Assembly: GCA_009746045.1 (NCBI GenBank)
Contig: RPFO01000106.1
Span: 1,633,711-1,697,710 of the forward strand
DNA: 64,000 nt
From: Mesostigma viride
Lineage: Eukaryota > Streptophyta > Mesostigmatophyceae > Mesostigmatales > Mesostigmataceae
Direction of reading: 5' to 3'
The position numbers and the translations under genes are program-made. Below are positions 1-64,000 of the stretch, piece after piece. Each line of letters opens with the position of its first letter. Position 1 is the first letter of the stretch. The notes under the pieces were generated by a model. The model did no database searches. It had not been told where the DNA came from and saw nothing but the letters and a program-made list of their open reading frames with translations.

Positions 1-2043
1 ATAGACACTCAGGCACAGGTCAGTGTGATCAGTGCACAAGCCATCCCTGGTCTTGAGATTGCACCTTCATTTTGGGCACGGGTGCAGGATTTCTCAGGCC
101 AAAGCTCACTGGATGTAGTGGGACAAGTGATGCTCCCTATACTTGGTATTCAGACACCCTTCCAGGTGGTGGAGGGGTACTCTGGTAACACCTTGTTGGG
201 GGAACCTTTTGTATCCTATCCTGGGGTGCTTATCTCAGCTAATGAGCTCAGTGTCACAGGGGTGGGTGCAGTTCCTCTGGACCACTTTAAAATCCCTCTC
301 TCCAGTATTGTCCCTGGTATGGATGCTGTCATCAAGGCAGTCAACACTCAGTATGCACCAGGGGAGATCCCTGATCTGGACAAGTTAGTGCACAGCCAGT
401 TCCTCCATCCCTCAGCCTTTGGGCTGGGTAAGTGGGACATAGCCATGCACTCACCCCACCAAATCTCCCACGTCATACAAGAATGCAAAACACAAAAAGG
501 GTTTACCAAGTGGCTGATGGCCATTGTCCACCAAGCCAGGCAGGAATGGGTCCTGCCCAACCCCAAAAACCCTCAATACAAACCTCCTGTCACCCCTTCA
601 TGGGACGTGCCAGAGGGAGCCAAAAAGCTCAGATTAAAATTTGTTCTCAAACAAAAACCACAAAAAGTGGGCTCCCCAATCTTCCATGCCAGACCATGTG
701 TCACAGAATTAAAGGGGACATCCACACTGCCAAAAGGGGAAACCTACACACCTGGGCTGCAACAAACCTCACTCAGGATCATGCTCTCCCTATTCCTCCA
801 CAACCTCAATGCAGGCCAAGACTATGTCTGCAAAGCCACTGATATTAAAAGGGCCTTCCTCAGGGGGGACCCAGAAAAGGCTGAATCTGTGTGGAAAGGG
901 AAGGTGTACGTGGTAGACACCCCAGCTGTGTGGAAACCTTACATTGATGAGCCCCACCTTATCATCAACATTGGGGTGGAAGGGCTTGTCAGTGCCCCAA
1001 AAATTTTCAGAGACTCAGCAGAGGAAGTATTCAAAAAGCTCAAGGCCACGTATGATGACCTGGACCCATGCTTTTTTGTTGTACCCACCCCCTCTGGACT
1101 GCTGTTCTTTGTGTGGCATGGAGATGACCAACTCATTTGTGGGCCTAGAGCTGAGGTGGAAACCTTTATTCAGCAGGTCCAGGAATCATATGAGATTGGC
1201 AAACAGGTGGAATTGAGCACAACCCCCATCCAGTTCTGTGGCATCATGTTGCAGCTGCACAGGCAGCCAGATCAGTGGGTCTGCTCTCTCTCTCCTCCTG
1301 CAGAATATATCCAAGATTGTCTAGATCTGCTGCACACACTACCTCCCCTTACACATGTGTGCCACTGTTCAGGGCAAACTGGGGTGGTGGTCAGCCATCT
1401 GTGGGGCTCCCTTAGCTGTCATCAGCAGGGTCACCCATGATGTTCTAGTCAAATCAAATGCAGTCACATCAGGAAGTTGGTCAATGACTGCCCCCCCTCA
1501 TCCTCCATGGCCTGAATCTGATGGAAGACATCCACATCCAAGTGTCATGGACAGCTCCATGGAGAGCAGAACAATCAATCAGATGGGGGCACGGGAATCA
1601 GGGCTGTTTTTTCTCACCAACAGGTCAGATTACATGTCCCTCACTTCCTGGTACAGCAGGCTACACCGCAGAAAACCTGGCAGCAGCAACTCAGCTGAAT
1701 GTCGTGCTGTGGTGTCTGCTGCATTGCATGCTCGTTCCCTGCAGCACATGCTCACCTGGCTACAAACCCAGGCAGGCAGCACATGCAATGTCATCTCACA
1801 TCTCTATACTGACAGCTATCTGTGATCAGTTTTCTAACCAAGAAATCTGTTTCTGCTGCTGTCCACACTGACCTGGATTGGGTGATCCTCAAACAGGAGG
1901 CCACCTATTTTTCCAGCTGGACTCATGTGGATGATGAGGACAACCCAGCAGACGCTCTAACGAAGCTGCGGGATGCTGCTGGCCAACAGTACCAGCTCCT
2001 CTTTCAGAACATGAACCCCTATGATATCAGAGTCAGTGTTTGA
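1..2043 (+). pseudogene. pol: Element A pol fragment: protease, reverse transcriptase, RNase H (frameshifted)
   Basis: Frame 1 is open from base 1 and begins in a retropepsin-like active site, IDTQAQVSV, followed by the flap/strand motif LLGEPFVSYPG. The RT follows with LKFVLKQK, the first catalytic aspartate in ATDIKRAFLRGD (about 835-870), the VEGLVSAPKIF motif (Copia YGLKQSP position) and WHGDDQL (about 1117-1137), which replaces the usual YVDD. After about 1400 the reading moves to another frame for RNase H (SNSAECRAVV, then YTDS near 1806) and back again near 1822 for the end, DEDNPADALTKL. At least two frameshifts make the copy non-functional. It stops with TGA at 2041-2043. Copia-type RT/RNase H assignment is firm; activity is excluded by the shifts unless they are sequencing errors. 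Confidence 0.85.
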
Positions 2044-2417
2044 ATAAATGACTGGCCATAGCACAGTACACAACCACCACACCCCCTTACCACAGCGATA
2101 GCTGCTGGGCGCCATAAAATTCAACACATTCGTTGTGGGGTGTGAGTGCTGGCTAGGTCAGATTTGTATCCATTTGCAGCTTGAGGACACAAGCTTTGTA
2201 TCCATTTACTTAATGTGTGCTTCAGTAACTGGCCAAACCAGCCAGCTGTGTACACCTTATTTAATGTGCAATATAACACCTGGCCAGAACAGCCAGCTGT
2301 AACCAACCTGGCTCAACCAGCCATGTCTCTTTTGTACCCCTAATCAACTTAAAAACAATAACAATAATGTTGGGGGTGCAGACCTGCATTAAGAAATAAA
2401 TAATAAAACAATACTGG
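2044..2417 (+). other. Element A 3' untranslated region
   Basis: No ORF. This A/C-rich stretch between the pol stop and the 3' LTR contains short degenerate repeats around 'ggccaaaccagccagctg' (2230-2330) and ends in the A-rich tract AATAAAACAATACTGG, in the position of the polypurine tract next to the LTR. Confidence 0.5.
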
Positions 2418-2901
2418 AGTTAGTCTCCATGCTTTGCTGTAGACTAAGTCTCAAAGGCATTGTGAATACAACGTATGAATAAGCCTTGTAAACCTACGTT
2501 GGTATGTGAATATAAATACCACGTGGGCTATGCAGATAGGAATGCTAGTCGAGTCGCATACGTTTCCCTAGATAGGTACTTTGGGTACTGAGGTACGTGA
2601 CAGATGTCAGTACCCAGTATACGTAGTGTCCTGTCATTGGACGGTACTAGAGTATCCTAGATAGGGACCGTACTGCAGCGTGCATTGATCTGTGATCGCA
2701 CGATGCAGTGACTAGACTGCTACCTGTCATCGTGTGGCCTCGGGCCAACGGTCTGCACCCAACGGTCACTGGCGGCGCAGCCGGTGAGAGGAACGTTGAT
2801 AAAGGGTAAACCTATTTTCTAATGAACCAAGCAATTCATTGCTCACAGCATACAGTGTTCTCAAGCAATATATCCCGTCGTTCATTTCTCATATTCTAAC
2901 T
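2418..2901 (+). repeat. Element A 3' LTR (484 bp, AGTTAG...CTAACT)
   Basis: Starts AGTTAGTCTCC and ends ATTCTAACT, the same AGTT...AACT termini as the LTRs of elements B, C and D. A TATA-like tataaatacc lies near 2510, a plausible promoter. Only one copy is in the window, so the boundaries rest on the terminal inverted bases and on the resumption of element B at 2902. Confidence 0.65.
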
Positions 2902-3692
2902 ACTGAAGAACCTTGTATTGCACTGCTGCCTTCTGCACTAGCTTGGTCAAAGCATCAGCAGGATTGTCAACCCCAGGGATATGCTCAATATTGGCCAAGG
3001 AGGACAACTCCTTAAGAAGGAGATAATCCAAGTCCCTACTTCTGGCCATCTGCCTGTGCACAAACTGCACCATCCCCATGGAGTCTGTTTTTAGAAGAGT
3101 GGTAACCTGAAGTGGCCAAGGAGTGTTAGAAGTCATCTGATGAAGCAACTCCTTCAGATAAAGGCTTGTGTGAATGCCTTCACAAATAGCCCTGCATTCT
3201 GCCACATCACTGCTGACAGCCACCCGTTTGTGCAGGCGACTAAACCAGCTCACCAAACTCCCCAGGCCTTCCTGTCTGAGCACAAAGAGCCCTGCAGCCC
3301 TGAGTTATTATAAATAGTGACGGAACCTTTTTGCCACTTGGGCAATTAGGTCCGTCACTATTTATCCGGCGAAAACCACTCGCCGGTATCTATTCCGCGT
3401 TAAGTTCACGTGAACGTGGCGCGGAATTTGATACCGGCGAGTGGTTTTCGCCGGATAAATAGTGACGGACCTAATTGCCCAAGTGGCAAAAAGGTTCCGT
3501 CACTATTTATAATAACTAAAACGTCGTAGTGTGGGGGCCGATATCTATATCGTACCACTGATACCTACTGCATGTAGTACCGAATCTCGCCTTAACGATA
3601 TTCCAACCGGGCATATTTTCCCTTCTGGCACTTTCGTTTGGCCTTCTGGTATCAATTCCTTCCGGTATTCGGAAATACCCGTGTCACCACAG

Positions 3693-3703
3693 GGATTCGA
3701 ACC
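3693..3703 (-). other. tRNA T-arm/B-box-like motif, left arm of H1
   Basis: GGTTCGAATCC on the - strand, set in GGGGG-TTCGAAT-CCCTG, which pairs at four of five T-stem positions. CTAAGACC, resembling a leucine-type anticodon loop, lies about 20 bp upstream across the module edge. This is consistent with a tRNA-derived 3' half or a Pol III B box; no complete cloverleaf was found. Confidence 0.5.
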
Positions 3704-3953
3704 CCCGACTTACGAGGTCTTAGTTATTATAAATAGTGACGGAACCTTTTTGCCACTTGGGCAATTAGGTCCGTCACTATTTATCCGGCGAAAACCACTC
3801 GCCGGTATCTATTCCGCGTTAAGTTCACGTGAACGTGGCGCGGAATTGATATCGGCGAGTGGTTTTCGCCGGATAAATAGTGACGGACCTAATTGCCCAA
3901 GTGGCAAAAAGGTTCCGTCACTATTTATAATAACTAAGACCTCGTAAGTCGGG

Positions 3954-3964
3954 GGTTCGAATCC
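3954..3964 (+). other. tRNA T-arm/B-box-like motif, right arm of H1
   Basis: The inverted partner of the motif at 3693-3703: GGTTCGAATCC preceded by CTAAGACCTCGTAAGTC. Both arms keep it exactly, whereas other arm positions differ slightly. Confidence 0.5.
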
Positions 3965-4453
3965 CTGTGGTGACACGGGTATTTCCGAATACCGGAAGGA
4001 ATTGATACCAGAAGGCCAAACGAAAGTGCCAGAAGGGAAAATATGCCCGGTTGGAATATCGTTAAGGCGAGATTCGGTACTACAGTAGGTATCAGTGGTA
4101 CGATATAGATATCGGCCCCCACACTACGACGTTTTAGTTATTATAAATAGTGACGGAACCTTTTTGCCACTTGGGCAATTAGGTCCGTCACTATTTATCC
4201 GGCGAAAACCACTCGCCGGTATCAATTCCGCGCCACGTTCACGTGAACTTAACGCGGAATAGATACCGGCGAGTGGTTTTCGCCGGATAAATAGTGACGG
4301 ACCTAATTGCCCAAGTGGCAAAAAGGTTCCGTCACTATTTATAATAACTCCCTGCCCCTGACCTTGGAGACCCGCCTGCTGTCCATTGAGCTATCCACAT
4401 ACAGCTCCATGCAAATGGGTTGTGATAAATCCACTGCAGACTATTGTAATACG

Positions 4454-5070
4454 AGTTGTATGAGAGTGAATGCCAAGAATTCCGCCATGGTTCTTGCAGG
4501 AAGTTGCCTTTATTAATACCAAGGAAACACAGACGTAAGTCACGTCACTTCCAAGACTGCACGCAGCACAGGCGACAGGGTCGCAGTGCCAAGAGAACGT
4601 GCACGCAAGAACTAGCGTCCCGGTGCGACCAAGTCACACATATAGGTTGTTAGGGACGCGTCCAAGTAATCAGCTGCACTGTCACAGCTGAACTGTCAAT
4701 CAATTGATTACACAGACTCTGGCACGCCTTTGGCGCGCAGATCTATCAATTGTCCATACGGCTAGTCCTGTGGACCTATCCGTACACTGCTCAGCATCAA
4801 TTGTCTCATAGGTCCTGGCGCGCTACAGTGCGCCTACCTATCAATTGACCATCAAGTCCTGTACAAGTCCTGTCAACGTCCTGCGGACTATCAAAGTGAC
4901 ACTTGTACATCCTGTGTCCGTACGCGCCCACAGTGGCGCGCCGGGTACTGTCGGCACAGCCTAGGAAACGTCATAACTTTTACGTTCCTTAACCAAATGA
5001 GGCGTTCAAGGTGCCGTTGGAAAGAGCGTAACAATCTCTATCCATCTAACGTAAATTCTTTACGTTAACT
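4454..5070 (-). repeat. Element B LTR, left copy (617 bp)
   Basis: On the - strand it begins AGTTAACGTAAAG and ends CATACAACT. Nearly identical to 24909-25529 and 35393-36009. The adjacent higher-coordinate sequence reads, on the - strand, AAGAAGGGATTGG directly before AGTT, which is the polypurine tract. The lower-coordinate side reads CGTATTACA, the primer-site position. Confidence 0.85.
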
Positions 5071-6010
5071 CCAATCCCTTCTTTTCTTTAGGGATCACAT
5101 CCCCTGCCAGGGACCCTTGAAGTAGCTTGAAATGTCCTTCACTCCAGCTTGAAGCTTGAACAGATGTCTTTAATGGCCATTGCCATTCCCCCAGCCTTTT
5201 CTTTTAAGGAACTGGAAAAGAAACAGATCTGCCACAGGGAAAACCATTCCATGAGAAATGGATAAAAACCTATGGAAGTGGCATTACATAGTACCACCAG
5301 ATATTAGAAGCACACAAATTAAATACATACAGGTTAATTCTATGAGGTCTTCTCCAGGAATTAATCCCATCACCTCGGTAGAGCCTCCAGTACAATGACC
5401 TTCTGGCGGTGAGTTACATTAATCCCAGATACTAATCCCATAAAACCCAGTACATATTCAATATAAGTACAATAAATCCATGACAATTAAAATACCACTT
5501 GACAAAAAGGCGTATTACAATAGTTTGCCTGTCATTCTCTCAACAGGGGTCTATTGGCGCCCGTCTTACGGCGCCCGTCTACTTGCCAGATGGTAAACTG
5601 CCACAGCAAACAAATGACAAAATGAAACACATAGGCAACAATTAAATCCTGCCCTGGGGAACTAGGGAAGTCTGAACAGGCAAACACCTGAACAGGCCAG
5701 CTTGTAGAAACATAATACCAGGGAATCGAACCCCGCCCTATAAACCCCAGAATAAAGGTTCCCAGACCATTGTGAGAGGTATGTACAAATATACATTTCT
5801 TTTAAGATAGAATACATGGTCTGTAATGGACCTGTCAACCTTGTGTAGTCAACAGCATGAACCCCAGCCAAAGCCTGGCTGTATCCTGATTAAAATCAGA
5901 GTGAGTGTACCATGGTCCATGAGCCTTAGTACAGACTAAAATACAGGTATTATGCCAGTCACAATGCTGACACTACCACACAATCTGCTCTCCAATGCCC
6001 TATAACCAGC
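5071..6010 (-). other. Element B 3' UTR, left copy
   Basis: About 940 bp between the RNase H stop and the LTR, nearly identical to 25530-26478. No ORF of substance. It contains GGGGTTCGATTCCC on the - strand (5721-5734), resembling a tRNA T arm with a fully paired five-base stem, and ends in the polypurine tract. Confidence 0.75.
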
Positions 6011-6254
6011 TTAGACAGCTTGCTGAGATGGGTCCATCAGAGACTGAAGAACCTTGTATTGCACTGCTGCCTTCTGCACTAGCTTGGTCAAAGCATCAGC
6101 AGGATTGTCAACCCAAGGGATATGCTCAATATTGGCCAAGGAGGACAACTCCTTAAGAAGGAGATAATCCAAGTCCCTACTTCTGGCCATCTGCCTGTGC
6201 ACAAACTGCACCATCCCCATGGAGTCTGTTTTTAGAAGAGTGGTAACCTGAAGT
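6011..6254 (-). pseudogene. Solo RNase H, C-terminal half (split by element C)
   Basis: Encodes the end of RNase H: the third catalytic Asp region TDSMGMVQF, then LDYLLLKELSS and DNPADALTKL, stopping with TAA after DPSQQAV. Its N-terminal half is at 24616-24896. The two halves join in frame across element C, whose target duplication GAAGT occupies 6250-6254 and 24616-24620. The 'PWVD' here replaces PGVD of the other copies. Confidence 0.8.
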
Positions 6255-6952
6255 AGTTAACGTTCCTAGCAAACGCAATGTGAAGGATATGGTTGCAATG
6301 CAGCAATGTGTGAATATGGTTGGAAACGGAGCTTTGTTAAAATTGGATAATGTTACAGCGCTCACACACTTGAGGCTTGTACACGCGCTTGCCAAGTCAA
6401 GGCACAACACGTGAGGCGGGCTCGCAAGAGATCTACCCAAATGGCACTGGCCTATTGTTTATATACTTGTGCACTGTGCTTGCTAGTCCTGAGCAACCTA
6501 AGAGGTATGCTCAGTAATAACACCCCCGGTACAGTATTCACTACCTGTACAGCGCCCAGCTCCTATACAGTAGGTCTGCCATACAGGCACAGTGACCACA
6601 GAGCACAGTCCACAGTGACTATTGCATCTGCACCTAGAAGTCCAGGACTAAGCCTGCGGTACCAACAGACCACAGGTTAAGGTTCCTATTTCCTGCGTAC
6701 GACGTATTAATCCAATACCGTCGTAGGTACAGCACCTAATTCCTGTCAGCCCAGGAATTACTGTCGACCCCATATGTCGTCGGCAAATATTCACGTCCGA
6801 CTTAGAAGAACAGCCGGCTCGCGCTCGCGCGCGACCGGGAAGTCGGAACGCCATAACTTTCTTGATACTTGTCGGAATGAACTCGTTCCGGTGCCGCTGG
6901 AATCGCAGAGATATGCCGAATCAGGATCACGCCAATGCGCTTGGCGTTAACT
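6255..6952 (-). repeat. Element C 3' LTR (698 bp)
   Basis: Ends AGTTAACG and CGTTAACT, perfect 8-bp inverted termini. Matches 23921-24615 with a few substitutions and short indels (for example an extra 'tcta' near 6430). The - strand sequence before it is the polypurine tract, separated by the CACTA insertion. Confidence 0.9.
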
Positions 6953-7290
6953 CCACACTATACTTTTCGTCCGAGGGTGGTAAAAAGGATCCGAGGCGTA
7001 AATTACCAGGTGGTAAATTACGCCTCGGCTCATTCTTACTATATACATCTCACCTACGATCCCACGCAGTAAGTTATCGCTGAGATCCCACCTACGATCC
7101 CACGCCGTAAGTTACGAGGTGGTAAGTTACGTCGTGGTAAGATTCCGACGTGGTAAGATTCCGACGTGGTAAGATTCCGACGTGGTAAGATTACGACGTG
7201 GTAAGATTCCGACGTGGTAAGATTCCGACGTGGTAATGTACGTACGGTAATTTACCACCTGGTAGTTTACGATCCCGGTACTCGGTCCCG

Positions 7291-9577
7291 TAGGTTACGA
7301 CGTCGTATGCTTCTCGCGTACACTACCGGTACTACACTATCATGTCGCTATGTCGTTCTGAATTGCAGTACGCATGTCACTTAGAATTTCACTGAAGGAA
7401 TTTCACTTATCATTTCGGTCAACCTAACCCCTAACACCCATTTACTCGGAAAAAAAAATAAAAATGAATGGCATTTGCAGCAAGGCTCATGCAAGACAAG
7501 TTTCTATTTCATAAACCATTTCATTATTACATGCAGGATTACATGTCATGCACAAAAATCCAACGCCTTCACAGAAAGAGCATATCAAGTCTTCTGACGA
7601 CAATATCAAGTCAATATCAAAGTCGTGGCTTCTCTTCGTGGCTTGAAATACTGTTTCCATGCAGTGCTTAGGACAGCTCCGGGGATGTCGGCACCGCACA
7701 GAAGCTCCATCCGGGAGCAAGTGCGCCGGGGGAAGATGTTGTACATCCAGAGCTCGATATGTGCGGGATGCCGTCGTGTTGGAAACCGAGGTGTCTGCAC
7801 AGAATTCCGCGCGCAGGCAGCTTGTGCCTTTACGGGGGAAGACCTGCGACACAAAAACCGTGTCCGGACAATGCAATACGGAGAAATGGCAACGGCAGAT
7901 GGAGTCGGCTAAGGCCGCTTGTAAGGAAAGTGATTTTTAATGCACGAATAAATGTATAATGCATGCTACATCGCCATCGCTTGGGCGGTGAAAAGACAAG
8001 GACCAACCACATGCCCCCACCTACCCTTCGTGCATCCCGCCCTTGACGAGGCACAACCATGTGCCCCCACCTACCCTTTGTGCGTCCCTCCCTTGACAAG
8101 AAACAAGCACGTGCACCTATCTAACCTTTGTGCATCCCTTCCTTGGCAAGGAACAAGCACACCCACCCACCTACTCCACATGCATCCCTCCCTTGACAAG
8201 GAACAAGCACGATCACCCAGCTACCCACTAGCACGGCAGCAAGGCAGACCTTACAATGGCAAGTGATGTTTATCGGTAGAAACTGTTAGACAACTAGCAA
8301 ACGAGCCAGCCGGTGAAGAGCAAGGCACGCATGCAAGGAATTTGTCGTTGCCTATGTCTACGCTTGAGTTTGTCACTGCAGTTGAAATCTGCATTTGCAT
8401 CAGCAGGCCCGATCGAACCCCATGTCGCCACCCGCATTTCCACTTATACTTCACGGCCCCTTATTCTTCTCTTGTGCCTGCCTTTGCCCTAACTGTTACC
8501 CTAGCATCTGCCCTTGCCCCTACCTTTTGATCCCCAGTGTTTGCCGTTGCCCTCATCCTTCCCCTAGTGCCTGCCCTTGTCTTCATCTTTTCCCTTGTGC
8601 CTGCCCGTGCCCTTGTCCGTTCCCTCGTGCTTGACTTGTCCTAATCTCTTTCCCTTGCGCCTGCCCTTGCCCTTATCCGCTTCCCTTGTGCCTGCCCCTG
8701 CCCTTGTCATTTCCCTTGAGCCTGCCCTTTTGGCAAGCACAAGTGCCTTAATCCTTTCCTTGGCCTTGTGCTTGCTCTTCCAGTTTCCCTTTCCTTTGCT
8801 CGTGCGGTTGCCTTTGCTCTTACCCGGGTGCTTGCCCTTGCCGTTTGCAAGCTGCATTATTGTCTTAGCAAGCTAGCAAGTGCAAACTGGCACTGAGCCA
8901 GAAATGCAAGCAAAGCAGCCAGTGTAAATAAGGATGGACGGGAACAGTAGAAAGCTAGAGGTGGCTACGGTGCTAGAGCTCATGGCAACAAGGTGGTCCC
9001 ATTCTTGCTGCATTGGGTGCGTTGCGTGGGTGGGATATTGCGATAGGGGGACATTCTTGCCTTGGTTGTGTTTTCACATGCACCCGGTGCTTGAATTTAT
9101 GCGTGCAAGGGTGGCTGGTATCCCAACCAACAGCCCAAGAGGAAAAAGAGTGCTTAGAAAGCAAGAATGACTTTATGTTGGTAATAGCAGTGGTGGCGGC
9201 AGCAAAAACTGTTGTTGTAGATGCAAGCTACAACACTGCTGATGGTTTCTCACACTAATGTGGATAATGATAATGCATGCCACTTAACGGGACCATATAA
9301 ACCACAACAAGAATAATCGTGAGAGCAAAAGAAAGAGGAGTACAAAACGGCCGGCTTACCTAGCTACAGCAAAAAAATTGCATGAAAAACAAGATAACTC
9401 ACCTTTGTCGCAGCAGTGACCATATGAGACAGCTCACAAAAACTTGTTGATCCTTGAAACTTCCTGCTTGAAGGCAGCCACCAACGGTCTGGATTTTTCA
9501 CCCCAGTCCTTCTCAACAGCCAAGGGAAAGGGAAAGAGAGAGGAGGGGTGCGGGAGGGACAAGAGAGCGGGGGGTGG
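7291..9577. other. CACTA interior: low-complexity and unidentified sequence
   Basis: 7291-7460 holds nothing recognisable. 7487-7960 has overlapping ORFs on both strands with no recognisable domain. 8000-8230 has about four degenerate 51-bp repeats built on 'cccttgacaaggaacaagcac'. 8430-8850 is a degenerate C/T-rich minisatellite of 'tgcccttgccctt' type. 8850-9577 shows no gene or clear repeat. Confidence 0.5.
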
Positions 9578-10985
<1,408 letters not shown>

Positions 10986-11535
10986 GGTGGTGGTACACAA
11001 ATACCGTACAAGTGATACACAAATACCGTACAAGTGATACACAATTGCAGCCAGGACAACAGCGGGTCGCTGCGTACCTGCCGTGGGAAGGAGGACAAGT
11101 GATACACAAATACGCTACAAGTGATACACAAATACCGTACAAGTGATACACAATTGCAGCCAGGACAACAGCGGGTCGCTGCGTACCTGCCGTGGGAAGG
11201 AGGACAAGTGATACACAAATACGCTACAAGTGATACACAAATACCGTACAAGTGATACACAATTGCAGCCAGGACAACAGCGGGTCGCTGCGTACCTGCC
11301 GTGGGAAGGAGGACAAGTGATACACAAATACCGTACAAGTGATACACAAATACCGTACAAGTGATACACAATTGCAGCCAGGACAACAGCGGGTCGCTGC
11401 GTACCTGCCGTGGGAAGGAGGACAAGTGATACACAAATACGCTACAAGTGATACACAAATACCGTACAAGTGATACACAATTGCAGCCAGGACAACAGCG
11501 GGTCGCTGCGTACCTGCCGTGGGAAGGAGGGGGGT
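10986..11535. repeat. 109-bp tandem satellite, five units
   Basis: The marker 'gcagccaggacaac' recurs at 11047, 11156, 11265, 11374 and 11483, exactly 109 bp apart. Each unit contains two or three short sub-repeats of 'gtgatacacaaata'. Units are nearly identical, pointing to recent amplification. 109 is not a multiple of three, so ORFs through the array shift frame every unit and are not genes. Confidence 0.95.
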
Positions 11536-11549
11536 GGTACACAAATATC

Positions 11550-12260
11550 CGACCTATATATTAGCAATAGCCGCCGCCTATCAAACAGGTCCTATTCATC
11601 ACGAGCGTCAACGCCCCGTCATCGCCCCGTCATCGCCCGGCCGAGGGCCTTAACCTGTTAACTCTTTATTCGGAGTGATAGTCAACGACCTATACTACCA
11701 ATAGCTGCCGCATATCAAACATGGGCTTATCATCACGCCCGTCGAGGGCGATGACGGTGACGACCGTCACCGTCATCGCCCTCGACGGGCCAACATCTAA
11801 ACTCTTCTCTTAATCAACAATCTATGTTACCAATAGCCGCCGCCTATCAAACAGATCCTATTCATCACGCGCGTCAACGCCCCGTCATCGCCCCGTCATC
11901 GCCCCGTGATCGCCATGCCGAGCCAGCCGAGGGCCAACCTCTTAACTCTTTACATTTGTATTCGGAGTAGTAGTCAACGACCTATATTACCAATAGCCGC
12001 CGCATATCAAAAAGGTCGTATTCATGACGCCCGTCGAGGGCGATGACGGTGACGCCGTCACCGTCATCGCCCACGGGCCAACATCTAAACTCTTCTCTTA
12101 ATCAACAATCTATATTACCAATAGCCGCCGCCTGTCAAACAGATCCTATTCATCACGCGCGTCAACGCCCCGTCATCGCCCCGTCATCGCCCCGTCATCG
12201 CTCCGTGATCGCCATGCCGACTGCCGAGGGCCAACCTCTTAACTCTTTATTCGGAGTAAT
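11550..12260. repeat. Higher-order repeat of two alternating units (about 130-160 bp each)
   Basis: Unit type 1 carries 'caatagccgccgcctatcaa' plus runs of 'ccccgtcatcg'. Unit type 2 carries 'gccgcatatcaaa' plus an inverted pair around 'gggcgatgacggtgacg'. They alternate 1-2-1-2-1 starting near 11560, 11690, 11828, 11989 and 12116. The type 2 centre can form a strong GC hairpin. Confidence 0.8.
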
Positions 12261-13832
12261 AGTTAACTGCCGGCATTGCCATACAAGAAGAAGCTCTCGA
12301 TCCTAGGTATAGACTACCTCGGGTATCATCATCGTAATTGCTAGCATCGAGATCATTCATACCTACCGACGATGGCCAGCTGCAAAAGAAAAATGTCGAC
12401 CAACAGACAGGACCTATCGCCGGGAACCCTCAAGGCAATAAGGGCGAGACAGGCTTTCACCGTTAAGTAAAGTTGTCCACATCGTGCTAAGGAATTTGTG
12501 CTAATCTATGAGTACCTATATGGACACTTTGTCGCATTTTTTACATGGCAAATAAGCGATGTATGTGTCATGTAGGCTGCCATTGGTGCATGCATGCATG
12601 GGCCAGCAATGATGGTCAGAGGTACATTGTGCCTATGAGATAATCATCGATTTGTTGATCAGCAAGTGATTCATTACGTGAGACAACAATATGTTTGGGG
12701 GCTAAGCTTCTTACATTGGTCACATGGCCCGCCATAATTGTTTTCTTATGTGTTTAAGGTTAGGACTCTGTTCATGACTGAACGTCATGAACGCGCTCTA
12801 TTCATGACATTGATTAATTGATTTTAATTAGTCTCATGTCCATGTTGGGGGACCGGGATCTCTGAATTCCCCAAAGAAGATATAGTGGAAGTTAGGTGCC
12901 CCAAGACGTCAATATCCGTCAAGACGTCAATAACAACATGTATGTCCACAGCTCAGCTAGTAGTCTAAAATATGGGCCTCGAGCTACTCTTGCACGCAAG
13001 CAATGCCTATCATCAAGGATTAATTAATGCCTATCAACAAGGAGACAATCATGCTTGTTAAATTTCCTAGGACCCACAACTGGGGGGTCGTAGTCTTTGA
13101 CAATGTCCGACTGGGCAACGCTACTAATCCTACATATCCGAGGTCCCATGTCTGAATAAGAGGGGTTGAGCGGATGACGCCAACAGTGTCTGTGCTCTGC
13201 ATGTCAGCTAAAATCATATCGCGGAGACAAACATATGGCGGTATGTCCAATGTTGGCCACTGCGTCGCCTAACAGGTTCGTTCTTACATGGTCGGCAAGG
13301 GCCTGACCATGTAAGAAGATATCTCCCTGGCTGGCCAGTCCACAAGGAACCAGCAGGGACCTCATCTGAATCAACCTGATTTATTAACTAACTACTTAAT
13401 TCATTTATTAAACTCATGCCCCCATTAGGGAGTCAAGGAGCATTAGTTAACCCCGATTAATTAATTAATTAATTAATTAATTAATTAATTAATTAATTAA
13501 TTAAACACGTGCTCCCGTTGGGGAGTCACGGAGCACCGAAGTGCTTTTAATCCCTGTGTGTGCACAACAGGAGAAAGGGCAGAGACCCCCAGTCTCCTTC
13601 ATGCCTAAGGCATGCCACAGCTGCATTCGGGAACGCTAGCTAAACGGACACGCTAACGATCCGGCAATCTGTGGGTGCAATAAGACCCATGTGAGCATGG
13701 CATAACACTAGGAGCGTGGGCAAGTAATCTCATCATAGCCAGGACGTAGCATGGCTGTACTAGGACTATACCCCGATTTCTGATTCTCCCGATTTCTGGC
13801 CTGCGCTGGTTGTCTCCTTGATACCCCGATCA
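12261..13832. other. CACTA interior with dispersed-repeat segments and (TTAA)n
   Basis: No gene seen. An AATT/TTAA run occupies about 13457-13504. 13510-13750 is closely similar to 29600-29830 inside transposon T2, around 'gagcaccgaagtgctttt'. 13776-13825 contains 'cccgatttctggcctgcgct', shared with about 31180 and 48558. Confidence 0.6.
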
Positions 13833-14086
13833 ATGGATGGATGGATGGATGGATGGATGGATGGATGGATGGATGGATGGATGGATGGATGGATGGATGG
13901 ATGGATGGATGGATGGATGGATGGATGGATGGATGGATGGATGGATGGATGGATGGATGGATGGATGGATGGATGGATGGATGGATGGATGGATGGATGG
14001 ATGGATGGATGGATGGATGGATGGATGGATGGATGGATGGATGGATGGATGGATGGATGGATGGATGGATGGATGGATGGATGGAT
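13833..14086. repeat. (ATGG)n microsatellite, about 63 units
   Basis: Almost uninterrupted ATGG/GGAT tetranucleotide array. The Met-Asp-Gly-Trp ORFs are products of the repeat. Confidence 0.97.
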
Positions 14087-15551
14087 TTATAGTACTATGC
14101 TAATCTCTATAGAAACATAATTACACGGAAGTTACAAATCTCATCTGCATCATGCCCCAAGACACTACATTAAACAATCAAATAAAATTATAACATGCCT
14201 CCGATGGGAGATCATGTAGCACATATTCCTTGCTGAATGGGTGGAGGTGGGTCAAGCCGCGACATCGAAATAAGCTAACTCTAAGCTATCTAGTCTACAA
14301 AATCCTAACTACACTTCTCCCCAAAGCGCCCCTTCCGCTTTGGGGAGGGGGCTTACCCACAGGGGCTGGCGTGTGAGCCGGGACATTGGTCTTCCACCTC
14401 TTCTTGTTCTGCATAGTAGGAACAGAGAGCAAAGAAATGCGGTGTGGGGACCCCTTCTCGTGGTAATGCGTTACATGTACTCTTCACCGGGCTTTGCTCT
14501 TCATGGGTTCATAAAGACAACAATTATTCAGTAAGAATTTAACAAATTAGGAACATATATCCGTTGGGAGTCACTGTTACACATATACCTGCAAAGGGGC
14601 ATATGATTTTTAATACATTCTGAGCTACAACCTGCAGGTGCATGGGTTTAGTTAACTGCCACCTATACTAGAGGCCTGACATGGGGTGGAGCTTCAGTGC
14701 TTCCCCGCCTTCTCCTTCTCCCACACTGGGTGCTCCGCCTCCTTCTTCTCCGGACCGGCCTGACCGTGGGTGCACCGGCCCCGCCTCCTCCTTCTCCTCA
14801 CGGGACGATTCGCGCTCCACGCACATGTGGCTGCAGCATCAGTTAGCACGGGCAAGACATAGCAGTAACCGCGCTATGGCTGTTCTAGCACCAGCCTAGC
14901 AGCCTGCCATGATTACTCAGCAAACCCACGACAGCTAAACCCTTGGCTGTGACAACCAGTCCATGCATCATTAAGTATGGGTACGGGGAAAGCTTCCCGC
15001 GTATCCATGGCCATATGAATGACAGGGCAACACAACAACTTGCACCCTAGCCCCCCGTGCAAACACAAAAACGTGGGTCGTGGCTTCCACGCCCCATCCG
15101 CCATGCATGACAGCGCGTACCTCACTCGCATTCACACCGGGCGGCATCCCAGCGCCGTTGCTGTCCCTATGTGACACGTCGGCTGATTAAGCAGATACAC
15201 AGCAGAGTCTGATGTAAACCGCTAAAACCCAAACCCATGCAGAACACAGTCAAGGACGCGTGCATGTCAAGCCATGCCAATTGTGAACCGTACAGCAATT
15301 TACTTTTCAAGCCTGAACAGGTGGATAGCAGATACTAGCCTGGAAGAGGTTACAGGGGCACATGTCCATTAGCGAGCGGAACACAGCATACACCCTACAA
15401 GCGTACCGCACAATGTCCTCCTGCAATTGTCTGCAGATCTCCAAATGCCGCAGACATCTCCACTGCTCTCGTGGCGATTGCAAATGCTTCATGCCGCAGA
15501 CATCTCCACTGCTCTCATGGCGATTGCAAATGCTTGATGCCGCACCTCTGC
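14087..15551. other. CACTA interior, no recognisable gene
   Basis: No coherent ORF. A two-copy tandem repeat of about 52 bp ('gccgcagacatctccactgc') lies at 15450-15540, just downstream of the decayed gene. Confidence 0.45.
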
Positions 15552-16720
15552 TTACAGAAGAAAAGCTTCCTCCGGGCGAGGCACCTGACTGGAACCAACA
15601 CCCATTCCTTGGCTTGACAATGTGGCCATGACAGCATCGTGAATCTCCTTCGCCAACGCCCACACATCAGGACCCGTGCGCTGCACCGCCATGGCCACAG
15701 GCTGCACCGCTGCAATCGATGCAGCATTCACTGCCTGCGCCGCACCATGTACTGCATGCACGAAAGCCAATCCTGGCTCGGTTATCATGGTCTTGCCCGA
15801 TTCCTGCTGCTTCTTCTTCTTCGATGCAGTCATGCGCACTTTATACCCCTTCCTCTCCAAGCACGCCTTCAGCACCTGGTTCGTGCGGTGCTGAATATGC
15901 TTCTGAAGGCGCGCCTTCTAAACACAAATTGTTGGCAATGTATGATTCCCAAACGGCATGATAGGCACATAATCAGTCCCATTAATTGCTTTGCGGCAGT
16001 CAATGCACCAGAACACCTGTTGAAAAAAGAAGGTTATGCATGCTAGCGATTACCCGCGGCAAGAAGCAATCAACACGCCTAGCTAACAACTGCAACCACA
16101 ATGTAATTCATGACGGGCCACTCACCGCTAGCCTGCTCTCCTGCTTCAATGTCTCCCCATTCTCAAGGCCTCCATTGTAAACCTCTCCGTCTTCACCATC
16201 GTCACCGTCTTCCTCTTCCTCCACTCCGACGTATCCGTGCTTCCTTTTCCTAAGATACCTAGGGTTGTTCAAGTCGTATGTGCGGCGTTGGCACACTTCC
16301 AACAAAATTTTGGCCGCCTCTACCCATTACCATTTATTCGTACCATCATAACATATCCAGGCGTTTGAAAAATCATTCCCTCGTTCGAACTTCTACGCCT
16401 GGGCGTCCATGACGAGGCAGTCACGACGGGACGCAGATGCACAAAAATAAAAAAGGCGACATCCCTTCAATCATTGACCAAAGAAGAGAATAAGCGCAGA
16501 ACTTGGATTTCAACACCACACACCCATTACCAGCGAGCACGGCTGGCCTGCAACCGCCATCATTTCATAACCAGAAGCCAGGGCCCACACTCCATCCCGT
16601 TACCTCATCTTCCACGCACGGCTTCCGCTGCTTCCCTCTGCTCTTTCGCATTCTCCGCCAGCAACCTCGCCTTCTCCTCGTCGAACAATCCACTATAAGA
16701 ATGAAATCCCCTCTATTGGA
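15552..16720 (-). pseudogene. Decayed intron-containing gene carried by the CACTA element, product unknown
   Basis: On the - strand a coding-like exon (about 16415-16126) ends at a GTGAGT donor. A 109-bp intron (16017-16125) ends in a pyrimidine tract and CAG, and the next exon (16016-15552) continues in frame, with a CIDC motif followed later by KHIQH, a possible C2H2-like zinc site. The rest is Lys/Ala-rich helix, including ASKKKKQQESGK. A further upstream piece rich in Glu/Lys/Ala lies near 16690-16605. In-frame stops interrupt it: TAG near 16397, TAA near 16325 and TAG near 15920, so it is a pseudogene. I do not recognise the family; it could be a captured host gene or a transposon accessory gene. 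Confidence 0.45.
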
Positions 16721-17230
16721 CGCCATTCAGACGAACTTTGCTAGCGTCTTTTCACCGGCCCCAGCACACATAATCTATAGCCGCTTACTGACAACGGCCG
16801 ACAACGACAACTGCTGAACAGGCGACAAAGGCTGATAACTACATTTTTATATTTCGCTGCATTTGCTAATAGACACGCACGTTCTCCCACTTCACCATTA
16901 CAATATATAATTATCCATCTGGCCGTGGACAGGCAAAGACCCCCTTAGTAACTTACTAAAACGTAATCTTACAGCATCGGATCACTGGCACCTAATTTAC
17001 CGGTGGTAACTTCTCAACTAAGATCCGTCGCGGTAATCTCCCGTGTCGGTACAGTACTACGAAAGATACGTCGTGGTAACGTTACGGCTAGTAAATTTAC
17101 TACCTAAGACTCGACGTTGTAATTATTACCGCCTTGGATCTCAGGCGTGGGATCGTGCGTGGTAAGATTACCGCGTGGTAATTTACGCCTCGGATCCTTT
17201 TTACCACCCTCGGACGAAAAGTATAGTGCA

Positions 17231-18034
17231 ATCCTTTCTTTTCTTGAGCTGTAGCAGCTCACACAAGTCTACATACAAACACACACAATGGGTACTGGAC
17301 ATCCTCCCCGACTACAAGTCACAACCCACTGGGCATGACAGCCAGCTTGGATTCCTGGACATCCTCCCCGACTACAAGTCACAACCCACTGGGCATGACA
17401 GTCAGCTTGGATTCCTTATTATATGTACATAGCACCCATACTGGTTCAGGAGCACAAACAAATTACAATGAGTCCCTATCCCTTCACGGGAGGCTCGTTG
17501 TGCTACCCATGTACAAGAGGTTGGCCAACTGTGGCAGCCCATAGGTGTTCAGCTAAGAACTTGAGAAGTATGTACAACCTTCAGGACCTTAGGCGAAACC
17601 CCACAGATCACCCACAACAGCTCATCAGAAAACATTGCTGACCCCCAGACGGGAGTCGGCGCCGGTCTGCTGCCCCTTATCGAACCAGACACAACATCTA
17701 CGCGAAGCACATGCAAAACACAAGCTCCTATACTCGTTCCAACCGTGGAAAATCAGGGGACCTGTCGCCACCTCACCAGCATGGTGGATGGGTCAGCCAG
17801 TCCGTGAAACTCCGCCTTAAGACGGCACCAGGGAATCGAACCCCGCCCACAAACCACAGATCTGGGGAAACCTCAGACTGAGATGAAAACCCCAGATAGA
17901 CATCTCTCCATCAGAGACAATGTCAGACATTCCCACACCAGAGACATGTCTCACCCCTCAAGGTGTGCTCAGGATTATGTACAATCAAGCTCCCAGCCTG
18001 ATATCCAGAGACTTAAGCACCCAGCTCTCAGCTT
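17231..18034 (-). other. Element C 3' UTR with a T-arm-like motif and a 60-bp duplication
   Basis: Begins after the CACTA right end with the remaining polypurine tract (- strand AAGAAAAGAAAGGAT). A 60-bp unit containing 'ggacatcctccccgactaca' is repeated twice at about 17298-17415. GGGGTTCGATTCCC on the - strand (17831-17844) matches the motif in element B's 3' UTR although the surrounding sequence differs. No ORF. Confidence 0.7.
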
Positions 18035-21000
18035 TTAGACAGATAGACCGACTTGACAGTCAGCATTCATGAGCTTCCTCAGTACATTGTACTGGGCTGG
18101 GGCCTTGTGTGGCAGCTTTGTCAATGCATCAGCAGGGTTCTCCTCGCCAGGGATATGCTTCAAGTCAACCAAACTGGCCAACTCCTTCAGCAACAAATAA
18201 TCCAGGTCCCGGCTTCTGGCCAGCTGCTTGTGAACAAACTGGACCATACCCATGCTGTCTGTTAGCAACAACGTCTCCATCTGCAAGGTCCAAGGGGTAA
18301 CTGAAGCCAGCTCCAGCATTAACTCCTTTATGTACAGGCTGGACTGGATCCCCTCGCATATGGCCCTGCATTCTGCCACATCTGAACTGATACAGACCCT
18401 CTTCTGCAGTCTGCTGTACCAGCTGAACAAACTTGCCCTGCTCTGATAAAAAGCAAACAGAGCAGCAGATCTCCCCCTGACCTTGGTAACCTGGCGAGCA
18501 TCCATGGAACTGTCAACAAAGATCTCCAAGGTGATAGGCTGGGTAAAGTCAATCCCAGACAAAATCAGATCAGGGGTACTCTCCACCAACCGGGCTATGA
18601 CTCGAGGCTTCTCATCCTCAAGCACCTCATCAGGCATTCTGCTATGGACCATCAAAGACGGACCACAGATGCTGGCAAACCAGGCCCACATGCCTCTCAA
18701 CTCAGGTCCTGCAGCCTGGGTGATCTTCTCTGGCAAGGCCTTCACAATGGTCTGTTTATAATCTCCTCCAGCCTGAAGCCTGATACTCCACTCCCCGTCC
18801 CTCCTGAACAGGGTAGCCTGCATTCCACAGAACACTACAGGCTTGTTGGGCTCCTGCCACAGCTCCTTGCCCAGTGAAAACTTGCCACTGATGACAGGAA
18901 TAAACTTCTTCAGCCAGGTCGTGGGGGCTAGCAAATGCAGATCATCTCCATGCAAACTAGCATACACTGGCAGACCCTCCCATTGGGCCAGCAGCAAACA
19001 GGGATCAACTGAAGACACTCTCAAGCCACACTCACTGATCAGAGCTTCCTGCAGCGTGAGTCTCCAGATGATTGGGCTCGACCTGAGTCCTTCCAGGCCC
19101 TTCAGAATAACCAGGAATTGTTGATGCAGCTCCAGCTTCCAGATGGCAGGCACCTCAACACAGTAAGGCTCATCCTGCTTCCACACCCTCCTGGCCACTT
19201 CTGGATCAGATTTTAAAAATGCCCTCTTGAAGTCCAGCAGCACTGATGACATAGCTGCTCCCCTGTTCAGCAACCCCACGTAGAGACATAGCAAAATTCT
19301 CCATGTGTCGTGTAGCATCCCTGGCGTGTATAGCTCCTCTCCTGGCAGACTCCCCGTGCCGTGATACTCATTCAGGACAGGCCTGACATGGGGCACTGAT
19401 ACCTCATCCACAACCTTCCTCTTCAGCACAAATCTCAAAGCAAGCTTCCTTGATGCTGGGGGACGTCTGTCTGTTGGTGCAGCACACTCAAACTGCAACC
19501 ACTCCTCCAATGCCTTGGAGAAGGCGAGCTTCCAAGCCTCAAACAAAGTAGGCGAGCTCATCTCTTGGACCAGCTGGTCATATGTCAAAGGAGAGTGTGC
19601 AGCAAGGCTCCTGTGAGTTATGCCAATACTGCTGGGGTGCAACACAGCTGGAATCACCAAACTGGCCGCTGGGGGCACCTCCCCTTCATCCCATTTTACA
19701 CCCTTGACCGGCTTGGCCCTGCACCTGACTGGAAATGTTGTCCTGAAATTTTCTAGGGGAATCATCCCCCAGCCATCTCTTCTCAGAGCTGTAGCTCTGA
19801 TAGAAATCCCAGGATTGCCCAGAAAATTCTGACCCAAAATCACAGGGCCATCATAGTCCTCTAGGACAAGGAAGGTCACATCCACACCCATGACAGGGGC
19901 AGTAACCTCTCCCAACACCCTTAGATGCGTCCTACCACTGAAATCAGACACCCAGGGGCAACTTGGTTCTCCGACCAGCAGTTCTCCTGTATGCTGAGGT
20001 CCCATGACAGAAACCTGTGCATTGGTATCTATCTCCATGGCAGCTACCTCAGGTTCATCCAACTGGACAAGCTTGGACACCTTAGGCTCCTTCTTGGCTC
20101 TTTGCAAAGCCTGTACAATATCTGATAGACGCACACCCCTAGGCCTGGTGTCGGGCCGTTCCGGAGGTGCAGCCTGTCCGCCTGCTTGCCCAACCACCGT
20201 ATGTGAAGGTACCCCAGGGGCCGGGCCAGGGTCACCCTGAGGGCTCGATACAGCTGTAGCACCCTGATCAGGAAGCTCCACGTCACCCCCGCCTTGTACA
20301 CCAGCGGGCACCTGGAAGAGGTCTCCTTGATTACCTCCCCGGGGACGGATCTTTGACCAGGACAGACGGTGCACTGCTTGGGAGCCATCAATGGCCACCC
20401 AGCACTTATGGCCAGCGGCTTCTACTCGGGTCACCACCCCATCATGCCAGCTGCCACGTTTCCCTGGAAAGCTTGGTTCCTTCCACACAACAACCTGTTG
20501 TCCAACGTTAGGTTCTAGGACACTCCAGCCCTTGTCTTTCTGCCTCAGCTTGAGGAACTTGGCCTCTAGCTTCTCCTTCCATGCCTGCTCAGCATCAGCT
20601 GGCAGCATCCTGGTATGCAGCATAAGAGGATTGATGGCAATGTCACCAAAGAACATGGGAGTCCTCAGGTTCAGCCTGTCCTCCACAGAACGTAGCCATG
20701 CAGATGTCACAATGGCAGATGACGTCCTTGGAATCCTCTCCACCAGCAGCACAGTCTTGATCTCTTGGATGGCTCTCTCCACCACCCCTTGCTGGCCGTG
20801 GCTCTCCCTGGGTGTAATCAGCAACTCTGGAAACTCTGGCAGGTTCTCACAGCACTCAAACTGAATGTCACACTGCAACAACTCCAACCCAGGGTACCTG
20901 CTCCTTGTCAACTTCAGAGCAGCAATCAATGTAGGCTTCTCCATGTCAGGCAGGATCTCTAGGGTCTTGTACTTGGTATATCTGTCCACTGCCACCAGCA

Positions 21001-21592
21001 GCTTCAAACCCCTGATTCTCTGAATATCTACCTGCACATGGCCTGGCTGCAAAATAGGAGTCCTGGCATGAGACTGCTTGGGCTTTCTAGCAACTAGCCT
21101 GCACTTGCAAGCTTGAGCAACCTGTTGGCAGATGGAGTACAACTCACTTCCTCCCAGCCGTCTAGCAACTTGCAAAGACTGAGCTGCATGGCCAAACATG
21201 GTATGCAACCTTGAGGCAATGTCATACAAGAGAGAAAACCTTTTATTGTCATTATTAGCACTCAAGGTATGTACAGATCCCTTATGTACAGGAGGCACCA
21301 GGGTCGTGCCTGTCAGACTGTCTCCAGCCCTATCCTCATCCTGACCATCCTGTGCCAGTCCTGCACGGTCAGAATGCTTCTGAGATCCACCTGGGTCCAC
21401 ATCACCAGGTCCTACCTCAGGCTCAGCACCGCCATGGCGGGCACGTTGGCGAGTAACCACTGCAGCTACAGCTGGCATACTCTCTGTGGTAACCAAGCTT
21501 GCCCCATCGTGTCCAATAGGCTCTTTCACTAGAGCATGGGGCTGCCCCTCACTGCTGTCACTAGCAGCTTCATTACACACCCCTGGGGGCAC
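18035..21592 (-). CDS. pol: Element C Pol polyprotein: integrase, protease, reverse transcriptase, RNase H
   Basis: An intact 1,185-residue ORF and the best reference for this lineage. The integrase zinc region has H130, H135, C155 and C162/C164. The integrase core has D189 (HVQVDIQ), D242 (QCDIQF) and E272 (GVVERA), with 29 residues between the last two, plus VDRYTKYK as in Gypsy integrases. An SH3-like tail with KRGSWHDGVV lies near 378-387. Only then comes a retropepsin-like domain: D522 in IDTNAQVSVM and VILGQNFLG at 585-592. RT follows (LRFVLKRK 719, D787 in LLDFKRAF, HGDD 881-884), then RNase H (D1027, E1074, D1112, D1155 in NPADALTK). It ends in TAA. Standard Copia order is protease-integrase-RT-RNase H, so the protease has moved. 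The ORF begins shortly after the gag stop; how Gag-Pol is joined is unclear. All RT and RNase H catalytic residues are present. Confidence 0.93.
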   Translation of the reverse strand: MPPGVCNEAASDSSEGQPHALVKEPIGHDGASLVTTESMPAVAAVVTRQRARHGGAEPEVGPGDVDPGGSQKHSDRAGLAQDGQDEDRAGDSLTGTTLVPPVHKGSVHTLSANNDNKRFSLLYDIASRLHTMFGHAAQSLQVARRLGGSELYSICQQVAQACKCRLVARKPKQSHARTPILQPGHVQVDIQRIRGLKLLVAVDRYTKYKTLEILPDMEKPTLIAALKLTRSRYPGLELLQCDIQFECCENLPEFPELLITPRESHGQQGVVERAIQEIKTVLLVERIPRTSSAIVTSAWLRSVEDRLNLRTPMFFGDIAINPLMLHTRMLPADAEQAWKEKLEAKFLKLRQKDKGWSVLEPNVGQQVVVWKEPSFPGKRGSWHDGVVTRVEAAGHKCWVAIDGSQAVHRLSWSKIRPRGGNQGDLFQVPAGVQGGGDVELPDQGATAVSSPQGDPGPAPGVPSHTVVGQAGGQAAPPERPDTRPRGVRLSDIVQALQRAKKEPKVSKLVQLDEPEVAAMEIDTNAQVSVMGPQHTGELLVGEPSCPWVSDFSGRTHLRVLGEVTAPVMGVDVTFLVLEDYDGPVILGQNFLGNPGISIRATALRRDGWGMIPLENFRTTFPVRCRAKPVKGVKWDEGEVPPAASLVIPAVLHPSSIGITHRSLAAHSPLTYDQLVQEMSSPTLFEAWKLAFSKALEEWLQFECAAPTDRRPPASRKLALRFVLKRKVVDEVSVPHVRPVLNEYHGTGSLPGEELYTPGMLHDTWRILLCLYVGLLNRGAAMSSVLLDFKRAFLKSDPEVARRVWKQDEPYCVEVPAIWKLELHQQFLVILKGLEGLRSSPIIWRLTLQEALISECGLRVSSVDPCLLLAQWEGLPVYASLHGDDLHLLAPTTWLKKFIPVISGKFSLGKELWQEPNKPVVFCGMQATLFRRDGEWSIRLQAGGDYKQTIVKALPEKITQAAGPELRGMWAWFASICGPSLMVHSRMPDEVLEDEKPRVIARLVESTPDLILSGIDFTQPITLEIFVDSSMDARQVTKVRGRSAALFAFYQSRASLFSWYSRLQKRVCISSDVAECRAICEGIQSSLYIKELMLELASVTPWTLQMETLLLTDSMGMVQFVHKQLARSRDLDYLLLKELASLVDLKHIPGEENPADALTKLPHKAPAQYNVLRKLMNADCQVGLSV

Positions 21593-21625
21593 CCTCCAGG
21601 GTTCAGGGATGTGTGCAGGCTCAAG

Positions 21626-22810
21626 TCAATGATCAGCAGCCTTGCCCTTGCCCTTGTCCTGGGATGGACCAGCCTTGTCCTTGCTGCCACCCTGAGCTGG
21701 CTTGCTCTGACCTTCCTGCCTCAGGTACGAGGGACACTCATTCCTGAAGTGACCCTTCCCCTGGCAGAAATAACATTCCACCTGACTGATGTCCCGTGAG
21801 GTCCCACTGCTGGGCCCAGCCTTGGGAGGACCACCCACCCTCTTGAAGTCAAACTGGGACTGTGGATGTCCCGACTTCGGCGGGGTCCCCCGTCCAGCCC
21901 TTCTGTCACGCCCCCTCCTGGACCTTCCTCGACCCCTTGAAGAGGTCTCAGGCCCTCTCGAGGGCGCTGGGCCCCCGTGGCCCGATCCCCTCATGGACTT
22001 AACCGTGGGTTCAGTGGCCTCCTCATCACCTGACGAGGGCGCTTACCACCCACGTACTTGCCGCTGAAACACTCATACAACTGGTCCGTCATGGCTGCCC
22101 AGCCATGGACCTGTCGCATGTGGATGGTCACATTATCCATGGTGACCGGATCCAGCTGCAGCGACTTGAGAAAGTCGCCCATGGCCATCCGATCTGCGAC
22201 GAAGAAGCCCTTGGCCATGGCGTCCTCCCTCAGCTTGACGAAGTCTTCAAAGGCGTGGACCACTAGCTGCCCCTTGATGGGCTTGTAGTCCAGGTATTCT
22301 TGCTTCAGGTGGGACCCATCTATGGTCCTCTTGTCACTCAGGAACACCTGAGTCGCGTCATAAACGCCGCCCAGGTGTCCCCCGCCGCGTGTCGCTCCCG
22401 AACAAACTTGAACAGCCGCCTCGCCGACTGCCTTATGTAGGCACTAGACGCCAGGATGCGAAGCTTGTCACCGTGTATATCTCCGTGTACAAGTTCATGT
22501 CCTCTAACATCCTCTCAGCATCCCGGGGCTGCCAATTGTCCTTGATGGACTGAAACTGGCCTAGCACCGCGTACCCCTCAGCCACGGTCGGTCGCTTAGG
22601 CGCCGCTTGATCTGCGGCTGGCGCGTTCTGACCGCCCTGCGATCCTTGGCTCTGATTATCTGGCACCTCAGCCTGGTCTCCCAGCGCCTGGCCGTCCCCG
22701 CGTCCATCGCGTCCACCGCGTCCATCGCGTCCATCTCGTCCATCCATCCCAGCGCCGCGCCGCGCGAAGCCCATAAAGCCCGCTTGTTGGTTGATAGCTC
22801 CATCCTCCAT
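21626..22810 (-). pseudogene. gag: Element C Gag with CCHC zinc knuckle (frameshifted)
   Basis: Three consecutive open stretches in different frames: 22433-22810 (N-terminus with GRDG/GRGG repeats), 21991-22347 (helical capsid-like part, DKRTIDGSHLKQEYL onward) and 21626-21994 (basic, Arg/Gly/Pro-rich). The last carries CYFCQGKGHFRNEC, a CX2CX4HX4C nucleic-acid-binding knuckle, and ends KGKAADH with TGA. The middle region resembles element B's Gag in layout (DYKPIKG...FVADRMAM against YQGWEVKG...FNVADNIAL). The shifts suggest decay, although the pol next door is intact. Confidence 0.75.
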
Positions 22811-22912
22811 GATGGCCTCTGTTCAGATCTGCTACAGCCAGCCAAGTGGCCAAGCAGCAATTAAAGCAATATAAGCTACTGAACAAGAAAGGAAAGTGCC
22901 AAGTGTTACCAC

Positions 22913-23829
22913 TCAGGCAAGACCACCACGGCTGGCCCCAGGCGCGTCCTGGTTCTCCTTGTCGCTGTCGTCGTCGCTGTCGCTCACCACAATCAGCTCT
23001 GGCACCCTGCTACCCGCTGCGCCGTCGTCGACCCGCTGTCGGCCCGCGATGACTGAATCGTCACCGTTGGTATAGTAGACAGGTGACAACCCGTCGTTGG
23101 CACCCCGCGGATTGTATCTTGGCACCTCGTGGTCGCCAAGTGTCTCGTCGCCTAGCCCAGCGACACCCCCTGCTCCCACCTCAAGGTCACTATCGTACCC
23201 AAGAGGTGCAAACTCTTCCCAACGCGTCACACGAACGCGAAGGGGCGGGGCAGTTCCTGAAAAGGAACTCTTGCTCGCTCCGGAAACCTGCCGACTCTTG
23301 CCGCGCGCTGTCCTCCGGTGATGGCTTCCGCTGTCGCCCCGACCTCTGCAAGCCGCCTGTGATGCTCCGCTCCGCGTCGTTCACGCCTAACTGGCCCGCT
23401 GCAACACCCTCGTCGCCGATGACGCCTGCGAAAGTACGTGGTACCCGCACCCGCTGCTGTCGGTACAAACTCGTGTCGCCCTGCGCCAGCTGCCTCCGCA
23501 ACCTCGCCTCGCCTTGCCGCCAACTCCGTCCGCACTCGCTCAGCTACTGCTGTAATCACCGTCTGGATGCCGACCAAACCGTGAAGCTCCTGCTCGAGGT
23601 CGTCGATGCTCCGGTGCTCCGGAATGACGATGGTTTGTACGTGCCGCAGAATTCGCTCCCAATCTTCGACCTGGTCGTCGACGAATTGCACGAAGCTGCG
23701 ATTAACAGGCGGACGATCTGCAAGCAATAAAGATAGATCCCGAACGACACGACGCAATTCAGGCGAAATCGAACCCCCAGCAGACTGCCGAAACCGGAAA
23801 TCCTGCTGCCGTTGTTCTTCCTGCACCAT
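22913..23829 (-). CDS. Element C ORF0: accessory protein encoded before gag (at least one frameshift)
   Basis: Starts ATG at 23829, about 90 bp after the 5' LTR. The first 120 residues are helical and charged (LRRVVRDLSLLLAD, VEDWERILRHVQT), after which the frame becomes ambiguous near 23450. A final part (22913-23230) is acidic, ending in VVSDSDDDSDKENQD. Element B has an ORF in the same position with similar helical character but little obvious identity. Standard Copia elements have no gene here. Function unknown; it might be a Gag-related or regulatory protein. Confidence 0.55.
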
Positions 23830-23920
23830 TCACCACCGGACGAGCTCCTCGTCGTCAACGCTGCACACCGCAACCGGCAACGACCCTCCTGGCCGTTCCG
23901 CTGAGACTGGTTGTAATTTG

Positions 23921-24615
23921 AGTTAACGTTCTTAGCAAACGCAATGTGAAGGATATGGTTGCAATGCAGCAATGTGTGAATATGGTTGGAAACGGAGCTT
24001 TGTTAAAATTGGATAATGTTACAGCGCTCACACACTTGAGGCTTGTACACGCGCTTGCCAAGTCAAGGCACAACACGTGAGGCGGGCTCGCAAGAGATGC
24101 CCAAATGGCACTGGCCTATTGTTTATATACTTGTGCACTGTGCTTGCTAGTCCTGAGCAGCCTAGGAGGCCTGCTCAGTAATAACACCCCGGTACAGTAT
24201 TCACTACCTGTACAGCGCCCAGCTCCTATACAGTAGGTCTGCCATACAGGCACAGTGACCACAGAGCACAGTCCACAGTGACTATTGCATCTGCACCTAG
24301 AAGTCCAGGACTAAGCCTGCGGTACCAACAGACCACAGGTTAAGGTTCCTATTTCCTGCGTACGACGTATTAATCCAATACCGTCGTAGGTACAGCACCT
24401 AATTCCTGTCAGCCCAGGAATTACTGTCGACCCCATATGTCGTCGGCAAATATTCACGTCCGACTTAGAAGAACAGCCGGCTCGCGCTCGCGCGCGACCG
24501 GGAAGTCGGAACGCCATAACTTTCTTGATACTTGTCGGAATGAACTCGTTCCGGTGCCGCTGGAATCGCAGAGATATGCCGAATCAGGATCACGCCAATG
24601 CGCTTGGCGTTAACT
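23921..24615 (-). repeat. Element C 5' LTR (695 bp)
   Basis: Starts AGTTAACGCC and ends AACGTTAACT on the - strand. Followed on the internal side by CAAATTACAACCAGTC, where the primer-binding site should be. It does not begin with TGG, so a tRNA 3' CCA end is not the evident primer. Target duplication GAAGT follows at 24616-24620. Confidence 0.9.
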
Positions 24616-24896
24616 GAAGTGGCCAAGGAGTGTTAGAAGTCATCTGATGAAGCAACTCCTTCAGATAAAGGCTTGTGTGAATGCCTTCACAAATAGCCCT
24701 GCATTCTGCCACATCACTGCTGACAGCCACCCGTTTGTGCAGGCGACTAAACCAGCTCACCAAACTCCCCAGGCCTTCCTGTCTGAGCACAAAGAGCCCT
24801 GCAGCCCTGCCCCTGACCTTGGAGACCCGCCTGCTGTCCATTGAGCTATCCACATACAGCTCCATGCAAATGGGTTGTGATAAATCCACTGCAGAC
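24616..24896 (-). pseudogene. Solo RNase H, N-terminal half (split by element C)
   Basis: Encodes MELYVDSSMD through WPLQ of the RNase H whose other half is at 6011-6254. On its upstream side it is joined through 'tatt' to the 8-bp primer-site sequence and LTR of element B (24909). The full solo ORF, had C not inserted, would span roughly 170 residues and contain all the RNase H acidic residues. Confidence 0.8.
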
Positions 24897-24908
24897 TATT
24901 GTAATACG

Positions 24909-25529
24909 AGTTGTATGAGAGTGAATGCCAAGAATTCCGCCATGGTTCTTGCAGGAAGTTGCCTTTATTAATACCAAGGAAACACAGACGTAAGTCACGT
25001 CACTTCCAAGACTGCACGCAGCACAGGCGACAGGGTCGCAGTGCCAAGAGAACGTGCACGCAAGAACTAGCGTCCCGGTGCGACCAAGTCACACATATAG
25101 GTTGTTAGGGACGCGTCCAAGTATGTAATCAGCTGCACTGTCACAGCTGAACTGTCAATCAATTGATTACACAGACTCTGGCACGCCTTTGGCGCGCAGA
25201 TCTATCAATTGTCCATACGGCTAGTCCTGTGGACCTATCCGTACACTGCTCAGCATCAATTGTCTCATAGGTCCTGGCGCGCTACAGTGCGCCTACCTAT
25301 CAATTGACCATCAAGTCCTGTACAAGTCCTGTCAACGTCCTGCGGACTATCAAAGTGACACTTGTACATCCTGTGTCCGTACGCGCCCACAGTGGCGCGC
25401 CGGGTACTGTCGGCACAGCCTAGGAAACGTCATAACTTTTACGTTCCTTAACCAAATGAGGCGTTCAAGGTGCCGTTGGAAAGAGCGTAACAATCTCTAT
25501 CCATCTAACGTAAATCCTTTACGTTAACT
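24909..25529 (-). repeat. Element B LTR, middle copy (621 bp)
   Basis: Serves at once as 3' LTR of the full element and 5' LTR of the solo-RNase H unit. Differs from the other copies mainly by a 4-bp 'tatg' insertion near 25120. Begins AGTTAACGTAAAGG on the - strand. Confidence 0.88.
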
Positions 25530-26478
25530 CCAATCCCTTCTTTTCTTTAGGGATCACATCCCCTGCCAGGGACCCTTGAAGTAGCTTGAAATGTCCTTCA
25601 CTCCAGCTTGAAGGTTGAACAGATGTCTTTAATGGCCATTGCCATTCCCCAAGCCTTTTCTTTTAAGGAACTGGAAAAGAAACAGATCTGCCACAGGGAA
25701 AACCATTCCATGAGAAATGGATAAAAACCTATGGAAGTGGCATTACATAGTACCACCAGATATTAGAAGCACACAAATTAAATACACACAGGTTAATTCT
25801 ATGAGGTCTTCTCCAGGAATTAATCCCATCACCTCGGTAGAGCCTCCAGTACAATGACCTTCTGGCGGTGAGTTACATTAATCCCAGATACTAATCCCAT
25901 AAAACCCAGTACATATTCAATATAAGTACAATAAATCCATGACAATTAAAATACCACTTGACAAAGTAAGGCGTATTACAATAGTTTGCCTGTCATTCTC
26001 TCAACAGGGGTCTATTGGCGCCCGTCTTACGGCGCCCGTCTACTTGCCAGATGGTAAACTGCCACAGCAAACAAATGACAAAATGAAACACATAGGCAAC
26101 AATTAAATCCTGCCCTGGGGAACTAGGGAAGTCTGAACAGGCAAACACCTGAACAGGCCAGCTTGTAGAAACATAATACCAGGGAATCGAACCCCGCCCT
26201 ATAAACCCCAGAATAAAGGTTCCCAGACCATTGTGAGAGGTATGTACAAATATACATTTCTTTTAAGATAGAATACATGGTCTGTAATGGACCTGTCAAC
26301 CTTGTGTAGTCAACAGCATGAACCCCAGCCAAAGCCTGGCTGTATCCTGATTAAAATCAGAGTGAGTGTACCATGGTCCATGAGCCTTAGTACAGACTAA
26401 AATACAGGTATTATGCCAGTCACAATGCTGACACTACCACACAATCTGCTCTCCAATGCCCTATAACCAGGCACCAGC
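25530..26478 (-). other. Element B 3' UTR, copy of the full element
   Basis: Near-identical to 5071-6010, with small differences at about 25970 and 26470. Contains the T-arm-like GGGGTTCGATTCCC at 26182-26195 (- strand) and ends at the polypurine tract beside the LTR. No ORF. Confidence 0.75.
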
Positions 26479-29168
26479 TTAGACAGCTTGCTGAGATGGG
26501 TCCATCAGAGACTGAAGAACCTTGTATTGCACTGCTGCCTTCTGCACTAGCTTGGTCAAAGCATCAGCAGGATTGTCAACCCCAGGGATATGCTCAATAT
26601 TGGCCAAGGAGGACAACTCCTTAAGAAGGAGATAATCCAAGTCCCTACTTCTGGCCATCTGCCTGTGCACAAACTGCACCATCCCCATGGAGTCTGTTTT
26701 TAGAAGAGTGGTAACCTGAAGTGGCCAAGGAGTGTTATAGAAGTCATCTGATGAAGCAACTCCTTCAGATAAAGGCTTGTGTGAATGCCTTCACAAATAG
26801 CCCTGCATTCTGCCACATCACTGCTGACAGCCACCCGTTTGTGCAGGCGACTAAACCAGCTCACCAAACTCCCCAGGCCTTCCTGTCTGAGCACAAAGAG
26901 CCCTGCAGCCCTGCCCCTGACCTTGGAGACCCGCCTGCTGTCCATTGAGCTATCCACATACAGCTCCATGCAAATGGGTTGTGATAAATCCACTGCAGAC
27001 AACAGAATGCCAGATGAAGCCCTGACCTGATCAGCCACCTTGGCAGACCCTAGCTCCACCAGCATGTCATCAGGCAACCTGGCTATGACCATAAGGTCTG
27101 GCCTGGAAATGCCTGCCACCCAAGCAACCATGCCCCTGACCATAGGACACAGTGCTTGTGTGATGGTTGGAGGAAGCTTGCTAATGAGGGTCTCTTGATA
27201 ATCATTGCCCCCCACCAGCAGCATACGCCATTCCCCCCCCTTCTTCACCAGTGTGGCCTCCATGCCCACAAACAGGAGAGGCTCATTCTCCACCTGCCAT
27301 TGCTCCCTACCCAGAGGAAACTTGGACTTAATGATGGAGATCAGCTCCTTAAGCCACGACGTGGGAGCTATCAGATGTAGGTCATCCCCGTGCAGCGAAG
27401 CATACACTGGCAGGCCTTCCCATTGCCCCAGAAACAGACAGGGGTCTACAGGAGAGACCTTCAAGTTGCAATGCTCTTTCAGGAAACGGTTGAGAGTCTC
27501 CCTCCAGATTATTGGACTTGACCTCAGGCCCTCCAGGCCCTTGAGGATTTTAAGGAACTCAGTGTGAATGTCCCTTTTCCATACAGCAGGCACCCTGACA
27601 TAGAAAGGCGTCTTGCCCTCCCACTTTTCCTGTGCCACATCTGCATCCCCCTCCAGAAATGCCCTCTTGAAGTCTACCACCACTGAGCCATAGTCCAAGC
27701 CCTTGTTGAGAAGGCCTAGAAATACACACAGCAGCAGCCTCCAAGTGTCATGCAGCATGCCAGGGGTATACAACTCCTCAGCAGTGCACTCACCAGTACC
27801 CTTGAACTCATTCAGCACTGGCCTGACATGTGGTACCTTGACCCCGTCCACCTCCTTCATCTTGATGACAAACTTGAGCTTGAGTAGACGTCGTGCAGGA
27901 GGCAGGTCATTGACAGGTTCCACGCATTTCTTGGAGATCCAGTCCTCCCCAGATTTAATCAGACCCAGTGTGACCTGGGGACACATAATGGGAGAGGACA
28001 TGAGCTTCACCAGGCCTTGGTAGTTGATAGGGCTGTGTCCAGCAAGTGAGTGAGGACCAATGCCCAAACTGCTTGGATGACTAGCAGCTGGCAATATGAG
28101 GTCATCAACCAAGGGCTCCTGCCCCTGGCACACTTGCACACGCTTAACCGTCCTGGTTACTGCACGTGATAGGTGAGTGGTCCTGAAATTAATCAGTGGG
28201 ACCTGACCAGCCCCTTCCTTAGTCAGGAGAGAGGACGTGATCACTACCCCATCCTGGCATAGGAAATTCTGCCCCAAAAGAGCAGGTCCCTGATAGCCCT
28301 CCAAGACACAAAATGCAGTGTCCTGTCCAAGGATAGGAATAGATACCTCACCCAGTACCTTCACGTGTACCCCGCCACTGAAGTCAGACACAAACTGATA
28401 GCTGGGTTCAGTCATGCTGTACCCTGCTGCAGCCCTGGTCCCAATGATGGAAACCTGAGAATTAGTGTCTACCTCTAAGGCAGTGTCCAGCCCCAGATTG
28501 CCATGCCACCTGAGCTTGGCTACCTTGGGCTGCTTCTTGGCTCTTTGTAGAGCCCCAATCAATCCAGCCAAACTTGTCCCCCTGGGCTTGGTTAGTGCCT
28601 TGGGCTTGACAGTTGACTCCCCAGCTGTTGACCTTGCAGCCTGTTCAACAAGTACCTCTGCAACCTGGCCAGGGCTGACAGATTCCCCTGCAACAGATGT
28701 GGTCGTTGCGTCAGTGATGTCACTTGGGACCTGAAAATCCTGCAGATCCTGTGAGCCTTGTGCCTGACTGCCCTCATTCATCAGGTTAGGCTTGACATAT
28801 GACCAACTCAGCCGGTGTACATGCTTTGTTTGGTTCGTCCTCCATGCTGACCAAGCATGCGTGGCTAGCTTCATCAACCTGGGTAACCACCCCAGGACTC
28901 CAGCTACCACGTTTGCCATAAAGGCTAGGTTCCTTCCAAGCTAGGACCTTCTGACCCACTTGTGGCTCCAGCATCTTCCAACCCCGGTCCTTCTCCCTCA
29001 GCTTGGCAAAGGTGACATGTGCAGCATGTTTCCAGCCCTCCAGCACATGTGGTGGGCACAGGCCATGATATAGACCCATTGGGCTGACAGCAACTCCATC
29101 ATAGTAGAAGTTAACCCTGCTGTTCAGCTGCTGCTCCACGTTCCTCAGCCATGCACTCCTGACAACAC
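26479..29168 (-). pseudogene. pol: Element B Pol, second part: integrase tail, protease, RT, RNase H
   Basis: Downstream part of pol after transposon T2. It opens with VVRSAWLRNVEQQL and the integrase tail KRGSWSPGVV (28786-29139). After a frameshift near 28860 come protease (VDTNSQVSII, then ALLGQNFLCQDG), RT (LKFVIKMK, VVDFKRAFLEGD, LHGDDLHLI) and RNase H (ELYVDSSMD, DVAECRAI, TDSMGM, NPADALTK), ending TAA at 26479. An extra 'ta' near 26735 (gtgttatagaag, against gtgttagaag in both solo copies) shifts the frame within RNase H. Apart from the shifts, all RT and RNase H catalytic residues are present. Same unusual integrase-protease-RT order as element C. Confidence 0.88.
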
Positions 29169-30137
29169 TAGGAACTCAATTTCTGAGAAAATTCTCAAAA
29201 CCCCTCAATTTTCTCACCCCTTTGAGAAAAAAGGTGAGAAAAGTGAGAAAAATCTCAATTTTTTTCCGCAAACGCTAGGCAACAAAATCTCACCAGGGTG
29301 AGATTTTGGTGAGAAAAAGGGGGTTTGGGTGAGATTTGGGTGAGAAAAAACCCTAAAGTGAGAAAAAAGGTGAGAATGGGTGAGAAAAAGTGAGAAAAAG
29401 TGAGAAAAAGTGAAAAAATTGAGAAGTTTCTCACCAACACGAGAAAAATCACTAACACGAGAAAAATCACAAGTCAACGTGGTGAGAAATTTCTCACCAA
29501 GAGTGTAACACGAAAAAAATCATGAGCTTTATTTCATTAAGTCATTAATATGAAAATAAACTCAGCACCACTAATTAATTAATTACATGATTAATTGAAC
29601 TCGTGCTCCCGTTGGATCACGGAGCACCGAAGTGCTTTTAATCCCTGTGTGTGCACAACAGGAAGGGCACAGACCCCCTTTCTCCTTCATGCCAAAGGCA
29701 TGTCGCAGCTGCTATTGGACCCGATAAACGATCCGGCAATCTGTGGGTGCAATAAGACCCATGTGAGCATATCATAACGGGTGCATGGGCAAGTGATCTG
29801 AGCATTGCCATGACGTAGCATGGTTGTACAAGGACTAAGCTAAGGCTATGGCTGGTTGTGTACCGTGTGTTAGCGGTGCACGTGACTAGGTATAATGGCT
29901 CAGCTAGGCAAACATTCTAGGCATGGCTGCCATGGCGGCAGAGACTGCCAATGATTACAAGCTAGGGCTATTCTAGCCCGCAGGGGGCGTCCACATCTCG
30001 TGGTTGATCATCAGGTCCCCGCCCCTCCAGTAAACCTTGGGACGTCAGGATTGTTGATTCCCAGCACGTTGAACGCGTTGTGTCAGCACAGCGATCCCCC
30101 CTGCATCCAAACAAAGGCACACCGATAACCAAGAAAA

Positions 30138-31092
30138 GAGTATGCAAATGTGCAGCCTTGTTCATTGAAATTATGGCTGGCTTACGCAAAGAGCGACTGT
30201 AAGATGACCTATACAGTGGGGCCGGAAACAGCTTGCTTGATCAGGGCGTGTTTTTCGAGCTTCACTGGCCGGGAGTGTCTAGTGGTGAGAACCATTGCTG
30301 CGATCGCTTTCCCACCATTTACGAGGAAATACCCGCAAATGAAAAACCACTGAAACGGTCTAGCTTGATTCAGTCATTGCATTAGCCACATGCCATCATG
30401 CATGTTTCCAAACGTCCAAGAACTGCCCACGGTGCAAATGCAAAAATCCGGAGGACACGACCTCATTGCTTCATATTTGTATGCAGAAGAATAAAAAAGT
30501 AACATGCATTAAGGGCCCGCCTGCATAAAGGGCCTGAATTCTGATGCGGGCCCAACGGCAGCACCGCCAAAGCAGATAAGGGCCCGCAGTCTGATGCGGG
30601 CCCCACGGCACCACCGCCATAGCAGAGCTCGAAGGTCGTGGTGCGCGTGAAACGTACGTACCTATGCCCTTTGTCGGTAGGTGCCGTTGGGGTCAAATTG
30701 GGTGCCGCCAAAATCGGGCCGACGCGTCAATAGACTGAGGCCGTCGATGAGTGCCATCATGCGGCTTGGGTCACTTCTGTTGGAGAACTTCAGCTAAGTT
30801 AACTTAACGCAAACCACTGGTCGCCCGCGTCGGGAACCGGCCCAACGGCTCTCCCGCAACAGAAAATTACGCGGCATACTGCATAAGTCGTCGGATGGTT
30901 ACATTTTGACGGTCAAGATTTCATGATGAGGTTTGCGTTCAATTTGCCGCAGTTTGCCGCCCAGAGAAAGTAGTTGTTGGACTCGTTGCCCACGATGAAA
31001 CACAATCAAGCAAGCCGTTTCCGGCCCCACCGTGTAGGTCATGTAGTCGCTCTTCACGTCAGCCAGCCGTAATTTCAATGCACAAGGCTACA
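30138..31092. repeat. Foldback repeat inside T2, arms of about 220 bp
   Basis: 30138-30360 and 30870-31092 are inverted copies with roughly 80% identity by eye, around 'gtggggccggaaac' and 'ttgaaatta(t/c)ggctggct'. Between them, short GC-rich repeats of 'gggcccgc' occur at 30510-30610. The outer edge near 31066-31226 is shared with 48420-48596 in the mariner-like element. Confidence 0.65.
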
Positions 31093-31226
31093 CATTTCCA
31101 TCTCCATTCATATTCATAATCCTGCACGACTCGAAAACGCGGACAAGATAACGGCAGGCTCGAGCTACCATGGTCCGGATTCTCCCGATTTCTGGCCTGC
31201 GCTGGTTGTCTCCTTGATATTGGCAA

Positions 31227-32090
31227 CTCTCTCCGGTAAGAGATTTTCCGCAGTTTGGCTGTTTCGAAACGTTAATTAAGTGAGATGCCTTCGGATCAGG
31301 AGACTCACACAGCCGCGAAATCATGCCAAAGGTCATATGTTCGATCCCTTGCTGGTAGCTTCTGAGCTTTCTTATTTTCTGTGTTCCGCGGAATCTCAGA
31401 TTTGGGCCGCTAGCGTTTTCACGTTTGTTGCTTTCTGATCCGACGACAACGTTGTGCCTTGCTCGTGTGACATCTGGCGCATGGTGTGATTCATGTGTAT
31501 GGTGCTGCCTTGCCACATGGGGCTGCTTTGCCATAAGAGTGAGTGTTGGGTTCTACAGATTTGCTGCATGGACCGTTAGGTGCTGGTGAGCTCTTCCTTG
31601 TAGAACGCTTACATCTATGTCAAGGATCTGATTTCTTTTCCTCTTGCGTATATTGTGTCGGTTTGTTTATTTCTTGCAGGGACCACGAGAGTAAAATGCA
31701 AGCGGTTCCACTTTCAAGTCAGCATGTGACGCCCTGTCGACCGGCACGCTTTGTTAGCTAGCTACCATATAGTATTTGATGATAGGCATTGAATGCGGAA
31801 GATGTCATAACGCCATAACAGACTGTGTTGAACAGGCATTGAATGCCGAAGATGTCATAACGCCATAACAGACTGTGTTGAACAGGCATATTTGAATGCC
31901 GAAGATGTACATAACGCCATAACAGTGTTGAATAGTTGAATCAACGGGTTCTTGCAGCTGTAAACATTAAAATTATTCAAACATTTAATGAAAAAATCAT
32001 TATTGTTCGTGCTGTTTTGAACAGCGGTTGTTACTGGCACTGCATGCATGTGTCTGCTGCCAGCATATTGCATTATGGGTGTGTTTTTCA
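31227..32090. other. T2 interior with a three-copy 51-bp tandem repeat
   Basis: About 31785-31930 contains three near-identical units of 'gatgtcataacgccataaca'. The rest shows no gene. Confidence 0.6.
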
Positions 32091-32419
32091 GCGCTGTGTT
32101 TTCTCACTTTTCTCACGTCCTGTTTTTCTCACTTTTCTCACGTCCTGATTTTCTCACTTTTCTCACGTTTCACACCTCCCGTTTTTCTCACTTATCTCAC
32201 GTCCTGTTTTTTGAGATTTTTCTCACGTTTTTCCCCTTTTTTCACCTTTTTGGGGCAATCTCACCCGGGTGAGATTGCCCTTTTCTCACCCATTCTCACC
32301 CATTTCTCACCCTATTTTCTCACTTTTCTCACCCATTCTCACCCATTTCTCACCCTTTTTCTCACCCATCTCACCCTTTTTCTCACCTTTTCTCACCCAT
32401 TCTCAAAGCCGAGTTCCTA

Positions 32420-33358
32420 GTGAAGTGCAGGTGCAGACAAGGGTACCCAGTCTTCAGAGATGATCAATTTCTTGACCTCCTGGATTGCCCTCTCGATAGC
32501 ACCCTGCTGCCCATGAGCCTCCCTAGGTGTAACCAGCAACTCAGGAAGGGTAGGATCACCCTTGAGATGCTGAAACTGCATGTCCACCTGGATCCTTGTG
32601 GTAGGAAACTTGGCTCTTACATTCTGCAGGGCAGCCAGCAAGTACCTGTTCTTCATAGAAGGTAAATGCTCCAGCACCTTGTATTTTGTGTACCTGTCCA
32701 CGCACACCAACAGTTGCATGCCCCTGATGTGTTGGATATCACACTGCAGATCACCAATGCTCTGAGGTAGAGCTTTGGCATGTGATTTCCTGGGCTTGTT
32801 GGAGGACAACTGGCACTTACACCGTGAGGCAGCTTGCTGACACGCCTTGAGAAGGGGTGCCCTGCCCATACGGAAGGCAAAGTTGTTTGACAGAGAAGTG
32901 GCATGCCCAAACATGTTGTGGATTCGGGCACCCAACTCCTGGTACACAGAGGAAGCAGTCCCTGGCACAGTCAGGACTGTGCTGTCAGGTTGTCCAGCAT
33001 CACCATGCTGTCTTCCATCCTGTTCTGACTCAGAGCCTGAGTCACCCTGCTCATGCCCAACACCTGGACCGCCAGCAGGGACCACATGCATACCACCAGA
33101 GGCCTTCACACCCCTCTGTGGTTGTACATTGGTTTCTCTCAAAATGAGAGGTCCACCCTCGTGCCCAGCACGAGGATGCATGGGGTCAGACATTCTTACA
33201 GCTGCATCAGCTGTCAAGGACGTCTTCATAGGAACCTGTACCTCTCCAGGTGACCTGGGGCCACCCTGAACCTGGAGATCACCCTCTTGTTGCCCAGATA
33301 TAAAATCTGCATTGGAGCACCTGGCTTCCCCCCTGGGTGAATTAAGGTGTGTAGGGGT
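32420..33358 (-). pseudogene. pol: Element B Pol, first part: N-terminal region and integrase core
   Basis: Open from just after the gag stop (the M at 33229 is internal). A Gly/Gln-rich leader is followed by the zinc region (RIHNMFGH, then SRCKC) and the integrase core: QCDIQHIR, CVDRYTKYK, QVDMQFQH and GAIERAIQE. The last two acidic residues are 29 residues apart, as in element C. The sequence is cut at the T2 insertion shortly after the catalytic Glu; the rest is at 26479-29168. Confidence 0.85.
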
Positions 33359-33370
33359 TGCCTCAGACAG

Positions 33371-34487
33371 TCACTGCTCCTTGTTGTCTTCTTGCTGACT
33401 GCCCTTTGAAGGCTGGCCTGCCTGGGACTTGTTGTTGTTCTTCTTGTTGTTGTTGTTATTCTTGTTGCTGCCCTGGCCCTGGGACTTCTTGAAGCTGGGA
33501 CACTCCTTCTTGATATGCCCCCACCCCTTGCACAGGTAGCATTGTATCTTTGACTTGCCCTGGCCACTGCCCCCGTTGTCAGACGCGTTGCCCTGCTTGG
33601 GCTGACCACCCACCCGCCTGAACACCGACTTGGAGTGTGACCTCCCGTCAGGGTCGGGTGAATGATTGGCCTTCCGCTTGTTGTGGTTGCCCCTACGCCC
33701 TCCTTGGCTTCGGTCAGCCTCAGACGATTTGGAGCCACCCTGGGTACGCCCACCTGCCTGGGTAGCCTTCACTGCTGGCACTCCACCCTCAAACAGCTCC
33801 TCTGCCTCGAGTGCTTGTTTGATTATGACCTTGTAGGCCTTGAGGGTTGAGTGTGGGGCACACATGACCTTTAAAGAGCCACGGGTAGCCTTGTCCAGCC
33901 CAGAAACCTTGAGCCAGTTTGTCAGGGCTATGTTGTCAGCAACATTAAAGCCATGAGCCCTGCCCTCCTCAACCATTTTACAATAGTTAAGGAAGTTCTG
34001 GATCAGGTCTCCCTTGACCTCCCACCCCTGGTATTTATCCTGCCAATGGATCCCCACTTTCTTCCTCTGATCCTCTAGCAGCTCCTTTAACTCTGCCACG
34101 TAGCTGGACCAGGCCTTGTTGGCCTTCTTGCACTCTCTAGTGAGGTCCTTGATCTGATCTGTACACTTGCCAAAAGTCTGGCTACCTATCCAGATCTGTT
34201 AGATAGTTTGTACCACCGTACAAACTTGGAAACCCCTCTAGCCCCTCCACAAACTCCTCAGCCTGCTTGGGCTTTGTGTCTGACGTGACAGGTTGCAGTT
34301 GATTCACAATAAGCAAACCCTGGGTAGTGAGATCATAACCAAGAACAGCTTGTGCATTATTATTATTGTGATGTATAGTGGTTATTTCACCGGTGACACC
34401 CACGTCATCTACGTGAGCTGTCCCACTACCAGCACCACCATTATTCCCACTGGCTGGGGCACCTTTGCTACGGCGCCCGTCTGCCAT
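33371..34487 (-). pseudogene. gag: Element B Gag with CCHC zinc knuckle (one frameshift)
   Basis: N-terminal part 34182-34487 (starts MADGRRSKG) and main part 33371-34150 in another frame. The main part has a helical capsid-like region (KKVGIHWQDKYQGW, FLNYCKMVEEGRA), basic linkers, CYLCKGWGHIKKEC (CX2CX4HX4C) and an Asn/Lys-rich tail with KNNNNNKKNNN. It stops with TGA just before pol. Position and knuckle identify it as Gag. Confidence 0.8.
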
Positions 34488-34651
34488 TCTGCACTACAAG
34501 CTATTCAAAAACACCTCAGCAAAGCAGCAGAATAAAGTATGTACAAAGAATTGTCGCAACTGCCGCCTGCGCCGGTGTCGCCGCCGCCCCCGCGAATCGC
34601 CGCTGAAAATTCGACAAAATGTCGACGAGCACTGGATAAAAATTGGCCGAC

Positions 34652-35368
34652 TCAGTAGTCGAGGCCCCGGAAATCGCAGTACTCATAGGTAAACTCACGA
34701 TCCTCCATATCCGGCGTGTGTGCCGGACCTGCGCCGGTATGTATCAAAACCGGCGTGCTCCCCGGCGCGAAAGTTGCGATGCGCCGACGCGCGACGAGGC
34801 GCAGAGGATGAGTAAAAATGGACAACAATTCCCAACCTGCGGGAATCCACTCTCGCAGAGCTGCGAGAAAAGCCACCAGGTTAATGAGAACCTGGCGCTC
34901 GCGACTGCGTACGCCGCGTGTGATCAGCGACAGCAACGCGAGGTCTTGAAATAAGTTTGTCGACACCACCGGCGCGCCCCCCGTGCGTAGTGATGCCCAG
35001 TTTTGTAAATTTCTCTGGTAGCCGGTGAGCGAAGAGATGGCGTTGTCCAGCTCCTCGATGGCAGTGGTGACTTCGTTCACCGACCGCAGACCTCCACGCA
35101 CCTGGACCGTAAATTGCGACAAAATGTTGCGAATTTGGTCCAACGGCGCGCGTATAGCCGGCACCAGCTGCGGCAACTGGGGGTCCTCGGGGAAATCCCC
35201 GAGCAATGGAAGAACTGCGCGCTGCCGACGATGAAGTTCGTCGAGCGATATCGTGACCTCGTCAAGCAATTGCTGCCACGACGGCGCAGCCGGTCTTGGT
35301 AAAGGATCAGCCGGCGGAGCGGCTATCTCCTCATCACCGGGAATTCGGAATTCTTCAGAATTTGGCAT
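34652..35368 (-). CDS. Element B ORF0: 238-residue accessory protein encoded before gag
   Basis: Starts MPNSEEFRIPGDEEI only 24 bp inside the LTR edge and reads without interruption to TAG. Predominantly helical, with heptad-like stretches (LLDEVTISLDELHRRQ, AIRAPLDQIRNILSQF, VNEVTTAIEELDNAIS) followed by a hydrophobic segment (LINLVAFLAALREW) and a Tyr/Asp-rich tail. No catalytic or zinc motif seen. Element C has a helical ORF in the same place, so it is a lineage trait rather than a chance ORF; elements A (not visible) and D (absent) do not help. Function unknown. Confidence 0.65.
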   Translation of the reverse strand: MPNSEEFRIPGDEEIAAPPADPLPRPAAPSWQQLLDEVTISLDELHRRQRAVLPLLGDFPEDPQLPQLVPAIRAPLDQIRNILSQFTVQVRGGLRSVNEVTTAIEELDNAISSLTGYQRNLQNWASLRTGGAPVVSTNLFQDLALLSLITRGVRSRERQVLINLVAFLAALREWIPAGWELLSIFTHPLRLVARRRIATFAPGSTPVLIHTGAGPAHTPDMEDREFTYEYCDFRGLDY

Positions 35369-35392
35369 ATTTGGAACGAGGCGTGTAATACG

Positions 35393-36009
35393 AGTTGTAT
35401 GAGAGTGAATGCCAAGAATTCCGCCATGGTTCTTGCAGGAAGTTGCCTTTATTAATAACAAGGAAACACAGACGTAAGTCACGTCACTTCCAAGACTGCA
35501 CGCAGCACAGGCGACAGGGTCGCAGTGCCAAGAGAACGTGCACGCAAGAACTAGCGTCCCGGTGCGACCAAGTCACACATATAGGTTGTTAGGGACGCGT
35601 CCAAGTAATCAGCTGCACTGTCACAGCTGAACTGTCAATCAATTGATTACACAGACTCTGGCACGCCTTTGGCGCGCAGATCTATCAATTGTCCATACGG
35701 CTAGTCCTGTGGACCTATCCGTACACTGCTCAGCATCAATTGTCTCATAGGTCCTGGCGCGCTACAGTGCGCCTACCTATCAATTGACCATCAAGTCCTG
35801 TACAAGTCCTGTCAACGTCCTGCGGACTATCAAAGTGACACTTGTACATCCTGTGTCCGTACGCGCCCACAGTGGCGCGCCGGGTACTGTCGGCACAGCC
35901 TAGGAAACGTCATAACTTTTACGTTCCTTAACCAAATGAGGCGTTCAAGGTGCCGTTGGAAAGAGCGTAACAATCTCTATCCATCTAACGTAAATCCTTT
36001 ACGTTAACT
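35393..36009 (-). repeat. Element B 5' LTR (617 bp)
   Basis: AGTTAACGTAAAGG...CATACAACT on the - strand, followed internally by CGTATTACACGCC where a primer site belongs; no TGG. It is followed within 25 bp by the ORF0 start. Higher-coordinate flank begins GGTCC, the expected target duplication, whose partner is outside the window. Confidence 0.88.
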
Positions 36010-37522
36010 GGTCCTGTACTTCCTAGGTTGCAGAGTCTAGGCAAATCCAGCTCGTCCTGGCTCTGCACTGATGCCAGTGGACGTTGGGGATTTGCTTGCA
36101 CGCCTGCACGTGCCTCGTCACGCCGATGGGAACGAGGAGCAACAAAGAGGCATATAGCTTGGTCATGGCGGGATGGCCAGGCTATCTCGGAAGCACGCGC
36201 TCTGGTTGCCCACTTGAACGTGGAAGTGACCAACAAGGTGTGGCTTGGTGTTTGGGCTAAAGGTTGCTGTCCCCCAGCAATTGGCTCAGCTCAGCGTGAA
36301 AGACCAAGAGCTCACACGCTCTGGGCTTGTTTGCTAACTCGTACTATTGGTTCCGTGGCGCATTTCATGTCGGAAGAAATTCCGGTGCTTGAGCAATCGC
36401 CAAGCCAAGGAGCCGCAGTGCCGCGGCAGGAGGCAGAAGGACCTCTGCACCCATACAGCCAGCCAGAAACCGCGTCCACGTTTGTACAAGCTGCGCATCT
36501 GGCGAGAGGCTTGGCGCGGGGAGGCTGGGTGGCCGTTTTCGGCAACTCAGAAGGGCCGTCTGCCAACGACCCTGTACGTTGTGATGCATGTGCGGGCCAC
36601 GACTTCTCCCGGGGAGACAAGTCGTGTGACGGTGGAGCGCTTGATTGCGCTGAGAGACGAGGTCGTAGCGCTCATTTACAGTCTTGAGATTGCCTATCAA
36701 GGTGGTCACGTAACGCTTGCACGGTTTGGATCTTAATTGCTCGAGAGGCGTTGGGCCAGCTGGTCGCCATCAGCCTTGGTGCCACCCGATTGTTTAACCA
36801 TTGGGTCGCAACAAGCTCCCTCGGTGAAGGGACGAACGCCTCACACCTCGTGCGTGACGCGCAGGTGCGTGAGCAGGACAGCCCCTGGTCCTCGCAAGAA
36901 GTAGTTGCTCAAACCTGTGAGCACCTCGTTAACATTCTGCTCCAGGAGTCGCGGGGCCACGCAGATCGGTGGCTTATAACCACGCGTCCCGCTGGCATCT
37001 GGTCAACATTAGACACTCCTCGTGTTGTTAATTGGAGCTCCTGCATGTGCATACGGTCCGTCGGTGGAAATCGTCACAGGTCGGGACCTGTCTCCGCAGG
37101 CAGTGCACGACGAGTTCGTCGACCGCCCGTCGGGTATCATTACACGCTCGTCCCAACAGTTGGACGAGGGAGACGGTTCTGCAGCAGGGTTCTCCGAGCG
37201 GCAGCGTGCAGATTATCACGTCCCGCCGGAGCCGTTGCACGGCTACAGCACTTACGGCACTGGGGCATACAACGAGCGACGAGGTGGGGGAGGACGCTGG
37301 GTGCGTAACCTGGTGTGGGGCAGACGCCCTAACGAGAGGCGTGTGCCATTTGACCAAACCTCGTACGGGAGGCCTGTCAGTCGCCTTCTTGGACCTTATT
37401 CTGAGGAGGAGGTGCGAGCTATTCCTCGGGTGAGGACGCCGGTGGCTGCCACTGCTGAAGAGCGGGAGAGGGAACCCGCAGCTGAGGCAGAGCGTGAGGC
37501 AGAGGAGCTGCCCGACGCTTGA
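36010..37522 (+). pseudogene. Decayed coding region, possibly from a retroelement; unidentified
   Basis: Coding-like sequence drifts through frames: 36028-36300 with LCTDASGRWGFAC and ISEARALVAHL, which resembles the first Asp and the Glu helix of an RNase H fold; 36620-36730 with VERLIALRDEVVALIYSLE; 36751-37010 with LGQLVAISLGATRLFNHW and EHLVNILLQESRG; and 37040-37522, a hydrophilic Arg/Glu-rich stretch ending in TGA. The RNase H similarity is weak. It could equally be a broken host gene. The sequence abuts element B's LTR directly. Confidence 0.3.
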
Positions 37523-38350
37523 ACTCCTGCATTCTTCTTTTGCATACCCTTGCGTGTTGCAGTGTAGCTTTGTACATATTATAATGCCTCGTGGGAAGGC
37601 CGGCGACGGCGACAAAGGCGAGGAGGAGAGAGTTAGATATAGAAAGACGTTGGAGACGTTGGGGACTCAGTGTGATAGTGTGTGATGCAGCAACGCCAGG
37701 GATCGGGCGTTCCTTGTCATTATTCACTCCATATGTGGGCACACATTATATGTCGTGGACACATCACTCACACGAGTTCCCTAGGACAACTGGACTACGC
37801 TCAATTGTCCGCCACGTGTCCAGGCTCTAGAGGCTTCTAGACCTGGAGCAACGTTACTACGCACAACGTCCACTAGACTAGTTGCTAGCTACGTAACTTG
37901 CGTACACGTGTGTGCGTCGCGCCACAACCGGCGCTCGGCACTGTTATTCAGTCTCCGCCAGATTAACTCCGGTCACATTGTATGTTCCCCCTGTGTGGCT
38001 CCGGCCACAAGTCAGCCTCGAGGTATCTCAGCTAACTCCCATTATGTTTTCTTTCAGATTGGAACATGCTCCAAGTCTGACCAACCAACCGTTGCAAGGC
38101 AACCAGAGCCCATACAGTCACAACTGGATTAGAAAAGGGCCCCAGAAACGGACTATACTGATGCTGACTGCTGATTTAACCCTGCCAAGCACTACGGGGG
38201 TTCCTCCCCCTCAATAGTGGGGAAAGCATAAATGAGGTACTGCTGCCATAATCGTCACACAGGACGTCATATAAGTCACATGTCACATCATATAAGGAGT
38301 GCCCAGTTTCCATCTTTGAAGGGACCTGACTATTAATTAATTAATTAATT
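37523..38350. other. Sequence between the decayed region and the viral island
   Basis: Contains one small ORF (37584-37685, starting MPRGKAGDGDK) without recognisable features. At 38319-38330 and 38351-38362 the 12-mer AAGGGACCTGAC is repeated, separated by a 20-bp TTAA-rich filler, at the exact edge of the viral sequence. Confidence 0.4.
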
Positions 38351-38351
38351 A

Positions 38352-40603
38352 AGGGACCTGACGCTGACGGCGGGCGCCACCAAGTCCGTCATTCTGGAGA
38401 ACGTCAAGGTGACGGACAGCGCGGTTACGACCTCGAGCGGCACCCTGGCTCTGACTTCGGCGGGTTCGGCTGCGAACACGGTGCAGGCGGCGAACGTGAC
38501 CTTCGCGGGGACGGCGCTCAGCACGAGCGCGGGAAACCTGACGATCACTTCGACGGGGTCGGCGTCGAATCCCGTGACCGTGGGCGGCGGCGTCGTGACG
38601 AACGCGGCTGTCACCACGAGCTCGGCGGCGATGTCGATCACTCCGGGCGGCGCTTCGCTCACCGTGGGGAAGGACCTCATCTTGACGAGCACGGCGGGCG
38701 GCAGCGGCAAGGTGACGACTTCGGCGGGCGATCTCCAGCTAAGTTACGAGCACGAGCGGGACGGCATGGCTGTGACGGGGGCGCTTACCATGTCCGGTAC
38801 CACGACGATGAGTGGCGACGTGAAGTTTGCGGGGACGCTGGAGAGCACGAACGCGAGCGGGTACCTCGATCTGGTTGACAAGACCGTCAAGTTGGGGTAC
38901 CAGCCCGGGTCTACTACTACTCTCATGGACTTCCAGTTCGCCAACTCGTCCAACGCCATCGCCAGTGGTATCGGTATTTCCTTGTTTAGCGGGACGACCA
39001 TCAGCAGTGGGGCGCTGAACTTCCCCACAACCCTGTACGCAAGGGCAGGGTTTTACTACCCTTCGTCATACACAAACATCCCCTCCAGCGTTATCAACTG
39101 GAGCGCAGATAACATCACCGTAGAGTTCCCCATTACCATTACCAGCGGGCTTACGTCAGAGGTTGGTGGCTCGGCTATGTTTTTCACGATCGAGACCTAT
39201 AATGGTGCCGGTGGCTCGTCAACCACTACCGGCCACTACCGTTTCAGTGCTAGCAATGGCGCGCTGCGGATCGATAGGGAAACGATCGCTAGCCCAACGG
39301 AAAACAACTTAACGTCGGACAACGTCAACATGTTGAACTCCGCAGGTACCTACCTGTTAAAGTTTTCCTTTTCCTGGTCAGGCGGTGTGTGCACGGGCAC
39401 ATACACGTTCTCGAAGGATGGAGGGGCCACCGTCCCGATCACTTGGGGTGGCAGCCCTACGCAAGACGTCACGGCCTACTTGACCGGGGTAACCAGCAGT
39501 AACATGCTTATGGGATCTCCCTTCACCGGCTTCAACCAGGCATGGACGGTCGACTACTTCTTGTTGAAGAAGGGCGTCCCCTCCACCAACGCGGCCGCGG
39601 ACAACTCCGGTCTGTTCGTCGACGGCAGCGCGTTCTACTCCAACCGCGCGCTGACCTGGCACATGGGATCAGGAGAGACCTCGCAGGACAAGGGGGCCGT
39701 AGGAGGGTCCTACTGGCACGTGGAGGGAGGCCAGCTCATGCTGTCTCGCACCATCGAGAGCGCAGACCGAGAGGCGCCTGGGACGACCCTGTCCTTCGCC
39801 TCCCTCGCGTCCGGCACCGACGACGTGCGGTGGGAGTTCACGTCCGGAGCCGTGTCCGAGGTGGGCAGCAAGACCTTCACCCTCGATCGTCGGTGGCGCC
39901 CTCGTCGAAACCGGCGTCCTGAAGATCGACGCGTCCGGAAACCAGAGCGCCACGTGTGCGTCATCCCTGCCCACCGGGACGTTCACCCTGATCACCAAGG
40001 TGATCCCCCGCGCGGCCCTCTCCAGCACCCTCGCCAACGGTCTGGTCCTCCTCTCTTATACCGGCGGAAGCGCCGCCACTTCGGTGTCTGTCACCAGCGC
40101 CGGGAAGCTGACCATTTCCGACGGCACTCAGACAGCCCAGACGGCGTCCGTCATGGTGTTCGGCGTCCCGTTCGTCCTCGCCGTTTCCCGCAATGGGACG
40201 GACACCGTGCTGTACGTCAACGGAGACGTCGTGGCCACCATCGCGGGGTCCGCGGACGTAGGCGCCACTCCTACCCTTCGTCTCGGCCCGGGGAAGAACC
40301 TGGCGGGATACGCCATCTGGTTCGACGACGTGCGCGTGAAGAACGCCGTCGTGTCCAATCACGACACGCAGGTGTACGGCTGGAGGGAGATGTACGCGTC
40401 CGGCCTAACCGTCACGTACGGTTTCCGGATCGCCAACAACCCTCGAGGGGCTGCAGCTCGTGAAGGTGCGCGGTTCAGGAGGGTACAACGGGTGGATCGG
40501 GACCAACCTGGCCCCGAACACGGTCACCATGCACTCGAACACTCTTGGCACGGTGATCGCCGCGCCTTATAACCTGATCACCGAGCAAACGGTCACTTAT
40601 TAA
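38352..40603 (+). pseudogene. Virus-like fibre/adhesin surface protein, 5'-truncated and frameshifted
   Basis: Open from the junction at 38352 without a start codon. The first 130 residues are tandem beta-repeats such as SSGTLALTSAGSA and TSAGNLTITSTGS, as in viral and phage tail-fibre or adhesin stalks. Then two jelly-roll/lectin-like segments follow, each ending in a similar strand (AWTVDYFLLKKG; later GYAIWFDDVRVKNA), suggesting duplicated LamG/concanavalin-like domains. The frame shifts near 39890 and 40450; the last part ends EQTVTY with TAA at 40601-40603. GC content is higher than the surrounding retroelements. Probably a virion surface protein of a large algal or protist DNA virus; the viral group is not identified. 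Confidence 0.6.
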
Positions 40604-40634
40604 GCGAATGCTCGCGTGTCTCGATGTGTTTTTT

Positions 40635-40710
40635 ATGTTTTCTTTTGACGCAGGTATAGCCGATGGAAGAAGGTGCATGAGAGGCCTGGGTTCTTCCAAG
40701 TGAACGACGC
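40635..40710 (+). pseudogene. 5' end of the MSV199-like/PD-(D/E)XK viral gene (split by element F)
   Basis: ATG at 40635 after a T-rich stretch; after one shift near 40665 the frame reads GFFQVNDA up to 40710. It resumes at 58918 beyond element F. The target duplication GACGC (40706-40710, 58913-58917) shows the exact insertion point. 'tttgacgcag' upstream of GTATAG could alternatively be read as a splice acceptor. Confidence 0.55.
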
Positions 40711-41733
40711 TGTTAGGGATATTATATCCACCTGACCACAATGTATCCCAGCCTGATTTATTTCTTGTTGGATTTATTCCATATGGGCTGGGAATTTGAT
40801 AGCTATGATGAGCTAGATGGAACGGGCTCCATGAGCTGATCAATATTCATGTGCCATAGTCCTATACTTGGACATGGATGACTTGTAACCTGAGTCAGCC
40901 TAGTAGCATCACGTATTTGATTGACAAGTGGTGCTATGGCCTAGTGGACAAGTGTTTGGTCCATGAGCTAACAAGTGTTGGAAGCTCATGATGACACATG
41001 TTATGACTTACATGATGACAAGTGGGTAGACTCATTGCATGACACTTGTCACTCCAAGGAGAAGAGATGTGTCACTTTATTAATCATGTTATGTGGCACA
41101 TTATTATGTAGATCGACACTTGGCATCTAGCTATTATGCCAGCTCATTGGATCATGTCTAGAATGTTCTAGGAACATTGTTCTAAGAATATGCCAGGAAT
41201 ATTCCTGGAATATACTGAGAATATGCTGGGAATATGTTAGGAATATGCTAGGATGTTTCTACAAGCTTCTGTGATGATGTCATTGCTGATGTCATCCTTC
41301 CTAGCCTAAAAGGTATAAAAGGAAACTGCCCCCTAAGGGCAGGTACCTCCATTTAACCTCTATTGTACCTCCATTCAAACTCTTTTCCTAATCTCTAAGC
41401 CTATGAAATAAAACTCTTTTTCTGGTCTCTCTTCCATTGTCTTCAAGCTCAGTCTTTCATCCAGTGTAAGCTAGTACGCCGTATTATACGAAATACGCAA
41501 TACGCCGAGGTTTGGCGTATTGCCGTACTAGAAATTTTGAGCACTAGTAGTACGCCATATTATACGCGTATTATACACGTATTATACGAAATACGCAATA
41601 CGCCGAGGTTTTGCCGTATTGCCGTATTGCCGTACTAGCTCACACTGCTTTCATCACCTGCAAGGTGAAAGGGTAGCAAGGCCAAGCACAAGGCATTGTG
41701 TAAAACCCATTAGTTTCCTCTACTTTTCCAACA
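40711..41733 (+). repeat. Element F 5' LTR, interrupted by a hAT-like MITE
   Basis: 829 bp without the MITE and its target duplication. Contains a TATA-like ggtataaaaggaaac near 41315 and polyadenylation-like gaaataaaact near 41405, the usual U3/R landmarks. A run of 'gaatatgc(t/c)aggaat' repeats lies at 41180-41260. Confidence 0.95.
41462..41647. mobile_element. hAT-like MITE in element F's 5' LTR, TSD ctttcatc
   Basis: 186 bp with inverted ends CAGTGTAAGCTAGTACG and CGTACTAGCTCACACTG and an 8-bp duplication CTTTCATC (41454-41461, 41648-41655). The 3' LTR has the empty site. Interior is 'tattatacgaaatacgcaat' type repeat. An 8-bp duplication and CAGTG ends indicate hAT mobilisation. Confidence 0.9.
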
Positions 41734-41745
41734 TGGTATCGGAGG
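41734..41745 (+). promoter_or_regulatory. Element F primer-binding site (initiator Met tRNA type)
   Basis: TGGTATCGGAGG directly follows the LTR. Copia elements usually carry TGGTATCAGAGC-like sites complementary to initiator tRNA-Met. This contrasts with elements B, C and D, which lack such a site. Confidence 0.8.
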
Positions 41746-41752
41746 ATTGTTC

Positions 41753-42560
41753 ATGAGCTCCAAGAAGACCACCAAGAAACCCAGCCCAGTTACAAGCTCC
41801 ATGGCAAGCGAGGTGGACTACACTCCTATGCTGAGTGTGTGCTCCAAGATGGTGCTGAAATTTGACGGCACAAGTTTACGTGGCTGGGAGGAGACCAAGA
41901 CATCCCTTGAGGGCTTCTGTCGCTTCTACGGGGTTAAGGATGTTCTGCTTGGCACCAAGGAGGACCCCAAGGCTGACATGGCTGTCGGCCTTGTTATCTC
42001 AGCTGCACTTGTTGGAGAAGCGAGGCGCATCCTATCGCTCGTGCCAGACCAATCTGGCAGCAAGCTCTACAAGACGCTGAGGGAGGTCTACGAGCAGCAA
42101 AAGCTCACCAAGAGCCACCGGATGGACCTCAGGGGCCAGCTGCACAGGCTGCAAATGAAGCCAGGGGAGACCATGGGGCAGTATATCCTAAGGGGACTGC
42201 TGCTGCTGGCGGAGTACCGTGCTGTGGGGGGAGTCATGAGTGACCAAGACTTCGCAGCCATTCTCAAGAGCGGCCTGCCAGACAAATATCGCCCTGCGCT
42301 GATATCGGTGCATTTCAAGGAGGAGGACAACTTGGAGGAGGTCAAGGCTGCGCTGCTGGAGGCGGAGGACATGCTGATGGGAGGGCGTTCTGCTGAAGCA
42401 AAGAAGGAGAGCTCATCGGACGGCCAGGCTTTCCACACTACTACCAAGAAAGGTGGAGGAAAGCGGGGCTATCACTGCATTGAAGAAGCTCGGGCACGTG
42501 GAGGCCCAGTGCTGGGAGAAGCATCCGGAGCTGAAGCAAGAACGCAAGAACCAGGCGACG
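41753..42560 (+). pseudogene. gag: Element F Gag (UBN2/retrotran_gag type) with zinc knuckle
   Basis: ATG at 41753. LKFDGTSLRGWEETKTSLEG, VYEQQKLTKSHRM, LRGQLHRLQMKPGETM and the helices after EEDNLEEVKAALLEAEDML are the typical Copia Gag pattern. A frameshift near 42460 separates RGYHC from LKKLGHVEAQCWEKHP; across the shift these form a CX2CX4HX4C-like knuckle. Frame continues into the protease. Confidence 0.85.
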
Positions 42561-43200
42561 CGACGGAACCACGCGACATCAGCGGCGAGAAAGGGGCACT
42601 CACCAGGTGCCAGCGAGGCGCACATCACACAGGAGGCTGGAGAGCTGCCGTCCGGCCTCGTCTTCACCACCATCGCCGAGTCGCCATCGCCGTCGGACAC
42701 TGCTGCACTCACGCAATATGAAAAGAAGGCGCCGACCAGCTGGGTGCTGGATTCTGCAGCGAGCTGTCACATGACGCCATGCCCGTCGGATTTCGTGTGC
42801 CTGCACCCTCACTACAGGGAAATCGCCGGCTCAGGCGGCAAACTGAAGGCGACAGCCATCGGGACTGTCAAGCTGAAGCTGCATGCCGGGCCAGGAGGCA
42901 GAGGTGCACCTCCAAAACGCGCTGCTCGTTCCAAAGCTGAGCACCCGACTTTTATCTGTCGGCCAGCTCGTCAAGGATGGCCACAACGTCGACCTCGTCA
43001 AGCGGGTTGCTGTGCTGGACAGCAGGCCCTGCAGCATCGTGACGAGGAACAACACCTACTTTTTGCCCGCGCGTGGTGCGGACGCAGCGATGGACGCCAT
43101 CCCAGAGCTGAAATCTTCGGCGACGAGCTTCAAGGACGTCGACGCTGTCTGTCAAGGGCAGAAAATGGCGAGCAGCGAGCGCAGCATCTCATGTGCCTCG
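42561..43200 (+). pseudogene. Element F protease and start of the pre-integrase region; rest of pol missing
   Basis: SWVLDSAASCHMTP (about 42740-42780) is the classical Copia/Tnt1-type active site (DTAAS/DSGAS family). After a shift near 42890, VPKLSTRLLSVGQLVKDGHNV is the conserved pre-integrase segment. The frame remains readable to about 43150 and then no integrase, RT or RNase H follows. Hence element F needs another element's enzymes. Confidence 0.8.
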
Positions 43201-43897
43201 GGACGTACACGCGGCGGAGTGGCTGGCCATGGGCCTAACGGTCATACTGGCCATGCTTGCCCGTGTATGCGGGATCGGGGGCGGCCTACTGGGCATTACT
43301 CGCACACTGCGTGGCTTTTTATACTCTGCGCCGGCCCAGTGGAAGTTCACGCCAATTCGAGAAGTTTCCAGGGCAATGGAGAAGTCCGTGTCAGACGCTG
43401 AAGTACTTCCAGAAACCGCGGTCCAGACCGGCCGACTGCAGGCGGAGCGCGTTGTCGCCGGCAGCATACCATGTGACACTACTGGTGCTCGTAACCCAAG
43501 TCCGGCGACCAGACCAAAGGCGCGGCGCACGAACGCTGCCAGCCTAACTGAGGGGGAACAAATTCGTGACGCGAGGGCGAAATCGACCAAGCTGCAAAAT
43601 TTTTCCAACTCCTGGACTGCCAAGTCCGGTGCTGGCGCGAGGCCTCGAGCGAGCCGACAACGACGTGGACAGCGACCTGTCAGCCAAAGTGTAATTGTCA
43701 AGCACCAACGGTCAACTCGGGTGCAAAATGCTGCCAAGGCATCACGTCGGTCAGTTGACGGTGTTCGGCCAGGCTATGGCATTTGCAAATTGCAATTGCG
43801 CTAGCTGCAACGACCCTTGGAAATTGTCGCCCAGGATGCACAGACCCCACTCCTCAAGGTTGCCCTAATGTTTTGTCTGTGGGAAATTAACTTGTAT
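43201..43897. other. Element F interior, non-coding or degraded
   Basis: A long ORF (43193-43804, + strand) with a hydrophobic start has no recognisable domain and I do not call it a gene. Sequence is GC-rich up to about 43800 and then changes. Confidence 0.4.
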
Positions 43898-44615
43898 AGT
43901 TATATACATCGATTCCTTACGGAATCGATACTAAGCGCTTAGTGTCGATTCCGCAGGAATCGATGTTTATAACTAAAACTTTTGCTTGCGCCGGCAAGGC
44001 TAAGGCCGATACTAGTCGGGTCATCGAATACTAAGACTGTTGCGACACGCCGGCATCCCGAGTTCGAATCCCGGTAGGATCGTTTCGGGGGTGGATTTTT
44101 CGCCTAGTAATGCGAATAACGTTGCGGACGCTAATTGTTCGGCCTAGTATGTTAATCGAAAAAGGCAAGTGCTCTCCGCTGACTAGGCGGAGTACCAGCG
44201 CTAGCTAATCGAATGATATGATGTGCTCAACCGGCTAATCATCTGTGTTGTTCGACGTCGCTCCGAAAATCGGCTAAGTCCCCGAAATCGGCTAATTTCC
44301 ACGCGATGTCTCGCTATAATCGACTAGGCCTAGTTCGGCGGCTCGCTGGGCACCCAGTATGATAGGCCGCTGGCCTCTGACCCCCCGTCGAATAGGAAAT
44401 TTCGACAATCGAATAAGGAAAATTCGATAATCGAATAGGAAAGTTCGATGGTCGAATAGGCAACTTCGATAATCGAATAGCCAATTCGATGACCCGACTA
44501 GTATCGGCCTTAGCCTTGCCGGCGCAAGCAAAAGTTTTAGTTATATACATCGATTCCTTACGGAATCGATACTAAGCGCTTAGTGTCGATTCCGCAGCAA
44601 TCGATGTTTATAACT
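43898..44615. mobile_element. H2: hairpin element with AGTT...AACT modules, TSD TGTAT
   Basis: Two directly repeated, quasi-palindromic 77-bp modules (43898-43974 and 44539-44615) begin AGTTATATACATCG and end GTTTATAACT, differing at one base. Inside them is an inverted 54-bp arm starting AAAACTTTTGCTTGCGCC. The single-copy centre carries AGTTCGAATCCC and, near its right end, repeated 'attcgataatcgaatagg'. TGTAT flanks both sides (43893-43897, 44616-44620). Direct terminal modules plus a 5-bp duplication look like tiny LTRs; their palindromy looks like a hairpin transposon. No protein encoded. Confidence 0.88.
44061..44071 (+). other. tRNA T-arm/B-box-like motif in H2
   Basis: AGTTCGAATCC within CCGAG-TTCGAAT-CCCGG (four of five stem pairs), with CTAAGACTG 25-35 bp upstream, the same spacing theme as in H1 and H3. 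The intervening sequence could be a long variable arm as in tRNA-Leu. Confidence 0.5.
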
Positions 44616-45197
44616 TGTATGTCGACTTTTGTGTCGTGTTTGCTGGAAATTGTGAGGCGCCGTAAGCCTGCATTTTCTGGTTCTTTCTTTGTGTTCTTCC
44701 AGCAATTATGTGTTTATTTTGCCATGCGTTCAGTGGCAATGGCCCACGCATTTTGGTATTGTTCCCACGAGACGTTTTCTACGTACCTGGAGTGTATATC
44801 CAGAGTGTTTGCACGCTATTTGTGGCACTGGTCTGCGGCGTAGTGAAGCGCCGTTGTATCGTCGTCTACGACTTGTTTTCGTAAGTTGAGTGCCTGTGAC
44901 GCGTGTGTTATTTTGTTTTGTGCTGAGAGCATTGCTTGTATGCAAATGCTTACGTCCTTTGTGTCGAATTTGGCTGTGCATTTCGGCATAGCCTGTAATG
45001 TCGGACGTAATATTTACTCTCGGGCACTGATTCGTGAATCGTGACAAAGTAATCGTTACTTGTGTTCGCCTTTGTGGCGGTAATGTTTTGCACGTCCTGT
45101 TTTCTTTGCTATGAAGCGTGTTTATCTGTTATGGCCACTGTGTTTTGTGTTGAAGGTTGTATTGCACCTTGTTTGTGTGGCATGTGTTGCCAATATG
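44616..45197. other. Element F interior, no recognisable gene
   Basis: T/G-rich sequence between H2 and H3. No ORF with recognisable features. The bases ATATG at 45193-45197 are the left target duplication of H3. Confidence 0.5.
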
Positions 45198-45509
45198 AGT
45201 TGTACAAGCTACTGCTTATACTTTTTATGCGCAAACCTTTTAGCGCAGGATGTAAGAATATGCGTTAACCTTAGCTAAAAGGTTTGCGCATAAAAAGTAT
45301 AAGCAGTAGCTTGTACAACTTAAAACCTTTGCGCGTTGGGGCGGAATATTAAGCGGCTCCCTAACTAGGGTTTACTTCCGCATCGAATTACTGATTCGAT
45401 AATTAATCCCGGGAAGGTCCGATATCTACCTCGCTAGGCGATTAATTAGGTCCGACCGGTGCCCCGGCGGATCCTCCCAAATAATCCCTACTCGGCACTG
45501 GCCCCACGA

Positions 45510-45520
45510 GGTTTCGAACC
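45510..45520 (-). other. tRNA T-arm/B-box-like motif, left arm of H3
   Basis: GGTTCGAAACC on the - strand, downstream of CTTAGAACCGG at the module edge. Inverted partner at 57194-57204. Confidence 0.5.
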
Positions 45521-45601
45521 CATGACTTCCGCGCCGCGCCGGTTCTAAGTTGTACAAGCTATAATGCTTATACTTTCTATGCGCAAACCTTTTAGCTAAG
45601 G

Positions 45602-46030
45602 AGTTGTGCTCCCGAGGGGCATCTATCCGCTGGCCGGTAGTCGCCGGCCTGGGCGCCTAGTCAGGTGGGCATCAAAGATTGGTGTCTAGATGCTAGTCGG
45701 TGCCTAAGCAAGGTACGGAAGCCAGTGCGCGCCGGGACGGTCAGAGAACCGTCGCCCTCGGTAGCACAGATCCGCTGAGTGCCGGTAGTCTCGGGTTAGA
45801 GGCTCGAGCATGCACTATCGGGTAGCCTACCGGTAGTCTCGGGTTAGAGGCTCGAGCATGCCTTATCGGTTAGCGCCGCGCCGCTGAGCTCCTTGCGGCC
45901 TGGCCAGCTGCAAGGGTTCAATAGCAATCAGTGGCGGCTGCGGGCTCAGCCTCCCACAATCGGTTCCCCAAACAACAAAAATCCCGTCTCCATCGCCGGC
46001 GTGCTAGCCAGCGGTGAAGGGCATTCAACT
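45602..46030 (+). repeat. Element D 5' LTR (429 bp)
   Basis: AGTTG...CAACT ends. Contains a direct repeat of 'ggtagtctcgggttagaggc' (about 45784 and 45832). Immediately followed by TGTATTCACAACAGTC rather than a TGG-type primer site. Confidence 0.93.
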
Positions 46031-46076
46031 TGTATTCACAACAGTCAACATTACCGTTGACCATTTTTCTGGGCTC

Positions 46077-47286
46077 ATGGCGCGTGGCGCGGAGCGAACG
46101 CCAGCTGCAACCCAGGACCAGGGAACGCAAGCATCAACTCCGGCGGATGGGAGTGGCGCAGCCACCGTGGCGACTGAGCCAGGTGGTGGCTCGGTCAGCA
46201 CAGCTCCGGGGCAGCAGTCAGCACCAACTGCCCGGAAAGTTTTCAAGAAAGAAGAGCTGCCAAGTAAGCTGCCAGAAATTCTGACGCCGTCCGCCGTGGA
46301 GGAGTTTATTAACAGCCTGGGCGAGCTCCGGCAGGACTACAACGAACTGTCCGACGCAGTTTTCCTCACCAAGCTGCGCCGGTCAGAGGTATGCAACGAG
46401 GCTACGGGCAATGCGGACGTGCGAGGGGTCATTATCAACGCCAGCAAAGAGGCGTGGTCCTGGCCCGACACAGTGAAGGCCCTGCAAGAGGTGCTCGACA
46501 CCTCAAGCTTTCCTGACGAGGAAAAGGAGGGGCAGGCGCTGGTGCGCAACCTGTCGCTTGACCCCAATTACCTCAGCTCGGACATGGCCAAATTCGCGGC
46601 CCAGGTCCGGAGCAAGGGTGTCTTGAAGCACATGAGTAGCGAATATTTACTCAGCGCAGTTCTGGATGCGCTGGGGCTGACGCCAGAGAGCCGTGCCAAT
46701 GTCAAGGCCGGTCTCGGCATGAAAATTGCGCTAGCTTCTTCCGTGGTAGTGGGCACCCCGGACGACCAGAAACGGTTCAACGCAGCCATGGCGCACGTAC
46801 CTCCGAGAGATGTTCAAGGACCGGGGCGGCCCCAGGCGTAACAACAAGCTGCCGACAGTTGCTCAGGTAAACCCTGTGCCTGCCTCGACCCCGCCAGCAG
46901 CTTCTCTGTCGGACTTGACCACTCTTGTTACCCAGCTGTCCACGACGGTGGCCGACAACGTGGTGCGAATGTTGGGTGGCAAACGCCGAGCTCGCGGTGG
47001 TCGGCACAACCAGAACGCGTCCAGCAAACGCGGGCCGGGAGGCGGTCAGGGCAAGCAGCCTCGACAGGAGGGCGGCACTGGCAGGCAGCAACAGCAGCAG
47101 GGTGGTGTCCCCAAGGAGAAGGTCGTCTGCGAGCGGTGCACCGGCGTGGGGCACACCGAGGCCAACTGCACGCTGCGGCTGGACCTCGGCAAGGCGACTC
47201 GAGTGTGCCGGCGCTGCTGGGCGGTTCGGCTTCCTGGACACGACCCCAACACATGCCGCGCCCCACGGCCAGCCATGCCCAAGTGA
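46077..47286 (+). CDS. gag: Element D Gag with zinc-binding C-terminus (one +1 shift)
   Basis: ATG at 46077, 46 bp after the LTR. The Ala/Thr/Pro-rich N-terminus leads into a helical capsid region (VEEFINSLGELRQDYNEL, VKALQEVLDTSSF). The first frame ends at 46841; the second (open from 46810) carries on with YLREMFKDRGG, Gln-rich and Arg/Gly-rich linkers, CERCTGVGHTEANC (a CX2CX4HX4C knuckle) and a second cluster CRRCW...PGHDPNTC. A +1 step near 46795 would join the frames; it may be a mutation, a sequencing error or programmed. The stop is TGA followed by C at 47284-47287, in frame with pol. Confidence 0.8.
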
Positions 47287-47831
47287 CGTCATAGAGGTGA
47301 TGTGTGTCGCGGTGAGTCGGCTAGGCGTGAGGATGCTGTGCCTTGTAGTCCTAATGTTCCCACGTCAGTGGTTCAGAATGGAAGTGCAAGTGCTGCAGCT
47401 GATCAGGAGTGCGTGCCCAGCGTGGTCGCAATAGAGCCTGAACACGCCCTTCCGGAGCTCACCCCTTCAGGTGAGATAGTGCCGGCAGATGCCGAGGTAG
47501 CCCCTCACGTAGACGTGGAGTTGGGTCGCCGCCTCAGTAAGGCCTCACTAGAGCACATTGCCGACAGGAATGCACATGCAGAGAGCTTGGCGGGGCAGGT
47601 GCCTAGCATAGAAGGGGATGGCACCACCCCCACGGCCATAGGATTGCGGATGCTTGCTCACCAGATTCACCTTGCGGTGGGTCATGTGGCGGGGCAAACG
47701 CTAGACTGGGCGACTCGGCTTATGGGGGCGCCGGGGTTGAAGGTCGCTCAGGCGGAGTTAGAGGAGTGCCACGCATGCGCAAGTGTCAGGAAGAAGCGTA
47801 GGCGCTGGCATGCTACGACTCCTTCCCCGTA
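47287..47831 (+). CDS. pol: Element D Pol, first part: N-terminal region and integrase zinc domain
   Basis: Frame is continuous with the end of gag across the single TGA at 47284-47286, so Pol could be made by stop-codon readthrough. It contains IHLAVGHVAGQTLDWA and ECHACAS, the His and Cys pairs of an HHCC integrase zinc site. The coding frame stops at the mariner-like insertion; removing it and one TA (47830-47831) continues the frame exactly into 53092. Confidence 0.82.
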
Positions 47832-47868
47832 CAGTACCAACCCGCGGTAACGCAACTAGTTACGCAAC

Positions 47869-49340
47869 TAATCAAAAAAAATTAAATGACGTATTTATAT
47901 GAAGGAAGTGTAGGGCTACCCAACGCCACCTTCCGTTGCGTAAAAGCTTATGTCTACAGAAAGATACGGGGTCAGGAAGAATCGCCATAGCCAGTTCCGC
48001 AAAAGGCACTCACCGATTTTGCGGTTCCGCAACGAGGGAGAAACGCAACAAACATGGGGTACCCTCGATGTAGGGGCCAATAATGAACTGACGCGTTGCG
48101 GTTAAAAAGGATGCGGCGGAAGTCAGAAGTCTGAAATTGATCGATCCTCAGTTATTACGTCTGGCTTCCTCGTATTTACGAAAGGTGCGTAAGGGCTGCC
48201 ACCGGTACGTACAGTACGTAGTACCAGGTCCGCCATGGCATATCGACGTGTTAAAATTTGGCATACACGCCAAAATTAATTTTGCCCGACAGGCTCATGA
48301 AATATAATGTGTTCGCTTGGACTGTTTATATGTACTGAAAGCATAGCATCATTGACGATGGCTTGTGCGAAATCCTCACATTAATATGTAAAGTACTAAT
48401 CGTGGATCGGACGTGCATAACGTCGCTCCACACGTAAGCCAGCCATAATTTCAATGCACAAGGATACACATTTCCATCACCATTCATCTTCATCATCCTG
48501 AACGACTCGAAAACGCGGAAAAGATAACGGCAGGCTCGAGCTACCATGGTCCGGATTCTCCCGATTTCTGGCCTGCGCTGGTTGTCTCTTTGATAACGTG
48601 CATGTACCAAAAAATTTGTGGGCGCGGTGTACGTATTTTTCACACTTGATCATCGTGAACCGGCGTGTACCCTCGTCCGGCGCACGCATTACATACTACA
48701 TACACGTGTACGTACGACAGGACAACAGCTATCTATCAATGATGATAGATAGCTGTTTGTCCTGTCGGTCATTGATAGATAGCTGTTGTCCTGTCGGAGA
48801 TAGTACAACAATTACAATACATCATCACTTGATCTTAGCTTGCAATTTATAAACATTAAATCATCATTTTTAAAAGGAACAAATATAATTGATCATCCAC
48901 AAGTCCGCCTGTAAGTGGGTGCACACGGGTGTACACTACGGGTGTACACAGGTGTACACGCCGGGTGTATTATGTAGTAGAAACAGCCCGGTACATGCTC
49001 TACTACCAGTCTGCCACACGCTAAGTGTCGTTGGTATGTAGCTAGTGGCGTGACCCACAACGTCGTTGTGGGTCACGCTCCACTTCGGTCTACTGCCACA
49101 CGCCGTGTCGGCGCTTGGTATCTACATCTATGTGGTGGCGTGACCCACAACGTCGTTGTGGGTCACGCTCCACTTCGGTCTATGTACTGCCATGCCACAC
49201 GCTAAGTGTCGGCGCTTGGTATGTAAGCTTATCTTACTGTATTTAGTCATTTTAGTGGCGTGATCCACAACGAAGCCGATACATGTGTACCCTCATCTGA
49301 CACTTATGTACTAATACCGTCTCTGACACATATGTAAGTA
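47869..49340. other. Mariner-like element, left interior: shared repeats and palindromes
   Basis: 48420-48596 is shared with T2 (31066-31226) and partly with the CACTA (about 13776-13812). 48716-48797 contains three alternating copies of 'gctatctatcaatgat' forming nested hairpins. 48905-48970 has repeats of 'gggtgtacac'. 49020-49280 has repeat units each with the palindrome 'gacccacaacgtcgttgtgg'. No gene. Confidence 0.6.
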
Positions 49341-49346
49341 CTGGAA

Positions 49347-49775
49347 ATGCCGTCTCCCAAGGTACGCAATCTACCGACTTGCGTGCTCAAGGGGCCGGTT
49401 TTCCCCCGGGTGCGCACTTCTCAGAATCGCACGACCACACCGCGCGCAACCTGGAGTGTGCGTTTGAAAGAAAACAATGCCATTTCCAAAGGTGTAGGTA
49501 CGCAATCTATCGACTTTACTAGGGAGTGCGTAACTAGGGAGTGCGCAAGGGGCCGGTTTCCCCCCGGGTGCGCACTTCTCAGAATCGCACAACCACACCG
49601 CGCGCAACCTGGAGTGTGCGTTTGAAAGAAAACAATGCCATTTCCAAAGGTGTAGGTACGCAATCTATCGACTTTACTAGGGAGTGCGTAACTAGGGAGT
49701 GCGCAAGGGGCCGGTTTCCCCCCGGGTGCGCACTTCTCAGAATCGCACGACCACACCGTGCAACCTGAAGTGCGT
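49347..49775. repeat. 158-bp tandem repeat, about 2.7 units
   Basis: 'cgcacttctcagaatcgcac' recurs near 49411, 49570 and 49728. The last unit breaks off in 'caacctgaagtgcgtgaatt'. ORFs along it are incidental. Confidence 0.85.
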
Positions 49776-50630
49776 GAATTGGCACCGTGCGCGTTTCGGA
49801 AATGCACGACTTAGCCATGGCGGCTTTGCACCCGTGCTTGCAATTTACTGTACGTTTGCGGACGAATTTCCCGGCCAAACTCAGGAAATAGAGCTTATAC
49901 GTCCCAAATATGATTCGGATCAATTTTTAGCTCGCGGGGATGCGATTTACCACGTGCCGTCAGTGTTCTTGCTGGGAAAAACTGCGATCAGGCAGGTTCG
50001 ACGGAATTGATTACTACAAGTGCTTTACGGCGCAACCCGGCGGGTGTCTAGGTTTATTTAATTACTTGTTATCATGCATCGTCGTTGAATATAGGCAGCG
50101 GCAGTAAAGATGTGACGATTTTGACCACCCTGTCACATCACAGCTTGTGTGCCGCAAAGTGCCGCTTTTGCGGGCACTGCCTGGGCCAAGGTAACGTTAG
50201 CCATGCAAGGTATGGCTGGTTTATCGTTCCCCCATGGTTTCCTGACGTTTGTAAATGAATTTAATCTTGTGAGGCGTTGTCACTTTTCAGCCTTGATGAT
50301 CTTTCTCGACCGTTGCCTGGCCCTCTCTAAAGCCCTCTTTTTTTACCATGCAAATGCCACACCATGGTGTGGTAGTGCATGTTTCTAACGCTAAATGCGT
50401 TGAATAACATTCATAGATGTTATTTATTCTTTTGCTACGTTCATATTGCGTGATTGTTTGGCCATGGGCTGCTTCAAGGGTGCTTTCAAGCTTATACGGG
50501 TGATAGAAAATCTTGGTGACAAACCATGGGCATAATGTGCCAGTCAGTATGCTGGCCATGTCATGTCAAAATAAACAGTTTAGCCAGGAGGAGGAGGATT
50601 ATAAGATGCTGAGCTGGGCTTACAACTGTT
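49776..50630. other. Mariner-like element interior, no recognisable gene
   Basis: Unique-looking sequence with no ORF bearing known motifs. Confidence 0.45.
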
Positions 50631-50830
50631 TAGGGTTTAGGGTTGTGATGGTTGGATGGTTGGGGGCTGCAGCTAGCGTGCGTGGATAAATAGTGGTTGG
50701 ATGGTGAGGATTTGCTGCCATGTGTGCATGGATGGTGGTGGGATGGTGGGGGGTTGCAGCCATGCATGCGTGGATGGTGGTGGGATGGTGGGGGGTGCAG
50801 CCATGCGTGCATGGATGGTGGTTGCAACTG
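50631..50830. repeat. Minisatellite (about 42 bp), inverted relative to 51330-51900
   Basis: Units of 'catggatggtggtgggatgg' type with 'ggggttgcagccatg'. They are the reverse complement of the minisatellite on the other side of the ATTGA array. Confidence 0.8.
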
Positions 50831-50877
50831 CCCATTGTTCATGATCCAAGAAATTTACGGCTAGACTATGCGAAGTT

Positions 50878-51240
50878 GAATTGAATTATTTAAATTGAAT
50901 AGAATTGAATTGAACTGAACTGACTTGAATTGACTTGAATTGAATTGACTTGAATTGAATTGACTTGAATTGAATTGAATTGAATTGAATTGAATTGAAT
51001 TGAATTGAATTGAATTGAATTGAATTGAATTGAATTGAATTGAATTGAATTGAATTGAATTGAATTGAATTGAATTGAATTGAATTGAATTGAATTGAAT
51101 TGATTGAATTGAATTGTCAATTGAACTGTCAATTGAGTTGTCAATTGAATTGTCAATTGAGTTGTCAATTGAATTGTCAATTGAATTGTCAATTGAATTG
51201 TCAATTCAATTGTCAATTGTCAATTGTCAATTGAACTAAA
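50878..51240. repeat. (ATTGA)n array grading into a 10-bp 'gtcaattgaa' repeat
   Basis: Pentanucleotide array to about 51112, then a decamer array to about 51235. Amino-acid repeats of Asn-Ser-Ile-Gln-Phe in ORFs are products of this array. Confidence 0.95.
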
Positions 51241-51329
51241 TTTCGTCTCATTTAATCAGTAAGCTTACTTTAATCCATTAATTATAATCCATGACTTAGA
51301 AGTATCAAGAAGTCCCTACATCCCCACCA

Positions 51330-51905
51330 TCAAGGACTCCCTACACCCCCATCATCCAACTACCATCCACGCACGCATGGCTGCAACCCCCCACTATCAA
51401 ACCATCATCCACGCACACATGGCTGCAGCCCACCACCATCAAACAACCATTAATGCATGCATGGCAGCATCCCCCCACCATCCAACCACCATCCACGCAT
51501 GCATGGCTGCACCCCCCACCATCCAACCACCATCCACGCACACATGGCTGCAACCCCCCATCTTCCAACCACCATCCACGCACACATGGCTGCAACCCCC
51601 CACCATCAAACCACCATCGGCACGCATGCATGGCAGCAAAACCTCACCATCCAACCACCATCCACGCATGCATGGCTGAACCCCCCACAATCCAACCACC
51701 ATCCACGCACAACACATGGCTGCAACCCCCCACCATCCAACCATCATCCACGCACACATGGCTGCAGCCCACCACCATCAAACAACCATTAGTGCATGCA
51801 TGGCAGCAATCCCTCGCCATCCAACCACCATCCACACACGCATTGCTGCAGCCCCCCACCATTCAAGCACCATCCACGCACATACGCCATCACCTCCTAC
51901 AGTAA
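51330..51905. repeat. Minisatellite of about 42 bp, more than twelve units
   Basis: Units of 'catccaaccaccatccacgc' followed by 'acacatggctgcaacccc', with variant units. Orientation is opposite to 50631-50830. Confidence 0.88.
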
Positions 51906-53054
51906 TGTCCAACCACCATCCACAAAGCACGGGGCTTATGGATTACAAGGCATTCAGCACGCCTGAATGCATGTAAGGCATGGACCACAAAATTTGCAGA
52001 TGGCATGCTGAGAAAAGTAAAATCTGATTAAAATGTAGCAATGCCGTTAATAACAGCAATAACGCCTAGAAACTGACCAGTCTTTTGCACGCTTCTTGGA
52101 ACAAGGACGCCGCCACCAGGCAGGTCAGGTCGGTTTCCTGACTACGCAATATAGACTCTCTAATACAAACTTTAAAAAATAAATGAAGCACGTGCAGCAA
52201 AATCAATGTCTTCCTGGCCAGTTCTCGACAATCTTACAAGCACGCCACCGGAAACGTTAGTCAAAATAGCAAAAGCTGCGGGAAATTTGGCGAGGAAACA
52301 AAACGGCGAACAAAACGGTAAGAACATCCCGGAGATGACGCTAAAACCAAGCCATAACGGACTGTTCAAGCGCAAACAGATTGGTAGATGAGGTGCAGAA
52401 AAAGAGCCTTCCGCAGCAGGCCTGATTACCTGCCTGGCACGCGAGGAAAGCGAGTTAACCATGGCAGGCTGGAATGCGCTTCGCGCAGGCCTGCTTACTT
52501 TACCTCCGAAGGAAACCGGAAATGGCCACAAATCAAAGCTAATTCGCTTGATTCCTATTTCCTCACTTTAAACCCCTCCCTTCTGCGTCGTTCAATACCA
52601 GGAATCTTGGCTATCACTCTGGCAAGAAGCCAATCTAATATATTCATCGCGGCCAGATTTGCGAATCAGACCCCCTCGCAACCGTGGGTTAAAGAAGGGC
52701 AGCGGTCTTTCATACCTAATGCATATTTCGTCAACAAAACATCTTTTGGAGTATCTTTCATACAGCATCGATCTCCATAACTTTTTTGCATTTCGGCCGA
52801 CAAATTAGGCAAGTTTTCATGGAACGCGCACCGCCATGGCCACCTTCGCACGTATACACTACACAGCCAGGCCCCTTTTACGTTCTGTACTTCTGTAGGT
52901 ACATTACGTGTTGGGCCGGTGGTCAGCTCGTAACAAGTCAGTCAGTCTGTCTCGTGCGGAACTTCAAGTACGAAATTCGCCACCACTTTGGGCCGTATCG
53001 GTCCTTGGTAGTTACGCAACAAACATTCGATCGGTCGCCGTGGAAAGTACCATT
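51906..53054. other. Mariner-like element, right interior, no transposase
   Basis: ORFs here (for example 52388-52780, + strand) show no DDE/DDD transposase motif or other recognisable domain. Confidence 0.5.
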
Positions 53055-53091
53055 GTTGCGTAACTAGTTGCGTTACCGCGGGTTGGTACTG

Positions 53092-56000
53092 TACCGGGGG
53101 AGGTTAGTGGGGGATGTCATGCATTTGGAGGAGGGGGACTATTATTTGGTCTTGATGGATCGCTATACCAAGTTCCTAGCCATCGAGCCCCTGCCAAGCA
53201 TGGTAGAGGAGTCCTTGTGGCGGGGGCTGCGCATTGCCATGTCTCACTTCTTTCCCATTTCTGAGGTCATGTTGGACCAACAATTTGATTGCATTGTGGG
53301 GCGGGAGGGCTGTGAGATGGTGGTTATTGCTGGGCGGCAGGACCATGGCAACTTGGGGCTGATTGATAGGCACATCAGCAGCGTAAAGGGCATGGCAGCC
53401 AAGCAGCAGGCCAGCGGGTTAGGATTCAAGCCCGCAGGGCAGCCTTATGCACAACGCGCGCTGTGGTGCCGCTTGCTCATGGACAAGTACAACAGCCAGG
53501 TGCTTTTCAAGCTGCCCCAGGGACTAGGTCTTATCACCGCGTGGGGGCTGCAGTCGGGCATTTACCCTCCGGACGTGGCAGACCATTGGGAGGCCCACCT
53601 CGCTACCACCGCTGAGGTTAGGCGGCAGTTAGACCGCACCCAGCCTGACTTGTCGCAGGAGTGGGAGCTGGGGGAGTTGGTCTTGTTTCACAAGGAGAAT
53701 TCCTTTGGCAAGCGGGGGCAGATGCAAGGGCCAGGCATGGTGGTGGATTTGGACTGGGTGCATAGGCGGGTGAAGGTGCACTGGGAGCATAGGGACTATC
53801 TCATCCCGTGGGATAAGGTGTATCGGTACAAGGCGTCCGATGCCCAGGTCCAGGCGGCCAAGGAGCACAGCCGCCAGCTCGGTTGGGATGTGGATAGCCG
53901 GCCGGCCAAGCGGGCCCGGCTGGAACCTGTCCTACCCACCCCACTTGGGGTGGCTGTGCATGATGCGCTTGTTGCCCACCCCCCTGCAGGCGCCGCGCCG
54001 GAGCAAGTCCCCGGGGTCGACGCGGGGGCGCTACCTCCCCCTCCCCGCGACCCCAGCAGCGCCCACCGTGGCGGCGCCAGACACATCGTCAGGCGCGGGC
54101 GTGGGCTCCCAGCTGGCCCACGTCCTCCGACAGCTGCTCCAGGCGGACAAGCTCAAGGCGGCGGCAGCGGGGGGTGCGGCACAAGTCAGCCGCGTCATGC
54201 CAGATAAGTGCCCCACCGTTGTGGCTGAAGCTCATGATGTTCCCTCTAGGCATATTGCGGCCATAGATACCATGGCAGGCGTGTCTATCACGAGCCCGGC
54301 GGCGGCCGAGGCCTATTACCCGTTGCTGCCCAGTAGTTGGAAGGAGGTTGCGGGGTTTGACGGGCAGCGGGCCTATAAGGTGGCTGGGCAGGTGCTCATG
54401 CCCATCCTAGGGGTAGATGTCCCTGTGCAAGTGCTAGAGGGTTACAAGGGTATCACCCTCATAGGTAACCCTTTTGTTTCCCTCCCCGGGTTTTCTGTGT
54501 CAGCCGGCTTGGTGACCCTCGAGGGGGTGGGGAGCATAGGCTTGTACCAATACCACGTAGCGCTTGCAGCCCTCACGGGCCGGGGTCCCCCCGAGGCTAT
54601 TAATCACCCTGAGGATTATGCCACTGCAGTAGGGGCCATTCGCGGGGCGGAATATACGGCAGAGCCGCTGGTAGCCGATGTCACGCAGCCGCAGAAGTGT
54701 CACCTCAGCAGTCTTGGCATTTTTCCCTGGAGCATCGCCACTAAATCTCCTGTTAGTTATCCGCAGTTTAAGGAGGACTGCCGTGACCCTGTCAAGTTCC
54801 ATAAGTGGCGCGCGGCTTTCTTGCGCGCGCAGCTGGAGTGGGCGATGTATGGGGTGTATGGGGAGTTGATGGAGGTGCCGCAAGGGGCGGTAAAGCTGAA
54901 CTTGAAGTTTGTGCTCAAGTATAAGCAGGTCCTCCCCACTGACCCTGTCACATTTCATGTACGGCCCTGTGTCACGGAGTTTAGGGGCTCGTCTGAGTTG
55001 TCGGAGGAGGAATTGTTTACGCCCGGGCTGTCGCAGACCACTAGCCGGGTGTTAACATCGGTGTTCTTGGGGCTTTTGGATGGGGGTTGGACTATGCCAT
55101 GGCCTGCTCAGATTTTCAGCGGGCCTTTCTCCATAGCGACCCGGCAGTGGCCGAGGAAGTGTGGCGTGGCACGGTGTATGTGGTCAAGGTCCCTTTGGTG
55201 TGGCAGGGGGAGCTGCGGTGTGTGTACTTGCGGCTTCTCCTTGGTGTGGAGGGCCTGCAGTCTAGCCCCATCATCTTTCGCAAGACGGCTGAACGCATCT
55301 TTGCTAGCATGGGGGCGGTGTTTTCCCGCATCGATAGCAACCTCTTTCACATCCACACACCCAACCCACACGAGCCCGCGTTCATGCAATGGCATGGGGA
55401 TGACTGGCGGCTTATTGGACCCCGGGCGTGGGTCCGGCAGTTCATAACCGCTGTGGCCAAGCTTTTGCCCACTAGCCGCACGTTGTGGCTGGACCCCGAC
55501 ACCCCCGTCCCTTTCTGTGGCCTAACCTACACTTTGCACCGCACACCGGTTGGCTGGTGCATTGACATGGCGGCCAAGCAGGAATACGCCGACAAGCTCG
55601 CGCAATCGCTGCCTGAGCGGCTGGATGCGTCCGCGGGACCGCAATTGCGCGGCCAGCTGGGGTGGCTCGCGGGCACGGTGCGACCCGACCTGTCCATCTA
55701 CGCGCGTGCGCCCGACGCCGTGCTTGCGGGCATGGGAGCGCAGCATCTTCGGACGCAAGTCTTGGCGTCACCGGGCCTGCGCGTGTGGGGGGTTGATATC
55801 ACCCGCCCGGTGGCAATGACCATCTACTCTGACGCGAACCTGGAGTCGCGTACCATCACGCAGCTGCGCGCGCGGGAGGCGGCCATCTTTTTTCTTGATA
55901 GCCCCACTGGGCAGCCCACTATTGTCGACTGGTATAGCCGCATCCATCAGCGGGTAGTGGTAGACAGCAATCGCGCGGAGTGTCGCGCGTTCATTTCCGC

Positions 56001-56295
56001 TGTCGACCATGCGTGTTATGTGCAGCATCTTTTGCAATGGATTGCGGATAAGGCCCGCGTGGCGCTGTCGCTCCGCATGCGGCTGTGCACAGATAGCAAG
56101 TCAATAATTGAGTTTCTGAATAACCCGCTCGCCTCCACCACCAAACTAGATTACCTTGTGTTGGCCGAGTCCGCCACGGTGTTGGATGAGCGGCGGTGGA
56201 TCCCCGAGAGCGAGAATATTGCCGATGCCTTGACCAAGCCAGCGATGCTGTCGGGGCCTCAGTACAAGCTGCTGCGGCAGCTCATGATGACATGA
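53092..56295 (+). CDS. pol: Element D Pol, second part: integrase core, protease, RT, RNase H
   Basis: Integrase core: LVGDVMHLE, LMDRYTKFLAIE, VMLDQQFD and GLIDRHISS; the last catalytic position is Asp where elements B and C have Glu. The integrase tail includes KENSFGKRGQMQGPGMV. After a shift around 53980, a protease-like region has AAIDTMAGVSIT and TLIGNPFVSLPG. RT: LKFVLKYK, CSDFQRAFLHSD, VEGLQSSPIIF and QWHGDDWRL. RNase H: TIYSDANLES, SNRAECRAFI, LCTDSKSI and ENIADALTKPA, ending TGA at 56293-56295. A second shift at about 55085 lies in a G run (gatgggggttgg), where one more G would keep the frame; both shifts could be sequencing errors in homopolymers. Confidence 0.88.
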
Positions 56296-56632
56296 GTTTT
56301 TTTTACCGTGTGACCTGTCGTCTTTTTGCATGGGAATGGGCGCTTCTTTCATCTGTGAATACATTTCCCTAGACCTGACAGGCGGCCAGTGTGCCTAATA
56401 ATGATGCATGTGGTGCAGTTGCACCCAAGTAGAAAAGGAGGCCGGGAGCAAAGCCCGGGTGTTTTTGGCGTGCTCAGATCCCAGCGTAGGGCACCCTCCT
56501 TGGGGTTTAGGATTTGGGGACGGTCAGTGTGCCGTTACGTGTTTCTCTACTTGAACGTACGTAGGGTCAGTGCTACCCTATTGCCCCTCGCTTTAAATAA
56601 TTTATGATAATTATTTAAAAAGAAAGTATGGG
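56296..56632 (+). other. Element D 3' UTR and polypurine tract
   Basis: Short non-coding stretch ending in 'aaaaagaaagtatggg' immediately before the 3' LTR, the polypurine-tract position. No T-arm-like motif was found here, unlike the 3' UTRs of B and C. Confidence 0.6.
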
Positions 56633-57061
56633 AGTTGTGCTCCCGAGGGGCATCTATCCGCTGGCCGGTAGTCGCCGGCCTGGGCGCCTAGTCAGGTGGG
56701 CATCAAAGATTGGTGTCTAGATGCTAGTCGGTGCCTAAGCAAGGTACGGAAGCCAGTGCGCGCCGGGACGGTCAGAGAACCGACGCCCTCGGTAGCACAG
56801 ATCCGCTGAGTGCCGGTAGTCTCGGGTTAGAGGCTCGAGCATGCACTATCGGGTAGCCTACCGGTAGTCTCGGGTTAGAGGCTCGAGCATGCCTTATCGG
56901 TTAGCGCCGCGCCGCTGAGCTCCTTGCGGCCTGGCCAGCTGCAAGGGTTCAATAGCAATCAGTGGCGGCTGCGGGCTCAGCCTCCCACAATCGGTTCCCC
57001 AAACAACAAAAATCCCGTCTCCATCGCCGGCGTGCTAGCCAGCGGTGAAGGGCATTCAACT
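56633..57061 (+). repeat. Element D 3' LTR (429 bp)
   Basis: Near-identical to 45602-46030. Ends CATTCAACT followed by the target duplication TAAGG (57062-57066). Confidence 0.93.
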
Positions 57062-57193
57062 TAAGGTTAACGCATATTCTTACATCCTGCGCAGGATGTA
57101 AGAATATGCGTTAACCTTAGCTAAAAGGTTTGCGCATAGAAAGTATAAGCATTAGCTTGTACAACTTAGAACCGGCGCGGCGCGGAAGTCATG

Positions 57194-57204
57194 GGTTCGA
57201 AACC
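57194..57204 (+). other. tRNA T-arm/B-box-like motif, right arm of H3
   Basis: GGTTCGAAACC, with CTTAGAACCGG upstream at the module edge, as in the left arm. Confidence 0.5.
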
Positions 57205-57537
57205 TCGTGGGGCCAGTGCCGAGTAGGGATTATTTGGGAGGATCCGCCGGGGCACCGGTCGGACCTAATTAATCGCCTAGCGAGGTAGATATCGGACCTT
57301 CCCGGGATTAATATCGAATCAGTAATTCGATATCGGATTAGTAATTCGATGCGGAAGTAAACCCTAGTTAGGGAGCCGCTTAATATTCCGCCCCAACGCG
57401 CAAAGGTTTTAAGTTGTACAAGCTACTGCTTATACTTTTTATGCGCAAACCTTTTAGCTAAGGTTAACGCATATTCTTACATCCTGCGCAGCTAAAAGGT
57501 TTGCGCATAAAAAGTATAAGCAGTAGCTTGTACAAGT

Positions 57538-58088
57538 ATATGTTTGTTTGCTCACCCCGTTTATTTGGCGTAAACGTGATGTTGGTGTCATATATTTTGT
57601 GAGATGGCGTATGTTATGTTGCTCCGTGTGTGTACAGCACGTGTTGTTGCCGTTACCCTACCTCTATACCGTTTGGGTTAGCTCATAGGGACCTTCTTTG
57701 TTGGCATGTGTTGCCGTATTATATGTGTGGGACGTGTGCCCCTATTGTGTCCATGGGCAGCCGCGTTGAGTGAGGGGGGAATGTAGCATCTAGAGCACTT
57801 TTTCCAACCAAGGGTTGGATAACAGCCATCCGGGATTGATGGGCAGCTAGTGCGTTGCTGCTATGGTAGGACACTCATTCGCGTTGCCGGGGGGGGGATC
57901 AGTGGCGGTAGTGCGGTTCATGACCGCATGTTGGAGCTTCAACAAGCATTTCACGAGGACGGCATCTTCATTTTCAGTTGCACCATGCTAGCAACTGGAC
58001 GACATGCTACGAGCATGTGGTTAAGGGGGGTGTTGAGATTCCACCTACCCAGACATCTTTTGCATTGTGCCCATGTGGCTAAGGGGGG
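57538..58088 (+). other. Element F 3' interior and polypurine tract
   Basis: Non-coding. 'taagggggg' at 58080-58088 directly precedes the 3' LTR. A near-copy of that junction, 'gtggttaaggggggtgttga', lies about 56 bp upstream (58018-58037). Confidence 0.65.
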
Positions 58089-58912
58089 TGTTAGGGATAT
58101 TATATCCACCTGACCACAATGTATCCCAGCCTGATTTATTTCTTGTTAGATTTATTCCATATGGACTGGGAATTTGATAGCTATGATGAGCTAGATGGAA
58201 CGGGCTCCATGAGCTGATCAATATTCATGTGCCATAGTCCTATACTTGGACATGGATGACTTGTAACCTGAGTCAGCCTAGTAGCATCACGTATTTGATT
58301 GACAAGTGGTGCTATGGCCTAGTGGACAAGTGTTTGGTCCATGAGCTGACAAGTGTTGGAAGCTCATGATGACACATGTTATGACTTACATGATGACAAG
58401 TGGGTAGACTCATTGCATGACACTTGTCACTCCAAGGAGAAGAGATGTGTCACTTTATTAATCATGTTATGTGGCACATTATTATGTAGACACTTGGCAT
58501 CTAGCTATTATGCCAGCTCATTGGATCATGTCTAGAATGTTCTAGGAATGTTCTAAGAATATGCCAGGAATATTCCTGGAATATACTGAGAATATGCTGG
58601 GAATATGTTAGGAATATGCTAGGATGTTTCTACAAGCTTCTGTGATGATGTCATGGCTGATGTCATCCTTCCTAGCCTAATTAAGGTATAAAAGGAAACT
58701 GCCCCCTAAGGGCAGGTACCTCCATTTAACCTATATTGTACCTCCATTCAAACTCTTTTCCTAATCTCTAAGCCTATGAAATAAAACTCTTTTTCTGGTC
58801 TCTCTTCCATTGTCTTCAAGCTCAGTCTTTCATCACCTGCAAGGTGAAAGGGTAGCAAGGCCAAGCACAAGGCATTGTGTAAAACCCATTAGTTTCCTCT
58901 ACTTTTCCAACA
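58089..58912 (+). repeat. Element F 3' LTR (824 bp)
   Basis: TGTTAGGG...TTCCAACA. Holds the empty site for the hAT-like MITE found in the 5' LTR. Target duplication GACGC follows at 58913-58917. Confidence 0.95.
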
Positions 58913-59532
58913 GACGCCGTGTTGAAGGACGCGAAGATCGGTGGGAAGCTTCGACTCGTGCAGTTGTTATCCGAAAAATATGAAGACGGAGTGGACTACT
59001 ACACCGTCGTCCAGCTGCAAAAGGGGAAGAGGGGCGGGAGACCGATCACGCTCGTGTACGCCACCCCGGTGTGTCTCAACAAAGTCCGCGCGGAAGCCGA
59101 AGAGGCGGCCAAGGTGGACGAGTCACGGCCGCGTGTTCATGAAACGCGGGATTCAAGAGCGGTTGGCGGAACAGTTGGAGGGCATACGAGAGTTGAAGTG
59201 TCCGGCCGGGATCATCGACATCGTTTGTCCCGTCGACAAAGTCATCATCGAAGTGAAGCTGTTCCAGAACTGGATGGAGGGCGTGGTGGGGCAACTGTTA
59301 TCCTACGGGCGCTACTACCCCGGTTTCCGCAAACGATTGCATCTGTTTCGAAATCGAGGGACGCCGGGGTGCTGTCTCGAAAAAGTCCTTGTCGTGCACG
59401 AAACCTGTCTTTGGGCTGGCATGCATCGAACTGACGCTCGATGAGAGTATCGAAATCAAGCATCCGGGCACGATAAGCGAGGAGGAGGATCAGTACTTGA
59501 ACCGTTCCGAACCCACCACCGTCGCCGAGTGA
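58913..59532 (+). pseudogene. MSV199-like/PD-(D/E)XK viral protein, main part (frameshifted)
   Basis: Continues the gene begun at 40635. The first part (KLRLVQLLSEKYEDGVDYY, then KRGGRPITLVYAT) resembles MSV199/KilA-N-associated domains of large DNA viruses. After a shift near 59115 come GIIDIVCPVDKVIIEVK and QLLSYGRYYPGFRKRLHLF: an Asp followed by Glu-x-Lys, the PD-(D/E)XK nuclease signature, in the C-terminal arrangement seen in many giant-virus proteins. After another shift near 59390 an acidic tail runs to TGA at 59530-59532. The end overlaps the convergent gene by about 43 bp. Family assignments are from memory of motif patterns; the nuclease motif is visible. Confidence 0.6.
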
Positions 59533-60025
59533 CCCGTGGCCGCGGGGGGAGCGGGCGGTTTGACCGGTTCGACCGGCTTCTCTTTCACAGAGTACCGCTC
59601 GATCGTGTCCCCCAATCGGAATCTTAGTCTCGGGCACGTACACTAGGGTTTTGTACGAAAACCGCTCGACTTTGATGGGCGTTTCCTCCTCCTTTGTGAA
59701 AACTCTATTGCCGTCCTTTTTTTTCGACACCTGGGATACCGCCACACCTGCTGAACCCGAACGTCAGTATCTGTCTGGCCTTGCACTTGGCGCTCAACTT
59801 CGGATCGAACAACGCCCCGAACAGGGCGCCGAGAGGGGTGCGACTGATCACGGCGTCGATGGCCTTTCCGAGCCCCGCGGCGGCTCGATGAGCGCCCATC
59901 AAGCCTAACAGCATGGAAGCGGTATCGGCCACGAGCGCGTAGGGGTTGGTAGCGGTGTAGATGGCGCGGTACGTCTGCTCGGCGACCTTGTCCGTGATCG
60001 TGAGGGCCTTTTCTTTCCTGGACAT
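59490..60025 (-). pseudogene. Viral-type structural or membrane-associated protein, unknown (frameshifted)
   Basis: ATG at 60025 (MSRKEKALTITDKVAEQT). A Gly/Ala/Leu-rich segment (LLGLMGAHRAAAGLGKAI, LGALFGALFD) may be membrane-active. The reading then changes frame near 59745 (SKKKDGNRVFTKEEETPIKV) and near 59610, ending in a Pro-rich tail (EPVEPVKPPAPPAA) and TGA at 59490. Its codon and base composition match the neighbouring viral genes. Family not recognised. Confidence 0.45.
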
Positions 60026-60233
60026 GCCTGTCCTTCTCTTCCGCGGGCGGCGGCGGCTGCTCCTCGTGGTCTTTCGCGTCCGTCTCCTTTTGATGATTCG
60101 GTGGCGCCGAGGGTGTCACGCTGATCGGGACAACGGGCTTGCCTGACACAGAGATGTACGACACGACGGCTACTACTACAAACAGAACGAATACGGTGAT
60201 GATATTTAGGAATCTCTCAAACGCGGATGCCAT
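60020..60233 (-). CDS. Small viral-type single-pass membrane protein
   Basis: MASAFERFL followed by a hydrophobic segment (ITVFVLFVVVAVVSYISVSG, residues 12-31) and a hydrophilic Pro/Glu/Lys-rich tail. The end meets the start of the next gene at 60025 and the true stop is uncertain; the tail may once have been fused to that gene. Looks like a virion membrane protein; function unknown. Confidence 0.45.
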
Positions 60234-60261
60234 GTTATGATTATGAAACGGATTTATTAAT

Positions 60262-60851
60262 TCAATAATACGTTGTCAAGATGTAATTCGAAAGAACGTT
60301 CGTGGCTCCATCGGCCTTTACCCACGTCTCAGGCGACGCCATCGTCGATCGTATCAGTGCCTTGTCGGCTTCCACGGGCAAAAGCATGGTAAGCATGTTT
60401 GACATCGCGACCTGCGGGTTTTCTTTCAGGTCCTTCGTGAACTTGATCTCCATCACGTCGACCCCCGCCTTAAACTCGTTGACGTCATCGTTGGCCTTGA
60501 CGCGTTCGACCGAACCAGGCTTAAGACCGTCTCGCTTCTGTCTCAGGCCCTCCAAATATAGGCCGAAAGAGACGCGTGCACGGCTCGTTTCCATTTTTCG
60601 ACGTCGAACGCCGACCCTGCCTTGATGGATTCGCTCACAGTCAACGAGACGAGAGTAGCGTGTTCCGCCTCCTTCTTCGTCTCTTCTTCTATGTACTCGG
60701 CGGGCGGTGCGTCTTTCCCCGTTACGAACTTCACCCACCAACCCGGCATTTTATAGGCGAAGGCCGGTTTTATCAGGGTCTCGATGTACAATGTCACGAA
60801 CACGGCGGCTAAGACGACGAGGAGAGCTCCCTGCGCAATCGCGACACTCAT
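60262..60851 (-). pseudogene. Viral-type membrane protein, about 190 residues (one frameshift)
   Basis: ATG at 60851 (MSVAIAQGALLVVLAAVFVT) with an N-terminal membrane segment, then PGWWVKFVTGKDAPPAEY and a charged helical part. A shift near 60560 leads to VNEFKAGVDVMEIKFTKDL and MLTMLLPVEADKALI, stopping with TGA. An in-frame GTG at 60870-60872 overlaps the upstream gene's stop, so translation could start there. Family not recognised. Confidence 0.5.
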
Positions 60852-60868
60852 GTCGACATACAACTCCT

Positions 60869-61075
60869 TCACATATGTTTATGGCCTTTTTCAATGGCGG
60901 CTCTCCTGGCCTCCTTCACCCGTCGAACCATCTCCCGGCTGCAGTATTCACAGAGGGCGTTCATCCTCTTGCAGCAGTTTCCGCACAGGTTCAGAAAGTC
61001 CGCGTGCTCGACGAGTTCGCAAGCCCCGATCCCGGGGCATTCGACAGCGGAGGGGTGGAAGCAGCGAGAGGCCAT
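60869..61075 (-). CDS. Small Cys-rich (zinc-binding?) viral-type protein, 68 residues
   Basis: MASRCFHPSAVECPG... with nine cysteines, including CGNCC and CEYC, spaced like a treble-clef or RING-like zinc site, followed by a basic helix (REMVRRVKEARRAAIEKG). Uninterrupted from ATG to TGA. Tightly packed against both neighbours, as in a compact viral genome. Confidence 0.5.
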   Translation of the reverse strand: MASRCFHPSAVECPGIGACELVEHADFLNLCGNCCKRMNALCEYCSREMVRRVKEARRAAIEKGHKHM

Positions 61076-61079
61076 GGAG

Positions 61080-61302
61080 CTACTGGGACGATATCCAGCC
61101 GATGATGTCGACGGTGCCGTCTGGTTGTTTTCGGCCGAATTCGAGACTCGAAGACGACTCCCCCATGCAACTTTCTTGATCGAATTCAGGTGGGCCCGAT
61201 GTCGATGGGGTTGGTCCCAGAAAGTTCTTGAGAGTCGTTCCCGAGCTTGATGAATTTATCGACGCGCAGTTCTTCGCACACGACTTCCTTGACAACCGGC
61301 AT
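61080..61302 (-). pseudogene. Small viral-type ORF, about 74 residues with one shift
   Basis: ATG at 61302 (MPVVKEVVCEELRVDKFIKL). A one-base step near 61230 leads into TLKNFLGPTPSTSGPP and a Ser/Glu-rich end (TVDIIGWISSQ), TAG at 61080. Unknown family; called because it fits the compact collinear arrangement. Confidence 0.35.
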
Positions 61303-61359
61303 GATCTCATCATCTATATGGGAACAAATTTAACGGACACGTATCGCGCGTGGACGGAA

Positions 61360-61482
61360 TCACGACAAAAGTTGGACGGTCTTGACGTACACGCCGTTGA
61401 CCCACTTTTGTATCTCCAGTTCGTCGTGGCCGTTTACGACGAGCCGGCCGCACGGGCCTCCAAGCCTAAGCAGTCCAGCCAT
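61360..61482 (-). CDS. Small ORF at the viral island edge, 40 residues
   Basis: MAGLLRLGGPCGRLVVNG followed by LEIQKWVNGVYVKTV; TGA at 61360. It begins at the junction with the LINE, so its 5' end may be lost and the ATG may be incidental. Confidence 0.3.
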   Translation of the reverse strand: MAGLLRLGGPCGRLVVNGHDELEIQKWVNGVYVKTVQLLS

Positions 61483-61499
61483 GGGACTGAATGTGCTCG

Positions 61500-62340
61500 G
61501 GTCGTGCAATGAGGGTGGTATCATCCGCGTATATTAAGTCTGACAGCCTGTACCCTGGGCCACCGCCGCCCGAGGTCGCTGCGGTGGTTGAGGATATGGA
61601 TGCCGGGATCACACTGGTTAAGAGCAAAAAAGCGGGCACGCGCCTGCCGCATGACATAGTCCACCACGATGAGAAACAGATACGGTGACAGCACACAGCC
61701 CTGCCACACCCCGTTGTGAAGGGGAAATGGTGGGGTGGTACCGTCGGCCGTACGTACTACCGCATGCGACCCCGCATAAAGCCGCCGGATGGCAGCAATA
61801 AACGATGGGGGCACACGGTCTAAGGCGAGGATGGCCCAAAGAGCCTCCCATATGACAGTGTCAAAGGCCTTGACGTAATCCAAAAATACAAAGCAGAGCG
61901 GGAAGCCATCACTGAGGACAGAGTCGACGCACTTCCTCAATCAAGCGACGCGTGACAGACACTGCCATGACGGTGTTACGACCGCTACGAAAGCCCATCT
62001 GCGACTCACCCAAGTGAGGGTCCAGCCGCGCGGCGCGGAGCCGGTGTAGCAGGCTGCATGCGCATGAAGACCTTCAGCGCGGCGCCGCCGCCGCCGCCGG
62101 CTTTGGAGGCAAACACCCCAGTAGTTGCCGGGGTCGGCAGCAGAACCCTTCTTGCATGTAGAGCATGACCCGGATGGCCGTCTGCCACTCAGCAGGCGGG
62201 GGCTCGGCGGAGAGCAGGGCCCGGTTGCAGAATGCCAGCAGAAGCTCCCTGACCGCGGGGTCGGGGGTCTTGAGCAGTTCGGCCGAGAGGTGGTCGGCCG
62301 GAGCCGACCGCCGCATCGTATCGGAGTCTGGCGAGGGCAC
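61500..62340 (-). pseudogene. LINE reverse transcriptase
   Basis: CFVFLDYVKAFDTVIWEAL (motif A with catalytic Asp), GVWQGCVLSPYLFLIVVDYV (motif B region) and LIYADDTTLIA (motif C). The N-terminal RT part (LLKTPDPAVRELLLAFCNRA, then ALLSAEPPPAEWQTAI, about 62160-62330) is in a different frame, with shifts near 61640 and 61930-62160. The QGCxLSP pattern is non-LTR type; the clade cannot be fixed by eye. Confidence 0.85.
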
Positions 62341-63250
62341 CGTCCAGTTCCTTCATAGTGAAGGGGGGGACGACGCCGTTGGTGGCAAGGCTGCCTTCCG
62401 GCAGGGCCGGGACGTGGTAGTCCGCGACAGAGGCGGGCGCCGCGGACGGCGGCGGCGGGCAGCGGCCCCGAGACGGGCGGCCGTGTCGGGATGGAGCGGT
62501 GGGGGGGTGCGAGATGCCCCCGTCAAGGCAACATTGTGGGCCAACCACGTGTCCAGGCTGCCACCGGGGCCGTGCCGTCCCCCGTGTGCGAGACGGGGGT
62601 GCGTGCCCGGCGTCCGCCGAGCCGGTCGAGGTGGTACCACATCTCCTTGCCCTTGTTGCGGGCCTGGCAGGCCTTGGCGTCGGCAATATACTGGGCCGCC
62701 TCCGCGTCCTGGGCACGGTCGTACGCTGCCACAAGGGCGGCCTGAAGCGTGGGCTTCTGCAGCGGGTCCCGGTTCCGCCGGAGGCGGTGCCGGGCGGCGA
62801 GGACCGCAGGGTCCTGCCGGTAGAGCGGGCCGGGGCGGCGGCGGGGCGCGGGCGGCAGGTGCCGGGCTGCCAGCGCCGGGGCACGGGCCGCAAAGCCAGC
62901 AAAGGTGGAGGCAGCAGGGGCACCGTGGGCCCGGGGCGGCGACGTCGGCCGGCGCCCCGAGGGCCGCCAGGTACGTCGTCCGGCAACGGTCCCGCGCGTG
63001 GTCGGCGTCGGTCCATTCCTCGGGGTCCCCGAGTACTGGGCGCAGCGCGGTCCAGTCCGGGCGGTCCACTGTGGCGCGGCGCTTGGGGGCCTGGAACCGA
63101 AGCCGAATGGTGGCCCGCACCAACCGGTGGTCAGAGCACACCGTGGGCGGGTCGAACACTCGGGTATCCAGTACCGAGGCACACCGAGGCTGCCGGACCA
63201 CCACGTAGTCCAGGCAGACCTCACGGCCGCCTGGACCACGAAACGTCACC
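62341..63250 (-). pseudogene. LINE linker between endonuclease and RT, with the endonuclease C-terminus
   Basis: High-GC region. About 63050-63250 encodes DYVVVRQPRCASVLDTR and CSDHRLVRATIRLRF, the SDH motif that ends AP-type endonucleases. The rest is Ala/Pro/Arg-rich in several frames with frequent shifts. Confidence 0.65.
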
Positions 63251-63993
63251 AAGTCCTGCGAGGGACGTTGGAAGTCAACAGTTGACAGCCACCAACCTGG
63301 GCACTATCTCGCAAAAAGGACGAAAACAGGGGTGCTGTTGTCGTTAGCGACCGTGCCTAGTGGCGCGAAGCGGCAGCCAGCGGTGCCTACAGGGAGCGTC
63401 GCGTTGGCGTCTAGCAGCAGGACCAAGAAATGACGGGCTGGGGTGGCCCCTTCAAGGTCGTGCAGGTCGTCAAAAAACTTCCTGCGTTCGTCACTAGTAC
63501 ATAGGCAAACCACAACGGGGGGCGTACCCCACCCCCACCGTGAGGCAGTGTTTGGACCGCCCCTCGGTGGAGGAGAAGTGCGCCACCATTAGACGTGGTG
63601 TTAGAAGCTTGAGCGTTGTAAGGCTAGCAGCGGCCAGCGGCGAGCATAGCAGGCCAACGCCACCTTGGCCCAGCGCGCCACTATACCAGCGTAAAAGAAG
63701 CGCCAGCCACCCGCCAGGCGATCCGTGCATACAAGGCCGAGGGGCACCGTGCGTCGGTGCTCCTGCACGCCTAGAATAGAAACACGATGGGTAATGCAAA
63801 AGGCCACGAGCTCCTCTACGCGGTAGCTATGGCCATTGACGGCCAGTAAGGTACGCGTGTTAAAGCTGGCAAGGGCGAGCGACGCCTGCTGGCCCAGCAA
63901 TGCAGTATGAGCAGTGGGGATGGATGCAATAGTAGATGGGGGTGGGGATGGAGAAGCGGAGGTGGAAATGGAAAGAATTAATGTGCTTTTCAT
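63251..63993 (-). pseudogene. LINE AP-like endonuclease
   Basis: ATG at 63993 (MKSTLILSIS). LALASFNTRTLLAVNGHSYR and VSILGVQEHRR correspond to the N-terminal Asn and Glu strands of APE-type endonucleases. After shifts, GGVGLLCSPLAAASL, LTVGVGYAP and FLVLLLDANATLP (Asp-x-Asn of the active site) follow. Frames change near 63760 and 63500, so the copy is dead unless indels are errors. Confidence 0.8.
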
Positions 63994-64000
63994 CGCATTT

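Follow-up and report, generated by a model that had tools for sequence, protein, structure and literature searches.

What moves the three hairpin families in the window, that is, in the whole 64,000-nucleotide stretch of Mesostigma viride DNA analysed here? An earlier note described them as beginning AGTT, ending AACT and making 5-bp target duplications, and proposed that the integrase of an LTR retrotransposon lineage with the same ends mobilizes them. Direct reading and a script bore out the ends and duplications of H1 (3303–4349, with CCCTG at 3298–3302 and 4350–4354), H2 (43898–44615, plus strand, flanked by TGTAT) and H3 (45198–57537, flanked by ATATG). The script also reproduced the one end mismatch reported, since H3 ends in AAGT next to its 5-bp duplication. 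H1 is a real insertion, because its flanks joined through a single CCCTG (40 nt) have two exact empty-site paralogues, at 24790 and 26894; no empty site for H2 or H3 was found within the window.

The internal layout is less uniform than had been proposed: H1 and H3 have a central module, but H2 has none. H1 runs M1-a-M2-a'-M3, with an outer palindromic module AGTT...AACT (M1, 3303–3517, plus strand; palindrome scan and alignment), arm a (3518–3721, the inverse of a'), a central module (M2, 3722–3935, plus strand) bearing the A box TGGCAAAAAGG on both sides at 3902 (+) and 3755 (−), arm a' (3936–4135, plus strand) with a B box at 3954–3964 and GTTTT at the module edge, and a last module (M3, 4136–4349, minus strand) that is the reverse complement of M1 (214 identical positions, 1 gap). 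The two arms share 200 identical positions with no mismatches and one 4-nt gap. H3 has the same plan: M1 (45198–45320, plus strand; palindrome scan and alignment), arm a (45321–45547, minus strand), which starts TAAAAC and has a B box at 45510–45520 (−), M2 in a left part (45548–45601, plus strand, A box at 45598 (−)) and a right part (57067–57166, plus strand, A box at 57118 (+)), arm a' (57167–57411, plus strand) with a B box at 57194–57204 and GGTTTTA at the module edge, and M3 (57412–57537, minus strand) with the AAGT end. Its arms agree at 226 positions with no mismatches and 20 gap columns, and M3 matches M1 at 122 of 126 columns (1 mismatch, 3 gap columns). The account of H3 as a hairpin holds for its ends and duplication, but an entire LTR element, E (45602–57061), sits within its M2. 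M1 and M2 differ by 4 mismatches and 31 gap columns, a divergence that marks M2 as something other than an LTR copy. The outer modules of H1 and H3 are inverted but palindromic; those of H2 (43898–43974 and 44539–44615) are direct and 76/77 identical, and enclose a perfect 55-nt pair of inverse arms (43975–44029 and 44484–44538). AAAAC or TAAAAC adjoins a module in all three families, as the earlier note had stated.

We scanned the window for further palindromic families with these ends (AGTT...AACT, 30–299 nt, tip stem of at least 11), a scan that misses the H3 central module, which E splits, and the H3 last module, which ends in AAGT. It returned eight matches; the six with stems of at least 20 are all hairpin modules, and the two outside them have tips of 11 and 13 nt. 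Under a stricter count of all 4-mer tips, 239 maximal palindromes include 4 with AGTT, 52 with AATT and 10 with CAAT, so other tips are commoner than AGTT. No single palindrome among the 239 has a 5-bp duplication around it, which is what one would expect if the insertion unit is the whole element and not the module. The three module patterns and the T-arm block each gave zero matches against viral contigs.

Signals for RNA polymerase III account for the short motifs within the hairpins. The tRNA-type Pol III promoters of H1 and H3 are split, with the A box in the central module and the B box in the arm. The window contains four A and B box pairs spaced 25–95 nt apart, every one of them in H1 or H3, whereas 100 first-order Markov sequences averaged 0.02 such pairs and never had more than 1. 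The sole TTTT past the B box, in either arm of both elements, abuts the outer-module edge, touching it in H1 and stopping one base short in H3; boxes and terminator position together explain the 'AAAAC' and 'TTCGAA' motifs. H2 has a B box at 44061–44071 (plus strand, motif match), no A box, and an early TTTTT at 44096–44100, 25 nt past the B box. The T-arm motif RGTTCGAWNCC is indeed found in H1, H2 and H3, which hold five of its eight occurrences in the window (0.52 expected); LTR elements A and B have the remaining three in their 3' UTRs, two of these being duplicate copies of A. The motifs of B (17832–17842, minus strand) and A (26183–26193, minus strand, motif match) sit in the best conserved block of these 3' UTRs (32/35 columns identical, score 53, where 200 shuffles reached at most 30); they have no A box, and a TTTT follows them ahead of the complement described below.

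ARAGORN found no tRNA gene in the window; run on H1, H2 and the two flank pieces of H3, it again found none, whether or not introns were allowed. Rfam gave no match at gathering score. At relaxed E-values the H1 module/arm junction scored 17.4 bits as tRNA (cut-off 29) and 21.7 as mascRNA (cut-off 42.5), and the T-arm motifs scored 15.1 in B and 16.0 in A as mascRNA; the H2 and H3 stretches gave no tRNA match. All tRNA matches being sub-threshold, we claim promoter boxes and T-arm likeness only, not a functional tRNA. Better-scoring matches to miRNA precursors were rejected, as they fell below their cut-offs and any long hairpin gives such matches. The arm starts CTAAGAC (H1), CTAAGAC (H2) and CTTAGAA (H3) may resemble a tRNA-Leu anticodon loop, a speculative reading. 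The Pol III boxes of H1 and H3 would also suit tRNA-derived, SINE-like elements inserted by target-primed reverse transcription, an origin that we consider highly improbable given 5-bp duplications in three of three families, defined AGTT...AACT ends and no A-rich or simple tail at any of the hairpin ends read.

The LTR elements share the hairpins' ends. E (45602–57061, plus strand) has LTRs at 45602–46030 and 56633–57061, a TAAGG duplication and pol ORFs at 53068–56295. B (6255–24615, minus strand) has its 5' LTR at 23921–24615, its 3' LTR at 6255–6952, a GAAGT duplication and a pol ORF at 18038–21625; a CACTA-like element lies inside it. A (24909–36009, minus strand; 5' LTR 35393–36009, 3' LTR 24909–25529) is rearranged, and an extra copy of its LTR lies at 4454–5070 within a tandem unit. 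All three lack TG...CA ends and have AGTT...AACT instead. The claim made for the LTRs of elements A to D, which the note named without coordinates, therefore stands for the ends in the three families placed and for 5-bp duplications in B and E, but A has no visible duplication. An RVT_2 match was found in A only, below cut-off (27.8 against 31.6 bits), the B and E ORFs submitted had no Pfam match, and the order of integrase and reverse transcriptase in A, B and E was judged by eye from the ORFs. A pol alignment, A1, matched its pattern in 22 stretches of viral contigs and 38 of genome contigs, with none confirmed in either case. Against the protein database, among the candidates scored, it matched nothing and missed even P0001, so this search was insensitive. 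Single-protein searches gave at least one match each among the candidates scored, at 69% for P0001 (ENA) and 99% for P0002 (EukProt jgi/Mesvir1). A stem lies directly inside the AGTT of the LTR in A (9 bp) and B (7 bp), with none in E; we dropped this LTR-start hairpin as a shared feature because 1.3% (A) and 3.5% (B) of 373 AGTT sites do equally well, which makes it too weak.

Most LTR elements start reverse transcription from a borrowed host tRNA. In A, B and E, the first 9–10 nt past the 5' LTR have one exact complement internally, always in the 3' UTR and always in register with the LTR edge (offset 0). In E these are TGTATTCACA (46031–46040, plus strand) and TGTGAATACA (56354–56363, plus strand); in B, reading the minus strand, CAAATTACAA (23911–23920) and TTGTAATTTG (17459–17468); and in A, likewise on the minus strand, CGTATTACA (35384–35392) and TGTAATACG (25972–25980). 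Position and complement change together from one family to the next. The longest complement reaching the LTR edge measures 9 nt in A, 10 in B and 10 in E, and 21, 26 and 4 of 20000 Markov-resampled 3' UTRs, respectively, did equally well. Comparing the first 80 nt past the LTR with the 3' UTR gave a single complement of at least 8 nt in each element, nested shorter pieces aside; none was found in F, a TG...CA element without most of its internal region. Within the LTRs the longest complement of the primer-binding position is 4 nt (A), 5 nt (B) or under 4 nt (E), and matches across families do not exceed 7 nt. In the hairpins the plan is the same but the complement longer, from 55 to about 230 nt. 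A, B, H1, H2 and H3 all have a T-arm motif upstream of this inverted copy of the primer-binding position, which lies near the 3' end; E has the copy but no T-arm motif.

These complements could instead join the ends of the RNA while a host tRNA or half-tRNA primes, the LTR-lineage integrase still serving the hairpins and the Pol III promoter only yielding their transcript, as it does for Helenus or Cassandra. Ty1 offers a precedent in the 14-nt CYC5:CYC3 complement between its 5' region and 3' UTR (PMC5454406), copia elements may prime off tRNA anticodon loops (PMC10886601), and the A and B complements contain TTGTAA, a possible tRNA-Tyr anticodon loop. The pairing, however, covers the very primer-binding position and keeps register with the LTR edge in three of three elements, so it would compete with a tRNA. 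PBS positions 2–3 also differ between A and B, and their 3' UTRs differ to match. Finally, the tandem-unit junction TATTGTAATACG (24897–24908, plus strand) adjoining an A LTR extends 3 nt further into 3' UTR sequence than the 9-nt PBS match does; it reads like a 3' UTR primer sequence fused to minus-strand cDNA. We regard host-tRNA priming as rather unlikely.

The hairpins have long terminal inverted repeats, as foldback and MITE DNA transposons do, and could be such elements, moved by an unknown transposase family that makes 5-bp duplications, their likeness to AGTT...AACT LTRs being convergent. No polypurine tract was seen before the last module of H1, H2 or H3, where the preceding letters are CGACGTTTT, GCAAAAGTTTT and AAAGGTTTTA, and beyond the ends no likeness between modules and LTRs is clear (local scores 14–21, without a shuffle comparison). 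Yet three hairpin and three LTR families share the same 4-nt ends, five of the six share the duplication length (A cannot be judged), and Pol III boxes, the terminator position and a PBS-type complement are unexpected in a cut-and-paste element. We think this origin unlikely. Rolling-hairpin replication of the parvovirus kind would also yield M-a-M-a'-M dimers and could be their source; we set it aside because ends and duplications match the LTR lineage.

We tentatively prefer, at somewhat below an even chance, to see H1–H3 as non-autonomous retroelements that rely on a putatively copia-like LTR lineage of the same window, the one with AGTT...AACT ends, for reverse transcriptase and integrase, and whose own RNA could prime at their ends. 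What can be read from the letters comprises the ends, duplications, promoter boxes, terminator position and complementarities. Integrase mobilization as first proposed agrees with the ends, duplication length, order of parts and inverted primer-position copy; that the enzyme is shared is something we infer, and consider likely. The hairpins' movement, transcription and priming, their sharing of enzymes and the copying of one arm from the other would follow from the same reading. To call them minimal, non-coding and equipped with palindromic LTRs is not quite accurate: H1 and H3 are inverted dimers bearing Pol III promoter and terminator signals, the H3 central module is not an LTR copy, and no polypurine tract was seen ahead of the last module.

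In such an element the outer palindromic modules would serve in place of LTRs, and the central module of H1 or H3 with the arm starts would form a pair of tRNA-type Pol III promoters pointing away from each other. Transcription from each would proceed outward and terminate at the TTTT against the outer module, giving a short RNA that matches the element's own ends and from which copying may start. Its 3' end, ...GUUUU, could pair with AAAAC... just inside the opposite outer module to prime the minus strand and, the arms being inverted, the same RNA could prime the plus strand at the other module, so that neither a host tRNA nor a polypurine tract would be needed. Being palindromic, the modules make the two ends direct and inverted repeats at once, as inverted arms in combination with LTR-type strand transfer would require. 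A, B and E would be a smaller version, with a 9–10-nt 3' UTR sequence complementary to their own primer-binding position. In its full form the proposal strikes us as less likely than not: the hairpin would have a single gene, for the Pol III RNA that primes both of its cDNA strands and whose 3' end the TTTT at the module edge fixes; palindromic 'LTRs' and inverted arms would supply the geometry for this, and the LTR partners would prime themselves from the 3' UTR, without a host tRNA. The primer role is deduced from complementarity and position. Several observations count against the retroelement reading: H2 lacks an A box, and TTTTT comes as early as 25 nt past its B box; the A and B T-arm motifs also lack one, and E has no such motif; no polypurine tract was seen; the H3 central module is not an LTR copy; and beyond their ends the modules bear no clear likeness to the LTRs. 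Full-length hairpin transcripts would also need read-through of TTTT.

If the reading is true, a primer made from a separate gene or carried in the 3' UTR would be a further priming route beside 5'-LTR cleavage, Pol III RNA genes, palindromes and LTR elements would be tied into one mechanism, and palindromic non-coding elements that share ends with retrotransposons would be explained. It makes exact predictions for RNA 3' ends and cDNA 5' ends.

The earlier note knew of no described class with this combination. Among the matches listed from open-licence PMC, none describes a Pol III promoter together with LTRs that are palindromes, or an element that encodes its primer RNA as a separate unit. 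Helenus, Ajax and Cassandra, TRIMs with Pol III promoters, are close in kind. Cassandra TRIMs are minimal LTR elements with a 5S Pol III promoter, which H1 and H3 parallel, and differ by their ordinary direct LTRs. Helenus and Ajax (TRIMp3; Kojima 2024, PMC10886601) are short and non-coding, with a tRNA- or 5S-type Pol III promoter, and are thought to be mobilized by autonomous LTR elements; fungal and plant Helenus make 5-bp duplications. The hairpins resemble them in being small and non-coding, with a Pol III promoter (H1, H3) and 5-bp duplications in three of three families. Helenus has two LTRs that contain the tRNA-like sequence, together with a PPT and a PBS that in most cases matches a host tRNA, whereas the hairpin modules are palindromic, the arms inverted, and the RNA end matches the PBS position; the A and B boxes of Helenus lie inside the LTR, whereas the H1 and H3 promoter straddles central module and arm and H2 has no A box.

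Self-priming is described, in PMC6317226, for Tf1/Sushi and plant TAR and Tcn1, whose primer is released by cleaving the transcript's 5' LTR. A, B and E would share the use of the element's own RNA but differ in having at most 5 nt of complement in the LTR and 9–10 nt in the 3' UTR. Ty1 has an exact 5'/3' UTR complement as they do, but away from its PBS; CYC5:CYC3 promotes reverse transcription and tRNA-iMet primes it (PMC5454406). The fungal GalEa copia elements (PMC5445492) have a Conserved Hairpin Site, an inverted 9-bp repeat at the PBS position with no tRNA-type PBS, and a 5-bp duplication; their second copy lies 12–41 bp downstream and their LTRs end TGT...CA, whereas in A, B and E the complement is in the 3' UTR and the ends are AGTT...AACT. 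Zam-clade LTRs resemble the latter in ending AGTTA...TAAYT and not TG...CA, but belong to animal Metaviridae (PMC3601003). Against these systems, what is new here is the putative split Pol III promoters with TTTT at the module edge in H1 and H3, and the candidate primer sequence that the in-register 3' UTR complement provides in A, B and E.

H1 (3303-4349), H2 (43898-44615) and H3 (45198-57537) are palindromic hairpin elements of mutually unrelated sequence that represent three separate insertions. As the earlier note had observed, and as we confirmed, they run from AGTT to AACT (AAGT in H3) between 5-bp duplications, CCCTG, TGTAT and ATATG respectively. The host site of H1 is a repeat copy, and the empty site is kept in the other two copies in the window, where the sequence at 24790 and at 26894 is identical to the flanks of H1 joined with a single CCCTG. 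H2 and H3 both lie in F (40711-58834), an ordinary TG-starting LTR element that has a gag-like ORF at 41714-42721 and on, no pol noticed among its ORFs, and no clear duplication at its ends.

H1 and H3 share the plan M1-a-M2-a'-M3, in which each module (M) is a palindrome, arm a' is the inverse of arm a, and the right outer module M3 is the inverse of the left outer module M1. The aligned arms of H1 have 200 identical positions, no mismatches and one 4-nt gap, and M1 matches the inverse of M3 at 214 positions with one gap. The arms of H3 have 226 identical positions, no mismatches and 20 gap columns, and 122 of 126 columns are identical between M1 and the inverse of M3 (1 mismatch, 3 gap columns). 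The central module of H3, which is interrupted by the entire LTR element E (45602-57061, with TAAGG duplicated), differs from M1 by 4 mismatches and 31 gap columns. Because the two halves of this central module match each other except for a 2-nt gap, the differences are mirrored, as would be expected from the sequence if one half had arisen as a fold-back copy of the other. No such mirroring is seen in the central module of H1, whose halves have 10 differences in 214 positions, close to the centre, like the halves of its M1. H2 has no central module and consists of two direct module copies (76/77) around a unique centre, with perfect inverted arms of 55 nt.

The earlier note also reported AGTT...AACT ends in LTR elements, designated A-D without coordinates, and proposed that the integrase of this lineage mobilises the hairpins. 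We located such ends in three LTR families: A (5' LTR 35393-36009, 3' LTR 24909-25529; a further LTR copy, 4454-5070, belongs to a tandem unit), B (LTRs 23921-24615 and 6255-6952; its duplication reads GAAGT) and E. Their pol ORFs appear to encode very divergent copia-like proteins; among the three, only the A pol matches RVT_2, below the cut-off, and the E pol is 99% identical to a protein of Mesostigma viride, a streptophyte alga reportedly rich in LTR elements (excerpts of PMC6947507), which makes this species the probable source of the window. Beyond their ends, the hairpin modules have no clear resemblance to the LTRs (best local scores 14-21, without shuffle control). We consider it likely that the hairpins and the LTR lineage share an integrase.

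Several other arrangements were seen around these elements. Tandem 2.1-kb units of A, comprising the RNase H end, 3' UTR and LTR, adjoin the full element (3107-6254 and 24613-27000), and H1 interrupts one of them, which B also borders. A CACTA-like element (6955-17229) with inverted repeats of ~61 bp (CACTATACTTTTCG...) is inserted where the polypurine tract of B meets its 3' LTR, with a possible 2-bp CA duplication. The window also holds a long repetitive ORF rich in Thr, Ser and Gly (38349-40463; no Pfam match at E 0.001), a G+C-rich region of several overlapping ORFs (62162-63303), one resembling, by eye only, a LINE endonuclease/RT piece, and two dispersed repeat families (48422-48595 and 31046-31219, 94% identical; 13478-13768 and 29572-29837, 82% identical).

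The motif RGTTCGAWNCC, the B box of tRNA genes, has 8 sites in the window, compared with an expectation of 0.52. H1 and H3 carry two each and H2 one; the remaining three are in the 3' UTRs of A and B, two of them belonging to duplicate copies of A. Facing either way from within the central module, A boxes stand 52 nt (H1) or 76-78 nt (H3) upstream of the B box. All four A+B box pairs in the window are in H1 and H3, compared with a mean of 0.02 and a maximum of 1 in 100 first-order Markov sequences. The sole TTTT past the B box stands at the outer-module border, in both arms of H1 and of H3, and the AAAAC that the earlier note described next to a module is this Pol III terminator read from the other strand. 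Transcription of H1 and H3 by Pol III is likely. H2 does not fit this plan fully: no A box was found in it, and in addition to the border TTTT it has TTTTT at 44096-44100, 25 nt beyond the B box.

In A, B and E, the primer position (PBS), directly after the 5' LTR, reads CGTATTACA, CAAATTACAA and TGTATTCACA, respectively. Each has a single exact complement within its own internal region, of 9, 10 and 10 nt, in all three located in the 3' UTR after pol and ending exactly at the LTR edge; the 10-mer of E has one further occurrence outside E, at 2461. Complements of these lengths were reached in 21 (A), 26 (B) and 4 (E) of 20000 Markov-resampled 3' UTRs. Among starts within the first 80 nt after the LTR, a complement of at least 8 nt was found at the edge only, offsets 1 and 2 being the same match, shortened, and comparing each PBS with another family's 3' UTR gave at most 7 nt. 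Within the LTRs the complement does not exceed 5 nt, so A, B and E do not follow the Tf1 scheme. No PBS complement was found in F, a weak control with most of its internal region lost.

At a junction between tandem units of A (24897-24908, duplicated at 4442-4453), TATTGTAATACG adjoins the LTR edge; this is 3' UTR sequence extending 3 nt beyond the 9-nt PBS match, plus a 2-nt microhomology. A relic of minus-strand cDNA extended from 3' UTR RNA would look like this, though 3 nt is little. Conservation between the 3' UTRs of A and B is highest in the T-arm block (32/35 columns identical), which scores 53 against 30 for the polypurine tract and a maximum of 30 in 200 shuffles; it is absent from E. 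Neither A nor B has an A box, and in both a TTTT separates the T-arm motif from the complement; a primer made by Pol III therefore lacks support in these elements, where a 3' end at the complement would have to come from cutting. TTTTT begins 2 nt past the complement in the tandem copy of A and is missing from the other copy. By analogy with Ty1, where CYC5:CYC3 pairing brings the RNA ends together (excerpts of PMC5454406), the complement in A, B and E might serve that role instead, in which case a tRNA or half-tRNA would be the primer.

Across this sample of one window, with three hairpin and three LTR families, both kinds of element have the same order of parts: end, primer position, T-arm/B box (not in E), primer-position complement, end. 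For H2 the complement measures 55 nt, and for H1 and H3 it spans the whole arm (~200 nt and ~230 nt, respectively); in each hairpin a TTTT closes it at the module. In the mechanism we propose, a Pol III transcript from the central module would stop at the TTTT by the outer module and prime with its 3' end at the AAAAC that follows the opposite module. Since the arms are inverted, this RNA could also start second-strand synthesis at the other module. Strand transfer of the LTR type would need direct end repeats, and inverted arms would give inverted ends; palindromic modules alone would be both. The integrase of the AGTT lineage would then insert the product, giving 5-bp duplications. We offer this primer role of the hairpin RNA tentatively, as a well-founded guess.

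The nearest known kinds are the TRIMs with Pol III promoters, Helenus, Ajax and Cassandra, at least as excerpts of PMC10886601 describe them. We do not assign the hairpins to Helenus because two of its features described there fail: both boxes inside the LTR, and a polypurine tract, of which none was seen in the hairpins. Elsewhere, published accounts describe self-priming from the 5' LTR (PMC6317226), an unexplained hairpin at the PBS of fungal GalEa (PMC5445492), and non-TG ends, AGTTA...TAAYT, in the Zam clade (PMC3601003). Like TRIMs, the hairpins are short, non-coding and probably dependent.
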